Assembly (NCBI GenBank): GCA_024743215.1
Contig: JANSWZ010000001.1
Location: forward strand, 124,001 to 188,000
Reading direction: 5' to 3'
Length of the DNA stretch: 64,000 nucleotides
Origin: Alphaproteobacteria bacterium
GTDB lineage: Bacteria; Pseudomonadota; Alphaproteobacteria; Rhizobiales; GCA-2746425
Part shown: positions 1-64,000 of the stretch, piece after piece
Numbering within the stretch: the first letter of the stretch is position 1
Layout: every line of letters begins with the position of its first letter
Notes under the pieces: model-generated
Seen by the model: only the letters and a program-made list of their open reading frames with translations
Database searches by the model: none
Told to the model about the DNA's origin: nothing
Translations under genes and position numbers: made by a program

Positions 1-2
1 TG

Positions 3-461
3 GGACTTAAATTGCCATCGATTTTGGCAAGTGAGGATTGGGCGACCTTCGGCGTGATCATCGCAGGGCTGTGGCCACAAACGGCCTATTGCATGATCCT
101 CTATCTGACCGGCCTGAACAGCGTGAACCCCGAGATGATCGAAGCCGCGCGTCTGGACGGGGCCAGGGGATGGCGTTTGCTGGTAAATATAGTGCTTCCG
201 CAACTGCGTGCGGCAACCTTCATCGCCATTGTTGTCACTGTGATCGGAGCACTCCGTTCGTTTGACTTGGTGGCAATCATGACCGAGGGCGGACCCTACA
301 ATTCGTCCAACGTGTTGGCCTTTTACATGTATGACAACGCGATCTTCCGGTACCGCATGGGTTATGCGGCCTCGATTGCGACCATCCTGTTTCTGATCAT
401 GGATGTCTACATCGTCTGGTTCCTGATGCGTCTGTTGAAAAACGAAAAAGGATCCCGATAA
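3..461 (+). CDS. ABC sugar transporter permease, MalF type (5' end outside window)
   Basis: This is the C-terminal half of an inner-membrane permease of a carbohydrate-type ABC importer. The frame is open to the left edge, so the gene begins upstream; the in-frame TTG at 12 is not a credible start. About 150 codons are visible. They include the cytoplasmic EAA loop that docks on the ATPase (EMIEAARLDGARGW, then LPQL), followed by hydrophobic segments and a short basic tail. The stop overlaps the ATG of the next permease by one base, as in an operon. No binding protein or ATPase is visible; they probably lie to the left. Confidence 0.9.
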   Translation, partial: GLKLPSILASEDWATFGVIIAGLWPQTAYCMILYLTGLNSVNPEMIEAARLDGARGWRLLVNIVLPQLRAATFIAIVVTVIGALRSFDLVAIMTEGGPYNSSNVLAFYMYDNAIFRYRMGYAASIATILFLIMDVYIVWFLMRLLKNEKGSR

Positions 462-1312
462 TGTTTCCGCGTCCAATACAGGAATCAAGCAAATCGCGTC
501 AGTTGATGTACAAGGTGGCTTTGCCCATCTCGTTGGTTATCTGGTTGCTGCCGATGATTGCGATTGTTGCCACAGCAGGCCGATCGCTGCACGACATCAA
601 CTATGGAAATTATTGGGGCATTCCCTCGGAATGGGCATTCCTGGACAATTTCGGCGAGGTTTTCAGCTCGTCTCCAATCCTGATATATCTGCTAAACAGC
701 GTGATTATTACTGTGCCGTCCATTTTTGGGGCATTGTTTCTATCGACGCTCGCCGGAGCTGGACTGGCGCTCTACAAATTCAAAGGCCGGTTCGTAATTT
801 TTGCGCTCTTTATCGCAGGCAACTTTGTACCATTTCAAATCCTCATGATTCCGGTTCGACAACTGACATTGGACCTTGGGATCTATGATACTTACCTTGC
901 CGTCATTCTGTTTCAGGTCGCATTCCAGACGGGTTTTTGCACCTTCTTTATGCGCAATTTCATCGCGGATCTACCGTTTGAGTTGGTGGAGTCGGCGCGT
1001 TCGGAAGGGGTGAGCGAATGGAAAATTCTTATCCATGTGATTATTCCACTTGTGCGTCCCGCGCTTGCAGCGCTGGCGGTGTTGCAATTCACATTTATCT
1101 GGAACGATTTCTTCTGGCCGCTTATCTTGATCCAATCTGATGAATTGCGCCCTATTACTCTGGGTTTGACCACCCTAAAGGGCCAATATATCTCTTCATT
1201 CAATCTGCTGGCTGCCGGGTCTTTGATCGCTGCACTCCCGCCGGTTATGATGTTTTTTGCAATGCAACGCCACTTTATTGCGGGATTGACACTGGGGGCC
1301 AGTAAGGGATGA
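461..1312 (+). CDS. ABC sugar transporter permease, MalG type
   Basis: Second inner-membrane permease of the same importer, 283 aa, the usual MalG length. It has a first membrane span at about residues 18-38, and an EAA loop at about 174-200 (ELVESARSEGVSEW, then IPLVRP). It ends with the typical short tail AGLTLGASKG. The ATG overlaps the stop of the upstream permease. The family moves mono- and oligosaccharides or polyols; the neighbouring GMC oxidoreductase suggests a sugar or sugar alcohol, but the substrate cannot be read from the sequence. Confidence 0.93.
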   Translation: MFPRPIQESSKSRQLMYKVALPISLVIWLLPMIAIVATAGRSLHDINYGNYWGIPSEWAFLDNFGEVFSSSPILIYLLNSVIITVPSIFGALFLSTLAGAGLALYKFKGRFVIFALFIAGNFVPFQILMIPVRQLTLDLGIYDTYLAVILFQVAFQTGFCTFFMRNFIADLPFELVESARSEGVSEWKILIHVIIPLVRPALAALAVLQFTFIWNDFFWPLILIQSDELRPITLGLTTLKGQYISSFNLLAAGSLIAALPPVMMFFAMQRHFIAGLTLGASKG

Positions 1313-1347
1313 TCGGGTCAACCCAAATCATCCTAGAGAGGCGCGGA

Positions 1348-2007
1348 ATGATCAGTGCAGCGGCAAAGCAATCAGTAACAAAGCGGGTCGGGCGGAACGC
1401 AGAAACCGCGAAGGCCGATCTCATCGCTTCGGCTCGGCGCGAGTTTGCCGACAATGGCTTTGCGCTCGCGGGAATCGAAGCTATTGCTGGGCCGACCGGT
1501 TTGAACAAAAAGATGATCTACCATTATTTCGGATCAAAAGAGGGTCTTTACATCGCAGTGCTTGAGGAAGCCTATCTGGGCATCCGCAAAATGGAGCAAT
1601 CCCTGCATCTGGACGAACTTGACCCTCTCGACGCTATTCGGAAACTGGTCGAATCCACCTGGGACTATTATGTTGCCAATCCAGAGTTCCTGGCATTGGT
1701 AAATCAGGAAAACCTTCTGCGTGCAGAATATCTCAGGAAATCTGGGATCGTGAAGCGTAGAACGAGTACTTTGCTCAGCATCGTGCAGGACGTGCTTGAT
1801 CAGGGCGTCAAGGATGGCGTGATCAGGTCCGGCATTGATCCCATGCAGTTGAACCACTCAATTGCAGGACTAGGTTTTTATTATCTCAATAACCGCTTCA
1901 CCAATACAGAACTCTATGCGTTTGATCATATGACGCCCGAGGCACTCGCCGCGCGGCGCACATTTATTGTGGATTTCGTCATGAGTTTTGTTACCAGCCC
2001 GAATTAG
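1348..2007 (+). CDS. TetR/AcrR family transcriptional regulator
   Basis: Predicted DNA-binding repressor of 219 aa. The N-terminal helix-turn-helix lies at about residues 42-61, ending in the usual YHYFGSKEGLY. The C-terminal half is the ligand and dimer domain. I chose ATG 1348, preceded by GAGAGGCG, over the longer ATG 1309 that overlaps the permease stop; both are possible. The gene sits between the ABC permeases and a GMC oxidoreductase in one orientation, so it is probably co-transcribed with and regulates the sugar cassette. No clear operator is seen nearby. Confidence 0.88.
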   Translation: MISAAAKQSVTKRVGRNAETAKADLIASARREFADNGFALAGIEAIAGPTGLNKKMIYHYFGSKEGLYIAVLEEAYLGIRKMEQSLHLDELDPLDAIRKLVESTWDYYVANPEFLALVNQENLLRAEYLRKSGIVKRRTSTLLSIVQDVLDQGVKDGVIRSGIDPMQLNHSIAGLGFYYLNNRFTNTELYAFDHMTPEALAARRTFIVDFVMSFVTSPN

Positions 2008-2014
2008 GATCCAC

Positions 2015-3685
2015 ATGGCGCAATCTTCGTTCAGTCATATCATCATTGGCGGAGGCACTGCAGGTTGTGTCCTTGCTGCACGACTAAGCGAAGCTCCCGG
2101 GACCAACGTTCTGCTTCTCGAAGCGGGTGGGCGCGATTGGCATCCCTATATCCACATGCCGGTCGGGTTCTCTAAAACAACTGGCAGCAACTTGACTTGG
2201 GGCTACCACACCGAACCGCAGGTCCATGCCGGAAATCGTCGTATTCCCTACGCGCAAGGCCGAGTACTCGGCGGCGGTAGTTCCATCAATGCTGAGGTTT
2301 TCACCCGAGGCGTACCGCAGGATTATGATCGTTGGGCCAATGACGAAGGATGCCCAGGCTGGTCTTTTGCTGATGTTCAACCTTACTTTCTCCGATCCGA
2401 AGGTAATCGAAGTTTGGCGGATGCCTGGCATGGAACCGATGGTCCTCTGGGCGTATCCAATGTCGCCAATCCGCTGCCGCTCACCCGTGCATTCATTATG
2501 GCCTGCCAACAATACGGCATTCCATTCAACCACGATTTCAATGGTCCACGGCAACCGGGCACGGGCTGTTATCAGCTCAATGTGGTAGATGGTCGACGGT
2601 GTTCGGCGGCCAAGGGTTACCTCGATCCCGCCAGGGGCCGATCCAACCTGACGGTGTTGACTGGAGCTCACAGCCAAAAGCTGATCGTCAATGGCCATAA
2701 AGTGTCGGGCGTCGAATATGTGCGAAAAGGTTTGGCTGAAGCCGCTTATGCGGATGTTGAAGTCATACTCACAGCTGGTGCGATTGGTTCCCCAAAGCTG
2801 CTGATGCTGTCAGGAATTGGGCCCGCGAACCACCTTCGGGATATCGGAATTGAAGTACGAGCAGATGTCGCGCAGGTCGGATCCAACTTGTCGGACCACG
2901 TTAATATCGATCTTGTTGCCGAGCTTCATGACCATGGTGGTTTGGACAAATACAAAAAACCTCAATGGGCCGCGTGGGCCGGGTTGCAATATCTGATCAA
3001 TCGCACGGGCCCGGCAGCGAGCAATGTCGTTGAAGGTGGGATGTTCTGGTATTCGGGCGAAGACAGGTCAATCCCCGATCTGCAGTTCCACTTCTTGCCC
3101 GGAGCAGGAGCCGAAGACGGTGTTGGCAACGTTTCAAAAGGACGCTCGGGCATCACACTGAACTGCTACGGGTTGCGCCCCAAAGCGCGAGGTGCAGTGC
3201 GGCTCTCATCCGGCGACCCGAAAGCTGCACCCAGAATTGATCCAAACTTTTTCGGCCATCCTGACGATCTGGCAACCACCGTGGCCGGGTTGAAACTCTG
3301 CGGCGAGATAATTGCCCAACCAGCTTTGGCAGAGCATGTTCGCCGGATCGTCTTGCCTGATGACAGCCTTACCACGGACGCGGAGCTATCTGATTTTGTG
3401 CGCCATCACGGTCGCACGTCCTATCATCCGGTTGGAACTTGCCGGATGGGGTCTGACCATAACGCCGTTGTGGATACCGAACTGAAACTGAATGGCTTCG
3501 ATGGCATTCGAGTTTGCGACAGCAGCATCTTCCCCAGCTTAATCGGATCGAACACCAACGCCCCCACGGCGATGGTCGCGGAAAAAGCTGCCGACATTAT
3601 TCTAGGTCGGGAGCCAATTTGCGCGGTGAGCACTACCAGTTCGGGAAGTACGCATAGAAGCAAGCCCACACAGGTTGAGCTGTAG
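2015..3685 (+). CDS. GMC family FAD-dependent oxidoreductase (choline dehydrogenase-like)
   Basis: Flavoprotein of 556 aa that oxidises alcohol groups of polyols, sugars or choline-like compounds. The ADP-binding motif GGGTAGCVLAARLSE is at the N-terminus, the GMC signature GRVLGGGSSINAEV follows near residue 80, and the C-terminal catalytic block is YHPVGTCRMG, then the last FAD segment ending SNTNAPTAMVAEKAAD. I chose ATG 2015, seven bases after the TetR stop, over an upstream in-frame ATT-type start inside tetR. The last gene of the ABC-TetR-GMC cassette; the substrate is unknown. Confidence 0.9.
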   Translation: MAQSSFSHIIIGGGTAGCVLAARLSEAPGTNVLLLEAGGRDWHPYIHMPVGFSKTTGSNLTWGYHTEPQVHAGNRRIPYAQGRVLGGGSSINAEVFTRGVPQDYDRWANDEGCPGWSFADVQPYFLRSEGNRSLADAWHGTDGPLGVSNVANPLPLTRAFIMACQQYGIPFNHDFNGPRQPGTGCYQLNVVDGRRCSAAKGYLDPARGRSNLTVLTGAHSQKLIVNGHKVSGVEYVRKGLAEAAYADVEVILTAGAIGSPKLLMLSGIGPANHLRDIGIEVRADVAQVGSNLSDHVNIDLVAELHDHGGLDKYKKPQWAAWAGLQYLINRTGPAASNVVEGGMFWYSGEDRSIPDLQFHFLPGAGAEDGVGNVSKGRSGITLNCYGLRPKARGAVRLSSGDPKAAPRIDPNFFGHPDDLATTVAGLKLCGEIIAQPALAEHVRRIVLPDDSLTTDAELSDFVRHHGRTSYHPVGTCRMGSDHNAVVDTELKLNGFDGIRVCDSSIFPSLIGSNTNAPTAMVAEKAADIILGREPICAVSTTSSGSTHRSKPTQVEL

Positions 3686-4123
3686 CCGTTTGCGATGGTT
3701 ACATTACAGTAAGTGAGGCCAATTGCGATATTGGGTGCCTTTTCGAGAACTGTCTCGGTGCAGACTAGATTCGTCACTTTGAGTTTCATCAACTGTGATC
3801 CGCACTCGGATTGCACAGACTTGTTTAGGCAACAGTGGTCGCCAGAGTTTAATCAACCGGAACATGTTTGGTTATGCGAGTGTGCACAGCGAAATTCAAA
3901 TGTTGCTGCATTGGGTTCCAACTGATTTAGTCAGATGGTTGTGAAGGTTTGCTTCCCGCCCAATAGAGACCTTGGAATACGCCAACCTCAAGCGATGGGG
4001 CGCAAACATCAAATCTTCTGAAAATATTCCCGCATCTTCCCGTTTTAGTGCTTACCTTTTATCAATCGACAAAATTCAATAGCAACAAATCTACGCTCAA
4101 CATATTGATTTTATGTGTAAAAA
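3686..4123. other. Gene-poor stretch without recognisable genes
   Basis: About 440 bases between the GMC oxidoreductase and the tRNA-Thr fragment. Short open frames occur (for example 3713-3925) but have no ribosome-binding site, no recognisable domain and odd composition. The DNA looks more AT-rich than the neighbouring genes. No terminator hairpin was found after the oxidoreductase. Confidence 0.5.
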
Positions 4124-4174
4124 TGGTGTCGCAGGGAAGGATTGAACTCCCGACCTCGTCATTACCAATGACAG
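4124..4174 (-). pseudogene. 3' fragment of a tRNA-Thr(GGU) gene
   Basis: On the minus strand this reads as the 3' two-thirds of a tRNA. It has an anticodon arm TGTCA-TTGGTAA-TGACG (anticodon GGU, threonine), a variable loop, a T arm GGGAG-TTCAATC-CTTCC, the 3' acceptor strand CTGCGAC, discriminator A and an encoded CCA. The expected D arm and 5' acceptor strand (GTCGCAG) are absent: the sequence beyond 4175 has no resemblance to them. A tRNA 3' end without its 5' half is the usual remnant at the distal attachment site of an integrated element. No integrase is visible here. Confidence 0.65.
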
Positions 4175-4395
4175 CGTCAAATAGCGAGGCAAGCAGCCTC
4201 CATATCAATTCCATCTATGGCAATTGGTGAGGCAGACGTTCATCTATCTTGGTTTATTGCTGTCAATTTGGGCTAAAGGGCAAATTTGAAGTGCAGCAGG
4301 GGCCAAGTTGGTGCGGCCTAGTGCTATGGTAAAAGTGGGCTAAATTCCAATTTACCTAATAAAACGTTTGTATATCAGTAGTTTAGAAGAGTGTA
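4175..4395. other. AT-rich spacer between tRNA-Thr fragment and tRNA-Ser
   Basis: About 220 bases with no gene. If the tRNA-Thr fragment is an attachment-site scar, this stretch would be the residue of the lost element, but nothing in it is recognisable. Confidence 0.4.
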
Positions 4396-4485
4396 TGGCG
4401 GAGAGGAAGGGATTCGAACCCTCGAAACGCTTTCACGCTTACACCCTTAGCAGGGGCGCGCCTTCAACCACTCGGCCACCTCTCC
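4396..4485 (-). tRNA. tRNA-Ser (GCU anticodon)
   Basis: The minus strand gives a complete type II tRNA of about 90 nt including an encoded CCA. The acceptor stem GGAGAGG pairs with CCTCTCC, the discriminator is G, the D arm is GGCCGAGTGGTTGAAGGC, the anticodon loop is CTGCTAA (GCT), there is a long variable arm, and the T arm holds GGTTCGAATCC. The long variable arm and G discriminator are serine features. It decodes AGC/AGU. Confidence 0.95.
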
Positions 4486-4738
4486 ACCGCCGGGGATAGC
4501 GCGATGCATTGCGGTAGTGCAAGAGTTTTCTGAGTGCCATTCACAAAATTGTTGTTCGGGTGCGGTTACAGGCCGTTTTCCGAGCGTTGGGCGCGTTGGA
4601 TCGTCCAACAATGGTCACGGTAAATTATCATAATTCGATGCGTTGAATTTTTTTTGAAACTTATTCCAGATCCCCGCCGTAGACCTTGTAGTTCCAACTT
4701 CGACAACCCCAACTTCAACAACCAACGGAGAGTTTATT

Positions 4739-5332
4739 ATGACGCAGTTCCATTCTTCCTCACCAGCCCGCCGCCCCAACTTTTCCGGCAAAACCTTCCT
4801 TGCCTGGTCTTGCGCCCCAGTATTGGCCTTCGGCCTGCTGATGGGGCAGGCCAATGCAGCCGGTTCTGATAGTTCCGAGCCACCCAAGCCAACTGAGACG
4901 ACGCAGAAGTGTAAAGATGGGCAGATGTGGGACAAGAGCACAAAAACCTGCGTATCGGCCCAGCAAGGCATGTTTGATGATGACACGCTGTATGATGCTG
5001 CACGGGAATTGGCCTATGACGGCCAGTATGAAAATGCGATTGACCTTTTGCAGCTGGCCAGCAACGCCGATGATCCACGTATCTTGAATTATCTTGGCTT
5101 TTCAAACCGCAAAGCGGGCCGGATGGATGTCGGCATGGGCTATTATAAGGAAGCGCTGAAGCGTGACCCGGATTACATTCTGGCGCGCTCTTATATGGGG
5201 CAGGCCTATCTGCAGCAGAACCAGCGTAATGCAGCTCGTGATCAGCTTCTGGAAATCGAAGCGCGCGGCGGCAAGGGTACCTGGGCCCATACAGCTCTGG
5301 TCATGGCTATGAAGAACGCCAGCACTTATTAA
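4739..5332 (+). CDS. Secreted tetratricopeptide-repeat protein
   Basis: Exported protein of 197 aa. Residues 19-41 form a signal peptide or membrane anchor ending in GQANA. A short segment with two cysteines follows (KCKDGQMWDKSTKTCV). From about residue 85 to the end there are TPR-type helices (for example YDAARELAYDGQYENAIDLL and GYYKEALKRDPDY). TPR proteins mediate protein-protein contacts; no enzyme activity is indicated. AACGGAG stands eight bases before the ATG. It is a stand-alone gene convergent with metY, sharing a bidirectional terminator. Partner unknown. Confidence 0.85.
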   Translation: MTQFHSSSPARRPNFSGKTFLAWSCAPVLAFGLLMGQANAAGSDSSEPPKPTETTQKCKDGQMWDKSTKTCVSAQQGMFDDDTLYDAARELAYDGQYENAIDLLQLASNADDPRILNYLGFSNRKAGRMDVGMGYYKEALKRDPDYILARSYMGQAYLQQNQRNAARDQLLEIEARGGKGTWAHTALVMAMKNASTY

Positions 5333-5374
5333 TGACTGTCGGCATTCACAGCCAGACTTGTGTACCTAAAAAAG

Positions 5375-5411
5375 AGGCCGTGGCGCTGGAATTCAGCGCC
5401 ACGGCCTTTTT
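5375..5411. terminator. Bidirectional rho-independent terminator
   Basis: A perfect 14-bp stem (AGGCCGTGGCGCTG at 5375-5388 against 5394-5407) with loop GAATT, followed by TTTTT on the plus strand and flanked on the left by AAAAAA, which gives a T run on the minus strand. It lies exactly between the convergent TPR gene and metY and should stop both. Confidence 0.93.
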
Positions 5412-5436
5412 GTTGACTTCCAGAGATCAGATCAGA

Positions 5437-6714
5437 TCAGGCGAGGGCCTGCTCCAGATCGGCAATGATGTCTGCAGGGTCTTCGATGCCGATGGAAACA
5501 CGCACCACGTCGGGACCAGCACCCGCAGCTTTTTTCTGCTCATCGGATAGTTGGCGATGGGTTGTGGAAGCGGGATGAATGATCAGGCTTCTGGTATCTC
5601 CAATATTGGCAAGGTGAGACAGCAGCTCAACCTTTCCAACCATGGCAACGCCAGCATCGTATCCGCCGGTTACACCAAAGGTGAACACAGCACCGGCGCC
5701 CTTTGGCATGTATTTCTGCTGAAGCTGGTGATAGCGATCACCCGGCAGGCCTGCATAGGAGACCCAGGCAATTTTCGGGTGGTTCGAGAGGAACTCAGCC
5801 ACCTTCAAAGCATTGTCACAATGGCGCTGCATGCGCAGGCTCAAGGTTTCAATGCCGGTCAGGATGTTGAATGAGTTTGTTGGTGAGATTGCCGGGCCCA
5901 GATCCCGCAGGCCAAGCACGCGGCAGGCAATGGCAAAGGCAAAATTGCCAAAGACTTCACCGATGACCATATTGTTGTATTCAGGGCGTGGCTCGCTAAG
6001 CATTGGATAACGGCCTTCACGCATCCAGTCGAATGTACCGCCATCTACAATGGCACCGCCCATGGAATTGCCATGGCCACCCAGGAATTTTGTCAGGGAG
6101 TGCACGACGATGTCTGCGCCGTGTTCAAAAGGACGGCACAGATAGGGTGTCGCCATGGTGTTATCGACAATAAGCGGAACGCCTGCGCGCTTGGCGATTT
6201 TGCTGAGGGCTTCTATATCGGTCACCACGCCGCCCGGATTGGCAAGGCTCTCGACGAAAATGGCCTTTGTTTTCGGCGTAATTGCATTTTCAAAAGACGA
6301 CAGATCGTCTGAATCTGCCCATACAACATTCCAGCCGAAATTCTTGAATGAGTGGTTCATCTGGTTGATGGAGCCACCATAGAGTTTCTTGGCTGCAACA
6401 ATTTCATCGCCAGGCTGCATCAATGTATGGAAGACCAGCAATTGGGCGGAATGGCCTGACGCAACGGCCAGCGCCGCGGTGCCGCCTTCAAGGGCTGCAA
6501 TGCGCTCTTCCAGAACGGCTGTCGTGGGGTTTGTGATACGGGTGTAGATATTCCCGAATGCCTGCAGGCCAAACAGACTGGCAGCATGATCGACATCTTC
6601 AAATACAAAAGCTGTGGTCTGGTAGATTGGGGTTGCACGTGCACCAGTGGTGGGGTCGGGCTTGGCACCTGCATGGACTGCAAGCGTGTCAAATGATGGG
6701 CCGTTTTCAGACAT
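5437..6714 (-). CDS. metY: O-acetylhomoserine sulfhydrylase (aminocarboxypropyltransferase)
   Basis: Cytoplasmic PLP enzyme of 425 aa, the usual MetY length, that joins sulfide (or methanethiol) to O-acetylhomoserine to make homocysteine for methionine synthesis. Family marks are the N-terminal [23 protein letters not shown] near 56, [10 protein letters not shown] near 86, the PLP-contacting D184 in [10 protein letters not shown] and the PLP lysine K209 in [12 protein letters not shown]. The start is preceded by CGAGGA. No SAM riboswitch consensus was found in the 180 bases upstream. Stand-alone gene. Confidence 0.94.
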
Positions 6715-6893
6715 GGACGTTCCTCGGTTCGTTGTTCAGTGTTTATCAGGTGTTCAGTTTTATCCTCTGGGCGGGTGTCATAGCGGATTTTTGCCATGAC
6801 TGGCAAACAAAGCGTTGCCGGGGAAACCGCAAAGCAGGAAAAAACAATTTAAATCCGCATGACAGCGCAGAAATTAAAATCGAAATCTCAGGT

Positions 6894-7316
6894 CTAGCTG
6901 AAGATAAGCCAGACGCCATGCCCGGCTAATCCCAATGCCAAAACAAGCGTGACCAGTGCCGATAGGCCAAAGCCAACAAAACGTTGCCAGCCTGGTGCGT
7001 CATCCTGAATGAAGTGCCACGCATGGAGAATGCGGCCCAGGACAAATAGAATGCCTAGAATGTGCAAAACAAACACCGGCGTGCCAATCATCGCAGCAAT
7101 TGCCAACATGATCAGCGTGATCGGTATGTTTTCTGCTGCATTTCCGTGACCGCGCATGATCCGTATGAGATGCTTGTTGCCGCCATCCCCAACCGCAACG
7201 CGGTGTTTTCGACGCAGAGCACCCGTACTGTTTCCCAGCCAGAACAGGATGAAGGCGCACAGGGCTGCATAAATGCCAACCGCAGCAATGGCGGCCGGAT
7301 CGAAGGGGGTGTTCAT
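6894..7316 (-). CDS. MAPEG family membrane protein
   Basis: Integral membrane protein of 140 aa with four hydrophobic segments. It carries the MAPEG signature RIMRGHGNAAENIPI around residues 52-66. The family includes microsomal glutathione transferases and leukotriene synthase; bacterial members are mostly uncharacterised and may detoxify electrophiles with glutathione. The length is normal for the family. It lies behind metY in the same direction with about 180 bases between, so it may have its own promoter. Specific function unknown. Confidence 0.85.
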   Translation of the reverse strand: MNTPFDPAAIAAVGIYAALCAFILFWLGNSTGALRRKHRVAVGDGGNKHLIRIMRGHGNAAENIPITLIMLAIAAMIGTPVFVLHILGILFVLGRILHAWHFIQDDAPGWQRFVGFGLSALVTLVLALGLAGHGVWLIFS

Positions 7317-7450
7317 TGTTTTTCCTGTCTGCCTTGATTCTACTGATTTCTATATACGGTTGATTTAGGTCTGCGGATAGATCGTTCCTACATACCTCAC
7401 GGGCTGAAGGGGAACAGGTGACTGAACAAACCAATGCCAGCAGTGGATAG

Positions 7451-7477
7451 CTGTAGTTCCGCACAGCGGAACTACAG
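7451..7477. promoter_or_regulatory. Perfect palindrome, likely operator of the IclR regulator
   Basis: Twelve-base arms CTGTAGTTCCGC and GCGGAACTACAG separated by ACA, about 90 bases upstream of tctC. The core GTTCCGC-N3-GCGGAAC resembles known IclR-family operators, and an IclR gene closes the same cluster (13479-14246). The assignment to that regulator is inference. No second copy was seen in the window. Confidence 0.7.
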
Positions 7478-7564
7478 GGTATTTCGATGGAGTTTCAAGA
7501 GGGGATCAGCATTAGTTGCCTCAAGTCGAATTTCAATTCGAAATCAATAATGGGAGGAACTAAA

Positions 7565-8524
7565 ATGCGTAAGAAATTGGCCGTCCTGGTCGGAGCATTG
7601 GTTTTGTTTGCAACGGGTGCTAGCGCGGAATATCCGGAAAAACCTGTAAATTGGGTTTTCCCGAATAAGGCTGGTGGTGGCATTCACAATCTGGCTTTGT
7701 CAACGCTGAACATCATTCAAGGTGACATTCCACAATCTATCAATGTCACTACAATGCCGGGCGCCGGCACAGTTGCGGGGACGCGTTTCGTGGCCGAACA
7801 ACCAGCAGATGGATACACATTTCTCTTCATTCACGACGCACCCTTTCAAACAAGCGCAATGGGGTTGCTCGGCTTCGAGCTTCTCGATCAGATGGAGCCA
7901 GTTGTGCGCGTTGCGCAGTTCTGTCTTGGTTTGTTTGCAAGCGGAGATGCACCTTTTGCGAACCTTGCGGAATTGCAGGCTTACGCAATCGAGCATCCAA
8001 ATGAGATCAACGCTGCCATCAATATCGGGTCGCTGTCACACATAAATATGCTGCGACTGGAAGAAGAACTTGGAATTGATCTTAATCTTGTTTCAGTTGG
8101 CGGTGGGGGTGCTGCCAGTCGTCAGGCATTGATATCCGGGGAAATTGATCTGATTGATAATTCGCCCACGGAAATCGGTTCTCAGGTGCGCGCAGGTGAT
8201 GTGACTGCTTTGGCGTGGTACGGAAGTGAACGTCATCCGTTTTTGTCCGACCTCAGCACGATGGGCGAACAGGGGTTCCAGACTCCCCGTACGAGCTGCG
8301 CCTACGGTTATTTGTGGGGTCGCAAGGATCTTCCGCAGGAGATCAAGGACTACTGGAGCGGCATCTTTACCGAAGCTTTTTCCGATCCGGCAAACCGCGA
8401 TGAGTTAATGAAGCAAACCAATATGCCATCAGCGCTTTTGACAGGTGCAGAACTCGCACAGTTTTCAAAAGACATGAACGATGAGCGCCGATCTGCGTTT
8501 GAACGCTTTGGTTTGGTCAAATAA
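7565..8524 (+). CDS. tctC: TTT-type tricarboxylate transporter substrate-binding protein (TctC/Bug family)
   Basis: Periplasmic binding protein of 319 aa that captures a small, usually carboxylated solute for a TctAB carrier. The signal peptide is at residues 1-21 (ends TGASA), followed by the mature start EYPEKPVNWVFPNKAGGG, the characteristic first strand and glycine loop of Bug proteins. ATG 7565 is preceded by GGGAGGAAC; the upstream in-frame extension has no signal-peptide sense. First gene of the tctC-tctB-tctA-sulfatase-arylsulfotransferase cluster. The ligand is unknown but the neighbours point to a sulfated or sulfonated organic acid. Confidence 0.9.
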   Translation: MRKKLAVLVGALVLFATGASAEYPEKPVNWVFPNKAGGGIHNLALSTLNIIQGDIPQSINVTTMPGAGTVAGTRFVAEQPADGYTFLFIHDAPFQTSAMGLLGFELLDQMEPVVRVAQFCLGLFASGDAPFANLAELQAYAIEHPNEINAAINIGSLSHINMLRLEEELGIDLNLVSVGGGGAASRQALISGEIDLIDNSPTEIGSQVRAGDVTALAWYGSERHPFLSDLSTMGEQGFQTPRTSCAYGYLWGRKDLPQEIKDYWSGIFTEAFSDPANRDELMKQTNMPSALLTGAELAQFSKDMNDERRSAFERFGLVK

Positions 8525-8534
8525 TGAAATCGTT

Positions 8535-8568
8535 AAGGAGCCGATCGGGGATAGGCGGTCGGCTTCTT
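8535..8568 (+). promoter_or_regulatory. Intercistronic hairpin after tctC
   Basis: A 12-bp stem with two G-U pairs (AAGGAGCCGATC against GGTCGGCTTCTT, 10-base loop) starts 11 bases after the tctC stop. No T run follows, so it is more likely an mRNA-stabilising or attenuating element that keeps the binding protein at a higher level than the membrane subunits. Confidence 0.5.
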
Positions 8569-8698
8569 CGATGTTGCCGCCTAAAACCTGCTGACTTACT
8601 AATCTAACTGTCGGTGAAGCTGCATTTTGATTTCAGGTTGTTTGACGCATCAATCATAAATGTGTTGTGGCGTTAGGTGGCTGAGGAGGGGAGCTAAA

Positions 8699-9166
8699 AT
8701 GCGTGATATCTTTTCAGGCGCGTTGCTGACGGTCTTCTCTGTATTGATGTACTGGCGCGCTACCTTGATAGAAAACCCGGGCTACGATTTGCTGGGGCCC
8801 GGTTTTTTTCCAAAGCTTGCGATTGCGATGATGGGCGTATTATCGGCAATGCTGTTGTGTGTGGCAGTGTTTCGGCGGTTTCAGAACACAGAGGCTGCGG
8901 GTGACGTTAAACAGCTGAACAGGTTGCTTGCACCAGATTTCCGTCGACAAAGCCTCATTGTCCTGTTGCTGGGTATGTATGTGTTCGTTCTTATCTCAGG
9001 ATTGGCAAATTTCGAGGTGGCTTCGGTCCTTTTTATGCTGACTGGGGGTGCCGTTTTGGCTCCGCTGCGCGTCAAGTCTCTCATCATTTTGGGCGTAACG
9101 GCCGTGCTGGCGGTTGCCGCGATTTCTTACACATTTCGCAGCATCCTTTTCGTCAACCTTCCTTAG
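8699..9166 (+). CDS. tctB: TTT transporter small membrane subunit TctB
   Basis: Small integral membrane subunit of 155 aa with about four hydrophobic spans. The N-terminal MRDIFSGALLTVFSVLMYW and the motif NPGYDLLGPGFFPKL are typical of TctB. I chose ATG 8699, preceded by GAGGAGGGGA, over an upstream start. With TctA and TctC it forms a secondary, ion-driven importer in the inner membrane. The 174-base gap after tctC holds a hairpin. Confidence 0.88.
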   Translation: MRDIFSGALLTVFSVLMYWRATLIENPGYDLLGPGFFPKLAIAMMGVLSAMLLCVAVFRRFQNTEAAGDVKQLNRLLAPDFRRQSLIVLLLGMYVFVLISGLANFEVASVLFMLTGGAVLAPLRVKSLIILGVTAVLAVAAISYTFRSILFVNLP

Positions 9167-9175
9167 TGAGCGGGT

Positions 9176-10678
9176 ATGAACGACCTTCTTAATTCTCTTG
9201 CATACATGGTTGAGCCGATGCCGATGCTTTACTGCATCATCGGCGTGGTTGCCGGGGTCGTTGTCGGCGCTATTCCGGGCCTGGGTGGTGGCATGTTGAT
9301 GGCGCTGGTCCTGCCTGCAACATTTGCGATGGATAATCTGCTCGCTCAGGTGCTGCTGATCGGTATTTATGTGGGCGGTGTGACAGGTGGCCTGTCATCT
9401 GCGGTCTTGATTGGTGTGCCGGGGACCCCCGCTGCTGTCATGACGGCGATTGATGGCAACGCAATGGCACGAAAAGGGTTTGCCGCACGAGCGCTGTCAA
9501 TCGGGATCATGGCCTCTCTGTTTGGAGGCATCGTGTCCTGGCTGATACTGGCAGGATTATCTGCGCCATTGGCACGTCTGGCATCACAGCTTCAAAGCTT
9601 TGACTATTTCGTATTCATAGCGCTCGGCCTGATCCTGATTGCATTTGCAGGGCAGGGCTCTGTGCTCAAGTCTCTCATTTCTGGTGCTCTTGGTATCAGT
9701 CTGGCTCTGGTTGGTTTCGACAGTATTTCAGCGACCAACCGGTTTACGTTCGGAGTCCCCTCGCTGTCGAACGGGTTTGATCTCCTGGCAGTTTTGATTG
9801 GCGCGTTTGCCGTGCGTCAGATGCTGGTTGATTCAAGTGATGGGCGGCCTGTTGTGCAGCAGACTTCAGCACGGCTTCCGGAAATTTTGCACGAGCTTGG
9901 GCGACCATTCCGCCATTTTGGCAATTTGATCAGATCATCTCTCATCGGCACAATCATTGGGCTCATGCCAGGCATTGGCGCAAATATTGGTGCAATTGTC
10001 GCTTATTCAGCCGCTAAAGGACTATCCAAGAACCGTGAGGAATTCGGCCACGGTAGTGAAGAGGCTCTTGTGGCCTCGGAAAGCGGAAACAACGCAACAG
10101 TTGGTGGCGCGCTTGTGCCAATGATCGCATTGGGCATTCCGGGCTCCGGTCAGGATGTCTTGCTGATGGCGGCACTTATTTTGCACCAGATCCAGCCGGG
10201 GCCGCTTCTTGTTTCAGAGCATCCGGACGTGTTTTACGGGATTATTTCAACCTATCTGGTCGCCAATATTGTCACCTTGTTCGTGATGGTTTTGTCCGTG
10301 CGCTATGTTCGCTCGGTTCTTTCAGTACCCAAATATCTGTTGGTTCCACTCGTACTCATGATGTGCACCGTTGGTGTTATCTCGACAAACAATCGGGTCG
10401 AAGACACAGCAATCATGTTTGCCTTCGGCGTGCTTGGCCTATTCATGTCCTGGTTCCGGTTTCCGCTCGCACCATTCGTTATCGGATTCATTCTTGCGCC
10501 TTTGGCAGAAGAACGGTTGCGAACCGCAGCAGGAACCGCACGTGGTAACTGGCTTGAATTGTTGATGACGCCGGTCCCATTGGCCGCGATTGCAATTCTG
10601 ATTGTCATTGGGCTGACATCCTTGATTGGCCGAAAACACTTCCGGACCGAGATAGGCACACAGCCCAAAAAACCATAA
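9176..10678 (+). CDS. tctA: TTT transporter large membrane subunit TctA
   Basis: Large permease of 500 aa with about eleven or twelve membrane spans. It carries the two conserved TctA blocks: GVVVGAIPGLGGGM near residue 28, and the repeat block GLMPGIGANIGAI near 260 followed by SESGNNATVGGALVPM. It also has GVPGTPAAVMTAIDG near 80. It starts nine bases after tctB. It transports the ligand delivered by TctC. Confidence 0.93.
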   Translation: MNDLLNSLAYMVEPMPMLYCIIGVVAGVVVGAIPGLGGGMLMALVLPATFAMDNLLAQVLLIGIYVGGVTGGLSSAVLIGVPGTPAAVMTAIDGNAMARKGFAARALSIGIMASLFGGIVSWLILAGLSAPLARLASQLQSFDYFVFIALGLILIAFAGQGSVLKSLISGALGISLALVGFDSISATNRFTFGVPSLSNGFDLLAVLIGAFAVRQMLVDSSDGRPVVQQTSARLPEILHELGRPFRHFGNLIRSSLIGTIIGLMPGIGANIGAIVAYSAAKGLSKNREEFGHGSEEALVASESGNNATVGGALVPMIALGIPGSGQDVLLMAALILHQIQPGPLLVSEHPDVFYGIISTYLVANIVTLFVMVLSVRYVRSVLSVPKYLLVPLVLMMCTVGVISTNNRVEDTAIMFAFGVLGLFMSWFRFPLAPFVIGFILAPLAEERLRTAAGTARGNWLELLMTPVPLAAIAILIVIGLTSLIGRKHFRTEIGTQPKKP

Positions 10679-10714
10679 CGCAATTCAAATATCATCAGAT
10701 CTGAAAGTCAGCTC

Positions 10715-12319
10715 ATGCGCCAACCGAATTTTCTTCTGTTCATGACCGATCAGCATCGAGCTGATCATTTGGGCTGTTACGGTAATCCGATTGTTCAAAC
10801 CCCCAATATTGACGGGCTCGCCGAGCGTGGACGGCGCTTTGACAAGTTTTATGTGGCATGTCCGATCTGCATGCCAAACCGCATTGCCATGATGACGGGC
10901 AGAATGCCCGGCACCAACGGCTCGCGGCATAATGGTATTCCACTTGATCTTGAGGCTGTGACATTTGTCGATTTGCTTCGATCTGAAGGTTACAAAACTG
11001 CCCTGATTGGCAAGAGTCACCTTCAGAACATGACCGGTCGTCCCGTCAGCGATGATGCCAGCCAGCAAAAAGCTGGTCTGGCGGAGCCGCCTGAGGACCT
11101 TGGTGACGCCGTTCGCGAACGGAGGACCGGGCCAGCATATGAAGCGGAGATGATGAAGCAGTGGGCTGAAAATCCGGATCGGGAAATCAGACTTCCCTAT
11201 TACGGATTTGACCATGTGCGTTTTGCAAACGGACATGGAGATCAGGTTCACGGTCACTATGACCGCTGGCTGCAGGACAGGCACACCAATCCGGAAGCCT
11301 TGCGCGGCCTGGATGCAGCCATGGAAACGCCGGGTTTGCGAGCGCCGCAGGCGTGGCGCACCTCAGTACCTGAAGAGCTTTACCCAACCAGTTACGTTGC
11401 AGATGAAACACTCTCGTTTCTGGATGAGGTGGCAAAAGGTGATGAGAGCCAACCATTTTTTATTCAATGTTCCTTTCCTGATCCGCATCATCCGTTTACG
11501 CCCCCGGGGCGTTATTTTGATTTATACGATCCCAATGACATACCGCTCCCCGAAACGTTCAAGACGATTGGAAAGGATGAGCATCCATTCCTCACTGCGT
11601 TGCGGTCTGATACACTCAACGACAAAGCTGACGATGCTGGGCCCAGACCCTTTGTAATGACAGATGCAGATGCGACCCGGCAGATCATCGCTTTGACCTA
11701 CGGCATGATAACCATGGTTGACGATGCCATCGGGCGTATTCTGGAAAAATTGAGGGCGTGCGGCCTTGATGAAAATACAATTGTCATTTTCACCAGTGAC
11801 CACGGTGACTTCATGGGAGATCACGGACTGATGTTGAAGCACGGGCTTCACTACAATGGTGTTTTGCGCGTCCCCTTTATCTGGTCTGAGCCTGACGGTG
11901 CAGGCGCCAGCGTCAGTCAACAACTGAGCGGTACAATTGATATTGGCACAACGATACTGGCGCGTGCAGGATTGGCTCCTCAAAACGGGTCACAGGGGAT
12001 GGATATCATATCCGGGACCGGCTCCGACGAATTGGCATCCCGGAAGGGCATGCTGGTGGAAGAGGACGAATTGGGCATCCATCTTGGCAGAGACGAGGGC
12101 ATGCGGACACGCACCTTTGTGACCGGGAGATGGAGATTGAGCTTGTTCGATGGCATGGATTATGGCGAGCTTTTTGATCGCGAAATTGACCCGGGTGAGA
12201 CCCAAAACCTCTGGAACTCGCCTGCGCATGCGCGGCCCCGTGCCGAACTGATGGAGTTAATGCTTCGAGAGATGATACGCCTCGGCGATACTGCGCCAAG
12301 GCCCACACACGTAGCTTAA
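10715..12319 (+). CDS. Type I formylglycine-dependent sulfatase
   Basis: Alkaline-phosphatase-superfamily sulfatase of 534 aa, predicted to remove sulfate from an organic sulfate ester. The N-terminal metal site is MTDQHRADHLGCYGN, and the CXPXR motif that is converted to formylglycine is C52-M-P-N-R56. A second metal block follows near residue 367 (FTSDHGDFMGDHGL). No signal peptide is seen, so the enzyme would act in the cytoplasm after uptake. It follows tctA by 36 bases. CMPNR lacks the serine common in the fourth position but still fits the CXPXR rule. Substrate unknown. Confidence 0.9.
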   Translation: MRQPNFLLFMTDQHRADHLGCYGNPIVQTPNIDGLAERGRRFDKFYVACPICMPNRIAMMTGRMPGTNGSRHNGIPLDLEAVTFVDLLRSEGYKTALIGKSHLQNMTGRPVSDDASQQKAGLAEPPEDLGDAVRERRTGPAYEAEMMKQWAENPDREIRLPYYGFDHVRFANGHGDQVHGHYDRWLQDRHTNPEALRGLDAAMETPGLRAPQAWRTSVPEELYPTSYVADETLSFLDEVAKGDESQPFFIQCSFPDPHHPFTPPGRYFDLYDPNDIPLPETFKTIGKDEHPFLTALRSDTLNDKADDAGPRPFVMTDADATRQIIALTYGMITMVDDAIGRILEKLRACGLDENTIVIFTSDHGDFMGDHGLMLKHGLHYNGVLRVPFIWSEPDGAGASVSQQLSGTIDIGTTILARAGLAPQNGSQGMDIISGTGSDELASRKGMLVEEDELGIHLGRDEGMRTRTFVTGRWRLSLFDGMDYGELFDREIDPGETQNLWNSPAHARPRAELMELMLREMIRLGDTAPRPTHVA

Positions 12320-12332
12320 AAAGAGTACAGCC

Positions 12333-13397
12333 ATGCGTCAGAGAACGACTGGTCTTTGGGAATACGACAGGAACCAGGCGACTGAAGGCTTTACCCTGAT
12401 CAGCCCGCTTCATACCCATAAGACTTACCTCATCGATATGGGCGGCGAGGTGGTTCATTCCTGGTCACACCCGTTCGTTCCCGGAAACTATGCCTATCTT
12501 TTGGAAAACGGCAATCTGCTGTGGTCGGGCGAAACACCCGATGGCCCCCGACCGGGTGGCGGCAAGGGTGGCCTTTTGCGCGAATACAGTTGGGAAGGCG
12601 AAATTGTCTGGGAACATGCCGATGATCGCCAGCACCATGACTTCAGACGGCTTTCGAACGGAAACACGGTTTATCTGGGATGGGAACAAATGCCTGGAGA
12701 GGCTGCGCTTCGTGTTCGAGGTGCCGAACCGGACACCGAAGATGAACAGGGTGTTATCTGGGGAGACTTCCTGCGCGAGGTCACCCCTGGTGGAGAGACG
12801 GTCTGGGAATGGCATACGCATTCCGGAATGCAGATTGAAAAGTTCCCTTTGCACGCCATGAGCACGAGAAAAGAGTTCCTCCACACCAATGCAGTGACGG
12901 AATTGCCAAACGGCGATTTTATGGTGAGCTTTCGTAAAAACAGTTGCATTGCAATTATAGAAAAAGCGACCTCGCAACTGGTTTGGCATCATCAGGATGA
13001 CAGTTGGGGGCAACAGCATGATTGCACGATGCTTCAGAATGGAAACATTCTTCTGTTTGCAAATGGATTGCACGTTCCGGGCGGCGTACCATTTTCCCGT
13101 GTTGTTGAATTTGATCCGGAATCCGGGCGGGAAGTCTGGACATATAAGGGCGCGCCGCCATACACTTTTTTCAGTCCTAATATCAGCGGCGTTCAGAGGC
13201 TTTGGAGCGGAAACACTTTGATATGCGAAGGTTTGAACGGGCGCATATTTGAAGTCACGTCCAGTGGCAATATTGTGTGGGAGTTTGTGGCGCCGTGGTT
13301 TGGTCCGTTCATGGGAGGTGAGTCCAATTCGGTCTTCCGAGCCTATCGATATGCAGCGGATTCAGCGCAAATCAGAGGACGACTTGGGTCTAACTGA
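12333..13397 (+). CDS. Arylsulfotransferase (ASST)-like beta-propeller protein
   Basis: Protein of 354 aa with repeated propeller-blade motifs of the type LxNGNxL/F followed by W (for example LLENGNLLWSGE, RRLSNGNTVYLGW, MLQNGNILLFANG, RLWSGNTLICEG). Histidines precede the blades (HHDFRRLSNGN, HTNAVTELPNG, QHDCTMLQNGN), as in arylsulfate sulfotransferases, which move sulfate between phenols via a histidine. There is no signal peptide, unlike periplasmic AssT. It lies 13 bases after the sulfatase, so the two probably act on the same sulfated compound. It could instead be a non-enzymatic PQQ-like propeller. Confidence 0.72.
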   Translation: MRQRTTGLWEYDRNQATEGFTLISPLHTHKTYLIDMGGEVVHSWSHPFVPGNYAYLLENGNLLWSGETPDGPRPGGGKGGLLREYSWEGEIVWEHADDRQHHDFRRLSNGNTVYLGWEQMPGEAALRVRGAEPDTEDEQGVIWGDFLREVTPGGETVWEWHTHSGMQIEKFPLHAMSTRKEFLHTNAVTELPNGDFMVSFRKNSCIAIIEKATSQLVWHHQDDSWGQQHDCTMLQNGNILLFANGLHVPGGVPFSRVVEFDPESGREVWTYKGAPPYTFFSPNISGVQRLWSGNTLICEGLNGRIFEVTSSGNIVWEFVAPWFGPFMGGESNSVFRAYRYAADSAQIRGRLGSN

Positions 13398-13478
13398 GTG
13401 TTTCAAGCTGCTGGCAGGGCGATGGTGCTCATTCTATGGCTCAACAAACATGGAAATTGCTTCAGGGAATTGTCAGTG

Positions 13479-14246
13479 ATGCAAAGTCTTGCTCGTGGTC
13501 TGAGTGTTCTTGATTTTATCGCACGCAGCGAAGGTGTCACCTTCACTGCAATTGTGGAGGCCACGGGCCTGTCGAAGGCTGTCGTTCACAGGATCGTTGC
13601 CGAGCTTTTGCGCAGTGGTTTTGTATTCCGCAATCGATCCAACAAGAAATTTTTCGGGGCACCGTTGATTGCCGCGTCGCCCAGTGGCTCCTATGCTAGG
13701 ATTCTCCTCAGCGCAGCGTCACAGCCAATGGACTGGCTGGTGAAGAAAATTTCCTGGCCGTCAGATCTGTTTATCCATGAAGGACGGCAGATGGTGATGA
13801 TTGAATCGAGCCGACCATCCTCTCCGTTTCACCTGAGGTGGAGCCGTATTGGCAGAAATGCACCGATGCTGTTGTCCTCTGTTGGTCGTGCATTGCTGGC
13901 AGAAATGTCGCCGGAAGAACGCCAGACCATATATGACGAGTTGAAAGCGGAAGGCGAATGGAAGAGCCAGATCGGCTGGTTGAAGCGTCCATTGGATCAG
14001 ATTATTGATGAGGCCTGTGAGCGCGGATATGCCGAACGCGAACGTAGCTTTGCCGGTCCGGTTCTGGAACGTAGTGGCGAGACCTCCTTTGCGGTCGCAA
14101 TCAGGGCAGGCAGCGGCATTATTGGGGCCATCAATATCTGGTGGCCGTCTTCGGCAGATCCGGATCAGGTGTTCATCTCCAGGTTCAAAGAGCCGTTGCT
14201 GGAGTGCCGATCAAAGATTGAAACCAATCTCAGTATTTGTGACTAG
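13479..14246 (+). CDS. IclR family transcriptional regulator
   Basis: DNA-binding regulator of 255 aa. The N-terminal winged helix starts with the family pattern SLARGLSVLDFIA and includes the recognition helix LSKAVVHRIVAELLRSGFV; the C-terminal half is the IclR effector domain. I chose ATG 13479 because the wing-helix begins three residues later. The in-frame GTG 13398 directly after the upstream stop would add 27 residues unlike IclR proteins. It closes the sulfatase/TTT cluster and probably binds the palindrome at 7451-7477. Confidence 0.87.
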   Translation: MQSLARGLSVLDFIARSEGVTFTAIVEATGLSKAVVHRIVAELLRSGFVFRNRSNKKFFGAPLIAASPSGSYARILLSAASQPMDWLVKKISWPSDLFIHEGRQMVMIESSRPSSPFHLRWSRIGRNAPMLLSSVGRALLAEMSPEERQTIYDELKAEGEWKSQIGWLKRPLDQIIDEACERGYAERERSFAGPVLERSGETSFAVAIRAGSGIIGAINIWWPSSADPDQVFISRFKEPLLECRSKIETNLSICD

Positions 14247-14345
14247 ATTACTCTGAAAACTTTCAGTGCCGTCTTTTCGCTTTTCACCCGTTCTTTTGCA
14301 GCGCAGCAACTTGCGCGAATTGGCGTGATCCGGTAATCGCTTGTC

Positions 14346-15902
14346 ATGACAACACATCCAGATTCCATATTGATCGTCGATTTCGGCTCTCAGGTCACTC
14401 AGCTTATTGCAAGACGGGTACGTGAAGCCGGGATTTATTGTGAAATTGCACCGTTCCAGGCGGCTGAAGAAGCATTTGAAAGGATGCAGCCGAAAGGCGT
14501 GATCTTTTCTGGCGGACCGGCGTCGACCTCCGAGATCGATTCCCCCCGCGCGCCGCAGATTGTCTTTGACAGTGGCGTACCGATACTGGGGATATGCTAT
14601 GGTCAAATGGCCATGTGTGTGCAGATTGGCGGTCAGGCTGAAGGGTCGGATCATCGCGAGTTTGGACGCGCCTTTGTGGATGTCAAAAAGGCCTCTCCCT
14701 TGTTTGAGGGAGTCTGGGAGACCGGCAGCAGCCACCAGGTCTGGATGAGCCATGGAGACCGGGTCATCTCATTGCCGGAAGGTTTTGAGGTTTTGGCGGT
14801 GTCCGAAGGGGCGCCTTATGCAGCTTATGCGAATGAAGCACGCAAATATTACGGTGTGATGTTCCACCCCGAAGTGGTGCATACACCGGATGGTGGCAAG
14901 CTTCTGTCCAATTTTGTTCACAAGATCGTTGGTCTTGAAACCAATTGGAGCATGGCTGGCTATCGCGAACGGGCGGTTCAGACCATTCGTGATCAGGTGG
15001 GCGAAGGGCGGGTTATCTGCGCGTTGTCAGGCGGTGTGGATTCATCCGTTGCCGCGCTGCTGATTCATGAAGCCATTGGTGATCAGCTGAATTGTATTCT
15101 CGTTGACCATGGTCTGATGCGCAAGGACGAGGCTGCCGGAGTGGTGGCCATGTTTGAAGAGCATTACGACCTGAATTTGAAACTTGTCGATGCGTCAGAC
15201 CGATTTATCGACGCGCTGGAAGGTGAAGCAGACCCTGAGACAAAGCGCAAAACCATTGGACGCCTGTTCATTGAGGTTTTTGAGGAAGAGGCCAAGGCCA
15301 TTGGCGGAGCAGATTTTCTGGCGCAGGGCACGCTCTATCCCGATGTGATTGAAAGTGTTTCGTTTAGCGGTGGGCCATCGGTCACCATCAAGTCGCATCA
15401 CAATGTCGGCGGTCTGCCAGAGCGCATGAATATGCAACTCGTTGAACCGTTGCGTGAATTGTTCAAGGACGAGGTGAGGGCGCTTGGCCGCGAATTGGGC
15501 CTGCCAGACAGTTTTGTCGGACGCCACCCATTCCCCGGTCCGGGTCTTGCCATTCGTTGCCCAGGCGGCGTGACACGAGAAAAAGTGACTATCTTGCGTC
15601 AGGCTGATGCCATCTATCTGGATGAAATCCGCAAGGCAGGTCTGTATGATACGATCTGGCAGGCATTTGCCGTACTGCTTCCGGTCCAGACTGTGGGCGT
15701 CATGGGCGATGGCCGAACTTATGAATCCGTCTGTGCCTTGCGCGCGGTCACATCAGTAGATGGAATGACTGCCGATTTTTACCACTACGATATGAATTTT
15801 CTGGGCCGTGCAGCGACCCGGATCATCAATGAGGTACGGGGCATCAATCGTGTCGTCTATGACATCACGTCAAAACCGCCGGGCACGATCGAGTGGGAAT
15901 AA
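14346..15902 (+). CDS. guaA: GMP synthase (glutamine-hydrolysing)
   Basis: Core purine enzyme of 518 aa that aminates XMP to GMP with glutamine and ATP. The class I amidotransferase domain is at residues 1-195 with nucleophile C84 (GICYGQM) and partners H174 and E176 (FHPEVVH). The ATP pyrophosphatase P-loop is SGGVDSS at 228-234. The C-terminal dimerisation and XMP domain ends with the invariant KPPGTIEWE. The ATG is preceded by only a weak ribosome site. It stands alone between two catabolic cassettes and is convergent with the enolase-superfamily gene, 17 bases away. Confidence 0.98.
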
Positions 15903-15919
15903 GCCCAGGCGTGTTGTGA

Positions 15920-17122
15920 TTACTGCAATAACTCTGTTCTGCGAATTGTTGCGTCGTCGCGTGACCAAAGCTCTTCCTTTAGTTCTATGCCGTGACCATG
16001 GGCTTGATTCAGTTTGATCATCCCGCCTTCGACGGACGGTATGCCTTGCGCTAACTCGGGATACCAACCTGTGTAGAAGGCGCGGACGCTTTCCTGTATC
16101 AGCGCGTTCTTCAGATGCATCGACAGATGGCAAGACGCTGCGTAAACCACCGGTCCGGTGCAGTCGTGCGGCGCGACAGGTACTTTATAGGCCTCGGCCA
16201 TGCCAGCAATCTTGCGCGCTTCGGTGACGCCGCCGCACCATGATAAATCCAGCATGACAACGCCCGCAGCGCCTGTTTCCAGATAGGCCCGAAAGGCGGC
16301 GGTGCCATTCAAGGTTTCAGATGCGCAAATCCAAGTTTTGCATGCTGTTGCATACTCGGCCAGGTCGCCCGGTGTATCCAGCCGAAACGGATCTTCATGC
16401 CAATAGGTCTTGAAGGGCACCAACTCCTGCGCGAGCCGCTTTGCCATGGGCAGGGACCACAGTGAGTGGAATTCGACCATGATATCCATTTCATAGCCGA
16501 CAGCGTCTCGTATCTGCTCAAACGGCTTGAGAGCGGTGCGCAATTCTTGCGTTGTAATATCCAGGCCGCCCGAGCGTTCGGCGGCAATATCGAAGGGCCA
16601 AATTTTCATGGCGGTTATGCCGTCATCAAGCAATGATGTCGCAAGCGTGCCAGCGTCCGTCAGAAAGGCCTCAAGGTCTTCATAAGGGCCGTCGCTTTCG
16701 CCGGTGTTCCAATTCTTTACCGATTGGCCTTCGCTGTTGCGGACATATTTGTAGCCAGCACACGTATTGTAGGTGCGTATCGCATTTCGAGACCGTCCAC
16801 CCAGCGCGTCGGCCAGCGGAAGTTTTATTGTTTTGGCAAACAAATCCCACAATGCGATGTCAAGCGCAGAGTAGGCACGTGTCTCAACGCCTGCACCGCG
16901 CCAACCGATGTAATCGCCCAACTGATTGATACAGTCCTGGAGGTGCATTGGGTTTTTGCCCAGCAGTCTAGGCGCGCACCAATCGTGGATATAGGCTTCC
17001 ACAGCGGACGCCCCGAAAAACGTCTCGCCTAGCCCGAATAGGCCTTCATCAGTCTCGACCACCACCCAGATGATATTGGCAAACTCATCAAGCCGGAGCG
17101 TCTTTATTGCAGTGATTGTCAT
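15920..17122 (-). CDS. Enolase-superfamily dehydratase (mandelate racemase/muconate lactonising group)
   Basis: TIM-barrel enzyme of 400 aa that abstracts the alpha proton of a carboxylate, most likely dehydrating a sugar acid. Magnesium ligands read E217 (VEFHSLW), E243 (WHEDPF) and E269 (ASETLNG). Candidate bases are K173 in MKIWPFD and H319 in APHDCTGP. The pattern of KxWPFD and EFH is that of acid-sugar dehydratases rather than muconate cycloisomerase, but I cannot name the substrate. It is the last gene of the TRAP operon, three bases after dctM, which supports sugar-acid or hydroxyacid uptake and breakdown. Confidence 0.88.
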   Translation of the reverse strand: MTITAIKTLRLDEFANIIWVVVETDEGLFGLGETFFGASAVEAYIHDWCAPRLLGKNPMHLQDCINQLGDYIGWRGAGVETRAYSALDIALWDLFAKTIKLPLADALGGRSRNAIRTYNTCAGYKYVRNSEGQSVKNWNTGESDGPYEDLEAFLTDAGTLATSLLDDGITAMKIWPFDIAAERSGGLDITTQELRTALKPFEQIRDAVGYEMDIMVEFHSLWSLPMAKRLAQELVPFKTYWHEDPFRLDTPGDLAEYATACKTWICASETLNGTAAFRAYLETGAAGVVMLDLSWCGGVTEARKIAGMAEAYKVPVAPHDCTGPVVYAASCHLSMHLKNALIQESVRAFYTGWYPELAQGIPSVEGGMIKLNQAHGHGIELKEELWSRDDATIRRTELLQ

Positions 17123-17125
17123 ATC

Positions 17126-18445
17126 TTAGCGCCCAGTGATGCAAGGGAATGTGATCAGCATCGCCAGTGCCAAAATCTGTAAGCCGATGAAGGGCAGAAG
17201 GGATCTGAAGATTGTGGCCAAAGAGATATCGGGCGGCGCCACGCTTTTCAGATAGAACGCAGCGGGCCCAAAGGGCGGCGACAGGAACGAGACTTGCATA
17301 TTCATGCAGAACACCACGCCAAACCAGACCGGGTCATAACCAAGATCAGTAATGATCGGGACGAAGATCGGCATCGTTAGAAGCGCGATACCCACCCAGT
17401 CCAGAAACATGCCGAGCACAAACAGGATGAGCATCATGAACAGCAGGATTACCAGCCGGTCTTCAGATATTCCGGTGATCATTTCTGAAACAAAATTGAT
17501 GCCACCCATGAGGTTGAAGACACCAACGAGCGCGCTTGCGCCAATGCCGATCCAGACGATCATGCCTACGGTTTGCAGCGTTTGAAGGGCCGCGCCTTTC
17601 AGCAGAGCGAAGGAAAATTCGCCACGTATTACAGTGGATAGCAAGACGCCGGCGACCCCCACAGCAGAGGCTTCGGTGATGCTCGCTATGCCGCCATAAA
17701 TTGAACCCAGAACACAGGCAACCACCAGCAGTGGGAGGAACAGGCCTTTGAGCAGGCGCAGCTTTTCGCTCGTGGGCACTTCATCATCCTGCTCGGGAAC
17801 CGGGGCAAGTGACGGGTTCAAATGGGCGCGGATGAGGACGTAGGCGACATAAAACCCGGCCAGCATGAGGCCCGGCAAAAACGAAGCGGTGAACAGATCA
17901 CCGATGGAGACATTTGCGGTCAGACCATAGATGATCAAAACAATCGATGGTGGCACCATCGTGCCAAGCGCACCACCGGCACAGACCACGCCAATTGCCA
18001 GATGCTTGTCATATCCAAGCCGCAGCATTTGCGGCAGAGCGACGAGCCCGAGCAGCACAACTTCGCCGCCGATGATTCCGCTCATGGCGGCCAGAATGAC
18101 GGCGACAACAATGGTCTGAATGGCAACGCCACCACGCAACCGTCCGCCGACAAGGCGCATGGCATCAAATAAGTCGCGCGCGATGCCGGATCGGTCAAGG
18201 ATCGCTGCCATCAACACAAACATTGGCACCGAGACAAATACGAAGGAGGAGACAAATGAGTAAACCCGACTGGTGATCAATGGCACCACCATTGGGCCAA
18301 ACCAGCCAAGCGCGAAAATGAGCGCGACAAGAAGCGTGACATAGGCCAGCGGAATGCCGGTCACCAAAAGACACAGCAGCATGGCGAACATCAAGAATGT
18401 GCCGCCCTCAATGCCGAGCGACTGAAACGAGCCGAAGAATTCCAC
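17126..18445 (-). CDS. dctM: TRAP transporter large permease DctM
   Basis: Large membrane subunit of 439 aa with about twelve spans, giving sodium-driven uptake with the DctP binding protein. Family marks are GGEVVLLGLVALPQML near 126, GGALGTMVPPSIVLIIYG near 157 and the C-terminal block MNMQVSFLSPPFGPAAFYLK. The start codon overlaps the stop of dctQ, showing tight coupling. A dehydratase gene follows directly. Confidence 0.94.
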   Translation of the reverse strand: MEFFGSFQSLGIEGGTFLMFAMLLCLLVTGIPLAYVTLLVALIFALGWFGPMVVPLITSRVYSFVSSFVFVSVPMFVLMAAILDRSGIARDLFDAMRLVGGRLRGGVAIQTIVVAVILAAMSGIIGGEVVLLGLVALPQMLRLGYDKHLAIGVVCAGGALGTMVPPSIVLIIYGLTANVSIGDLFTASFLPGLMLAGFYVAYVLIRAHLNPSLAPVPEQDDEVPTSEKLRLLKGLFLPLLVVACVLGSIYGGIASITEASAVGVAGVLLSTVIRGEFSFALLKGAALQTLQTVGMIVWIGIGASALVGVFNLMGGINFVSEMITGISEDRLVILLFMMLILFVLGMFLDWVGIALLTMPIFVPIITDLGYDPVWFGVVFCMNMQVSFLSPPFGPAAFYLKSVAPPDISLATIFRSLLPFIGLQILALAMLITFPCITGR

Positions 18446-18996
18446 TAAGTGCGACCTCTGGCATAATTATAGGCAAGGATAATGAATTGGACCGCCATCA
18501 CGGTCAGAACGACCAGAAGAAAGACCTTGATTGCGCCTGGGTAGACAGGATCCCAGGCGCTGCCTGTGCGCTCCAGCCGGAAGCTGCCATCGGGCCGGAA
18601 TGCCGCGCGTAAAACCATTGTGTAGGCGGCCCATGCAAACATGGCACTGGCCGCGGCACACACAATGGAAATGACAATATCGAAGATGCGTCGGATGCGC
18701 GGAGGGATGGCATCATAAATGAGAACGACACGGATATGACGGTTGCGCGCGGTGCAATACAGACCGCCATAGACAAACGCCACACCGCACAAGAAAATGG
18801 TTGTTTCATGCGCCCAGATGGTCGGCGCGTTGAAAACGTAACGCAGTATGACTTCGTTGATCAAAATGAGCATCGACAACACAATGCCAATTGCAAACAC
18901 AATGCCCAAACGGTCAATCCAGCGGCCCAGCCAACCTGCTTGTTCGATCGCGCCGGAGTCGGCGGTGATGTGTGCTGGTTCTTCAGTTTTTGACAA
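18445..18996 (-). CDS. dctQ: TRAP transporter small permease DctQ
   Basis: Small membrane subunit of 183 aa with four hydrophobic spans, including the family pattern ILRYVFNAPTIWAHETTIFL near residues 48-67. The N-terminal 30 residues are hydrophilic. It is separated from dctP by 76 bases that hold a terminator-like hairpin, and is translationally coupled to dctM. Confidence 0.9.
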   Translation of the reverse strand: MSKTEEPAHITADSGAIEQAGWLGRWIDRLGIVFAIGIVLSMLILINEVILRYVFNAPTIWAHETTIFLCGVAFVYGGLYCTARNRHIRVVLIYDAIPPRIRRIFDIVISIVCAAASAMFAWAAYTMVLRAAFRPDGSFRLERTGSAWDPVYPGAIKVFLLVVLTVMAVQFIILAYNYARGRT

Positions 18997-19028
18997 GACA
19001 ATCCCTCATAAAACACGGGGCTCTACGT

Positions 19029-19057
19029 AAAAAAGAACCGGGCTGTATGCCCGGTTC
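19029..19057 (-). terminator. Rho-independent terminator or attenuator between dctP and dctQ
   Basis: In the minus direction the transcript forms a 9-bp stem (GAACCGGGC/GCCCGGTTC, five-base loop) followed by TTTTTT. It sits right after the dctP stop and before dctQ, so most transcripts should end after the binding protein and fewer should reach dctQM. Confidence 0.85.
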
Positions 19058-19072
19058 CTGATCGGCTTATGC

Positions 19073-20095
19073 TTATTGCATCAGGCCGTTTTCTTTGAGG
19101 TAGGTGGTCAGAACGTCATAGACCTTTTGTGCGTTGTCAGAGCGCGCAGCAACTTTTGCCCATTCGCCTGTGGCGATGGTGCGGAACTTTGCGCGTTCTT
19201 CAGCAGGCCAGTCGGAAACGGTGACGGTACCACCTGCTTTTGCGGCTGCAACAGCTTCCAGGTCCTTGGCAGCAAGCGCTGCTACCTGGCTTTGTGAGAA
19301 TTCGCGTACGCTTTCTTCCAGCGCAGTTTTCACATCATCAGACAGGCCATCCCATTTGCCCTTGTTCATGGAGATTTCCACCAGCGGCATGGAGTGGAAA
19401 CCGGGATAGACCGGATTTGGCGCTACATCGTGCATGCCTTGGGCCTGATTGGTGGAGAACACTGAATAGTCAGCTGCATCAATCACGCCCTTGTCGAGGG
19501 ACGTAAACACTTCGGAGCCGGGCAGGTTGACCGGTGCCGCGCCAGCAGCTGCAAAGACCTGTTGAACCAGACCTTCAGGTGCACGCATCTTGAGGCCCTT
19601 AAGATCGTCAACGCCGTTCAGTGGTTTTTTGGAAACGAAGGCCTCAAGGCCAGGTGTTGTCGCGCCGATGAAATGGAGACCATAAGGCTCTACCAATTCA
19701 TTCATCAGTTCCTTGCCGCCGCCGTCATTCATAAAGGCGAACATTTCATCTGGTGATGACCATGCGCCTACTGGATTGGCGATCAAGCCGAAGGCCGGAT
19801 CCTTGCCTGCAAAATAAGACGTATCAGTGATGTGCCCGTCCAAAATGCCTGCCGCAATAGCGTCTTGCGTTTCGTTGTGGGCAACAATGGATTCGACGGG
19901 AAGCAGCTCAATAGCCACTTTACCGCCCGTCTTTGCAGACACGCTTTCCGCCCAGCCCTGCTGCAGAATGAAGTTTGGATTGCCTGCCGGATCAGATGAT
20001 TGAAATTTGAGCGTCATTTCCTGAGCGCTGACAGACCCTGACATCGCAGCGCCGATAAGACCGGCAAAGGCGAGTTTTGAGATTGATTTCAACAT
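19073..20095 (-). CDS. dctP: TRAP transporter substrate-binding protein DctP
   Basis: Periplasmic binding protein of 340 aa. The signal peptide covers residues 1-24 (ends SVSA), with mature start QEMTLKFQSSDPAGNPNF. The ligand-arginine region is LKMRAPEGLVQQVF, and VFTSLDKGVIDAADY is the usual DctP hinge block. I chose ATG 20095, preceded by GGAGGAAAA; the longer open frame has no signal-peptide sense. First gene of the dctP-dctQ-dctM-dehydratase operon, divergent from a LacI regulator. Confidence 0.93.
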   Translation of the reverse strand: MLKSISKLAFAGLIGAAMSGSVSAQEMTLKFQSSDPAGNPNFILQQGWAESVSAKTGGKVAIELLPVESIVAHNETQDAIAAGILDGHITDTSYFAGKDPAFGLIANPVGAWSSPDEMFAFMNDGGGKELMNELVEPYGLHFIGATTPGLEAFVSKKPLNGVDDLKGLKMRAPEGLVQQVFAAAGAAPVNLPGSEVFTSLDKGVIDAADYSVFSTNQAQGMHDVAPNPVYPGFHSMPLVEISMNKGKWDGLSDDVKTALEESVREFSQSQVAALAAKDLEAVAAAKAGGTVTVSDWPAEERAKFRTIATGEWAKVAARSDNAQKVYDVLTTYLKENGLMQ

Positions 20096-20287
20096 GCGGT
20101 TTTCCTCCATTACATGTATGTTCTTCGGTTTTGCAGTCCCGTTGTGGAGTTGGGGCTGCACAGGCCTGCAAGACCCTGCGCGAAGCACGGTCTGGCGGTT
20201 GGTTGGCGCGCCATCATCTGTCTTCAGCGGCTGCGTGAAAACGTATTAGCGCGGCGTGGACTTGATTTTTTCTCCAGCCCACAACAG

Positions 20288-20305
20288 AATGATAGCGCTA
20301 TCATT
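20288..20305. promoter_or_regulatory. LacI-type operator palindrome
   Basis: An 18-bp perfect palindrome AATGATAGC/GCTATCATT with the central CG of LacI-family operators. It lies between the divergent dctP operon and the LacI gene, 66 bases before the regulator start, so it probably controls both. Confidence 0.82.
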
Positions 20306-20370
20306 TGTCAAGAGGCAAATTTGACTTTGTGCTTATTGTTGTTGGATAAGCCAATTGGTTTGGGGGGAAG

Positions 20371-21393
20371 ATGAAATCAACCGGGGTCACGATTGCGGAT
20401 GTGGCGCGCGAAGCTGGCGTAAGCCCGATGACGGTGTCGCGGGCGCTGCGTGAGCCTGAGCGGGTATCAGCCAAAGCGCTCAAGCAAATCACCGCCGTGG
20501 TGGACCGGCTAGGTTATCAGCCTGATCCTTATGCACAGGCGTTGGCCGCCGGGCGCACCAATGTCATCGCCGTGATCATTCCATCTGTGACCAACAATGT
20601 TTTTGCAGATGTCATGCGCGGCATTTACGCGATCTTTGAGGGTACGCGCTGGCAGGTGCAATTGGGCAATTCGCGCTACTCGGCCGATCTGGAGGAGGCA
20701 CTGACCCGGACTTTTCTACGCCAACGACCGGCCGGAATGATTGTCACGGGCATTGATCAAACTGCCGTAACACGGCAATTGCTCGCGGATGCGCCCTGCA
20801 GGTTGGTCCAGATTATGGAACTTGGTGACACGCCCATTGATATGATGGTTGGGTTTTCGCACAGAGAAGCGGCGCAAGATGCGACACGGCATCTGTTAGA
20901 CCGTGGCTACAAGCGACCGGGTTTTATAGCAGCGCGGATCGACCCACGTACACAAAGACGGCGCCTTGGGTTTGAAGATGTTGCAAGACAATCAGGCGTC
21001 TATGACCCAAACCGAATTATCACCACGCTGGAACCCTCCACCGTGACACTTGGTGGACGATTAATGGCGCAGATGCTGGAGCAATCGCCTGATACGGACT
21101 CCGTGCTGTGCAACAATGATGACCTTGCATTGGGTGCGTTGTTTGAGTGCCAGCGGCGCGGTATGACAGTGCCTGATCGTGTTGGCATTTGCGGTTTTAA
21201 TGACCTTGAAATGATGGCGGCGGCTTATCCAACCGTTACAAGTGTGAAATCCTACCGCGAAGAGATGGGCCGCCAGGCCAGCACGATGTTGTTGCAAACC
21301 CTCAACGATGATGAACCAACTACGCCGATCGTTGATTTGGGGTTTGATATCATCACCCGTGAGAGCACAACCCGAACATTTGATGATAAATAG
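20371..21393 (+). CDS. LacI family transcriptional regulator of the TRAP/dehydratase operon
   Basis: Repressor of 340 aa. The N-terminal helix-turn-helix and hinge are at residues 5-60 (VTIADVAREAGVSPMTVSRA), and the rest is a periplasmic-binding-protein-like sensor domain starting AVIIPSVTNNVFADV. The resemblance to gluconate repressor GntR in the hinge region fits a sugar-acid inducer. It is divergent from dctP and lies next to an 18-bp palindrome that is likely its binding site. Confidence 0.93.
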   Translation: MKSTGVTIADVAREAGVSPMTVSRALREPERVSAKALKQITAVVDRLGYQPDPYAQALAAGRTNVIAVIIPSVTNNVFADVMRGIYAIFEGTRWQVQLGNSRYSADLEEALTRTFLRQRPAGMIVTGIDQTAVTRQLLADAPCRLVQIMELGDTPIDMMVGFSHREAAQDATRHLLDRGYKRPGFIAARIDPRTQRRRLGFEDVARQSGVYDPNRIITTLEPSTVTLGGRLMAQMLEQSPDTDSVLCNNDDLALGALFECQRRGMTVPDRVGICGFNDLEMMAAAYPTVTSVKSYREEMGRQASTMLLQTLNDDEPTTPIVDLGFDIITRESTTRTFDDK

Positions 21394-21481
21394 GGTTGAA
21401 GCGATATGGCGTTCTGCTGACCGACGCTTGGTTTATGGTAACCCACAAAGCTTCCGCTGGTCAGGCGAACGCGTTCAGTCT

Positions 21482-22417
21482 TCAGTCTTGCAGAGCGTGC
21501 TCAGTCTCCTCAAGGAGTTTAGTGGCAATATCGGCCATTTTCTCAGATGTGATGCGTGCGGCACGGGTGAGAGAGCGTCGTGTGTCGACATTAATTGAGA
21601 CATTTTGCTCATTCAGCACGCGCTCTCGCAATGGAACAAAGACAAGGGTCCCAGACTCCAGTTCAGGGAGCACATCCAACCGCGATGTTATCAGAACAAG
21701 TTTCCCGAGAATTACGGCCTGCTTGAGCAATTGTAAGGAATTTGTAATCAGCATTGGCTCGTTCTGGGAGAAGAACCATGCATGTCGATTGTCGAAATAT
21801 TGTCTGATGGGCAGAATGGAGCTTTGTGAGGCTGTTGGGTGAGCGCTGATGTCTTGCAGAGTAACCTCGGTTGCCTGGCCCAATGGATGGCCGGGAGCGA
21901 CAGCGCAACCAAATGGCAATTGCCAGGACCAGACGCGATGCTGAAACCGGCTTTGGGTGAGGTTGAAGGCGAGCACCAGATCCACCGTTCCTTCATCAAG
22001 CGCCTCTGCCGCTGCTGCCGGGGTCATGATATCCACTGAGAGACGAATGCGTGGATGATTGTTTTGCAACCAGTCTACAAGCTCTGGCAGCAACCCGTTT
22101 ACCAGACTGTCCATTGCGGCGATTCTGACCGTTCCCTGTTCAAGACCGCGCATATCACGTAGTTCATTGTCCAGTCGTTCAGCATCTGCGCGCCAGCGTC
22201 GCGACATTACGACGATTGCTTCGCCTGCGACCGTGAGACGCATGCCGCGAGGGTGTCGTTCGAACAGTTGTGTCTGACTGGAATCTTCAAGTGAATGAAT
22301 CTGGCGGTCGATTGCGGACGCCGCTATGCCCAATGCACGTGATGCCGCCTGCACCGAACCGTGTTGTGCGACTGCCTCAATATATTGCAATTGGCGTGGG
22401 ACGAGATGGAGCGGCAT
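21482..22417 (-). CDS. LysR family transcriptional regulator
   Basis: Regulator of 311 aa. The winged helix is at residues 5-65 (LQYIEAVAQHGSVQAASRAL, then AIDRQIHSLE) and the co-inducer domain begins near 95 (GTVRIAAMDSLVNGLLPEL). It is divergent from the ureide/TctBAC operon with 154 bases between, which contain a good LysR box. It is probably the activator of that operon. It is convergent with the LacI gene at 21393. Confidence 0.92.
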   Translation of the reverse strand: MPLHLVPRQLQYIEAVAQHGSVQAASRALGIAASAIDRQIHSLEDSSQTQLFERHPRGMRLTVAGEAIVVMSRRWRADAERLDNELRDMRGLEQGTVRIAAMDSLVNGLLPELVDWLQNNHPRIRLSVDIMTPAAAAEALDEGTVDLVLAFNLTQSRFQHRVWSWQLPFGCAVAPGHPLGQATEVTLQDISAHPTASQSSILPIRQYFDNRHAWFFSQNEPMLITNSLQLLKQAVILGKLVLITSRLDVLPELESGTLVFVPLRERVLNEQNVSINVDTRRSLTRAARITSEKMADIATKLLEETEHALQD

Positions 22418-22446
22418 TGTTTAGTCCTTCGATCTGCACATCAAGA

Positions 22447-22471
22447 CTGCATTCTAATTTTGAGAATGCAG
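22447..22471. promoter_or_regulatory. LysR-type box
   Basis: Perfect inverted repeat CTGCATTCT-N7-AGAATGCAG, containing the T-N11-A core of LysR regulators, midway between the divergent lysR and uraD genes. Confidence 0.8.
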
Positions 22472-22571
22472 CGTTATATATTTTATCATGGTTGGCAATT
22501 GAGTTCTTGGCTAGCTTTCCCTGAAGCGACTGGTTGGTCGCAACGAGATGGCGATGGTGAGAAGGTTGAAA

Positions 22572-23096
22572 ATGCCAAGTATCAATGAGCTCAATGCCGC
22601 CTCTATCGATGACGCCACAGCGATGATCTTGCCCTTTATCGAGCGCTCACCCCATACGGCTGCAAAGGTTGCAGAACGACGACCCTTTGTTGGGCCGCAG
22701 GCATTGATAGAGGCTCTGGGGGCAGAGATTTTCTCGCTCGATGAAAAAGCCTTTTTGGATCTTGTGCGGGGTCATCCGGTGCTCGCGCCAGCGGCGCCTG
22801 ATACGATGACGGCGGAGTCGCAATGTGAGCAAGCCCGTTTGGGTCTATTTGATGCAGACGCCGCAACCAAAGCCCAGCTTGCCGAAATGAATCGGCTCTA
22901 TAATAAAAAATTTGGCTTCCCTTTCGTCCTCGCGCTTCACCAACTCGACAGTCTTGCCGATGTCATGGAGGCATTTATGCAGCGGCTGGGCGGATCACAT
23001 GCCTCCGAGGTGTTAGCTGCCCGGGCTGAGATTGCATCGGTCAGCCGCGCGCGTGTTTATGCGGCCTTCAGCTCAAAGGAGGCAATCGGCATATGA
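22572..23096 (+). CDS. uraD: 2-oxo-4-hydroxy-4-carboxy-5-ureidoimidazoline (OHCU) decarboxylase
   Basis: Cytoplasmic enzyme of 174 aa that decarboxylates OHCU to (S)-allantoin, the last step of urate oxidation. Conserved elements are H68 in the GHPVLA motif, E86 in ESQCEQA, the FGFPFVLAL block at 114-122 and the arginines of SRARVY near 159-161. ATG 22572 gives a normal N-terminus; a 24-base upstream extension is possible. First gene of an operon with an HIUase-like gene and a TctBAC importer; no urate oxidase is present. Confidence 0.9.
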   Translation: MPSINELNAASIDDATAMILPFIERSPHTAAKVAERRPFVGPQALIEALGAEIFSLDEKAFLDLVRGHPVLAPAAPDTMTAESQCEQARLGLFDADAATKAQLAEMNRLYNKKFGFPFVLALHQLDSLADVMEAFMQRLGGSHASEVLAARAEIASVSRARVYAAFSSKEAIGI

Positions 23097-23458
23097 GTGG
23101 GGCCGGGGGAATATCGCTCCACGCTGTTGACGTGTCGACAGGTCGACCTGCTGAAGGTCTTGCAGTTCGGCTGTTGCGCATAAATGAGAATGGTGGGGAA
23201 TTGATCGCAGCAGGCGTTTGCGGAAAAAGCGGCGGGTTTGATCATCCCAGCGTGCGCGGAGAGGGCATTAGCGCAGGAATTTATGCGGCAGAGTTTGACG
23301 TCTCCGAGTATTTCACGGCTCAGGGAACAGATTTGGCGAACCCAGCGTTTCTAGGAATTGTACGCTTTCAATTTGGGGTTGCTGATCCCTCTCAGCACTT
23401 TCATCTGCCCTTCAAATTTACCGCCTGGGGTTATTCGCTGTTTCGAGGGGGACTGTAA
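23093..23458 (+). CDS. uraH: Divergent 5-hydroxyisourate hydrolase-like (transthyretin-related) protein
   Basis: Small beta-sandwich protein of 121 aa of the HIUase/transthyretin family, which normally hydrolyses 5-hydroxyisourate to OHCU. H10 (LHAVD) and H104 (QHFHLPF) match two catalytic histidines. However, the catalytic arginine of the DGR motif is replaced by glycine (SGGF, G48), and the C-terminal YRGS signature reads FRGGL. The gene overlaps uraD by four bases, so a role in the same ureide pathway is likely, but activity on the classical substrate is uncertain. Confidence 0.8.
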   Translation: MSGAGGISLHAVDVSTGRPAEGLAVRLLRINENGGELIAAGVCGKSGGFDHPSVRGEGISAGIYAAEFDVSEYFTAQGTDLANPAFLGIVRFQFGVADPSQHFHLPFKFTAWGYSLFRGGL

Positions 23459-23459
23459 C

Positions 23460-23948
23460 GTGAAGCCCGAACGCCTTGCAGATGAAAGTCCGGACATTGC
23501 GAGCGCACATTATCGCTGGTGGGCGGCTTCAGGCGGTCTGTTTCTAGCTTTGGTAAGCCTCTATTTTATGTATGGCGGGCTTGCTTTGGGGCTCGGCTCC
23601 CCATTTCGTCCCGGAACAGGGGCCTTTCCCTTTTTTACAGGCATGATCCTGTTGGCATTTTCGCTTACGATCATCTTTCGTGATCTGCGCGGTGATGGGT
23701 TGGCTGAAGACCCTGACTGGATATCATTCTTCGCTATTGGCGCTGCACTTTCGGTGTTTGCGCTTGCAGCCGGGCGGCTTGGGTTGGTGCCGGCGGCGTT
23801 TCTCACCACAGTCATTGCGAGTCTGCCAGATAGAAGCCTGCCATTGCCTGGTAAGGCCATTCTCGGTTCCGTCGTCGCAGCAGGGTGCTGGGTATTGTTC
23901 ATCAAATTGTTGGGATTGCCATTTGATGCCTTCGAGTGGAGGTGGTGA
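23460..23948 (+). CDS. tctB: TTT transporter small membrane subunit TctB
   Basis: Small membrane subunit of 162 aa with four hydrophobic segments and the TctB pattern LGSPFRPGTGAFPFF near residue 42-56. GTG 23460 begins two bases after the uraH stop and is preceded by GAGGGGGA; upstream in-frame ATG 23358 lies inside uraH and is rejected. Second TctB of the window, clearly different in sequence from the copy at 8699. Confidence 0.85.
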   Translation: MKPERLADESPDIASAHYRWWAASGGLFLALVSLYFMYGGLALGLGSPFRPGTGAFPFFTGMILLAFSLTIIFRDLRGDGLAEDPDWISFFAIGAALSVFALAAGRLGLVPAAFLTTVIASLPDRSLPLPGKAILGSVVAAGCWVLFIKLLGLPFDAFEWRW

Positions 23949-25465
23949 TGGATATATTCTCGAACTTCGGCAATGGCCTGCTTACCGTTCTTCAACCTGA
24001 AAACCTGCTTTACTGTTTCATTGGCGTATTTCTGGGGACCTTTATTGGTGTGCTTCCTGGAGTTGGGTCAATGGCCGCAATCGCGATGATCTTGCCGCTG
24101 ACCTTCTATCTTGAACCAACCACCGCGTTGGTGATGATTGCGGGAGTTTACTATGGGGCCGAATATGGCGGCTCGATTGCCTCAATTCTCATGAATATTC
24201 CAGGAACACCTTCTTCCTCCATAACCTGCATAGATGGCTATCCGATGGCCAGACAGGGCAGGGCCGGCGTGGCGTTGTTCACAACGGCCGTTGCGTCATT
24301 CGGCGGTGGGATGATCGGCATGGTCGTGATGGCTGTGATGTCGCCAGTACTTGCAAAGCTCGCCCTGTCGTTTGGGCCGACGGAATATTTCGCAGTCATC
24401 CTGCTTGGTCTTGTTGCGGCCTCGGCGGTGAGCAATGGCGGCGCGCTCAAGGGCATTGCCATGGTTGTTGCCGGATTGATGCTGGGCACTGTTGGCATTG
24501 ATCTTACCACTGGAGATTTGCGCTTTACGCTCGGCGTGCCCGAATTGCGTGATGGCGTGAACCTTGTGATTGTGGCGATGGGCTTGTTTGGAGTTGGAGA
24601 ATTGATCGCATCAATTCGCGCGAACAAGGACGGACGTGGTCAGCAGAAAATCGACTATGCACAATTCTATCCAACACGTGCAGAGTGGAAAGCCTCAATT
24701 GGTCCGATTTGGCGCGGCGGTGGCATTGGATCGTTCTTCGGCGCTTTACCTGGTACCGGTCAGACAGTTGCTTCAGCGGTCGCATATGCAATTGAAAAGA
24801 AAGTTTCCAGAAACGCGGCCAATTTCGGTAAAGGTGCCGTTGAGGGCGTTGTGGTGCCGGAGGCAGCCAATAATTCCGCTACTCAAACAGCCTTTATTCC
24901 CACACTGACGCTCGGCGTACCCGGCAGTGCGAGCATGGCGTTGGTTATTGGTGCGTTGATGATCCACGGCATCACGCCAGGTCCGCGTATTCTCACCGAA
25001 CATGCCGACTTGTTCTGGGGCCTTGTTGCCAGTTTTCTGGTGGGTAATGTGATGTTGTTGGTCCTGAATATTCCGTTGATAGGGATTTGGGTGCGGCTTC
25101 TACAAATCCCCTACAAATACATGTATCCAACCATCATCGTACTGATTTGCATGGGTGTTTACAGCCTCAATAACAACGTATTCGACATCTGGTTGACTCT
25201 GGCATTTGGCATTTTTGGCTATCTGATGCGGTTGTATCGGTTTGAACCGGCGCCGTTGTTGATCGGATTTGTACTCGGGCCGATGATGGAGGAGCACATG
25301 CGCCGTGCCATGTTGCTCTCACGCGGGGACCCGATGGTTTTCCTTGAAAGACCCATCAGTGGCACGCTGATAGGTATCACCTGTTTCCTGTTGGTTTATG
25401 GGCTCTTCAAGAGCTTTCGCCAGCACCGTCATGGTCGTGTACGACCCCTCCCAACTACCGAATGA
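23948..25465 (+). CDS. tctA: TTT transporter large membrane subunit TctA
   Basis: Large permease of 505 aa with about twelve spans. It has the conserved blocks FIGVLPGVGSMAAIAM near residue 28, IPGTPSSSITCIDGYP near 82 and FFGALPGTGQTVASAVAYA near 258, then PEAANNSATQTAFIPTL. ATG 23948 overlaps the tctB stop (TGATG) with GGAGGTGG before it. It works with the adjacent TctB and TctC. Confidence 0.93.
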   Translation: MDIFSNFGNGLLTVLQPENLLYCFIGVFLGTFIGVLPGVGSMAAIAMILPLTFYLEPTTALVMIAGVYYGAEYGGSIASILMNIPGTPSSSITCIDGYPMARQGRAGVALFTTAVASFGGGMIGMVVMAVMSPVLAKLALSFGPTEYFAVILLGLVAASAVSNGGALKGIAMVVAGLMLGTVGIDLTTGDLRFTLGVPELRDGVNLVIVAMGLFGVGELIASIRANKDGRGQQKIDYAQFYPTRAEWKASIGPIWRGGGIGSFFGALPGTGQTVASAVAYAIEKKVSRNAANFGKGAVEGVVVPEAANNSATQTAFIPTLTLGVPGSASMALVIGALMIHGITPGPRILTEHADLFWGLVASFLVGNVMLLVLNIPLIGIWVRLLQIPYKYMYPTIIVLICMGVYSLNNNVFDIWLTLAFGIFGYLMRLYRFEPAPLLIGFVLGPMMEEHMRRAMLLSRGDPMVFLERPISGTLIGITCFLLVYGLFKSFRQHRHGRVRPLPTTE

Positions 25466-25489
25466 ACCCTATTGAAAGGTATTCCTCCC

Positions 25490-26479
25490 ATGAGTTTTAA
25501 TGTTTCAATTTCGCGTCGCGCACTTATGAGTGCGGCCATTGCCGGGGCACTGTTGCTGCCGGTCAAGACCGCTTTTGCAGATCCAGGAGCCTGGTCTGAT
25601 GAGCCTGTTCGGATCGTGGTGACTTTCCCACCTGGAGGGACGAGCGATCTTGTTGCACGTTTGCTGGCCAAATATCTTGAGACCGAGTTTGGACAAAAAG
25701 CTGTGGTTGACAATCGCCCGGGTGCAGCCGGAACGGTAGCCGCCGATTACATTGCCAAACAGGATGCTGATGGCACCGCGCTGATGATTGCCAACAATGC
25801 GCCCTTCACAATTGCCCCGACCCAGTTTGAGACGCTGCCATATGAGCCGATGACGGATTTTACCCATGTTGCCTATATCGGTGCTTCAGCACCGGGTCTG
25901 TTCGTTAAACCGGATGCCGGGGTTGCTACGGTTGCAGAATTCGTTGAACTGGCAAAAACGCAGTCGGTGTCTTACGGATCGAGCGGTGTGGGATCAATCA
26001 GTCATATTCTTGGCAAAGCGGTTGATGCCGAATTGGGCATCGAAACCCTGCATGTGCCTTATCAGGGCAGTGCGCCTGCGATTCAGGATTTCCGCGCCGG
26101 TGTGCTCGACACATTTTATGACATGGTGGCTCAGAACAGCGAGATGATTGAAGATGGTGAAGCGGTCGCCATTGGTATTGCAGCAGCTGAGCGCTATCCC
26201 GGCATGCCTGATGTCCCGACCTTCACAGAGCAGGGCTTTGATATTGTGATCGAAAACTGGGTCGGTTTGACTGGACCGTCAGGTATTGACCCTGTTGTTG
26301 CACAGCAGATTCACGAAACAGCGCTGGCTGTATTTGCGTTGCCTGAAGTCAAGGAACAGATTGAGGCTCTCGGGATAACGCACCGCGCCTTGAGCAGCGC
26401 CGAATATACCGAATTTGTCGAAACGCAGATGAGTGTATGGAAGCCGTTGATCATCGCTGCTGGCGTACAGGGCAAGTAG
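25490..26479 (+). CDS. tctC: TTT transporter substrate-binding protein TctC
   Basis: Periplasmic protein of 329 aa. A signal peptide follows the RRALMSAA stretch and ends near TAFA; the mature part starts with DPGAWSDEPVRIVVTFPPGG, the normal Bug-family first strand and loop. RRALMS could be read as a weak Tat motif. Last gene of the uraD-uraH-tctBAC operon, followed by a strong terminator. The gene context suggests a purine breakdown product or ureide as ligand, which is inference. Confidence 0.9.
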   Translation: MSFNVSISRRALMSAAIAGALLLPVKTAFADPGAWSDEPVRIVVTFPPGGTSDLVARLLAKYLETEFGQKAVVDNRPGAAGTVAADYIAKQDADGTALMIANNAPFTIAPTQFETLPYEPMTDFTHVAYIGASAPGLFVKPDAGVATVAEFVELAKTQSVSYGSSGVGSISHILGKAVDAELGIETLHVPYQGSAPAIQDFRAGVLDTFYDMVAQNSEMIEDGEAVAIGIAAAERYPGMPDVPTFTEQGFDIVIENWVGLTGPSGIDPVVAQQIHETALAVFALPEVKEQIEALGITHRALSSAEYTEFVETQMSVWKPLIIAAGVQGK

Positions 26480-26507
26480 CAAATTGCCATGATTATACAG
26501 GGCTTGT

Positions 26508-26540
26508 AAAATCCGGGCTGTCTTGGCGGCCCGGATTTTT
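26508..26540 (+). terminator. Rho-independent terminator after tctC
   Basis: An 11-bp stem (AAAATCCGGGC at 26508-26518 against GCCCGGATTTT at 26529-26539), ten-base loop, T run overlapping the right arm. It closes the ureide/TctBAC operon. Confidence 0.92.
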
Positions 26541-26813
26541 CGTTTCTTGGAATTGGACAGGTTGATGATTTATCAACGGCTACTTACTCCAGCGTCAGGA
26601 ATTACCAGTGGCATGCAAAAATGACTCCAAATTGCCTGCTGAACAGAACCATCTGCATTCTGCGCATGTTTTACTGCCTACTGGCGTAGGTGGGCCTTAA
26701 GCGGCTGATCAAATTCAATTTTTTCGAATTTTTGATCTCGAATTTCCCTCAATCATCGACTGTGTTGCAGTCATAATTCTCGTAAAAAGAAAAATTTCTT
26801 AGTTTCCTCTTGT
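26541..26813. other. AT-rich upstream region of the GH63 cassette
   Basis: About 270 bases with no gene. It presumably holds the promoter of the LacI-ABC-GH63 operon, since the operators follow directly. No confident promoter elements can be named. Confidence 0.4.
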
Positions 26814-26833
26814 TTCCGAAAGCGCTTTCGGAA
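26814..26833. promoter_or_regulatory. LacI-type operator 1
   Basis: A 20-bp perfect palindrome TTCCGAAAGC/GCTTTCGGAA with central CG, 68 bases before the probable lacI start. Confidence 0.88.
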
Positions 26834-26837
26834 TAAG

Positions 26838-26857
26838 CTCAGAAAGCGCTTTCGGAA
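26838..26857. promoter_or_regulatory. LacI-type operator 2
   Basis: A second copy of the same operator with a perfect right half (GCTTTCGGAA) and partly degenerate left half (CTCAGAAAGC). The centres of the two sites are 24 bases apart. Confidence 0.82.
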
Positions 26858-26900
26858 AAGTGCAGCGGTGGCCAATGAGCTGCCATTGGGAGGAAAGATA

Positions 26901-27968
26901 GTGACGCAGCGCATGAGTTTGAAAAAGCTTGCCGCACATCTCGGTCTGACTGAGGGGACGGTTTCGCGCGCGCTTAATAATTATCCTGATATCAGCCAAA
27001 AGACCCGTGACCGGGTTCAGCAGGCAGCATCTGAACTGGGCTATCGCGCCAATCCGTTGGCTCGGCGGTTGGCGACGGGGATCGCGGAAGCGGTTGCCTA
27101 CATTATGCCGGAGAACCACTCCACGATTTCCGAGCCATTTGTTGCACAGCTTCTGGCGGGTCTGGGAGAGACCCTTTCAGAGCGTGGTTGGGATTTGCTT
27201 GTGACACAGTCCGTTTCCGCAGAAGAGGAAGCGGACATGTTACACAGGCTCATCACGTCTGGCCGGGTCAGTGGCGTGGTTTTGTCCCGCCCGTTGAAGA
27301 ACGATGCCCGGATCAAGCTGCTGCAAAAGGCAAAATTTCCCTTCATCGTGCACGGACGTTCTGTCGAGTATCAGGATTATGCCTGGTACGATGTCGATAG
27401 CAAAGCTGCGTTTGTGGCTGCAGTGGATCATTTGGTGGCGCTTGGTCACGCACGCATCGGGTTTATTGGCGCGCCGACTTATTACAATTTCGCGCAGATG
27501 CGTCTTGATGGCTACAAAGAGGCCATTGTCAATAATGGCCTTCCTGTCGATCCTGATCTTATCCAGATTACAGAATTGAGTGATGATGGTGGCGAATTGG
27601 CTGCAGGTGACTTGCTGGATCGCAAGCACGCACCAACGGCGTTTCTTTGTGTGACTGATACTCAGGCGTTTGGAGCTTTGGCAGCCATCAGGGCGCGGGG
27701 ACTTGTGCCTGGCAAGCATGTTTCCGTCATCGGATATGATGGTTTGCGCTTTAGTCGCCATACAAACCCTCCGCTCACAACCATGGCCCAGCCGCAAGCA
27801 CATTCCGGCCGCCTGCTCGGAGACATGCTGTTGGCCATCATCGATGGCGGTGATCCGAAAGATTTTCAAGTACTTCGAAGCGCAGAGTTGATGCGCCGAA
27901 AGAGTGATGGCCCTGTTTGGGTCGAGACGTCAGAAACTATGTCAAAAACCTGGGAGGAACAGACATGA
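26901..27968 (+). CDS. LacI family transcriptional regulator of the GH63/ABC operon
   Basis: Repressor of 355 aa. The helix-turn-helix is MSLKKLAAHLGLTEGTVSRA, five residues from the start, followed by the hinge and a sugar-sensing domain (VAYIMPENHSTISEPF onward). GTG 26901 is preceded by GGGAGGAAA and is preferred; ATG 26913 is an alternative and an upstream in-frame GTG at 26868 is less likely. The stop overlaps the ATG of the binding-protein gene (ATGA), so the repressor is the first gene of the operon and probably controls itself through the paired operators at 26814-26857. Confidence 0.92.
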   Translation: MTQRMSLKKLAAHLGLTEGTVSRALNNYPDISQKTRDRVQQAASELGYRANPLARRLATGIAEAVAYIMPENHSTISEPFVAQLLAGLGETLSERGWDLLVTQSVSAEEEADMLHRLITSGRVSGVVLSRPLKNDARIKLLQKAKFPFIVHGRSVEYQDYAWYDVDSKAAFVAAVDHLVALGHARIGFIGAPTYYNFAQMRLDGYKEAIVNNGLPVDPDLIQITELSDDGGELAAGDLLDRKHAPTAFLCVTDTQAFGALAAIRARGLVPGKHVSVIGYDGLRFSRHTNPPLTTMAQPQAHSGRLLGDMLLAIIDGGDPKDFQVLRSAELMRRKSDGPVWVETSETMSKTWEEQT

Positions 27969-29305
27969 AAAACTTAACTGGGATTACAGCGGGCCTGATG
28001 CTCTCTGCATCCGTTTTCTCAACTGCGTGGGCGGATGAAATCACACTTTGGACGATGGAAGAACAGCCGGAGCGCATGGCTGCTCAAGAAAAGATTGCCG
28101 CAGCGTTCAAGGCCAAAACCGGCCATGACGTGAAAATTGTTCCTGTGACAGAAAAGGATATTGCAACGCGTGCAACTGCTGCATTTGGTGCGGGTGATCT
28201 GCCGGATATTCTAAACCACACGGTTCAACATCTGCTGCCATTTGCGTCTGCAGGGATGCTGGACTCCGGTGCTGCCACTGAAGTGGTAGAAGATTTGGAA
28301 ATGGGTTCATTTGCAACCGGCCCGATAAATATGGCCAAATCTAACGGGGAAATCGTCTCTGTACCGGCCGATGGCTGGACACAGTTGGTTGTGTACCGTG
28401 CTGACAAATTTGAAGAAATGGGCCTGAACCCACCTAAAACTTTTGAAGATATTAAAGCTGCCATTGATAAGCTGCATAACCCACCGGAAATGTATGGTTT
28501 TATCGCTGCTACCAAGATCGACGAAACATACATGATGCAGTTGATCGAGCACATTTCTCTTGCCGCCGGATACTCTCCGGTTAATGCAGATGGCTCCATC
28601 AATGAAGACACAAGCAAGCTCAAAGACGTGCTTGAGTTCTACAAAGTGATTGCTGATGCATCGCCGGAAGGTGATTTGTTCTGGAAGCAATCTCGCGAGC
28701 TTTATCTGGGTGGTAAAGCGGCCATGATTATCTGGTCGCCTTCCTTGCTCGATGAACTTGGTGGTCTGCGCGATAGCGCACCGGTGACCATCAGTGATGA
28801 TCCAACAACGAAAGATCTGGCCAAAGACACCGGTTTTGTGACGGTGTTTTCCGGTCCGGGCAATGCGGCAGGCGCCGCCTATGCAGATGTGCGGTATCTT
28901 GGAATTACAAATGATGCCAACACCGAAGTTGCGCAGGACTTTGTGAAGTTTGCTCTTTCTGAAGGTTATGGTGACTGGCTGGGTATGTCCCCAGAAGGCA
29001 AGTTCCCGGTCCGCAAAGGCTCTGCAGCTGGTAAAACGGATTATGAAGTCATGTGGTCCGGCCTTGATGTTGGTGTCGACCGCAAGGAACCCCTCAGCAA
29101 TATCTACCCGAAAACAGTGATCGACGACATCGTTGCCGGACTTTCAGTGGGTGATCGTTGGGGTGTCGCTGATGGTCAGCTGGAAACGGCTTCCAAGCTC
29201 GTCAATGCGCGTGTGATGGCACAGGTGATCCGCCAGTATATTGATGGCGAACTGGACATTGATGCTGCTGCCGACAAAATCGTTGAAGGCCACAAAGGCC
29301 TTTAA
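27965..29305 (+). CDS. ABC transporter substrate-binding protein (sugar type)
   Basis: Periplasmic solute-binding protein of 446 aa, family 1 (maltose-binding type). The signal peptide is at residues 1-23 (ends TAWA); the mature part starts DEITLWTMEEQPERM. A carbohydrate-binding cleft is suggested by DILNHTVQHLLPFAS and the tryptophan-rich segment SPSLLDELGG region. ATG 27965 overlaps the repressor stop. With the adjacent permeases, ATPase and GH63 enzyme it probably binds a glycosylglycerate or related glycoside. Confidence 0.91.
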   Translation: MKNLTGITAGLMLSASVFSTAWADEITLWTMEEQPERMAAQEKIAAAFKAKTGHDVKIVPVTEKDIATRATAAFGAGDLPDILNHTVQHLLPFASAGMLDSGAATEVVEDLEMGSFATGPINMAKSNGEIVSVPADGWTQLVVYRADKFEEMGLNPPKTFEDIKAAIDKLHNPPEMYGFIAATKIDETYMMQLIEHISLAAGYSPVNADGSINEDTSKLKDVLEFYKVIADASPEGDLFWKQSRELYLGGKAAMIIWSPSLLDELGGLRDSAPVTISDDPTTKDLAKDTGFVTVFSGPGNAAGAAYADVRYLGITNDANTEVAQDFVKFALSEGYGDWLGMSPEGKFPVRKGSAAGKTDYEVMWSGLDVGVDRKEPLSNIYPKTVIDDIVAGLSVGDRWGVADGQLETASKLVNARVMAQVIRQYIDGELDIDAAADKIVEGHKGL

Positions 29306-29320
29306 TCGACCGCATAAAAG

Positions 29321-29344
29321 CGGGCGGCAAATCATTGCCGCCCG
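29321..29344 (+). promoter_or_regulatory. Intercistronic hairpin after the binding-protein gene
   Basis: A perfect 10-bp stem CGGGCGGCAA/TTGCCGCCCG with loop ATCA, 15 bases after the stop and before the permease start. No T run follows; it probably protects the upstream mRNA. Confidence 0.75.
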
Positions 29345-29367
29345 TCTTCAGAATGCAAGGGTTGATC

Positions 29368-30660
29368 ATGACTGACACTTCGATCCCACAACCTCCAAAA
29401 CATACCGGAGCGCTTGCAAACCGAGAAAAACGGTTGGCTTACGCAATGTTGATTCCAACATTCTTGATCGTTATCGGGATAGTCCTGGGACCGCTTCTGG
29501 CGAATTTCTGGATCAGCTTCAAACCGGTGGAGCTTGCCGATTTGCGAGCAGCTCAAACTCTTTCCAACGAACGGCTGCGGCCACGGCCTGAAGTTGCTGG
29601 TGAGGAGGTTGTTCTTCAATACCGCATTCGCAATTCTTCGCAAAAGGAACCGATCCAGAATGTTGTCATGCAAGACACCATTCCAGTTGGTCTTGCGCTG
29701 ACGTTGAATGATTCACGCTGTACGTTGGACGGCCAGAGCCTGAATTGCGCGTTTGGCACCATTGAAGCTGCCGGGCGGTTCAATCTTGAAATTCCTGCGG
29801 TGGTGGATCAAACCTATCTGGATGCAGGCGAACGTCCGCGCGATCACAAGGCCGTATTCACTGGCGATTCAGAAAACATTCTTACGTCCTTTGAATTCAC
29901 GCTCGATAACTTCCGCAAGATTTTCAGTTCGGACGACTTTTGGAGCGTCCTGCGGGTATCGCTCTATTATACAGTCTTTGGCACGCTGGGCGCTCTGGTT
30001 CTGGGGCTGTTTGCGGCACAGATTCTCAATACGGCTTTCAAGGGGCGTAATGTTTTGCGCGGGCTGTTCCTGTTCCCCTATGTCGCGCCGGTCATTGCGG
30101 TCGCCTTTGCCTGGGTGCTGCTGCTGGATGCCGGGCCGGGCGGTACATTTAATGCGATGCTCATGCAAATGGGTGCAGTGGAAGGGCCCATCAATTTCCT
30201 GGGACAGCGACACGTAGCGATTTCAATTCTGGGTTTTACATTCAACTTTCCCATGGCACTCACAACTGTGATTGCTTTTGAAGCGTGGCGCTATTTCCCG
30301 CTCTCATTCCTGTTTATTCTGGCGCGGATGCAAAGCATATCGACCGATATGTATGAGGCAGCTGAAATTGATGGCGCAACGCCGCTCCAGCAGTTCTGGT
30401 ATCTGTCATTGCCGCAACTTCTGGGCATCTTGTCTGTCCTCTTCCTGTTGCGCTTCATTTGGACCTTCAACAAATTCGACGACATCTTCCTTCTCACCGG
30501 TGGTGCTGCAGGAACACGCACATTGACTGTTGATGTTTACGAACAGGCCTTTGCAGTTTCCAATCTGGGCGCAGGCGCGGCCGTAGCCGTTGTTGTTTTC
30601 ATTGTGCTGCTTTTCTTTGCGCTGATCTTTTTCAAATTCTCACCCCAGGATGAAGGCTGA
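29368..30660 (+). CDS. ABC sugar permease, MalF type, with an inserted DUF11-like domain
   Basis: Inner-membrane permease of 430 aa. The first span is at about residues 28-50. The segment 76-146 that follows is predicted extracytoplasmic and resembles a DUF11-type beta-sandwich repeat (VVLQYRIRNSS, then VVMQDTIPVGLALTLNDS), with two cysteines (C118, C127). The remaining spans and the EAA loop (MYEAAEIDGATPLQQFW) are normal for MalF. I chose ATG 29368, preceded by AAGGG. E. coli MalF also has an enlarged periplasmic loop that contacts the binding protein; the domain here may do the same. Confidence 0.88.
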   Translation: MTDTSIPQPPKHTGALANREKRLAYAMLIPTFLIVIGIVLGPLLANFWISFKPVELADLRAAQTLSNERLRPRPEVAGEEVVLQYRIRNSSQKEPIQNVVMQDTIPVGLALTLNDSRCTLDGQSLNCAFGTIEAAGRFNLEIPAVVDQTYLDAGERPRDHKAVFTGDSENILTSFEFTLDNFRKIFSSDDFWSVLRVSLYYTVFGTLGALVLGLFAAQILNTAFKGRNVLRGLFLFPYVAPVIAVAFAWVLLLDAGPGGTFNAMLMQMGAVEGPINFLGQRHVAISILGFTFNFPMALTTVIAFEAWRYFPLSFLFILARMQSISTDMYEAAEIDGATPLQQFWYLSLPQLLGILSVLFLLRFIWTFNKFDDIFLLTGGAAGTRTLTVDVYEQAFAVSNLGAGAAVAVVVFIVLLFFALIFFKFSPQDEG

Positions 30661-31892
30661 TGAAATTCGGAACAGTAGATATTTCCGCAGTTCTTATTGG
30701 CGCGGTTTGGGGCGCCATATGGATGATTGTGACCGGCATCGTGCTGATGCTTGTGTCGGGATTGATTGTTTCACCACTGGTCGGATTGGCGGCTCTTGCG
30801 GGCGCAATATGCGGCTTTGTGTTTTTGATGCTGCAATTCCGTTTTGGTAGAGCACTGACAGCCATTGGCGCATTGACAATTCTTGTGCTTGTCCTGTTTG
30901 CCTTGTTGAGTCTTGGCCAGCCCTTTGGTGTCGGCCTCGATCAGAAAACGCTTTACCAGCTCGTCGCAATGGTTCTGTGGGCCGGATTGACGGCGCTGTC
31001 GATTGGCATGTGTCTTTTGGGCTACCAATCTGGCTCCGCCAAGCGTTACAGAATGGAGTTGTTGCTGATCAGACTGCTGAAGGGGCTTGCCTTTGTTTTC
31101 TTCACAATCATCGTCGTGCTTCCATTTTATGTAATGCTGATGACAAGCTTCAAAAGCCAGCAAAGCCTGTTAGCAAACCCGCTTGATTTTTCCATTGATT
31201 TTGGTCAGGGATTTGAAAGTCTGTTCCGGTCCTATGTGGAGTTGTTCACTCAGTACCATTTTGGCTCGTTCCTGATGAACACAGCGTTTGTGTCGGTTTG
31301 CACTGTGATCATCACATTGGCATTTGCGATACCGGGAGCCTATGCGGTGGCGCGGCTGCGTTTTCCGGGGCAAGCGTTTCTGTCACGGTCCATTTTGCTG
31401 ATCTATATGGTTCCAGCCATTGTACTGGTCATTCCGCTTTACGCTGTTTTCTCCCAGCTTGGCTTGCGCAACTCGTTGACTGGATTGTTGATCGTCTATC
31501 CGGCAACAACAATCCCGGTCGCGCTTTATATGCTGCAGGGCTACTTCCGAGGGCTACCTTCTGAATTGGAAGATGCCGGTTTGATGGATGGGCTTTCACG
31601 CCTGGGTGTGATTGCAAAGATCACAATGCCCTTGTCTCTACCGGCTTTGGCGTCGGTTGCGCTCTACGTTTTCATGATTGCGTGGAACGAGTTTTTGTTT
31701 GCCTTCATGTTCCTGGATGATCTGGATCTCTTCACACTGTCCCGTGGCGTAGTGTCCCTCAATTCATCAGAGGTCCCTCGACAACATTTGATGGCAGGCG
31801 CTGTTGTTGCAACGGTTCCGGTCCTGGCAATTTTCCTTTGGTTTGAACGCTTCCTTGTTGCGGGTCTGACTGCCGGCAGTGTGAAAGGCTAA
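30660..31892 (+). CDS. ABC sugar permease, MalG type, with four extra N-terminal membrane helices
   Basis: Permease of 410 aa, about 130 aa longer than usual. Residues 1-130 form four predicted spans (around 10-35, 40-60, 65-85 and 100-120) with no homology I recognise. The canonical MalG part begins near residue 145 (FVFFTIIVVLPFYVMLMTSF) and has the EAA loop ELEDAGLMDGLSRLG. It overlaps the stop of the partner permease by one base. The extension may stabilise the complex or interact with the DUF11-bearing partner; this is inference. Confidence 0.88.
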   Translation: MKFGTVDISAVLIGAVWGAIWMIVTGIVLMLVSGLIVSPLVGLAALAGAICGFVFLMLQFRFGRALTAIGALTILVLVLFALLSLGQPFGVGLDQKTLYQLVAMVLWAGLTALSIGMCLLGYQSGSAKRYRMELLLIRLLKGLAFVFFTIIVVLPFYVMLMTSFKSQQSLLANPLDFSIDFGQGFESLFRSYVELFTQYHFGSFLMNTAFVSVCTVIITLAFAIPGAYAVARLRFPGQAFLSRSILLIYMVPAIVLVIPLYAVFSQLGLRNSLTGLLIVYPATTIPVALYMLQGYFRGLPSELEDAGLMDGLSRLGVIAKITMPLSLPALASVALYVFMIAWNEFLFAFMFLDDLDLFTLSRGVVSLNSSEVPRQHLMAGAVVATVPVLAIFLWFERFLVAGLTAGSVKG

Positions 31893-31895
31893 ACT

Positions 31896-33191
31896 ATGTC
31901 TCGTGATCTCGATCAGCAGGCGATAGAAGTATTGCGCCAAAATGACCGTGGCGGCTTCACGGTGCCAACCGCCAGATTGTATCCCTATCAGTGGAACTGG
32001 GACTCAGCATTTGTGGCGCTTGGGTTCGCGACATTTGACGGGGATCGGGCCTGGCGTGAACTGGAATTATTGCTGGAAGGGCAGTGGGCCAACGGCATGG
32101 TTCCGCACATATTGTTTCGGCGTAACGATCCGGACTATTTTCCAGGTCCTTCCATCTGGCAGACACCGAGCCATGAAAATGGTGGCGGTCTCTTTCCCTC
32201 AGGTGGCATCTCCCAACCACCGGTGCTGGCCTCAATCGTTCATTGGCTTGTGCAGCAGGATGGTAGTCATGACCGCGCGGCGTTGCTGTTTGAAAAGCTG
32301 ATGCGGTGGCACCGTTGGTACCATACTGATCGTGTGCCGAACGGCCATTCGATTGTGGCTACAGTCCATCCCTGGGAGACAGGGCGCGACAATTGCCCTG
32401 ATTGGGAAATCGGCTTGTCAGCGATGCAGATTGATCCGGATATCGAGGTCTACGAGCGTAAAGATACCGACCATGTCGACCCCACAATGCGGCCAAGCAA
32501 AGAGCAATACGACAAGTATGTTTCGATGATAAAATTTGGGCGGGATCACAATTGGGATCAGAAGACCATTACCAATGATGGGCCATTTGTAATGGCTGAC
32601 CCTGGAATTCATTTCATGTTGTTACGTGCGGATCGGGATCTTTTGGCATTGGCAAAGCGGCTCAACAGACATGATGCTTTTTCGGAGATCGAAAACTGGA
32701 TTGCCGCCGGGGTGAAGGGCAGTGACATGTTCTGGAATGATGAAATCGGCGCTTTTGCAGCCTTTGATATTCGTTCCGGCAAGCCTTCCGACGGCTTTTC
32801 CAACGCCAGTGCGCTCTGTTTTTATGCAGATGCGGGCTCAGATTATCAACGCATGCGGACATTGGAAAACATGCGTCGGATTCAGACCAAAGCGAAGTTC
32901 ATGATGCCAAGCTGGGACCCGGATGCTCCCTTGTTTGAGCCACAACGCTATTGGTGTGGCCCCGTCTGGCCGCAGATGAACCACATCATTGCAAAGGGCC
33001 TTAATGAACATGGTGAGCATCAGCTTGCTGAGAAAATGCGTCTGGATATTGCCGCGCTCATTGAACAATCGGGATTTTATGAATGTTTCAATCCCATAAC
33101 CGGCGAGGGCTGCATCGGGGCGAATTTCTCCTGGACTGCAGCTTTGTGGCTAGCGTGGGCATCGCCAAGAAACAACGCTGTAGCAGCTTGA
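31896..33191 (+). CDS. GH63-type glycosidase, mannosylglycerate/glucosylglycerate hydrolase-like
   Basis: Cytoplasmic (alpha/alpha)6-barrel glycosidase of 431 aa. The N-terminal block [19 protein letters not shown] followed by [14 protein letters not shown] is characteristic of mannosylglycerate hydrolases and glucosylglycerate hydrolases. A likely catalytic aspartate lies in [12 protein letters not shown] near residue 170, and the C-terminal catalytic region contains [16 protein letters not shown] and [15 protein letters not shown]. It lies three bases after the permease, so the operon probably imports a glycosylglycerate-type compatible solute and splits it into sugar and glycerate. Specificity is not proven. 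Confidence 0.8.
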
Positions 33192-33201
33192 GGAAAGAAA
33201 A

Positions 33202-34257
33202 ATGGGTTCAATTCAACTGGAAGCCGTTGAGAAATGGTTTGGCAATGTTCAGGTCATTAAAGGCATAGATCTTGAGATCAATGATGGTGAATTTGTCATT
33301 TTTGTTGGTCCTTCAGGATGCGGTAAGTCCACTTTGTTGCGCATGATTGCCGGCCTTGAAGACACCAGTCGTGGCAAGATTTTGCTGGATGGAGATGATG
33401 TTACCGACCGCGTGCCAAGCGAAAGAGGCCTTTCCATGGTGTTTCAGTCCTATGCGCTATACCCGCATATGACGGTTCGGGAGAATGTCGGGTTTGGGTT
33501 GAAGACGGCTGGCGAACCGCGTTCGGAAATTGATCGCAAAGTGAAACATGCATCAGAAATACTGGAGCTTGATCAATATCTTGATCGTAGACCAAAAGCT
33601 CTGTCAGGCGGTCAGCGTCAGCGTGTTGCCATTGGCCGTGCCATTGTGCGAGAGCCAAAAGGGTTTCTGTTCGATGAGCCCTTGTCAAATCTGGATGCAT
33701 CCTTGCGTGTGCAGATGCGTTTTGAGATTGCAAAGCTGCATGACAAGCTGGGAACCACCATGGTCTATGTGACCCATGATCAGGTGGAGGCGATGACCCT
33801 CGCTGACAAGATTGTGGTGCTGAAGGATGGCAGGATCATGCAGGTGGGCTCGCCGCGCGAACTTTATGAAAATCCGGACAATCTATTTGTTGCGCAGTTT
33901 ATAGGCAGCCCAAAAATGAATGTCATGCCGTGTTCTGCAGATGGAGCGATCTTTCATCTACCTGAAAATGGCTCAGGCCAACATGGCCTGACGACCGATA
34001 CCACTGGTGTCAATCATCTTGGAATCCGTCCCGAACACATAAGTTTGGGAACTGCAGAGAATTCCCACTGCAGCGGCATTGTTGAAGTTGTGGAATATCT
34101 GGGATCCGACACGTTTCTTTATGTGAGCAGTCCGAAACTGGGCACGATTACAGTGCGAGCGGGTGATGTTGGGAGAGACCTAAAAGGCAAAGAAATCCAT
34201 TTGCACTTTGCGCAGGACAAAATGCTCTTCTTTGCTGACGACAGGCGCGTTGTCTGA
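33202..34257 (+). CDS. ABC transporter ATP-binding protein, MalK/UgpC type
   Basis: ATPase of 351 aa powering the sugar importer. Walker [10 protein letters not shown] is near residues 35-43, the Q-loop [12 protein letters not shown] follows, signature [14 protein letters not shown] is near 134, Walker B is [12 protein letters not shown], and the switch histidine is in [13 protein letters not shown]. The C-terminal OB-type regulatory domain begins near 240. GAGGAAAG precedes the ATG. It is the fifth gene of the LacI-controlled operon. Confidence 0.95.
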
Positions 34258-34260
34258 CCG

Positions 34261-34692
34261 ATGATGACGGTTGTTGAAGTTGACGAGAGTGAGCGTAGCC
34301 AGGTTGCAAAAGTAATTGAAACCGGGCTTCTAGCCGCGCTTGTCAGGTCAAACACACAAGCTGAGAATGACAGTTTTGTGTTGGTTTATAAAGGTCAGAG
34401 CGGCTCCGTCGCTGGTGGTGTGACAGGCGGTACATCTTATGGGTGGCTACTCATAAAAACGCTTTGGGTTGATGAGATGCATCGCGGTGCTGGCCTGGGG
34501 AAACAATTGGTTCTGGCTGCTGAGGGCAGGGGTCGCGAAATTGGCTGTCATAGCGCCTGGCTTGATACATCCAGTGAAGCCGCCCACTCATTCTACAGCC
34601 ATTTGGGATATTCTGACTTTGGTGTTCTGGCCAATGAAGCAGATCAACCGCCAACGGATCATTGCCGGTGGTTCATGAAAAAGACGCTTTAA
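34261..34692 (+). CDS. GNAT family N-acetyltransferase
   Basis: Small acetyltransferase of 143 aa with the acetyl-CoA loop RGAGLGKQLVLAAE near residues 78-91 and a C-terminal strand FYSHLGYSDFG. The start is three bases after the ABC ATPase stop, so it is probably the last gene of the same operon. ATG 34261 and 34264 are both possible. Substrate unknown; many such proteins acetylate small amines. Confidence 0.85.
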   Translation: MMTVVEVDESERSQVAKVIETGLLAALVRSNTQAENDSFVLVYKGQSGSVAGGVTGGTSYGWLLIKTLWVDEMHRGAGLGKQLVLAAEGRGREIGCHSAWLDTSSEAAHSFYSHLGYSDFGVLANEADQPPTDHCRWFMKKTL

Positions 34693-34795
34693 AAATCGAT
34701 TTTCAAAAACTTTCTCTCCGTTTGACACAAGTCAAGTTTCTCGGCTTCATTTTTGTGGATTGTAACCAGTCAAGCCACACAAAATGGAGTGCCTG

Positions 34796-35986
34796 ATGAA
34801 GTTAATGAATGCATTTCTGGCAGGCGTGATGGCCACAGCATTGTTTGCCTCCGCAACAATCAGTGGTGTTGCAACGCAAGTGACTGATCCTGCCTCTGAT
34901 CCAGAGAATTTTGGCCCGCCGGAGGCGATGTTGTTTTGGACGCCCGAGCAGAAAGTAGCTGGATTTCGAAACATGGACAAGATTGTCTGGACGCGAAAAA
35001 TTTCAGCCAGTGATGATCCGCTGCCACTGAAGGATGCGCCGGCCGATCTGAGTGACGTTCAACTGCGTTACAATGGTGCTGAGATGACAATCGCTGCGTT
35101 CCTGAACAGTGAAAATGTTGCCGGCCTACTGGTCATCAAAGATGGCGCGATTGCTTATGAATATTACGGATTGGGCAACAGTCAGGATACGCCGTGGCTA
35201 TCGTTTTCGGTCACAAAATCCATTGTTTCGATGCTTGTTGGGGCCGCAATTCAAGATGGCTATATTGAAAGCGTTGATGAGCCGATTACAGATTACCTGC
35301 CTCGGCTGAAAGGGTCTGCCTATGATCAGGCGAGCATCCGGGATGTGCTGCAAATGTCTTCGGGCGTTCAGTGGAATGAGGATTATTCAGACCCGAAATC
35401 TGACATCGCCCAGGCCGATATGAGTACGCTCGGCATCTATCGACAATTGTCTGAAAAACCTGTCATGGCGCAGCCGGGCGAGACCTTCAATTACAACACT
35501 GCAGAGACAAATTTGGTGGGCACCATGTTGCGATCCGCCATTGGCAATAATTTGTCGACTTATCTGGCCGAAAAAATCTGGCATCCGTTTGGAATGGAAG
35601 CAGATGCAAACTGGATGCTCAGCGAATCGGGCGGTGGGGAAATTGGTGGTTGTTGTTTGAGTGCTACATTGCGCGATTATGGACGCATTGGGCTGTTTGC
35701 ATTGAATGAGGGGCGGTTGGCAGATGGAACACCAGTGCTGCCCTCAGGATGGATGGCGGACGCCACGGCTCCATCAAAAGGCAATGGTGAATATGGCTAT
35801 CTGTGGTGGTTGCAGGATGGCGGCCGCTTTCGCGCGCAGGGTATATTTGGTCAGGACATTTTCATTGATCCCGAGAACCAGCTTGTCATTGCGTTGCAAA
35901 GTGCGCGTGAGCATGCGGACAGGTCGGAAGATTGGGAATTGCAGGATGTGTTTTATGAAGCGGTGACGGATGTGCTGAAACGCTAG
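34796..35986 (+). CDS. Exported serine hydrolase of the beta-lactamase/penicillin-binding protein family
   Basis: Periplasmic hydrolase of 396 aa. The signal peptide is at residues 1-27. The active-site SxxK is S138-V-T-K141 (SFSVTKSIVSML), and a tyrosine block FNYNTAETNLVG matches the second motif. The C-terminal part contains YLWWLQDGGRFRAQGIFGQ, equivalent to the third motif with a histidine/lysine-glycine change. Such proteins are esterases, amidases or D-aminopeptidases rather than true beta-lactamases. I chose ATG 34796, six bases after GGAG, over ATG 34784. A stand-alone gene. Confidence 0.87.
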   Translation: MKLMNAFLAGVMATALFASATISGVATQVTDPASDPENFGPPEAMLFWTPEQKVAGFRNMDKIVWTRKISASDDPLPLKDAPADLSDVQLRYNGAEMTIAAFLNSENVAGLLVIKDGAIAYEYYGLGNSQDTPWLSFSVTKSIVSMLVGAAIQDGYIESVDEPITDYLPRLKGSAYDQASIRDVLQMSSGVQWNEDYSDPKSDIAQADMSTLGIYRQLSEKPVMAQPGETFNYNTAETNLVGTMLRSAIGNNLSTYLAEKIWHPFGMEADANWMLSESGGGEIGGCCLSATLRDYGRIGLFALNEGRLADGTPVLPSGWMADATAPSKGNGEYGYLWWLQDGGRFRAQGIFGQDIFIDPENQLVIALQSAREHADRSEDWELQDVFYEAVTDVLKR

Positions 35987-36010
35987 TTGCCAACGAACTG
36001 CGGGACGTGT

Positions 36011-36035
36011 GTCATGATCAAGACCTGATCATGAC
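36011..36035. terminator. Hairpin between convergent genes
   Basis: A perfect 10-bp stem GTCATGATCA/TGATCATGAC with loop AGACC between the convergent serine hydrolase and amine oxidase genes, overlapping the latter's stop codon. There is no T run, so termination would be weak or rho-assisted. Confidence 0.55.
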
Positions 36036-37075
36036 AGGATCAAATTCTCGCCTGCTTCCAGCGCTCCTTCCATAAATCCACCAAAATCGCCTGCCATTTC
36101 GGTTGAAGCAAAGGACAGCGCGCCTTGCCACAATCCAGTGAGGGATGGTGGTCGGCCATAGACCGGGTGGGCACCTACGTTTGTATGATCAGCCGGAGTG
36201 GAAATCAGACTGTTCTGGGCCCAATCTTCCAGGATCAATTCGGATGGGTTTTCTGCCTGCTTGCCGAAGAGACGGATCAGTTGATCCAGGGCTATCTGCT
36301 TCAGCGACTGATCCAGTTTGCTTCGACTGTCCGCTGGGACGCCGACAAAGCCGAATAAAGCATAGCCGCCGTTTTCCGCGGCTGAGGCGTCGTGGATTTC
36401 CACAAGAGGTCCGCGCTGGCTCATGGCGTCGCCAGACAGGCCGTTTTGCCTCCAGAATGGTGTGTCATAGACCGCGAAAATTTTGGCGTGACCGGCCATC
36501 CATGTGGGAATGTTCTGTAGAGCCTGATTGGCCCCTGCAGGAAGGGCAGGGTTGAAACTTATGCTGTCTGATGCGACCCGAGGTGGTGCCGTGATCACGA
36601 CATGCCGGGCGGAAATGGAGCCAATGGCTGTGTCGGCACGCACTTCGCCATTCGTGTGTGTAAGGGCTGCCACAGGTGCCGACAGATGGCATTTATCTTC
36701 CGGGAGTTCGTTGACAAGTGCCGTGATGAGCGAACCAAGGCCGCCTGCCAGACGCAACGATCCTTGCATGGATGCGTATCCCCGGCTGCGCAAAACTCTG
36801 CCGTCTGCCGTTTCGACAAGGCTTTCGCCTTCGGAATGTTGCTCAAAAACCTTCAGCTCAAACCTGTCGATCAGAGACTGAAGGCGTGGCTGTCCGGGCC
36901 AGAACCATGCCGGGCCGAGGTCGAAGGCGGCGCCCCCAATCGTTGTGGACTTTATACGTCCGCCGAATCCGTCTGAAGCTTCAACCAGCAGGAAGTCCGA
37001 TTTTTCACGGTGAAGGCGATCGGCCAGAGCGAGACCGGAAAGACCACCGCCGACAATGAGCGTTTTCGTCTGCAT
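36029..37075 (-). CDS. FAD-dependent amine oxidase family protein
   Basis: Flavoprotein of 348 aa, shorter than typical monoamine oxidases (about 450). The N-terminal dinucleotide motif is TLIVGGGLSGLALADRL, followed by GFGGRIKS, and the C-terminal FAD block is LTGLWQGALSFASTEMAGDFGGFMEGA. The substrate domain is compact, so the substrate cannot be guessed; protoporphyrinogen-oxidase-like and amine oxidase-like roles are both possible. It overlaps the start of the SDR gene, in the order cupin-SDR-amine oxidase. Confidence 0.85.
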   Translation of the reverse strand: MQTKTLIVGGGLSGLALADRLHREKSDFLLVEASDGFGGRIKSTTIGGAAFDLGPAWFWPGQPRLQSLIDRFELKVFEQHSEGESLVETADGRVLRSRGYASMQGSLRLAGGLGSLITALVNELPEDKCHLSAPVAALTHTNGEVRADTAIGSISARHVVITAPPRVASDSISFNPALPAGANQALQNIPTWMAGHAKIFAVYDTPFWRQNGLSGDAMSQRGPLVEIHDASAAENGGYALFGFVGVPADSRSKLDQSLKQIALDQLIRLFGKQAENPSELILEDWAQNSLISTPADHTNVGAHPVYGRPPSLTGLWQGALSFASTEMAGDFGGFMEGALEAGENLILS

Positions 37076-37758
37076 CAGAACTTTTCACTCATAGGCCGCA
37101 AATCCAATTCATGAGTCCAAGTGGATTTTGGTTGATGCGCCAAGGTCCAATAAGCGTCAGCCAATTCATCAGGTTTCATCATTCTTGCAGGGGCGAGATC
37201 GTGCAGGTCCCGACTTTTGGCGCTGTCGATGATGCCATCCAGAATGACGTGGGCAACGTGAATGCCATCTGTCTGATATTCACGGGCCAAAGACTGGGTC
37301 AGGCCGCGCAGTGCAAATTTGGCAGAAGCAAAAGCAGAGAAGCCCGAACCACCGCGCAGACTGGCTGTTGCGCCAGATACAAGGAAAGCTCCGCCATCTT
37401 TCTGCATGGCTGGCAGAACTGCCTGAGCCAGTGCGACTGCGGAGAGGACCATATTGCTCCAGGTCGCTTTGAAACTGTCTGGTGCAGTTTCCTGAAATGG
37501 CCCACGCACCAGATGTGCCGTGTTGTGAATGACGGTCGCTGGTGCGCCATGCTTTGCAATCAATCGGGTAATGGTGGCCTGTACAGCTTCCGGGTCTGCC
37601 AAGTCCACGCTCTGTATTACATGGCCCGAAGGTGCAATGCGCTCTGTGCGAGCCAAGCCTACAGCGTGATAGCCACCGGCTGCAAATCGGTCCAGCAAGG
37701 CGTCTCCCAAACCACTGCCGGCACCTGCAACCAATATGAGTTTACCGTTGCTCGCCAT
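37075..37758 (-). CDS. Short-chain dehydrogenase/reductase with Phe in place of catalytic Tyr
   Basis: SDR fold of 227 aa. The cofactor motif is VAGAGSGLGDALLDRF near residue 10, and NTAHLVRG replaces the usual NNAG. The catalytic serine is in VSGATASLRG, but the YxxxK position reads FASAK, so the tyrosine is phenylalanine while the lysine remains. This F-type SDR group ends with HVAHVILDGIIDS. It may use another acid or be a non-oxidoreductase. It is coupled to the amine oxidase and to the cupin gene, one base away. Confidence 0.85.
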   Translation of the reverse strand: MASNGKLILVAGAGSGLGDALLDRFAAGGYHAVGLARTERIAPSGHVIQSVDLADPEAVQATITRLIAKHGAPATVIHNTAHLVRGPFQETAPDSFKATWSNMVLSAVALAQAVLPAMQKDGGAFLVSGATASLRGGSGFSAFASAKFALRGLTQSLAREYQTDGIHVAHVILDGIIDSAKSRDLHDLAPARMMKPDELADAYWTLAHQPKSTWTHELDLRPMSEKF

Positions 37759-37759
37759 G

Positions 37760-38455
37760 TCAGGTTTTTTCCGTTGAAGTGATCGGGCTGGTTATGGGGC
37801 CGGCCAAGTGGTCGGATTTGATCCAGACCCGCGTTCCGACAGGCCCTGCTGTGGCTGCAAAACCTTCATCAGCGGGCAGTCGCAACCATGAGTCGACTTC
37901 AAACAGTTCATCTGCTTCGGTGAAACTGCCTTCCAGAACAAAGACCTCAAGCCCTTTGTGAGCTTGAATGCGGATTTCAGTGCCGGGGGCCCATACTTCA
38001 ATTCGAACCGTTTCATTGGCATCTTTGTGCAAAGGAATGATGCTGACGCCGGGCCGCTCTGCAGCCGGTTCAGGACTCATATCTGTCGTGTAGTGCGTTA
38101 CCGCGGTCCGGTCATCAAGATCAAACTGCCACAGTTTCACCAGTATGGTTGCGCCTTCTGAAGCGCTGGGCGTGTGTGATGATTGGGGCGGGTTGCGGAC
38201 ATAGCTGCCGACTGGAAAGTCGCCATGCTCGTCTTGAAACACGCCGGACAGAACCAGATATTCCTCGCCGCCGGTATGGGTATGAGCTGAAAACGCGCTG
38301 CCGGGTGCGTAGCGGACGATTGATGTTGCTCGCGCCACTTCATCGCCAATGCGGTCAAGCATGCGTCGGTCGACGCCGGGCATTGGAGAGGGAACCCAGG
38401 GTTCTATTGCTGCATGAACGACAGCGCGGATTTTGAAGTCTGAATTCTTGTCCAT
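37760..38455 (-). CDS. ChrR-type bicupin protein
   Basis: Protein of 231 aa with two cupin domains. The first has the metal-binding pattern SAFSAHTHTGGEEYLVLSG near residues 53-71, ending GSYVRNPPQSSHTP; the second is degenerate (EIRIQAHKGLEVFVLEGSF). Such cupins resemble the C-terminal part of the anti-sigma factor ChrR, but no zinc-binding ASD domain is present. The first gene of the cupin-SDR-amine oxidase operon, divergent from a TetR regulator. Function unknown; a metal-dependent dioxygenase or isomerase is possible. Confidence 0.82.
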   Translation of the reverse strand: MDKNSDFKIRAVVHAAIEPWVPSPMPGVDRRMLDRIGDEVARATSIVRYAPGSAFSAHTHTGGEEYLVLSGVFQDEHGDFPVGSYVRNPPQSSHTPSASEGATILVKLWQFDLDDRTAVTHYTTDMSPEPAAERPGVSIIPLHKDANETVRIEVWAPGTEIRIQAHKGLEVFVLEGSFTEADELFEVDSWLRLPADEGFAATAGPVGTRVWIKSDHLAGPITSPITSTEKT

Positions 38456-38544
38456 TTTCTCTCCATTTGGTGTTGGCTATGAAGTTCTTTGTCTATTCGA
38501 TGGCGTTTGATCCGATACGACTTGACGGGTGCGCCTGTCAACCT

Positions 38545-38562
38545 CTATCTATCAGTAGATAG
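38545..38562. promoter_or_regulatory. Inverted repeat, likely TetR operator
   Basis: Seven-base arms CTATCTA and TAGATAG around TCAG, in the divergent gap between the cupin operon and tetR and 17 bases before tetR. A TTGACG box lies at 38522-38527, so the repeat would cover the -10 region of the tetR promoter. Confidence 0.7.
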
Positions 38563-38578
38563 GTAAATTGGAATTGAT

Positions 38579-39139
38579 ATGAATAGTGATGTTTTGCCGA
38601 TGCGGGACCGAATACTGGACGCCGCAGAAACACGTATGCGGGGAAGAGGGTTTCACAGCGTCAGTTTTCGCGATCTTGCGAATGATGTTGGCGTGAAAAG
38701 CGCGAGCGTTCACTATCACTTCCCGCAGAAATCCGATCTGGGAAATCAGTTGGTAGAGCGCTATTCAGCGCGGTTTCAGGCTGAACTCGATGCTATTGAT
38801 ACGTCAGTTCCGAGCATGGCAATGACCAGGTTTCTGGCCCTTTATGATAACGCGTATTCGGTGGGGAAATCTGTCTGTCTATGCGCAATTCTTAGTGCAG
38901 AGGCCAACAGTTTGCCGGACACATTAAACGCCAGACTTTGTGGGTTCTTTGAGATGAATGTGCGCTGGTTGTCGGCCTTGAATGCGCGACACGGATTGAC
39001 AGACAGAGTGCCTGATCCGCTGGAAATAGTCGGTGCTCTTGAGGGCGCGATGATCGTGGCCAATGCAATGGCGGATCGTGCTGCTCTGATAGCGACAATT
39101 ACGCGGATACAGGCCGCTTATGATCCGGCGGCAGAATAG
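38579..39139 (+). CDS. TetR/AcrR family transcriptional regulator
   Basis: Repressor of 186 aa. The helix-turn-helix is at residues 27-49 (SFRDLANDVGVKSASVHYHF, then PQKSDLG), with an alpha-helical ligand domain behind it. It is divergent from the cupin-SDR-amine oxidase operon and next to an inverted repeat, so it is probably its repressor. The last 41 bases overlap the 3' end of the convergent hisC gene, an unusual arrangement for genes of different function. Confidence 0.9.
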   Translation: MNSDVLPMRDRILDAAETRMRGRGFHSVSFRDLANDVGVKSASVHYHFPQKSDLGNQLVERYSARFQAELDAIDTSVPSMAMTRFLALYDNAYSVGKSVCLCAILSAEANSLPDTLNARLCGFFEMNVRWLSALNARHGLTDRVPDPLEIVGALEGAMIVANAMADRAALIATITRIQAAYDPAAE

Positions 39140-40232
39140 CATCAAGATCGGCCAGAAATTTGGTGTTTTCCTGCTCTGATCCGATAGAAACGCGAATGTA
39201 GGTGTCGTATCCATCCTGTTTCCATGGTTTGACAATTGTTCCGCGTTTCAGGAGGGAGTCCGCGACAGGCATGGATGAGCGATTGACGTCAAAGAAAACG
39301 AAATTCCCAAGCGAGCTGGCTGTCTTGTAGCCCCGGGCGCTCAGTTTCTGCGACATGAGGTCCCGCTGCCGAACGGTTTCGGCTGTGCAGTGTCTCATAT
39401 GGTCATCATTCTGCAGCGCCAATGTTGCCGCCAATTGTGCAACCGCATTGACGTTGAAAGGCGTCCGGGTGAGGTCAAGGGCCTGCCGCAGTTGTTTTGA
39501 TCCACAAATACCGTAGCCAACCCGCAGACCTGCCAGCCCCCAGGCTTTGGAAAATGTCCTGAGAATGATCCAGTTTTGATCATCCGGCATCAGGCAGGTC
39601 AGTCCGGAGACGTAGTCGCCTTTAACGGCGTACTCGTAGTAGGCTTCGTCAAGCACCAGCAATGTGTCTGGATGCTTTGTTTCTATAACCTGTTTGAGCT
39701 GTTGCGGATTGAGCCAAGTGCCCACCGGGTTCATGGGATTTGCGAAAATAAGCATTTTAGCTGGCTTGTTTACCGCTTCCAAAAGCGCGTTCAGATCGGT
39801 TTCCAGCGCATCGGTGAGGCCAATCCGCTCAACTTTTGCGCCCATAAGTGTTGCGTAGTCTTCATGCAAAGGGAATGACGGATAGAGCGTAATAACCCGA
39901 TCTTCTGGCTGAACCACACTGCGGCATATGATGGAAATCAACTCTTCCGATCCGTTTCCGAAAATCAGATTGTCAGCCTCAACATCCAGATAGTCAGACA
40001 GCGTCGTTGCCAATTGTGCTGAATTTGCATCAGGATAGAGAAACAGATCCGAGCTTGCCAGTTTCAGCGCAGCGAGGACCTGCGGGGCGGGCCCGGCTGG
40101 GTTCTCATTCGATGCCAGTTTCGCGATTTCCGTCACACCATATTTCGACTTGACTTCATCAAGGCCCAACCCTGAATTATAGGGGTGAATATGAGCGAGC
40201 GTTGGGCGAAGGATTTTTTCCAGCTGGTTCAT
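39099..40232 (-). CDS. hisC: Histidinol-phosphate aminotransferase family enzyme of the hut supercluster
   Basis: PLP-dependent class I/II aminotransferase of 377 aa. It shows the HisC block LASNENPAGPAP near residue 39-50, NPMNPVGTW near 165, DEAYYEY and the PLP lysine K229 in RTFSKAWGLAGLRVGYG. HisC proteins transfer the amino group of glutamate to imidazoleacetol phosphate and often to imidazolepyruvate or aromatic keto acids. I chose ATG 40232 (TTGAGG before it): the longer ATG 40289 lies within a probable HutC operator. Placed with hut genes it may make histidine from imidazolepyruvate. Confidence 0.86.
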   Translation of the reverse strand: MNQLEKILRPTLAHIHPYNSGLGLDEVKSKYGVTEIAKLASNENPAGPAPQVLAALKLASSDLFLYPDANSAQLATTLSDYLDVEADNLIFGNGSEELISIICRSVVQPEDRVITLYPSFPLHEDYATLMGAKVERIGLTDALETDLNALLEAVNKPAKMLIFANPMNPVGTWLNPQQLKQVIETKHPDTLLVLDEAYYEYAVKGDYVSGLTCLMPDDQNWIILRTFSKAWGLAGLRVGYGICGSKQLRQALDLTRTPFNVNAVAQLAATLALQNDDHMRHCTAETVRQRDLMSQKLSARGYKTASSLGNFVFFDVNRSSMPVADSLLKRGTIVKPWKQDGYDTYIRVSIGSEQENTKFLADLDAILPPDHKRPVSA

Positions 40233-40276
40233 TCGGGCCTCAATATCTGCAATTCTGTTGCGAATGTTGGAATTAT

Positions 40277-40290
40277 TATGTATAGACATA
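40277..40290. promoter_or_regulatory. HutC-type operator a
   Basis: TATGTATAGACATA, one mismatch from the palindrome with core ATGTATATACAT, between the divergent hisC and SDR genes. It is identical over 14 bases to the site before hutF/hutI (52359). Confidence 0.8.
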
Positions 40291-40319
40291 TAAAATGATG
40301 CGCAAGAAGGTTTCTTGAA

Positions 40320-41093
40320 ATGGCACAGTCGATTTTTGATCTTTCAGGCAAGGTGGCGCTGGTTACAGGCGCAAGCCGGGGCCTTGGGCGGTCGATGGCG
40401 GTTGGCCTTGCCGAGGCTGGCGCAAAAATTGTTATTACCTCCAGAAACCTGGCGTCTCTGGAAGAAACAAGCGCAGAGATTGAGCGCATAGGCGGCACTT
40501 TTGTGCCGCTGGTGCTGGATGTCAGTGATGTGCCGGGCATGACAGATCAAATGTCCAACCTGGCAGCGCAGTTACCAGGTGGCCTTGATATTCTCGTCAA
40601 CAATGCGGGCTATGAAGAAGTTTGTCCGTCTCTGGATGTCTCCGAAGATGTTTGGGACAGGGTGGTTGATACCAATTTGAAGGGCGCTTTCTTCTGCGCC
40701 AGAAACGCCGCGCGGATGATGGTCGATACAGGGCGCGGCGGTGCTATCATCAATGTCTGTTCTCTGACGTCCTATGTGGGTGTCCCAACTGCGGTGCCCT
40801 ATGGGTCTTCAAAATCCGGTCTGCTGGGAATGACGCGAGCGCTTTCGACGGAATGGGCGGCAAATCGGATTCGGGTCAACGCTATTGCGCCCGGTTACTT
40901 CCGCACGGAACTGACGGATCAGTTTTATCAGAATGAAGATTGGCAAAACGCCATGCTGGAGAAAATTCCGCTGGGCAGTTTTGGTGATTCAAATGATCTG
41001 AAAGGTGCCGTGGTTTTTCTGGCAAGTGATGCGTCGCATTACATTACGGGCCAATGCATTGGAATTGACGGTGGCTACCTGGCCTCTATCTAG
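40320..41093 (+). CDS. Short-chain dehydrogenase/reductase (FabG-like)
   Basis: Classical SDR of 257 aa. The cofactor motif VTGASRGLGRSMAVGLAEAG is near residue 16, the structural NNAG near 93, the catalytic serine in NVCSLTSYVG and the YxxxK in YGSSKSGLLGMTRAL, with a normal tyrosine. The C-terminus GQCIGIDGGYLASI is typical. These enzymes oxidise or reduce alcohol and keto groups with NAD(P). It lies behind a HutC-type operator, divergent from hisC, so a role on an imidazole alcohol or keto compound is plausible but not proven. Confidence 0.9.
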   Translation: MAQSIFDLSGKVALVTGASRGLGRSMAVGLAEAGAKIVITSRNLASLEETSAEIERIGGTFVPLVLDVSDVPGMTDQMSNLAAQLPGGLDILVNNAGYEEVCPSLDVSEDVWDRVVDTNLKGAFFCARNAARMMVDTGRGGAIINVCSLTSYVGVPTAVPYGSSKSGLLGMTRALSTEWAANRIRVNAIAPGYFRTELTDQFYQNEDWQNAMLEKIPLGSFGDSNDLKGAVVFLASDASHYITGQCIGIDGGYLASI

Positions 41094-41171
41094 AGGCTGG
41101 ACTCGCTTGAGGAGAGAGAAAATATGGAAATAGCCAGTCCTTACTTGACATTTCGGCAAGGCCCGCTTTTC

Positions 41172-41183
41172 ATGTATATACAT
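41172..41183. promoter_or_regulatory. HutC-type operator b
   Basis: Perfect 12-bp palindrome ATGTATATACAT, 60 bases before the GTG of the importer ATPase. A consensus TTGACA box is at 41145-41150, which would place the operator over or just behind the -10 region. Confidence 0.85.
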
Positions 41184-41242
41184 ATCGTTTGCCGGGTGTC
41201 GTCATGTCAAAGAAACGATCCAGTCCATAAGGCCTCTCTCAC

Positions 41243-42367
41243 GTGAATACTAACGCAATTCCGGCCCAAACTCCGGCGGTCTCAGCTTCCAATGTCGCGA
41301 TGCAGTTTTCTGACTTGATGGCAGTCAAGGATGCAAATTTTGAGTTGGAAAATGGTCGCTTTCTGACGATATTGGGACCGTCAGGGTCCGGCAAAACCAC
41401 GCTGCTGCGTATGATCGCCGGCTTTTTGAAGCCGACACAAGGCCAGATCTTCATAAACGGCAAGGAAGTCAACGCTGTTGCACCCAACAAACGTTCGGTG
41501 GGCATGGTGTTTCAGAAACTTGCGTTGTTTCCACATATGACTGCAGCCCAAAATGTTGCATTTCCACTGAAAATGCGTCGATTTGATGCCAAGAAAATTC
41601 CGGCACGCGTTTTGGAATTTCTGAATTTGGTGCGTTTGGATGGCTTGGAAAACCGGCGTATGAATGAACTCTCCGGTGGGCAGCAACAGCGGGTGGCTAT
41701 TGCGCGTGCATTGGTATTCGAGCCAGACCTTTTGTTGCTGGATGAACCTTTGGCAGCGTTGGATCGCAAGCTGCGCGAGGAAATGCAGCTGGAATTCCGC
41801 CGCATTCAGAAAGAACTTGGTGTCACAACGATCAATGTCACCCATGACCAGCGCGAAGCCTTGGTCGTCTCAGACCAAATTATTGTGATGGACAATGGTG
41901 AAATCCAGCAGGATGCATCACCAACACAGATGTACCGTACCCCGCACAACCCCTTCGTTGCCAACTTCATTGGTGTGACCAACCTTTTCGATGGGAAGCT
42001 GATGTCGGCCAGCGCCGAGGGCGCTGAAGTGCATGTTGGTGATCTGACCCTTTCCGGAATTTTGCGCAGCAGTTCCGATGCCTCGGTATTGGGCTCGCAA
42101 GCACGTTGTGCCGTGCGGGCTGAGCAAATTCGAATTGCTGCGGCACCAGATGCGCTTGGCACGCTGGACCTTACGTTCCAGGGCGTCGTAAAAGACGTAA
42201 TCTTTGAAGGAGAACGGCTGCTCTACGAGCTGTCAGTTCCCGAATTGGGAGATGAACCCGTACGCATTTTTCATCATGATCAAAATGACTTCGCTACTCA
42301 CGATGTTGGAGAGACTGTCCACATCGGGTGGATGAACCGCGACTTACATATTTTTGTCGCATCCTAA
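41243..42367 (+). CDS. ABC transporter ATP-binding protein, PotA type
   Basis: ATPase of 374 aa for a spermidine/putrescine-type importer. Walker A is GPSGSGKTT near residue 50, the signature LSGGQQQRVAIARA near 148, Walker B LLLLDEPLAALD, the switch histidine INVTHDQREALVV, and a C-terminal TOBE domain. The GTG start has a poor ribosome site and overlaps the stop of a 40-codon open frame at 41124-41246 that has a good ribosome site. First certain gene of the eight-gene operon that ends at 50158. Confidence 0.93.
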   Translation: MNTNAIPAQTPAVSASNVAMQFSDLMAVKDANFELENGRFLTILGPSGSGKTTLLRMIAGFLKPTQGQIFINGKEVNAVAPNKRSVGMVFQKLALFPHMTAAQNVAFPLKMRRFDAKKIPARVLEFLNLVRLDGLENRRMNELSGGQQQRVAIARALVFEPDLLLLDEPLAALDRKLREEMQLEFRRIQKELGVTTINVTHDQREALVVSDQIIVMDNGEIQQDASPTQMYRTPHNPFVANFIGVTNLFDGKLMSASAEGAEVHVGDLTLSGILRSSSDASVLGSQARCAVRAEQIRIAAAPDALGTLDLTFQGVVKDVIFEGERLLYELSVPELGDEPVRIFHHDQNDFATHDVGETVHIGWMNRDLHIFVAS

Positions 42368-42415
42368 AGGCCTCTGACACCTGTCGGGCCTGAACCAGAA
42401 ACAGGGAGTATTTAT

Positions 42416-43519
42416 ATGCCCATAGACAAGACATTCAATCGCAGGCAGCTGCTGAAGACCACAGCCACCGTTGGTGCTGCCGGTGTTTTTGTGGCCTCCG
42501 CACCATCTATTCTTCGTGCTGCAGAGCCGGACAAGCCATCTGAAATCATCGTACGTGCATGGGGTGGCCCATGGGTCGAAGCCTTGAAGAATGGTGTTTC
42601 AGATCGCTTCACAGCTGAAACCGGCATTCGGGTTATCCATGATCTGACTGAAGATAATGAAATTCAGCCGAAAGTCTGGGCGGCAGTTGCGCAAGGTCGC
42701 ACACCACCGATCCACATCAATTGGGATACGACAACAAACGCAACAAAATCTGCTTTGCGTGGCGTATGTGAAGATCTGTCGGATCTGTCCAACATTCCCG
42801 GAACTACGGATCTTGCCAAGCCTGTTGGCGTTGATGGCTACCCGATCGTAAACACATATGGCTATGTTTATGTGTTGGCCTATCGTCCATCTGCGTTCCC
42901 CGATGGCCCGCCAAAATCCTATCATGATTTGCTTGATCCAAAGTTCAAGGGTCGTCTGGCTTTCTACAATGATGGCATTGGTTTCCATTTCCCGGCACAG
43001 GTTGCTGGTGGCGGAAGTCTGGATGGTATTCCTGATGCCATGGACCCTGCCTGGGAATTCATCACCAAGATGAAAGATCAAAACCCGCTTCTTGGCGAAG
43101 ATCCCGACTTTGTGACCTGGTTCCAGAATGGTGAAATTGATGCGGCTTGCACCATTTCAACCAATGCTCTGGGCGCTAAGAAGAATGGCGTTGATATTGC
43201 CTGGACAGTGCCGGATGAGGGCGCGAAGTTCGACACTGATGGACTTTGGATTCCAAAAGGTCACTCTGAAGGCGATCTCTACTGGTCCAAAGCCTATATC
43301 AACAGCGCTCTGACCAAAGAATCACAGCAAATCTGGCTGGATGGTCTTGGTCTCCCTGGTGTTGTGCCAGGCCTGACACCTCCTCCTGGCATGGCGGGCG
43401 ATCCTGCTTATCCGACAAAGCCTGAAGACTTTGAGCGTCTCATTCGCATCTCCGGCCAGATTCAGGTCGAAAATGAGAGCGATTGGTTCTCCAAATTCAA
43501 AACCATCATGCAGGGCTAA
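42416..43519 (+). CDS. ABC transporter substrate-binding protein, PotD-like, Tat-exported
   Basis: Periplasmic binding protein of 367 aa. The N-terminus has a twin-arginine signal (FNRRQLLKTTATVGAAG) ending near ILRAAEP, so the protein is probably folded before export. The mature part has the PotD/PotF-type start EIIVRAWGGPWVEALKNGV. Members bind polyamines, amino-acid derivatives or other small cations. The hut context suggests an imidazole compound as ligand, which is inference. Confidence 0.9.
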   Translation: MPIDKTFNRRQLLKTTATVGAAGVFVASAPSILRAAEPDKPSEIIVRAWGGPWVEALKNGVSDRFTAETGIRVIHDLTEDNEIQPKVWAAVAQGRTPPIHINWDTTTNATKSALRGVCEDLSDLSNIPGTTDLAKPVGVDGYPIVNTYGYVYVLAYRPSAFPDGPPKSYHDLLDPKFKGRLAFYNDGIGFHFPAQVAGGGSLDGIPDAMDPAWEFITKMKDQNPLLGEDPDFVTWFQNGEIDAACTISTNALGAKKNGVDIAWTVPDEGAKFDTDGLWIPKGHSEGDLYWSKAYINSALTKESQQIWLDGLGLPGVVPGLTPPPGMAGDPAYPTKPEDFERLIRISGQIQVENESDWFSKFKTIMQG

Positions 43520-43538
43520 CAGCCCCGCTACAAAGGTT

Positions 43539-43567
43539 CACCGGGCGGTCGATTTGATCGCCCGGTG
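43539..43567 (+). promoter_or_regulatory. Intercistronic hairpin after the binding-protein gene
   Basis: Nine-bp stem CACCGGGCG/CGCCCGGTG extended inward by three weaker pairs, 19 bases after the stop. No T run follows; probably an mRNA-stability element. Confidence 0.72.
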
Positions 43568-43592
43568 CTGTCCCCAAAGAGCACGCACCCAA

Positions 43593-44537
43593 ATGCAACG
43601 TAGTCCTTCCTCATATCCAATTATATGGCGCGTCATGGATGTCCTGGAGACAACCTTTGCGGCCGTATGGCCAAAAGGCGGCGGCAAGTTCACGCCATAT
43701 CTGATGCTGACGCCAGCGATTGTGCTCGTGGGAACACTGGTGGTTGGACTGCTTTACATCGGGGATTCTTCGCTGCGGGTTCTGGACAGGTCCACATTTC
43801 TGTTTTCCGATTACTGGACCCTTGATAATTATATACGGGCACTGTCCGAACCGTTTATTTTCACGGTGGTCTGGCGCAGTTTGCTGGGCGCGGTGATCGT
43901 CACAATCGTGACGCTTATGCTGGCCTTTCCCTATGCTTACATCATGGTCCGTACACCCAGTTCATTTGTGCGCAAATTCCTTCTCATTGCACTGTTTCTG
44001 CCATTTTTTATCGGGCAGGTTGTCCGCGCCTATGGATGGCTTATCATCCTGGGCAATCAGGGCATCGTGAACGATGTTTTGGGGCTCGTTGGCGTTGAAC
44101 CGTTGCGCCTTCTGTTCAACTATCCGGCAGTTCTGTTTGGCCTTGTGCAGTACATGCTGCCCTTTGGGGTGCTTATGCTGGCACCGGCATTGACGGCCAT
44201 TCCCGAGGAGATTGAAGCGGCATCCGGTTCGCTGGGTGCAAGCTGGGTCAAGACGATGACCCATATCGTTCTGCCAATGGCAAAGCCCGGTCTGATTGGC
44301 GCGGGTCTCGTGGTTTTGACATTGTCTTTGACCGACTTTGCCATGCCGGCCATTCTGGGTGGCGGCACGCAGGATTTCATTGCCAATGCCATTTATGACC
44401 AGTTCTTCCGCACGTCTGATCAGGGGTTCGGCTCGACACTCGCTCTGCTGCTGATCGCGCTTGGGTCCATATTGGTTGGAATCATATTCGCCGTCTTTGG
44501 TGCCGGAACGCTGGCACTGGATGGGTCGCGAAAATGA
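43593..44537 (+). CDS. ABC transporter permease, PotB type
   Basis: Inner-membrane permease of 314 aa with six predicted spans. The first is near residues 40-65 (TPAIVLVGTLVVGLLYIG) and the EAA loop near 205 reads IPEEIEAASGSLGASWVK. ATG 43593 gives a reasonable cytoplasmic N-terminus; ATG 43635 is a shorter alternative, and the upstream extension inside the preceding gene is rejected. It overlaps the next permease by four bases (ATGA). Confidence 0.9.
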   Translation: MQRSPSSYPIIWRVMDVLETTFAAVWPKGGGKFTPYLMLTPAIVLVGTLVVGLLYIGDSSLRVLDRSTFLFSDYWTLDNYIRALSEPFIFTVVWRSLLGAVIVTIVTLMLAFPYAYIMVRTPSSFVRKFLLIALFLPFFIGQVVRAYGWLIILGNQGIVNDVLGLVGVEPLRLLFNYPAVLFGLVQYMLPFGVLMLAPALTAIPEEIEAASGSLGASWVKTMTHIVLPMAKPGLIGAGLVVLTLSLTDFAMPAILGGGTQDFIANAIYDQFFRTSDQGFGSTLALLLIALGSILVGIIFAVFGAGTLALDGSRK

Positions 44538-45334
44538 ACCGGTCCCGTTCTCAGCAAATCGTTTATTGGTCGCTGGTCATTCTGACATTGCTGACCTTGT
44601 CGGCACCCACTTTTGTTGTCCTGGGAGCTTCCTTCACATCCGGAAACATCATTCAGTTTCCACCGGATGGGTTTTCTCTCAAATGGTACGCGGCGATCAT
44701 TGGCGAGCAGAACCTTCGAGATGCGTTTGGGCGGTCTTTGATCGTCGCCATTATTTGCGTGCTTGTGTCATTGCCCACCGGGACATTGGCTGGCATCGCT
44801 CTGTCAAAGTTCCGCATCAGGGGCGCGAATGCCATTCAGGTCTATCTGCTGCTGCCTTTCACCATTCCGCTGATCGGATCCGGCATTGGTCTGATGCTGG
44901 CCTTTGGTGATGCTGGCCTTCTGGGCAATTTATGGCCCATCGGAATTGCGACCGCCGTTATCAATCTGCCCTTTATGATCTGGGCTGTGTCGTCCAGTGC
45001 CGTTGGTCTTGACCCGGATCTGGAACTGGCGGCTCAGAGTTGTGGGGCAGGGCCGGTGCAGACATTTTTCTCCGTAACGCTGCCGGCTGTGGTGCCGGGT
45101 GTGATTACCGGTTCGCTGTTGATGTTCATTCTATCGTTGAATGAGTTTCTGGTCAGCCTCTTGCTGGTTGACGCACGGATCGTGACGCTGCCGGTTCAGA
45201 TATACAATTCCATACGCTCCATCATCACGCCGGACCTGGCTGCCGTATCCGTGGTGTTCATTGTCGTCGCGATGCTTGCCATTGCCGCACTCGACAAGCT
45301 TGTGGGCCTGGAAATTTTCTTGAAATCCAAATAA
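44534..45334 (+). CDS. ABC transporter permease, PotC type
   Basis: Second permease of 266 aa, a normal PotC length, with six spans and EAA loop DLELAAQSCGAGPVQTFF near residues 157-174. ATGA overlap with the preceding permease shows translational coupling. It completes the four-component importer of the hut supercluster. Confidence 0.92.
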   Translation: MNRSRSQQIVYWSLVILTLLTLSAPTFVVLGASFTSGNIIQFPPDGFSLKWYAAIIGEQNLRDAFGRSLIVAIICVLVSLPTGTLAGIALSKFRIRGANAIQVYLLLPFTIPLIGSGIGLMLAFGDAGLLGNLWPIGIATAVINLPFMIWAVSSSAVGLDPDLELAAQSCGAGPVQTFFSVTLPAVVPGVITGSLLMFILSLNEFLVSLLLVDARIVTLPVQIYNSIRSIITPDLAAVSVVFIVVAMLAIAALDKLVGLEIFLKSK

Positions 45335-45370
45335 CCCGCCCGACAGGGCCCGATGAAGGCTAGTTAGAGA

Positions 45371-46699
45371 ATGTCATCTGTATCTTTTTACGAAACCGCA
45401 AATCTGAATTCTGAAACCTATAAAAACCTGCTGAAGCGATCAGAATCCGACCTGTCTGTTTTCATGGAGAAGGTGGAGCCGATTATTGAAGCGGTGAGAA
45501 CAGAAGGCGATGCTGCGCTTGTCCGCTACGGACGGGAGTTTGATGGGGCCAAGCCGTTAACGGAAGCCACGCTGAAAGTCAGCGAAGCTGAGTTTGATGC
45601 AGCATTTGATGCGGTTGATGCCGAGGTCATTGAGGCCATCGAATATGGAATTTCAAATATCAGATCATTCCACGAAGAGCAGAAGCCTGAACCGATGTGG
45701 TTCAAGGAAATTCGCCCTGGTGCATTTGCCGGTGATCGCTATACGCCCATTCAATCCGTCGCGCTCTATGTGCCACGTGGCAAAGGTGCATTTCCCTCTG
45801 TAACGATGATGACATCCGTACCCGCCGTTGTGGCGCAGGTGCCTGAGTTGGCTATTTTCACACCACCAACGCCTGATGGATCTGTTGATGCCGCAACATT
45901 GGTCGCGGCACGCATTGCCGGGGTTGAAACCGTCTATAAATGTGGTGGCGCTCAAGCGGTAGCTGCAGCGGCATTTGGAACGCAAACGATCAAGCCAGCG
46001 CTCAAGATTGTGGGGCCGGGAAGTCCTTGGGTCGTGGCCGCGAAACGACGTCTGTCTGATATGATTGACCCCGGTCTTCCGGCAGGTCCGTCTGAAGCGA
46101 TAATCTTTGCCGATGAGAGCGTGCATGGTGGGTTGGCTGCATTGGATTTGCTGGTGGAAGCTGAACATGGGCCGGACAGTTCCGCGTTTCTCGTTACGCA
46201 CTCACGGCGGGTTGCAGAAGAAGCCCTGGCGGCACTTCCTGATCATTGGGCCAAGATGACCGAGCAGCGTGTGGAATTTTCCAAAGCTGTGCTGTGCGGG
46301 GAAAATGGCGGTATCGTCCTCACGTCTTCGTTGGAAGAGAGTTACACATTTATCAATGATTATGCGCCGGAGCATCTTGAGTTGCTGTCCTCAGAGCCGT
46401 TCGAACATTTGGGACATATCACTGAGGCCGCCGAGATTTTGATGGGGCCGCATACACCGGTTTCCATTGGCAATTTCGCGCTTGGGCCGAATGCTGTTCT
46501 GCCGACAAGCCAAGGTGCGCGGACTTATGGCCCGCTGTCCGTACATGATTTCGTCAAATGCTCATCCATTGGTTATGTCACCCGACCTGCCTATGCCGAG
46601 ATGGCTAAACATGCGCGGGTTCTGGCGCGCTATGAAGGCTTTTCCTCACACGAAAATGCGGTTTCTGACATGCGCCAGAAATATCTGGGCAATCGCTGA
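45371..46699 (+). CDS. Histidinol dehydrogenase paralogue with altered active site
   Basis: NAD-dependent dehydrogenase fold of 442 aa, collinear with HisD over its whole length. The general catalytic pair is kept as E334-H335 (YAPEHLEL), and zinc ligands H266 and H427 are kept. But the zinc-ligand glutamine is glutamate (E263 in LVEAEHG), the zinc-ligand aspartate is asparagine (N368 in IGNFALG), and the substrate-binding histidine of TNHVLPT is alanine (A375). It is therefore unlikely to be the biosynthetic HisD. Its place between an importer and hut genes suggests oxidation of a different alcohol to a carboxylate. Confidence 0.88.
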   Translation: MSSVSFYETANLNSETYKNLLKRSESDLSVFMEKVEPIIEAVRTEGDAALVRYGREFDGAKPLTEATLKVSEAEFDAAFDAVDAEVIEAIEYGISNIRSFHEEQKPEPMWFKEIRPGAFAGDRYTPIQSVALYVPRGKGAFPSVTMMTSVPAVVAQVPELAIFTPPTPDGSVDAATLVAARIAGVETVYKCGGAQAVAAAAFGTQTIKPALKIVGPGSPWVVAAKRRLSDMIDPGLPAGPSEAIIFADESVHGGLAALDLLVEAEHGPDSSAFLVTHSRRVAEEALAALPDHWAKMTEQRVEFSKAVLCGENGGIVLTSSLEESYTFINDYAPEHLELLSSEPFEHLGHITEAAEILMGPHTPVSIGNFALGPNAVLPTSQGARTYGPLSVHDFVKCSSIGYVTRPAYAEMAKHARVLARYEGFSSHENAVSDMRQKYLGNR

Positions 46700-46700
46700 T

Positions 46701-47711
46701 ATGAAGGCTGTGCGACTGCATGACACGCTGGATTTACGTTGTGAAGACGTCGCGAAGGCTCCTGATCCTGCTCCAGATGAGGTGCGTGTTCAGGTGGCCT
46801 ATGCGGGCATTTGTGGCTCTGACATCCACAACTTCAAAACCGGACAGTGGATCAGCAGAAAACCATCCATTGCGGGGCACGAATTCTCCGGATTTGTCGA
46901 AGCTGTCGGAGCAAATGTCGTTGGCCTGGAAATTGGCGATAAGGTTGCGGCAGACTCACGCTATTATTGCAGTGATTGTGCAAACTGCCGATTAGGCAAG
47001 GTTCATCTATGCGAAAGCCTGGGCTTCGTCGGTGAAGCAATTGATGGCGGGTTTGCCGATTTTATAACTGTTCCTGCAAAGCTGTGCATCAAATGCAAAC
47101 CAGATGCTGCGCTTCATATCGCCGCTTTGGCCGAACCATTGGCGGTTGCACTTCATGCCTTGAACCTGTTGAACATCCCCAATGATGAGCCATTGCTGAT
47201 TATCGGATGTGGTCCAATAGGAGCACTAAGCGCTCTTGCCTCGACCTGCAGGTCCAATCGCGCGCTGTTCATCTGCGACGTGAATGCTATCAGAGCTGAG
47301 CGTTGTGCAGAATTATCCGGTGCAGCCATTGTTGATCTGGCGAGTTTTTCGCAATCTGACAGCGCTGAAAAGCCTGTCAGGTATGTTCTGGATACGACGG
47401 GCAATATCGGCGTCATCGATATGTTGCTGCAAAAAATGTCCGGCTGCACCATCGGTCTTGTCGGCATTGGATCGGGTGAATTGACCATCGATCCGGTTCA
47501 TCTGGTGGAGCGCGAAATTTCAATTGTCGGCTGTCACGCATTTGCAGATGAATTGCCCGAAGCGGTTGCGTTGCTGCATGACAAGGCTGATCGATTTGAA
47601 GGTGTAATCGGTGACCGGATTACGCTGGAACAGACTACCGCAGCCTATGGCGTGATTGCGTCTGGAACATCACCGGCGATCAAGACATTGATTGAGGTGT
47701 CTGGTGAGTGA
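46701..47711 (+). CDS. Zinc-dependent medium-chain alcohol dehydrogenase
   Basis: MDR dehydrogenase of 336 aa of the sorbitol/threonine dehydrogenase type. Catalytic zinc ligands are C38 (GICGSDIH) and H60-E61 (AGHEFSG); the structural zinc site C90, C93, C96, C104 is complete. The NAD site is LLIIGCGPIGALSALA near residue 155-170. ATG 46701 starts one base after the preceding stop. Together with the HisD-like protein it can oxidise an alcohol, possibly the imported imidazole compound. Confidence 0.9.
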   Translation: MKAVRLHDTLDLRCEDVAKAPDPAPDEVRVQVAYAGICGSDIHNFKTGQWISRKPSIAGHEFSGFVEAVGANVVGLEIGDKVAADSRYYCSDCANCRLGKVHLCESLGFVGEAIDGGFADFITVPAKLCIKCKPDAALHIAALAEPLAVALHALNLLNIPNDEPLLIIGCGPIGALSALASTCRSNRALFICDVNAIRAERCAELSGAAIVDLASFSQSDSAEKPVRYVLDTTGNIGVIDMLLQKMSGCTIGLVGIGSGELTIDPVHLVEREISIVGCHAFADELPEAVALLHDKADRFEGVIGDRITLEQTTAAYGVIASGTSPAIKTLIEVSGE

Positions 47712-48999
47712 ACCCCAATCCCGGACGGCCCGTATTCGGGAACTCGCTAAATCGGATGAAGCTGCCGCGTTGGTTGAACTCAGACTGTTTCTCATCGAGA
47801 CATTCGATATTGAGGTTCACGATTTGCAGATCAATCATGATCAGTATTCGCTCAACTCGCTGAACGGTTTTTTTCGCGGTAGCAAGGACCGATTCTTCTT
47901 CAAGTTTCATCAGGAAGAGGGCGAAGAGGAAATGAGCGGGGAATATTACCGCGCTGATCTGATCGCCAAAGCCAATCTGCCAATTGATCTTCCTGTTCTG
48001 ACATCCGTCCAGCCAGGTGAACAGATACTGGTTTACCGGCGCAGGGACGACAGGCGGTTTTCTGATGTTCTGCGTGATCTGGACGACGAACATGATGAAA
48101 AGGGCGCTGCCATTGCAGATTTGGCTGAGCGTCAATTGAACGAAAAAATTCTAACTGTTGCGAAGAACAGCCTGCATCCTGTCACCAGGGACCAGGTCGC
48201 CAACGAGCCGATTCATCGTCTGTTTTACGAACGTCTTATCGATATCAAGACACGGGAAGCGCCAGGTGGTCGCTTCAAAAAATTCTATATAGATCAGACA
48301 TTTGCGTTTCCGGGTGCCACATTGTCCTGGGCCGAGTTGGCGGATGCCAAGCTTGTGCTGAACGGGCAGGCCATGATGTCGACGATTGGCGACATTTTTG
48401 ATCATGCTCTTGAAAACCTTCATCCTGCGCATCTTGCAAATGCGGGGGGAGTGGTGGCTCATGGTGATGCTCACAATGCCAATGTCTGGTTTGAAACTGG
48501 TGATGGCGAAGCAAAGCTGTCCTATTTCGACCCGGCCTTTGCAGGGGAGCATTTCCCATCGCTTCTGGCTGAGGCCAAAGCAACGTTTCATAATATTTTT
48601 GCGCATCCATTCTGGCTGTATGACCCGCAGGTTGCGGCAGATCGGTTCAAGGCGCGTGTCAGCTATGAAAAGGGCGTGCTTGCCATCGATACCGACTGGG
48701 CACTGACGGCGGTACGCGAGCGCTTGCTGCACGCAAAGGCGGAAGCTTTCTGGCAACCTTTCCTGATGCATTTGAAGAGCAGGGATTTGTTGCCTGAAAA
48801 CTGGGAGGCAACACTGCGATCTGCATTGGCGATGTCACCGGCCCTCGTGATGAATTTGCGTGGCAATGTAGAGCGGCATAATCCTATATCATCTGCCATC
48901 GGGTTTTATGTCACTGCACTGGTAGGGTCGCGACCGGTGTGTGGAGACAATGTGGTGACAGAGTTCCTTACCGCAATTGATCCTGACAAACAGATTTAG
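47704..48999 (+). CDS. APH-fold phosphotransferase (small-molecule kinase)
   Basis: Kinase-like protein of 431 aa. The catalytic loop is H253-G-D-A-H-N-A-N260 (VVAHGDAHNANVWF), and the magnesium aspartate is D276 in LSYFDPAFAG, equivalent to DFG. A candidate ATP lysine is K67 in FFFKFHQ. The family includes aminoglycoside, choline and homoserine kinases; this one is longer than most. GTG 47704 overlaps the previous stop and is preceded by GAGG. In this cluster it probably phosphorylates a catabolic intermediate rather than a drug. Confidence 0.82.
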   Translation: MSEPQSRTARIRELAKSDEAAALVELRLFLIETFDIEVHDLQINHDQYSLNSLNGFFRGSKDRFFFKFHQEEGEEEMSGEYYRADLIAKANLPIDLPVLTSVQPGEQILVYRRRDDRRFSDVLRDLDDEHDEKGAAIADLAERQLNEKILTVAKNSLHPVTRDQVANEPIHRLFYERLIDIKTREAPGGRFKKFYIDQTFAFPGATLSWAELADAKLVLNGQAMMSTIGDIFDHALENLHPAHLANAGGVVAHGDAHNANVWFETGDGEAKLSYFDPAFAGEHFPSLLAEAKATFHNIFAHPFWLYDPQVAADRFKARVSYEKGVLAIDTDWALTAVRERLLHAKAEAFWQPFLMHLKSRDLLPENWEATLRSALAMSPALVMNLRGNVERHNPISSAIGFYVTALVGSRPVCGDNVVTEFLTAIDPDKQI

Positions 49000-49006
49000 G
49001 TGCGCC

Positions 49007-50158
49007 TTGAAGCAAGTGGTCAATATTGAAGATTTGAGGGTATTGGCGCAGCGACGGCTGCCTAAAATCTTCTTTGATTACATTGATGGCGGCGCTTTTT
49101 CGGAGACAACGGCCGGGCGTAATCGGGCTGGTTTTTCCAATTGGTGCCTTACCCAACGCGTTCTGAAGCAGAAGGAGATGCCTGATCTGAGCTGTTACTA
49201 TCTTGGGTCGCAGCATGCGCTTCCCTTTATGCTGGGACCGGTTGGTTTTTTGGGCCTGTATCGGGGCCAAGGTGAAGTTCTTGCGGCACAGGCGGCAAAG
49301 GCAAAAGGCATTCCTATGTGCCTGTCGACCTTCTCAATTGGCAGTATAGGGACACTTCGCAAGGACGTTGGCGGTGATCTACAGTTCCAGCTTTACATGG
49401 ATCGCGACAAATCATTCGTCGAAGATTTGCTGCAATCTGCTGTCGATGCCGACATTGATGTCCTTTACCTGACCGTAGATACCTCGGTTACATCAGTGCG
49501 GGAGAAGGATGTCCGGAACGGTTTTCGGGCCGTCACCAAAGTTACACCGGCACTCGCATTTTCCATGATGCAGCGTCCGGCCTGGTGTCTGGACATTCTG
49601 CGTGCAGGATCACCCAATGTGGAAGCTGTGGCGGACTATCCGGAATTTGGCAAAGGTGCGCTGGAACAGGCGTCTAACCTGTCTGGTCGGCTGGACGCTT
49701 CGCTGACCTGGAATGATGTCAAATGGCTGCGCAGCAAATGGAAGAAACGGCTGGTGGTGAAAGGCATTCTTTCCGCTGAGGATGCCAAAATTGCCAGAGA
49801 TTGCGGTGCAGATGCTGTTGTGATTTCAAATCATGGTGGCCGCCAACTGGATTTTGCTAGTTCCACAATTTCGGTTCTGCCATCCGTTCGGGAAGCGGTG
49901 GGGCCTGATTTCTGTGTTTTGATTGATGGTGGCTTCCGCCGTGGCAGTGAAATTGCCATTGCGCTTGCTTTGGGCGCAAGCGGTGTGCTGCTGGGGCGTG
50001 CCTATGCGTTTGGACTGGCGGCTGGCGGGCGTGCAGGTGTTGAAAAGGCAATTGATATTCTGTCCGTCGAGCTGTCCATTACGCTTAAACTGATGGGGCT
50101 GTCCGGCGTGAAGGAATTGCAGTCCAATGGCACTGATTGTATCAGCCGGTTGGGGTGA
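49007..50158 (+). CDS. FMN-dependent 2-hydroxyacid oxidase/dehydrogenase (LldD family)
   Basis: TIM-barrel flavoenzyme of 383 aa that oxidises the alpha-hydroxyl of an L-2-hydroxyacid. The N-terminus is normal from the TTG 49007 (VVNIEDLRVLAQRRLPK, then FFDYIDGGA). The catalytic histidine block is ISNHGGRQLDFASS near 275, and the FMN-binding GASGVLLGRAYAFGLAAGG near 320. GTG 49016 is an alternative. The family takes lactate, glycolate or mandelate; in a hut cluster imidazole-lactate is an attractive substrate, giving imidazolepyruvate for HisC. Last gene of the importer operon; it overlaps the convergent hutC end by 17 bases. Confidence 0.87.
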   Translation: MKQVVNIEDLRVLAQRRLPKIFFDYIDGGAFSETTAGRNRAGFSNWCLTQRVLKQKEMPDLSCYYLGSQHALPFMLGPVGFLGLYRGQGEVLAAQAAKAKGIPMCLSTFSIGSIGTLRKDVGGDLQFQLYMDRDKSFVEDLLQSAVDADIDVLYLTVDTSVTSVREKDVRNGFRAVTKVTPALAFSMMQRPAWCLDILRAGSPNVEAVADYPEFGKGALEQASNLSGRLDASLTWNDVKWLRSKWKKRLVVKGILSAEDAKIARDCGADAVVISNHGGRQLDFASSTISVLPSVREAVGPDFCVLIDGGFRRGSEIAIALALGASGVLLGRAYAFGLAAGGRAGVEKAIDILSVELSITLKLMGLSGVKELQSNGTDCISRLG

Positions 50159-50903
50159 AACTGGCAAACATTCGATGCTGGTCACCCGGATATGAGAGCT
50201 TTGCCCAAGTGACATAACCCTTTTCGTTTTGCGTGGTCCGTTCGACGACGAGGCAGGCATCACCCATTGCGATCTGTAATGATTTGGCGACGTCATCTGA
50301 GGCGGAGACCGCCATGATCTGATGTTCAGCTGAATTCCAAGGAACCTTTTTTAGCAGCCAGTTTCCTGGAGCTTCTTCAGTAAAATCCACCTGCCGTATT
50401 TCCGGAACCGCTTCCATGTTGATGATGCGTTCTTCCAGACAGAACGGGGCACCGTTTGCGGAATGAAGGCACGTGATTTCACGCACCTGATCCAATTCCT
50501 GGAATCCAAAACGGGTTTGTTCGTCTGCTTTCAAAACCCGGACTTTATCGCCCAGAAGCATGTAGGAATAGGTCTTGCCGGATTGTTCCACTTCCGCGCG
50601 GATGCTTGTAATCTGCAATGCTGCTGACAAGGATTGCGGGGCTTTGACAAAGGTGCCGGATTTGCGATTTCTGACCAGAAGCCCGGATTGGGTCAGTTGG
50701 GTCAAAACCTTGTTGACGGTCATGCGCGAGCAGCCATATTCCCGTGCCATCTCGGTTTCGAAGGGAATGCGAAAGCCGGGAGGCCATCTGCCAGAAATGA
50801 TGTTGTCCTGAACTTCTTCCAGAATCCGCAAATGCAGTGATCTGGGCTCGTCTTTGCCAGATTCTTTGCCAGATGCTTCAGGGACTTTCGGGGCAGCTCT
50901 CAT
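50142..50903 (-). CDS. hutC: Histidine utilisation repressor HutC (GntR/HutC family)
   Basis: Repressor of 253 aa. The GntR winged helix is at about residues 25-90 (EMAREYGCSRMTVNKVLTQL), and the C-terminal UTRA domain senses urocanate. HutC marks are LLKKVPWNSAEHQI near 184 and ACLVVERTTQ near 218. A palindrome (50909-50920) six bases before the start implies autorepression. Three further copies stand before the hisC/SDR, importer and hutF/hutI promoters, so it probably controls the whole cluster. Confidence 0.93.
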   Translation of the reverse strand: MRAAPKVPEASGKESGKDEPRSLHLRILEEVQDNIISGRWPPGFRIPFETEMAREYGCSRMTVNKVLTQLTQSGLLVRNRKSGTFVKAPQSLSAALQITSIRAEVEQSGKTYSYMLLGDKVRVLKADEQTRFGFQELDQVREITCLHSANGAPFCLEERIINMEAVPEIRQVDFTEEAPGNWLLKKVPWNSAEHQIMAVSASDDVAKSLQIAMGDACLVVERTTQNEKGYVTWAKLSYPGDQHRMFASFTPTG

Positions 50904-50908
50904 TGCCC

Positions 50909-50920
50909 AAGTATATACAT
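50909..50920. promoter_or_regulatory. HutC-type operator c
   Basis: AAGTATATACAT, one mismatch from ATGTATATACAT, six bases upstream of the hutC start codon. Occupancy would block both transcription and the ribosome site, fitting autoregulation. Confidence 0.75.
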
Positions 50921-50976
50921 GTTAAAGGTGAGAGGAAACCAGCTTGTGTGATTTCGGTTTTCGACAATGCCTCGGG

Positions 50977-52347
50977 TTAAGTAGAATTCAGTGCGCCAGT
51001 CAGATCGCGCATCGTGTTGCGGTAATCCGCCAGGATTTTGTTGCGTTCAATGTGTCTGCCGTCCCGAACCATGTGCCGCCCGGCAGACCACAGATCGGTC
51101 ACGACACTGCCATCTGCCGTAAAGCAAAATCCGTCAAACAATTGTTCTGGAGTAAGGGCACACAGATATTGGTTTGTGCTGTCTATCGCGACAAGATCTG
51201 CCAGGAATCCTGGTTCAATCCTGCCTGCGTTTCGGTTGATGGCTTGAGCACTACCAGTTGCTGCGCTGAGATAGAGGTTTTGTCCGACGGATCCTGATTT
51301 TGTCACCAATATGTTGCGGTTCAAGTCGCGCATACGTTGACTGTACTCCAATGTGCGCAGTTCTTCCGCCACAGAAATGCGGATATCTGAATCCGATCCA
51401 ATGCCAAATGTTCCGCCTGCCTCAATGAATGTGGCTCCATTGAACGTTCCATCACCCAGATTGGCTTCTGTTATCGGGCAAAGACCCACAACGGCCCCAG
51501 ATTGGGCAAGGGCTTTGGTTTCCGCGTCGGTCATGTGGGTTGCGTGAATGAGACACCAGTTCGGCGTTACATCATGATGCGCTAATAACCATTCTACGGG
51601 CCGTTGTCCCAGCCAATGAGTGACTTCAAGTACCTCCTTCGGCTGTTCGGAAATGTGCATGTGGATTGGCCCATTGTCATGTCGCAATATGAGTTCGCCC
51701 AATTCCTCGGGGGAGGTTGCACGTAGTGAATGGGGCGCAATGCCAAGCTGGTAATCTGCCGGTGTATCGCTCATCGCCAGTTCAATTTCTTCCAGTAACA
51801 GGGAGAACTCGTCGACAGAATTGCCAAAACGCTTCTGACCTCCTGCCAGCGGTGCTTTCTCTACGCCGCCATAGGTATACAGCACCGGCAGATGTGTAAG
51901 TCCGATACCGGTTTTCAACGCTGCCGCCAGAATGCGCGCTGATAGTTCTGAGCGATTGTCATAGAATTGCCCGCCGGGCTGGTGATGCACATAGTGAAAC
52001 TCTCCGACCGATCCATATCCAGCTTCCTGCATTTCCATGAAAACCAGGGCCGCGATGGCTTCTATCTGCTCTGGAGTCAGGTGATCCAGAAACTTGTACA
52101 TCAAGGTTCGCCATGTCCAGAAACTGTCTCGGCCAGCAGCACGATATTCAGTCATTCCGGCCATGGCGCGTTGAAAGCTGTGGCTGTGCAAATTCGCCTG
52201 CGCTGGCAGAAGCGTATCGACCCGAATGTCAGTTGGATCAGCGCTTACTGATCTCTCAATCTCGGTGATTTCGCCGTCATCAATCGTGACGCGCACATTT
52301 TCAATCCAGTTGGTTGAGAGCCAGGCACGATTTGAAAAAATTCTCAT
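50977..52347 (-). CDS. hutF: Formimidoylglutamate deiminase HutF
   Basis: Amidohydrolase-fold enzyme of 456 aa that hydrolyses N-formimidoyl-L-glutamate to N-formyl-L-glutamate and ammonia. Metal and substrate motifs are NLHSHSFQRAMAGMTE near residue 60, MHISEQPKEV near 230, IHATHMTDAE near 260 and IGSDSDIRISVAEELRTLEY near 315. I chose ATG 52347 (AAGGA before it); ATG 52371 lies within the operator. It feeds HutG in the five-step route. Upstream of hutC on the same strand. Confidence 0.95.
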   Translation of the reverse strand: MRIFSNRAWLSTNWIENVRVTIDDGEITEIERSVSADPTDIRVDTLLPAQANLHSHSFQRAMAGMTEYRAAGRDSFWTWRTLMYKFLDHLTPEQIEAIAALVFMEMQEAGYGSVGEFHYVHHQPGGQFYDNRSELSARILAAALKTGIGLTHLPVLYTYGGVEKAPLAGGQKRFGNSVDEFSLLLEEIELAMSDTPADYQLGIAPHSLRATSPEELGELILRHDNGPIHMHISEQPKEVLEVTHWLGQRPVEWLLAHHDVTPNWCLIHATHMTDAETKALAQSGAVVGLCPITEANLGDGTFNGATFIEAGGTFGIGSDSDIRISVAEELRTLEYSQRMRDLNRNILVTKSGSVGQNLYLSAATGSAQAINRNAGRIEPGFLADLVAIDSTNQYLCALTPEQLFDGFCFTADGSVVTDLWSAGRHMVRDGRHIERNKILADYRNTMRDLTGALNST

Positions 52348-52358
52348 CTGACATTCCT

Positions 52359-52372
52359 TATGTATAGACATA
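52359..52372. promoter_or_regulatory. HutC-type operator d
   Basis: TATGTATAGACATA, identical to the site at 40277, in the divergent hutF/hutI gap. It probably represses both operons. Confidence 0.8.
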
Positions 52373-52423
52373 TTATTCTTACCGGATTAGAGTTGCTTTT
52401 GACAATCACAAAATTGAAGAGCG

Positions 52424-53641
52424 ATGACCCACGATCCTTATGTCCTGACCTGTCGATCAGCCGCAACGATGAGCCCTGAGAGCGGCGAAGCGTATGGTTT
52501 GCTGGAAAGTGCCGCCATTGCCGTTGCGGATGGAGTGATCGTTTGGGTGGGCCCAGAGGCAGATTTGCCCCCCAGCTTTTCGGACTATTCCAGACATGAA
52601 TTCGGTCAAAATCTGGTGACGCCGTCGCTGATCGATTGCCATACGCATGTTGTGCATGGTGGCAACCGCGCACATGAGTTTGAAATGCGTCTGAACGGTG
52701 CGTCTTATGAGGAAGTTGCAAGGGCAGGTGGGGGCATTGTCTCGACTGTGCGCTCCACCCGGACCGCCAGCGAAGTGGATTTGCTGGCCGATGCGCTGCC
52801 GCGCATTGATGCGATGATTGCAGAGGGTGTCAGCCTGATTGAAATTAAGTCGGGTTATGGGCTTGATCAATTAACCGAGTTGAAAATGCTGAGGGTGGCA
52901 CGGCGTATTGCCACGCTGCGACCCATCCGCATTCAAACCACGTTTTTGGGCGCACATGCGGTTCCGCCGGAGTATCGCGGCAAGCCAGATGCTTACATTG
53001 GTGATGTGTGCATTCCAACACTGCGTCTGGCCCATGCTGAAGGTCTGGTGGATGCGGTGGATGGCTTTTGCGAAGGTATTGGTTTCACACCCGACCAGAT
53101 TGCACGCGTCTTTGATGCAGCGCGAGCACTTGGTCTGCCGATAAAACTTCATGCTGAACAGTTGTCGAATTTGGGCGGGGCGAAGCTCGCGGCCTCCTAT
53201 GAAGCTCTATCGGCTGATCATCTGGAGTATCTGGATGAAGCTGGGGTGGCTGCGATGGCGCGCAGCGGCACCGTCGCGGTGTTGTTGCCGGGCGCGTTCT
53301 ACACACTTCGCGAAACCCAAATGCCGCCTGTATCACTGATGCGCAAACATGGTGTGACCATGGCTGTGGCGACTGACTGCAACCCCGGTTCGTCGCCGAT
53401 TTCATCGCTGCTCCTATCCATGAATATGGCCTGCACCTTATTTCGATTGACGCCTGAAGAAGCCCTGGCGGGCGCAACGCGCAATGCCGCGTCGGCTTTG
53501 GGTCTTTCTGATACCGGAACAATTGCAGTTGGGCAGCGCGCCGATTTTGCGATCTGGAATGTCGAGCATCCTGCCGAGTTGTCCTATCGAATCGGTTTCA
53601 ACGCGCTGGAAAAGCGCATTTATGGAGGCGCGTTTGACTGA
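52424..53641 (+). CDS. hutI: Imidazolonepropionase HutI
   Basis: Amidohydrolase of 405 aa that opens the ring of imidazolone-5-propanoate to N-formimidoyl-L-glutamate, third step of histidine breakdown. Motifs are [20 protein letters not shown] near residue 70, [13 protein letters not shown] near 170, [15 protein letters not shown] near 240 and [10 protein letters not shown] near 315. First gene of hutI-hutH-hutG-hutU; the stop overlaps the hutH start. Confidence 0.96.
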
Positions 53642-55172
53642 GTTGGTTCTGACCCCCGGCCAGGTATCACTAAGTGAATTGGGCGATGTTTATTGGCAAG
53701 GTGCGTGCGTAAAGCTGGATCGCGTTTGCAGGAACGCGGTTGAGAACGCGGCCCTGCGCATATGTGCTGCCGCGCAGAGTGACGTTCCGATTTATGGTGT
53801 AAACACCGGCTTTGGAAAGCTCGCCAGTATCAAAATTGTTTCGGAAGATGCGGCCATTCTGCAGCGCAATCTCATTTTGAGCCATTGCTGCGGCGTTGGC
53901 GAATCTATCCCGCGTCACATGGTTCGGCTCATGATGTCTTTGAAGCTGCTGTCCTTTGGACGCGGTGCCTCTGGCGTCAGGTGGGATTGCGTTGACCTGC
54001 TGGAACAGATGCTGGCGCGGGGCGTAACGCCAGTCATCCCGGCACAGGGTTCAGTTGGAGCTTCCGGCGACCTGGCTCCGCTGGCGCATATGACTGCCGT
54101 GGTGATTGGTGAGGGCCGGGCGGAGTATGAGGGCACAGTGATGTCCGGAGCTGAGGCCCTGGAGAAAGCCGGCCTGTCGCCGGTAGTTCTTGGCCCCAAG
54201 GAAGGTCTGGCCTTTATCAACGGAACCCAGTTTTCAACAGCGTTTGCTCTGGCTGGCCTGTTCGAAGCATGGCGGGCTGCTCAGAACGCCCTTGTGACCT
54301 CGGCCATGTCTACGGATGCCATTATGGGTTCTACTGCGCCCACTCAGCCTGAAATACACGCTTTGCGGGGCCATCGTGGCCAGATAGAAGCCGCGGCCTC
54401 TATTCGCGCATTGTTGGACGGCTCCATCATTCGTGAAAGCCATATTGAGGGTGATACAAGGGTGCAGGACCCGTATTGCATCCGCTGTCAGCCTCAGGTG
54501 ACGGGCGCTGCGATGGATGTGTTGCGCCAAGCTGCCATGACGCTTGAGATTGAAGCGAATGCGGCGACCGATAATCCACTGGTTTTGACGGAGCCTGAAA
54601 TCATTGTTTCAGGCGGCAATTTTCATGCTGAGCCGGTTGGCTTTGCAGCTGACATGATTGCCTTGGCCGTTGCCGAAATCGGAGCTATTGCGCAACGCCG
54701 TATCGCGCTGATGGTCGATCCTGCGCTGAACCATGATTTGCCGCCTTTTCTGACCCCCAATCCGGGTTTGAATTCGGGGCTAATGATCGCCGAGGTGACA
54801 ACAGCAGCCTTGATGAGTGAGAATAAACATCTGGCCAATCCGTGTGTGACCGACAGCACGCCGACCAGCGCCAATCAGGAAGATCATGTGTCCATGGCAG
54901 CCCATGGTGCGCGTCGTCTGCTGCGAATGACGGCCAATCTGAACCATATTTTGGGTGTGGAATTGCTGTGTGCGGCACAGGGGATTGAGTTTCGTACGCC
55001 GCTGGCGACCAGCAAACCGCTGCAAAATGTTCTGGCACGACTGCGTGAAGACGTAGCGACAATCGGCGACGATCGCTATATGGCACCTGACTTGGAGGCC
55101 GCCTGTCGGTTGGTCTCTTCGCTGGAAATTGTACAGGCCTCCGGAACTGACTTGCCGGAGTTGGCGGCATGA
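53634..55172 (+). CDS. hutH: Histidine ammonia-lyase HutH
   Basis: MIO enzyme of 512 aa that converts histidine to trans-urocanate and ammonia. The prosthetic group arises from A143-S144-G145 ([15 protein letters not shown]), and catalytic tyrosine Y54 lies in [12 protein letters not shown]. The TTG at 53634 has GGAGG six bases before it and gives a normal N-terminus; ATG 53622 is an alternative. It overlaps hutI by eight bases and hutG by four. Confidence 0.96.
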
Positions 55173-55969
55173 ACCCGGTTCACGTGGAGCAGGGCACCAG
55201 CCCGGTTGTTCTCGGCCAGCCCCATGGTGGCACGCATGTGCCAGAGGAATTCGGCGCCCGGTTGAATGAGCGGGGCAAAGGTCTTGCTGATACGGATTGG
55301 CATATTGCTCGATTATATGATGGCTTGCTGCTGGGCCAGACAGTCGTGAGCGCGTCGTTTCATCGCTATGTCATTGATGCCAATCGTGATCCGGAGGGGC
55401 ATTCGCTTTACCCCGGGCAGAATACGACCGGCCTTTGTCCCACTACAGATTTTGATGGAAACCCAATCTGGCTGGACGGTGAAGAGCCCTCAGAAAGTGA
55501 ATGTGAGCAGCGTCGACTGAGCTTTCATAAACCTTATCATGACGCACTGAGCGCTGAGATTGCGCGTGTAAAAGCCATTCATGGCTACGCCATTCTTTAT
55601 GATTGTCACTCCATTCGTTCGCATATTCCCTTTCTGTTTGATGGCACGCTGCCGGTGTTCAGCATTGGCACAAATGGTGGTGTGACGTGTGCACGTTCAA
55701 TTGAATCCGCCACGGTTGATATCTGCAAGAATGCAGTGGGTTACGATCATGTGGTCAATGGGCGTTTCAAGGGTGGATGGACGACCCGTCACTATGGTCA
55801 GCCGGAAACCGGCGTGCATGCCATCCAGATGGAATTGGCGCAGCGCGCCTATATGGATGAGGCGGTGCCTTGGGCCTATCGGCCTGATCTTGCAGCGCAG
55901 CTGCGTCCTTATCTGACCCAGATTTTGACGGCCCTCGGGCAAGACATACAGGAATACAAAGATGAATGA
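55169..55969 (+). CDS. hutG: N-formylglutamate deformylase HutG
   Basis: Zinc hydrolase of 266 aa that cleaves N-formylglutamate to glutamate and formate, the last step. Motifs are [15 protein letters not shown] near residue 14, [13 protein letters not shown] near 42, [17 protein letters not shown] near 137 and [15 protein letters not shown] near 218. The ATG overlaps the hutH stop. Presence of HutF plus HutG shows the five-step rather than the formamide-releasing four-step route. Confidence 0.95.
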
Positions 55970-57632
55970 CCCTCGTAAAAATTCTCGTGACGTCTATCCG
56001 CCCACTGGCACGGAGTTGAATGCCAAAAGCTGGCTGACCGAAGCGCCTTTGCGGATGCTGATGAACAATCTGCATCCAGATGTCGCCGAGAACCCGCACG
56101 AATTGGTTGTCTATGGCGGCATTGGTCGTGCTGCACGGACATGGCATGATTTCGACCAGATTGTTGCCAGTCTGAAAGACCTTGAGGACGATGAAACCCT
56201 GATGGTTCAGTCAGGAAAGCCGGTTGGTGTTTTCAAAACGCACAAGGATGCGCCGCGTGTCCTGATTGCCAACTCCAATCTGGTTCCCCATTGGGCGACC
56301 TGGGATCATTTCAGCGAGTTGGATAAAAAGGGCCTGGCGATGTATGGCCAGATGACGGCCGGCTCGTGGATTTACATCGGAACACAGGGCATTGTTCAGG
56401 GCACCTATGAAACCTTTGTTGAGGCGGGTCGCCAGCATTACGGTGGGTCTCTTACGGGTAAATGGATACTGACGGGCGGTCTTGGCGGCATGGGCGGCGC
56501 GCAGCCGCTTGCAGCCGTAATGGCAGGGGCTTGTTGCCTTGCGGTGGAATGCGATGAAACCCGCGCAGATTTTCGTCTTCGCACACGCTATGTCGATGAA
56601 AAAACCAGTTCTTTGGACGAGGCACTGGCCATGATTGAAGGCTGGACGAAAGCCGGTGAGGCAAAATCTGTTGCCCTGATTGGCAATGCAGCTGATGTGT
56701 TTCCGGAACTGGTGAAACGCGGTGTTCATCCGGATATCGTGACCGACCAGACAAGTGCGCATGATCCGGTTCATGGCTATTTGCCACAAGGTTGGAGCGT
56801 GGCAGAATGGCAGGAGAAGCAGGAAAGCGATCCGAAGGCAGTTGAGAAAGCTGCCCGTGCTTCCATGAAAGTGCAGGTAGCTGCCATGGTTGATTTCTGG
56901 AACATGGGTGTCCCGACCCTTGATTATGGCAATAATATCCGTCAGGTGGCCAAGGATGAAGGTCTGGAAAATGCCTTTGCATTTCCAGGGTTTGTACCAG
57001 CTTACATTCGACCTTTATTTTGTCGGGGCATCGGCCCGTTCCGCTGGTGCGCGCTGTCGGGTGATCCGGAAGATATCTACAAGACCGACGCCAAGGTGAA
57101 GGAACTTATTCAAGACGAGCATCTGCATAATTGGCTTGATATGGCACGCGAACGCATCGCGTTTCAGGGCCTGCCAGCCCGCATTTGCTGGGTCGGGCTC
57201 GGGGTGCGGGACAAGCTTGGTCTGGCCTTCAATGAAATGGTCCGAAATGGTGAATTATCTGCGCCCGTTGTGATTGGACGAGACCATCTGGATTCGGGTT
57301 CTGTTGCTTCGCCAAACCGCGAAACCGAGGCCATGAAGGATGGGTCTGATGCTGTGTCAGACTGGCCTCTTTTAAATGCGTTGTTGAACACGGCCAGCGG
57401 CGCGACATGGGTGTCTTTGCACCATGGTGGTGGTGTTGGCATGGGCTTCTCCCAGCATTCGGGCATGGTGATCTGTTGTGACGGGACGAAAGAGGCAGAC
57501 CAGCGGATTAAGCGCGTTTTGTGGAATGACCCTGCTACCGGCGTGATGCGTCATGCCGATGCGGGCTATGAAGACGCTATTGAGTGGGCACAGGAAAACA
57601 ACCTTCGGCTTCCTGGAATTCTGGGCAATTGA
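55962..57632 (+). CDS. hutU: Urocanate hydratase HutU
   Basis: NAD-containing enzyme of 556 aa, normal length, that hydrates urocanate to imidazolonepropionate, the second step. Conserved blocks are [14 protein letters not shown] near residue 24, [17 protein letters not shown] near 168, [14 protein letters not shown] near 263 and [10 protein letters not shown] near 360. It overlaps hutG by eight bases and ends the operon. Confidence 0.97.
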
Positions 57633-57701
57633 TCGGGTCTTCCGTCACGCAGCTTCACATCGAAAGGCATGCTTGCTAGTCTGCGCCTCGGAGGTGCAGA
57701 C

Positions 57702-58070
57702 ATGTATAAACCAACCGGCTACACAGATATTTCTCCCTATTTGATTGTCGACGATGCACAGGCAACGCTGAATTTTATACGCGATGCATTTTCTGGTGAA
57801 CAGTTGCGAGTGCACCTGCAAGACAATGGTGACATCATGCATGCTGAAGCGCGCATCGGCGATAGTGTCGTCATGATCGGCCAGATGCCCGGTGGCGCCG
57901 ACGCGCATATTCATCTGTATGTCTCCGATGTTGAAGCCGTGTTTGACATGGCCATCAAAGCCGGTGGCGAGCTCGTTCAAAAGCTGGAAGTAAAAGATGA
58001 CGGGGACCGCAGAGGCGGGGTTCGCGACAAAAACGGCACAACTTGGTGGATTTCCCGGCAGGAAAGCTGA
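57702..58070 (+). CDS. VOC (glyoxalase/PhnB-like) superfamily protein
   Basis: Small protein of 122 aa with paired beta-alpha-beta-beta-beta units: residues 8-60 (SPYLIVDDAQATLNFIRDAF) and 70-118 (HIHLYVSDVEAVFDMAIKAG). The PhnB-like ending KNGTTWWISRQ is seen. ATG 57702 has CGGAGG before it; the upstream extension is rejected. It lies 69 bases behind hutU and may be read from the same transcript. Metal-binding or reaction not assignable. Confidence 0.85.
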   Translation: MYKPTGYTDISPYLIVDDAQATLNFIRDAFSGEQLRVHLQDNGDIMHAEARIGDSVVMIGQMPGGADAHIHLYVSDVEAVFDMAIKAGGELVQKLEVKDDGDRRGGVRDKNGTTWWISRQES

Positions 58071-58665
58071 TCTGTGATGCGGCTTGAAGTGTCTGATGTG
58101 ATCACGGGCCAGACATGTCGGAAATTGTACGATTTTATGGAGAAGTGCGAAATCCAGTCCGTGCGGCTGATCTCTGATTTTTTAAGTTTTTAAAATAAGT
58201 AACTGGAAAATAATAATTTTATCTGGATGCCGGACTCATTGTCCCAATGAGAAATTTAGCACAATAACAACGCCCCAACTGTCCTAATCTTGGTTTGGTT
58301 CCGGGAGGCGGGCTTGGAAAAAGCGGCAAAAACTTACTTTTTTTCGATTTTCTACCTGTGGAAAATCAGGCGTATACATTCGATGCAGGCCGCGCTGAAT
58401 GAGTTATCTGCGACCTTTCAAATATCATTTTTCCTGACAGGTTTCCCTGCGACTGCGTTGTTGGGAAAAGCCAGATTTGAAGCTCTTGATAAATGCAATC
58501 GAGGCAGATCCACTACATCGGATAGCTGGCACAGGCGTAGCGCTGGCGCTCCCTTTTCAAAATTCAAATTTAGATGCTTTGAGCAAGATATGGCCATTGA
58601 TGTTGCGATCGCCTGCGCATGATCTCAATTGCCAATTCAAACAAGTTTTTAGACAGGAGGAAAGC
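58071..58665. other. Non-coding stretch upstream of the second TRAP operon
   Basis: About 595 bases, AT-rich in the middle (58180-58260). The open frame at 58290-58622 has no recognisable domain and no convincing ribosome site. The stretch must contain the promoter of the TRAP/phosphonate-esterase-like operon; no palindrome like those found before the other cassettes was seen. Confidence 0.45.
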
Positions 58666-59718
58666 ATGCAATATCATTTGAAAACTCTCTCTACGGCTCT
58701 TGCGTTCATCACGGGTGTTTCGTTTGCAGCGCCAGCAGTTGCACAGTCGGAATGCAACGATGTGGCCTTGCTCTTCAACAATTTTCTGCCACCCAATCAC
58801 ACATTTTGGGCTGGTGGTTTCAAACCCTGGGCTGATGATGTGGCACGGGTTACCGATGGACGGGTATCGGTCACGTTCACGACGGCTTCGCTTGCTCCGC
58901 CACCAAAGCAGTGGGGCATGGTCACCGATGGCATTGCGGATGTGGCAATGCAGGTCAATCCGATGGAATCCAAGCGGTTGCATCTGCCCAACATAGGCGG
59001 GCTGCCCTTTGTCGGTAATCTGGCAACGGCTCGCGGTGTCGCCTTGTGGCGTACTCATGAAAAGTTTTTTGCTTCAGCCGATGAATTCAAAGGGGTCCAT
59101 CTGGTTGGACATTTCTCGAACCCGGGTGCGGGCTTGATTGCTGGAGATATGGTCGATGGGATCGACAGTATCGATGGCATGAAATTCTGGACGATTGGTG
59201 GTCCGCCTGCAGATATTGTGTCGGCGATTGGTGCCGTTCCTGTGCCAGCTCCCGGTGAGGAGATGTTCAACATGTTCTCCAAAGGCGTTGTCGATGGACT
59301 GGCCACAAATTGGGGTGCGATGAAAATCTGGAACGCCTACCGCTATACGAAATCCTATGTCGACATTCCCGGTGGCCTTTATGCAGTCGATTTCTCGGTC
59401 ATCATGAACCAGGGCAAGTGGGACAGCATTTGTGCGTCCGATCAGGAAGCCATAACAGCGGTATCAGGTGAGACAATTGCCCGCAATGTTGGCCTGTTTG
59501 TTGACCAGTTCGATATCGAAACGCAGAAGGAAGTTGCCGAGACGGATATCAAGGTCGTCAAGCCGGATGCGGCCTTTATGAGCGCGCTTGAGGACAAACT
59601 GCAATATGCACGTGACGCGTGGATGGCAAAGGCTGAAGCTCGTGGTGTGGATGGGGAAGCAGCGCTAGCATACTATCTTGAACAGGTGGCCGAATTAACC
59701 GCTGAATTGAGCAATTAA
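58666..59718 (+). CDS. dctP: TRAP transporter substrate-binding protein DctP
   Basis: Periplasmic binding protein of 350 aa. The signal peptide is at residues 1-27 (ends PAVAQ), with mature start SECNDVALLFNNFLPPNHTF. The TRAP hinge block is GEEMFNMFSKGVVDGLATNW near 200. ATG 58666 has AGGAGGAAA before it. No hairpin separates it from dctQ, unlike the other binding-protein genes of the window. Confidence 0.92.
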   Translation: MQYHLKTLSTALAFITGVSFAAPAVAQSECNDVALLFNNFLPPNHTFWAGGFKPWADDVARVTDGRVSVTFTTASLAPPPKQWGMVTDGIADVAMQVNPMESKRLHLPNIGGLPFVGNLATARGVALWRTHEKFFASADEFKGVHLVGHFSNPGAGLIAGDMVDGIDSIDGMKFWTIGGPPADIVSAIGAVPVPAPGEEMFNMFSKGVVDGLATNWGAMKIWNAYRYTKSYVDIPGGLYAVDFSVIMNQGKWDSICASDQEAITAVSGETIARNVGLFVDQFDIETQKEVAETDIKVVKPDAAFMSALEDKLQYARDAWMAKAEARGVDGEAALAYYLEQVAELTAELSN

Positions 59719-59720
59719 AG

Positions 59721-60293
59721 ATGTCTGGCCCCTCAAACGGCCAACCTGACGACACCACCGTGAGTCTTCGCGGTGTTGTCGCACCTGACTGGATGCTCAA
59801 CATTTTCAAGGTGACCACCGCAACGTCCATTTTTGCTATCGCGATTTTGACGTTTACAGACGTCGTTATGCGGTACTTTCTCAGTGCACCCTTGCGTGGT
59901 GTTTACGAGATGGATGGTCTGATCTTGGGTCTGATGACCATGTCAGCTCTGCCGCTGGTTACGGAAAGCCGGGCGCATATCACTGTGGATGTGCTTGATC
60001 ATTTTTACCATGGTGGGCTTAGGTTCTCGATGCAGTTGCTGTCTCTGGTATTCCAGGCTGTCATGATTGGATTCATCACCTGGCGACTCTATGCCATTGC
60101 TCTGCGCGAGTGGAATAATGGATGGGTGACCATTGATCTGCAGATCAGCCGTGCGCCTTTGTTATTCATCCTGGCGGCTCTGGGAGCCGCATCAACCCTC
60201 ATTGTCATCGTCATGATTGTCCAGATGTGGCGCGGGCGTTTGCCTGTGATCCCTCATGGCGGACTGAATGATGGCTCAGAAGACATGCTTTAA
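59721..60293 (+). CDS. dctQ: TRAP transporter small permease DctQ
   Basis: Small membrane subunit of 190 aa with four spans; the family block VVMRYFLSAPLRGVYEMDGL is near residue 48-67 and ESRAHITVDVLDHF near 81. It begins two bases after dctP. Partner of the DctM that follows after 26 bases. Confidence 0.9.
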   Translation: MSGPSNGQPDDTTVSLRGVVAPDWMLNIFKVTTATSIFAIAILTFTDVVMRYFLSAPLRGVYEMDGLILGLMTMSALPLVTESRAHITVDVLDHFYHGGLRFSMQLLSLVFQAVMIGFITWRLYAIALREWNNGWVTIDLQISRAPLLFILAALGAASTLIVIVMIVQMWRGRLPVIPHGGLNDGSEDML

Positions 60294-60319
60294 TTTCAAT
60301 ACAGGATGGAAGTCAGCAA

Positions 60320-61621
60320 ATGACCGTGCTTCTCATTGGGACCATAATTCTGTTCCTGATTGTTTTTCTTGGACTGCCTCTTGGGTTTTCTCTTCTGGTT
60401 GTGGGGGCAGGTGGCTTTGCCATCCTGCGCGGTATGACGCCAGCATTGAGCATGGTGTCTCAGCAGATTCTGGAAGTGATCATGAACACCAATTTTGTGG
60501 TGTTGCCGATGTTCATTCTGATGGGTGCGTTTATCTATCGAGCAGCAATGGCGGATGATCTGTTTGAGGCGGCCAATGCCTGGCTTGGGCATTTCAAAGG
60601 TGGACTGGCCATGGCAAGTGTCGCAGCTTGTGGCGGGTTCTCGGCTGTTTCCGGCAGTTCACTTGCGACAGTAACAACCATGGCCAAGGTCGCTATTCCC
60701 TCGATGCGACGCCATGATTATGCCGATAGCCTGTCCGCCGGCACAATCGCGGCGGGTGGCACGCTGGGCATTCTGCTGCCGCCAAGTGCAGCTATGATCA
60801 TTTATGGTATTCTGACCGAGCAGGACATTGCAGCCCTGTTTGCCGCCGGCATTCTGCCCGGATTGCTGACTATCCTGCTTTACATCATTACCATTCAGAT
60901 TCTGACGTCAGTCTGGCCGAAACTGGGACCACGTGCGGATCGCTCGAACTGGCGTGACCGCTGGATTAAGCTTGCACGGGTCTGGGGCATCTTGTTCCTG
61001 TTTACGCTGATCATGGCAGGTATTTCCTTTGGTGTTTTCACACCGAATGAAGCGGGTAGCATAGGCGCTATTGGTGCTTTGCTGTTTGCCATTGCAAGGC
61101 GCAGGATGACCATGCCGATTTTTGTCTCGTCATTGATTGATGCCGCTAAAACCACTGCCATGGTTTTCATGATTGGCATCGGGGCATTGGTCTTCAACAA
61201 TTTCGTTACATTGTCTGGTCTCTCGGGTGCTGTCGCAAATTGGCTTCAGACGCTGCCGCTTTCGCCCATGGGCGTCATGATGGTGATCATTTTTTTCTAC
61301 TTTCTGCTCGGCATGCTGGTTGATGGTATGGCCATGATCTTTTTGACCGTTCCGGTGATTTTCCCCATCGTTTTGGCGCTCGGAATGGACCCGATCTGGT
61401 TTGGCATTGTGCTGGTTATGGTAGTTGAAATCAGTCTGATCACTCCGCCAATTGGAATGAATGTTTTCTTGTTGAAATCGATGATGCCCGGGGTGTCGTT
61501 ACGGACGATTTTTACTGGAATTGCGCCATTTTTGGTGGCTGATGTCTTGCGTTTGGGGGTTGTTCTGGCTTTCCCGGGTTTCGTTCTTTATCTGCCGCGA
61601 CTTTTCTACGGCTACTACTGA
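60320..61621 (+). CDS. dctM: TRAP transporter large permease DctM
   Basis: Large membrane subunit of 433 aa with about twelve spans. Typical blocks are GFSAVSGSSLATVTTMAKV near residue 111, TIAAGGTLGILLPPSAAMII near 140 and VEISLITPPIGMNVFLLK near 371. It lies 17 bases before the sulfatase-like hydrolase gene, so the transported molecule is probably that enzyme's substrate or product. Confidence 0.94.
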   Translation: MTVLLIGTIILFLIVFLGLPLGFSLLVVGAGGFAILRGMTPALSMVSQQILEVIMNTNFVVLPMFILMGAFIYRAAMADDLFEAANAWLGHFKGGLAMASVAACGGFSAVSGSSLATVTTMAKVAIPSMRRHDYADSLSAGTIAAGGTLGILLPPSAAMIIYGILTEQDIAALFAAGILPGLLTILLYIITIQILTSVWPKLGPRADRSNWRDRWIKLARVWGILFLFTLIMAGISFGVFTPNEAGSIGAIGALLFAIARRRMTMPIFVSSLIDAAKTTAMVFMIGIGALVFNNFVTLSGLSGAVANWLQTLPLSPMGVMMVIIFFYFLLGMLVDGMAMIFLTVPVIFPIVLALGMDPIWFGIVLVMVVEISLITPPIGMNVFLLKSMMPGVSLRTIFTGIAPFLVADVLRLGVVLAFPGFVLYLPRLFYGYY

Positions 61622-61638
61622 CAACCGGAGCGCTTAAA

Positions 61639-63225
61639 TTGGCTAAAAAAATCAAGAACATCCTGTTTGTCATGGCGGATCAACTGCGGTGGGATTATCT
61701 AAGTTGTTACGGCCATCCACATTTACAGACGCCGAATATTGATCGGCTGGCCAAACGTGGTGTGCGGTTTGACAATGCTTATGTTCAATCGCCCGTCTGT
61801 GGCCCTTCGCGTGCTTCGTTCTATACCGGACGCACTGTTTTCAGCCATGGGTCCACCTGGAACCATGTGCCGTTGCCTGTGGGTGAACTGACGATAGGTG
61901 ACTATTTAAGTCAGGCGGGATTGCGAACTGCCGTTGTTGGCAAGTCACATCTGATACGCGACACAAAGGGCATGGAACGGTTAGGGGCTGATGGTTCCAA
62001 GAACCTTGGCTATGCCGTTGATGAGCCAGGGTTTGATCCCTATGAGCGGGATGATGGTATACATCCGACACCGCTTTTAAAACTCAGTGGCAGTAGCTTA
62101 AGCTACAATGACTGGCTTCGCGAGAAGGGATATGACAGCGAAAATCCGTGGAATGATTATGCCAATTCCGCAGAAGGTCCTGATGGCGAAGTGCTTTCAG
62201 GCTGGGAGCTTCGCAATTCCAGTCTGCCTGCCAGGGTAAAAGAGGAGCATTCCGAGACGGCATTCATGACCGGGCGTGCGCGCGCTTTCATTTCTGAAAT
62301 GGGAGATGCCCCGTGGCTTTGTCATTTAAGCTACATCAAGCCTCATTGGCCATATATTGCGCCGTCTCCCTACCATAATATGTATGGACCAGAGAGTTTT
62401 CTGCCATTGCAGCGGGATGAATGTGAGCTGCAGGATGCACACCCGGTTTTCGAAGCTTTTACACAGATGCGGGTCAGCCAGACTTTTTCACAGGATCCAA
62501 CGCGTGAGACAGTGCTGCCGGGCTATATGGGGTTGATCAAGCAGATTGATGATCATCTTGGAGCGCTGTTTGACTGGCTCGAAAGTGAAGGCAAGCTTGA
62601 CGATACGATGATCGTATTTACGTCCGACCATGGCGATTATCTGGGGGATCACTGGATGGGTGAAAAAGAACTGTTCCACGAGGCTTCTGTCAAAGTGCCT
62701 TTGATTATCTGCGATCCCAGGCCGGAGGCCGATGCGACACGCGGAACAGCGTCTGATTTGTTGGTTGAGGCTATCGATCTGTTACCAACGTTCCTTGATG
62801 CCGTCAGTGCGCCATCAGCGGGGCATCGCCTTGAAGGGCGGTCGCTTGTGCCTGTCTTGCATGGAGAGAAACCGGATGACTGGCGGGAAGCTGCTTTCTC
62901 GGAAATTGACTACGCATTTTATACAGCGCGCGAAATGCTGAATGTCGGTACATCGGAGGCTCGGGGCTACATGATCCGCACACATCAGTGGAAATATGTT
63001 CATTTCACAGGCTTTAGACCGCAACTTTTTGATCTGAGAAATGATCCTGAGGAGTTTCATGATCTGGGTGCCAGTGCTGATCATGAGGGCACTAAGCAGA
63101 TGATGCACAATCTGTTGCTGGAGCGTCTGACTGCGCGCAAGAACCGCGTGACGATGGCGGACGACTTCTTTGATACTCTGAGCATCGGTGATGAAGACCT
63201 TGGTATCCGCATTGGCGTCTGGTGA
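61639..63225 (+). CDS. Phosphonate monoester hydrolase-like sulfatase (alkaline phosphatase superfamily)
   Basis: Cytoplasmic hydrolase of 528 aa. The N-terminal metal block is FVMADQLRWDYLSCYGH, and the formylglycine motif is C54-G-P-S-R58. The second metal block FTSDHGDYLGDHWMGEKE is near 331. Several segments (PYHNMYGPESF, WKYVHFTGF, AAFSEIDYAFY, LTARKNRVTMAD) resemble phosphonate monoester hydrolase/phosphodiesterase more than ordinary arylsulfatases. TTG start with GGAG ten bases before it. No signal peptide: it acts on a substrate imported by the TRAP system. Confidence 0.85.
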   Translation: MAKKIKNILFVMADQLRWDYLSCYGHPHLQTPNIDRLAKRGVRFDNAYVQSPVCGPSRASFYTGRTVFSHGSTWNHVPLPVGELTIGDYLSQAGLRTAVVGKSHLIRDTKGMERLGADGSKNLGYAVDEPGFDPYERDDGIHPTPLLKLSGSSLSYNDWLREKGYDSENPWNDYANSAEGPDGEVLSGWELRNSSLPARVKEEHSETAFMTGRARAFISEMGDAPWLCHLSYIKPHWPYIAPSPYHNMYGPESFLPLQRDECELQDAHPVFEAFTQMRVSQTFSQDPTRETVLPGYMGLIKQIDDHLGALFDWLESEGKLDDTMIVFTSDHGDYLGDHWMGEKELFHEASVKVPLIICDPRPEADATRGTASDLLVEAIDLLPTFLDAVSAPSAGHRLEGRSLVPVLHGEKPDDWREAAFSEIDYAFYTAREMLNVGTSEARGYMIRTHQWKYVHFTGFRPQLFDLRNDPEEFHDLGASADHEGTKQMMHNLLLERLTARKNRVTMADDFFDTLSIGDEDLGIRIGVW

Positions 63226-63292
63226 CCGTGATGCTGGGCATTGGCCGGTTGATAAGGCGGGTCGGTTGCCCACCCAATTTGGTTGAAAATGA

Positions 63293-64000
63293 CTATACGA
63301 TACCGCCACCTGCTCCTGAAACGGCTGGGCGTTCAGCGCTGACTTTTGCCCTGTAACCGGACGCTCTGAAGGCTGAGATCGGGTCTATTGCCGTGCCTTT
63401 CTCTTTGCGGGCCATGGCCAGAATGGGCTCTACATCGGTGCGAAACGCCTGCTTCAGTGTTTTGGTCGCCATGAGGGCATCATTTGCCTCCTGAAACCCC
63501 TCCAGGGCTTCACGGTCTACCAAAAGGGCAAGCGCATAGGCGCGCTGGACTTCCATTGCCGACATGATGAGGCTTTCAATCGGGTCGGTCACATTATGAG
63601 ACTGATCCAGCATATGCGCCGGGTCGAAATCTTCGACCTGACGATATTCTGCGTCGACCAGTTCGTTGAACACAAGAAACAGTCGGAACGGATCAATGGA
63701 GCCGGTATCCAGATCATCATCACCATATTTGGAATCGTTGAAATGGAACCCACCCAACTTTCCGAACTGAATGATGCGGGCAACAATCATTTCCACGTTC
63801 ACATTTGGTGCATGATGTCCAAGATCAACAAGGCAATATGCCTGCTCACCCAATTCCTGCGCGATCATGTAATTGGTGCCCCAATCCTGCACCACTGTTG
63901 AGTAGAAGGCGGGTTCATACATTTTGTGTTCGGTGAAAAGCCGCCAGTCCGCAGGCAGGGCAGCGTAGATCTGTTTGGTTGCATCAAGATAGCGCTCAAA
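63293..64000 (-). CDS. rhaI: L-rhamnose isomerase (5' end outside window)
   Basis: C-terminal part (235 codons visible) of a TIM-barrel sugar isomerase of the non-E. coli RhaI type, which converts L-rhamnose to L-rhamnulose. The frame stays open to the right edge; the internal ATG at 63922 is not the start, because the codons beyond continue the conserved pattern (LPADWRLFTEHKMYEPAFYS, then TVVQDWGTNY). Metal-ligand blocks are VDLGHHAPNVNVEMIV and GGFHFNDSKYGDDDLDTG. It is convergent with the sulfatase-like gene. A rhamnose operon probably extends to the right. Confidence 0.88.
   Translation of the reverse strand, partial: FERYLDATKQIYAALPADWRLFTEHKMYEPAFYSTVVQDWGTNYMIAQELGEQAYCLVDLGHHAPNVNVEMIVARIIQFGKLGGFHFNDSKYGDDDLDTGSIDPFRLFLVFNELVDAEYRQVEDFDPAHMLDQSHNVTDPIESLIMSAMEVQRAYALALLVDREALEGFQEANDALMATKTLKQAFRTDVEPILAMARKEKGTAIDPISAFRASGYRAKVSAERPAVSGAGGGIV

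Follow-up and report, generated by a model that had tools for sequence, protein, structure and literature searches.

Organization of the locus

The window, that is, the whole 64,000-nucleotide stretch of alphaproteobacterial DNA analysed here, contains a histidine-utilization (hut) supercluster, and profile scores confirmed the gene content given for it in the original prediction. Its hut part comprises the repressor gene hutC (50142..50903, minus strand; TIGR02018, 275.8 bits at a cut-off of 220) and the genes for formimidoylglutamate deiminase (hutF, 50977..52371, minus strand), imidazolonepropionase (hutI, 52424..53641, plus strand), histidine ammonia-lyase (hutH, 53622..55172, plus strand, approximate start), N-formylglutamate deformylase (hutG, 55169..55969, plus strand) and urocanate hydratase (hutU, 55962..57632, plus strand), all of which score above their curated cut-offs.

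To our knowledge, the standard hut system requires no HisD, kinase, SDR or ADH. The extra genes begin with hisC2 (39099..40289, minus strand; possibly starting some 57 bases downstream of this), which encodes a HisC-family aminotransferase above the cut-off of TIGR01141 (299 bits, cut-off 276.55) and below that of PRK05166 (505.8 vs. 540). They continue on the plus strand with an SDR oxidoreductase of the HpsO kind (40320..41093), an ABC importer, the HisD-family dehydrogenase HisD2 (45371..46699), which has an RGKG loop and altered metal ligands, a Zn-dependent alcohol dehydrogenase of the HpsP kind (46701..47711), an APH-fold kinase from a family without a Pfam model (47704..48999, approximate start) and an FMN-dependent alpha-hydroxyacid oxidase/dehydrogenase of the LldD family (49016..50158, approximate start), which stays below the curated LldD cut-offs (NF008398, 330.5 vs. 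376; NF033901, 279 vs. 550).

The importer consists of a PotA-like ATPase (41243..42367), a PotD-like substrate-binding protein (42416..43519; SBP_bac_8, 147 bits) and PotB-like (43593..44537, approximate start) and PotC-like (44534..45334) permeases, all encoded on the plus strand. It falls below the curated Pot cut-offs (PotA, 350 vs. 355.6 bits; PotD, 23.8 vs. 582), and plain polyamine import was set aside solely on these two scores. The AlphaFold2 model of the binding protein is poor (mean pLDDT 67.9), and its alignment to PotD gave no firm pocket assignment. The kinase has no match in Pfam-A up to an E-value of 10 and none in NCBIfam. It shares its fold and catalytic motifs with its structural neighbours PsiK and methylthioribose kinase, but only 8% identity in the aligned structures, and these neighbours indicate a fold, not a substrate.

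Conservation of the module and its linkage to hut genes

Among relatives, the loci share a conserved module of SDR, ABC importer, HisD2, Zn-alcohol dehydrogenase and APH-fold kinase, to which the aminotransferase is often and the LldD-type oxidase sometimes added. Across the 61 loci counted (the best 80 of 252 relatives, minus 19 with cut flanks), the SDR is present in 60, the HisC-family aminotransferase in 37, the binding protein in 28 and the LldD-type oxidase in only 16, with all presence calls depending on the identity thresholds chosen. The most constant partner of HisD2 is the kinase, and two distant genomes carry this pair without other module genes nearby. A HutC-family gene lies within the module operon in 41 of the 61 relatives, and the in-operon regulator scored above the HutC cut-off in all three cases tested. 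Some module copies have amide hydrolases nearby, the R. leguminosarum cluster includes an aromatic aminotransferase, and the Klebsiella cluster an alpha-hydroxyacid oxidase.

These occurrences bear on the route from imidazole-lactate via imidazolepyruvate to histidine that the original prediction had put forward. Combined with a strict analogy to HpsO, HpsP and HpsN, the enzymes of the dihydroxypropanesulfonate (DHPS) pathway as outlined in PMC11131964 and PMC11382572, it would proceed without phosphorylation from imidazolyl-propanediol to imidazole-lactate (SDR, ADH and HisD2), then to imidazolepyruvate (LldD) and histidine (HisC2), with the kinase as an accessory. The dehydrogenases are of the same three kinds as those outlined there, LldD and an aminotransferase are encoded in the window's cluster, and the additional enzymes in R. 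leguminosarum and Klebsiella point the same way. However, the route omits the kinase, although it is the partner that HisD2 keeps even where the other module genes are missing, and it needs an oxidase that most relatives lack. We therefore regard it as possible, at rather low odds.

A hut enzyme gene is found within 10 kb of the module in only 11 of the 61 relatives and in none of the other 50, so that the extra genes mostly occur away from hut genes, an outcome that the original prediction had named as refuting it. In a reading by eye of 21 further genomes that carry the module, 13 showed hut linkage: eight have hutU on the same contig no more than 25 kb away, and five have hutI, hutH or hutG next to the module and hutU elsewhere. 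The remaining eight are without hut linkage, one of them (G145) being broken by contig ends. Module and hut genes are joined in several families. Eight more genomes from the class showed no hutU closer than 25 kb to the kinase gene; in two of them, hutU is missing altogether.

A HutC-type operator at both gene sets

A HutC-type operator, ATGTATAKACAT, lies upstream of the extra operons and of hutF/hutI. The window contains four such sites, where 0.27 are expected, and every one is at a promoter of either the extra or the hut genes: between hisC2 and sdr (ATGTATAGACAT, 40278..40289), before potA (ATGTATATACAT, 41172..41183), between hutC and hutF (AAGTATATACAT, 50909..50920) and in the divergent hutF/hutI promoter (ATGTATAGACAT, 52360..52371), no strand being assigned. 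The sites upstream of the extra genes fit NyGTMTAKACNy, which they share with hut in the window and its near relatives and which is mostly absent in distant ones. This consensus comes from PMC4494728, which gives a common one for the HutC-subfamily regulators; another such regulator could therefore use the module site.

Of the 61 relatives with full flanks, 59 have the operator upstream of at least one module gene (missing in 2), and so do 14 of 17 further loci of the order (missing in 3). Compared with a set of 160 palindromes that includes the operator motif itself, it is found upstream of sdr in 49 of 69 cases (mean of the set, 1.0), of potA in 26 of 36 (0.5), of hisD2 without pot genes in 22 of 35 (0.5) and of the kinase gene in 19 of 76 (0.4). 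Inside the operon it is absent, with 0/73 occurrences before adh, 0/38 before potB and 0/39 before potC. The same site precedes hutI in one S. meliloti and one R. leguminosarum strain, in which hut and module are on different plasmid records.

The operator is missing in six of seven loci of distant class members (present in one), was not found near the Klebsiella and Phyllobacterium operons, and is absent together with hutU from two small genomes carrying HisD2 and kinase. Genome-wide, its 10-mer is not enriched over a reversed control; the evidence lies in the placement of the sites and not in their genome-wide frequency. Nine regions around other genomic copies were read and yielded no further regulon member. 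Loci L184 and L186 share genes around an operator copy, but there the site is inside a gene.

For the window's wider kin, we judge that the operator in 59 of 61 relatives outweighs the missing hut linkage; in distant relatives, both fade. Module and hut thus likely belong to one regulon, and the tie of the extra genes to histidine use is mainly a regulatory one, through predicted operators.

Such control might also reflect a shared nitrogen-scavenging programme, with the module serving an unrelated nitrogen compound, such as a diol, an amide or a polyamine-like cation. This would agree with the distance of the hut enzymes in most relatives, with the loss of operator and hutU in the two small genomes and with the amide hydrolases near some copies. 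It would also agree with the nitrogen-control signature of an S. meliloti tolC mutant, in which, according to PMC2912261, the hisC3, hisD2, importer and GntR genes are down together with hutU and nitrogen-control genes. We nevertheless consider this reading doubtful, given the operators that many genomes carry at the promoters of module and hut genes, the fusion of hut to the module in several families, and the greater proximity of HisD2 to HisD than to HpsN.

HisD2 is a distinct member of the HisD family

HisD2 scores well above the TIGR00069 cut-off (427.7 vs. 243.8 bits), and reaches 248 bits to HisD vs. 182 to HpsN. It shares with canonical HisD the family, the catalytic Glu-His pair and the overall score, but differs in its RGKG loop, in the metal ligands (Gln to Glu and Asp to Asn) and in a nearby His, which is Ala. 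The Gln to Glu change is found in 92/92 rows, and Asp to Asn in the 82 rows listed. Alignments to solved HisDs give the same changes, so that the canonical ligand set Gln, His, Asp and His is not complete; the ligand roles and the HpsN loop motif G-R-Y-A/S-H are those described in PMC11382572. The loop reads RGKG[AS]F in all 92 rows and matches the HpsN motif in none, with the same genome counted twice in several cases. In a tree of 55 picked rows, in which L161 and L162 are flagged as long branches, HisD2 forms its own clade, apart from canonical HisD and HpsN. By sequence, HisD2 is therefore neither of the two, and its altered ligands argue against plain histidinol as a substrate.

These features also speak to the idea that the locus is a DHPS pathway adjoining hut by chance. 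In both systems, an SDR, a Zn-ADH and a HisD-like dehydrogenase occur with an importer and a regulator, and the trio of enzyme kinds is identical to that outlined in PMC11131964. By contrast, HisD2 lacks the sulfonate-binding His motif of HpsN, and the module adds a kinase, a HutC-type operator and, in many cases, an aminotransferase or LldD. Given the lack of the HpsN motif and the separate, HpsN-like set elsewhere in the window's genome, we reject this highly improbable explanation.

The same genome also encodes a canonical HisD. In some others, all HisDs are of the HisD2 type, and in the two small genomes without hutU, HisD2 is the only HisD-family gene; since HisD2 and kinase are kept there, the pair is not always catabolic. 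In G303, the second HisD-family gene has phosphoglucomutase and phosphoglucose isomerase genes, rather than his genes, as its neighbours, and no HisD was found near hisG. In genome G878, a tblastn search covering 87% of the sequence detected neither hisG nor hisB.

A route through phosphorylated intermediates would make use of both proteins: an imidazole diol would be oxidized to imidazoleacetol (SDR, ADH), phosphorylated to imidazoleacetol phosphate (kinase), transaminated to histidinol phosphate (HisC2), dephosphorylated to histidinol by a housekeeping phosphatase and oxidized to histidine (HisD2). It employs the kinase as well as a HisC and a HisD above their respective family cut-offs, and would suit genomes with only HisD2-type HisDs. 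However, no phosphatase was found in the window's module, LldD would be left idle, and the metal site of HisD2 is unlike that of canonical HisD, so that we hold this route to be unlikely.

Proposed function

The observed gene content, conserved core, common operators, separate HisD2 clade and kinase fold are best explained by a HutC-controlled peripheral pathway, in which an imidazole-bearing alcohol would be imported, oxidized to histidine and degraded by Hut to glutamate. We assign this reading a probability of roughly 0.55; the hydroxyacid and phosphorylation routes are both sub-cases of it. The candidate substrates would be histidinol-like amino alcohols, diols or triols bearing an imidazole. 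Once taken up by the importer, stereoisomers of the alcohol would be oxidized by the SDR and the Zn-ADH, by analogy to the action of HpsO and HpsP on DHPS, and HisD2 would catalyse the four-electron step from alcohol to acid. Where present, LldD and the aminotransferase may convert a 2-hydroxyacid product to the amino acid. The kinase, as a guess, might phosphorylate the imported alcohol, for example imidazoleacetol to give a HisC substrate, or a hydroxyl group that must leave. Urocanate made by HutH would release the module and the hut genes alike from repression by HutC. The earlier proposal that the extra genes feed an imidazole compound into histidine is partly supported, by the shared operators, the in-operon HutC-family regulator, the recurrent hut linkage and the similarity of HisD2 to HisD.

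More speculatively, and with a low likelihood, HisD2 and the kinase may represent a third kind of HisD system, for the phosphorylation-dependent conversion of an imidazole alcohol to histidine. It would mostly be fed by an importer, with Hut burning the product; in the small genomes lacking hutU, as well as in a genus that has no canonical HisD, it would supply histidine instead. We found no description of the proposed imidazole-alcohol pathway in the literature listings covered, although a prediction of it may exist in the supplementary regulon tables of PMC4494728.

Implications

The analysis draws attention to two protein families: a HisD subfamily to which current models give the name histidinol dehydrogenase despite its different metal site, and a kinase family without any model. 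If the proposed pathway is true, a catabolic regulon that is among the oldest known would gain a nutrient route not characterized before, and rhizobia, roseobacters and some enterobacteria with plasmids would indeed draw nitrogen from an imidazole alcohol. As S. meliloti 1021 carries the gene set, this question is directly testable there.

A conserved gene module with its own type of HisD homolog

The gene set originally described beside the hut genes was confirmed: sdr, the potA/potD/potB/potC importer, hisD2 (45371..46699, + strand), adh and a gene for an APH-fold kinase (47704..48999, + strand) form a module that often includes hisC2 and sometimes lldD. Counting the genome under study, the kinase gene was found in 18 genomes out of 297 sampled from the order, in 10 out of 385 from the class and in 7 out of 398 from the phylum. 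From a pattern scan over named genomes, which turned up 252 relatives, we retrieved the best 80 and counted the 61 loci that had full flanks. Among these, the order hisD2-adh-(regulator)-kinase is kept in 59; sdr and hisD2 each occur in 60, adh in 59, hisC2 in 37, potD in 28 and lldD in 16, gene presence depending on the thresholds used. An SsuABC/NMT1-type importer lies downstream of the kinase in about 40 of 92 loci. On Klebsiella and Pantoea plasmids, hisD2, kinase, adh and sdr are accompanied by ABC genes, and an alpha-hydroxyacid oxidase gene is also part of the Klebsiella cluster; the R. leguminosarum cluster contains an aromatic aminotransferase gene.

All 92 module HisD2 copies, some from genomes entered twice, carry a PRGKG[AS]F loop; the corresponding loop has a GSAPL motif in HisD and GRYA/SH in HpsN (available text of PMC11382572). 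The zinc-ligand Gln position is Glu in 92/92, and in the third motif the 82 displayed rows show Asn for the ligand Asp and Ala for a nearby His. In a tree of 55 rows, 37 HisD2-type sequences form a single branch (SH-aLRT 100), separate from 10 canonical HisD rows, 3 HpsN-like rows and 5 rows of a fourth type. The genome under study has one homolog of each of the four types. Its HpsN-like dehydrogenase (GGRYSH) is encoded alongside an SDR, a Zn-ADH and a TRAP-type gene (locus L143, C1:68000-86963), probably a cluster for dihydroxypropanesulfonate (DHPS) catabolism; its fourth-type homolog, with a GGKFPM loop, adjoins SDR and ABC genes (L144, C12:976500-996000).

Regulatory and physical ties to histidine utilization

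The regulatory tie to histidine use is stronger than the physical linkage. The HutC-type operator motif TGTATATACA, which matches the HutC-subfamily consensus NyGTMTAKACNy (as excerpted from PMC4494728), occurs at up to one mismatch at four sites in the 64 kb window versus 0.27 expected, all at module or hut promoters. Among named relatives, it lies upstream of sdr in 49/69, potA in 26/36, hisD2 without pot genes in 22/35 and the kinase gene in 19/76 cases, versus means of 1.0, 0.5, 0.5 and 0.4 for 160 palindromes of like composition, the motif itself included; upstream of the operon-internal genes adh (0/73), potB (0/38) and potC (0/39) it was not found. Some module gene is preceded by it in 59 of the 61 named full-flank loci (best 80 of 252 relatives), the exceptions being L053 and L126. 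Outside the named set, it is present in 14 of 17 module loci of the order and in only one of seven from distant class members. The Pantoea operon has it upstream of its first gene, the Klebsiella and Phyllobacterium operons lack it upstream, and it precedes hutI in the hut clusters examined from S. meliloti and R. leguminosarum. A HutC-family gene lies within the operon in 41 of the 61 full-flank loci (again from the best 80 of 252), and the three such regulators checked all score above the HutC cut-off. In P. putida, urocanate releases HutC from hut operators, and HutC sites of P. aeruginosa show little likeness to the consensus (passages of PMC12772324).

Physical linkage between module and hut is real, yet it does not hold throughout. 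In 11 of the 61 named full-flank loci (best 80 of 252), hut enzyme genes are found no more than 10 kb from the module: Rhizobiaceae 3/29, Devosiaceae 1/1, Aurantimonadaceae 1/1, Pleomorphomonadaceae 3/3, Roseobacteraceae 1/1 and no family name 2/6, with none in Phyllobacteriaceae (0/17), Paracoccaceae (0/2) or Methylobacteriaceae (0/1). Read by eye, 13 of 21 module-bearing genomes outside the named set are hut-linked; judged by hutU distance, none of eight further genomes of the class is.

Downstream of hutU, the window has a small glyoxalase-family gene (57669-58070), likewise seen in locus L033, and TRAP-type transporter genes (58477-61621). A second HutU homolog (~47-50% identity) occurs in 26 of 49 module-bearing genomes searched; since NCBIfam includes thiourocanate hydratase models, a role in ergothioneine degradation is possible.

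Published expression data and neighboring genes

An S. meliloti tolC mutant shows 8.3 to 23.5 fold lower expression of hisC3, hisD2, SMa0391-0396 (the importer) and SMa0402 (the GntR gene), and the same table of lowered genes lists hutU, glnK, ntrBC and nitrate genes (PMC2912261, in part); we assigned these names to the module locus by gene kinds and the hisD2 site position from PMC12542648 (in part). AbcR small RNAs also repress SMa0392 (PMC8844928, excerpt). The portions of these three papers available to us name no substrate.

Amide hydrolases lie near some copies: of 105 loci, 9 have a DMFA2_C protein, 3 of 92 have a nitrilase-like protein, and genome G303 has an amidase. They hint at an amide as the possible natural nutrient in some cases. 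The DMFA2_C protein, ~700 aa and N,N-dimethylformamidase-like, stands beside the module at L060:14223-16322 and in L040, L049, L078, L087, L097, L108, L116 and L120.

A putative route to histidine

We favor, with a probability of about 0.55, a pathway in which an imidazole-bearing alcohol would be taken up, oxidized to histidine and handed to Hut for degradation; our literature search found no description of it. The original prediction that the extra genes feed an imidazole compound into histidine is now backed by evidence that was not visible when it was made, and the particular route it put forward is one of the two still in play. The window's SDR, Zn-ADH and HisD2 are the same in kind as HpsO (SDR), HpsP (zinc enzyme) and HpsN (HisD-like), which oxidize DHPS enantiomers (PMC11131964, available part). 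A hydroxyacid route, a rather doubtful form of the pathway, would employ this DHPS-like trio together with LldD and the aminotransferase and gives the kinase no role. A phospho-salvage route, less probable still, would employ the kinase along with HisC2 and HisD2; it has no phosphatase at hand and no use for LldD.

For import and oxidation to histidine followed by Hut, genomes lacking a canonical HisD count against a simple catabolic story. In G878 and G776 (~2 Mb each), HisD2 adjoins the kinase with no other module genes nearby, hutU is absent at E 1e-30, and no further HisD-family gene was found. In the 87% of G878 examined, hisH, hisA, hisF and hisI are present and hisE matches weakly; tblastn found neither hisG nor hisB, and none of the searched hut genes was seen. 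Three genomes of genus g127 (G303, which has hisG, G938 and G1008) yielded no canonical HisD. Because the HisDs of all five genomes are exclusively of the RGKG type, these genomes suggest that HisD2-type enzymes can make histidine.
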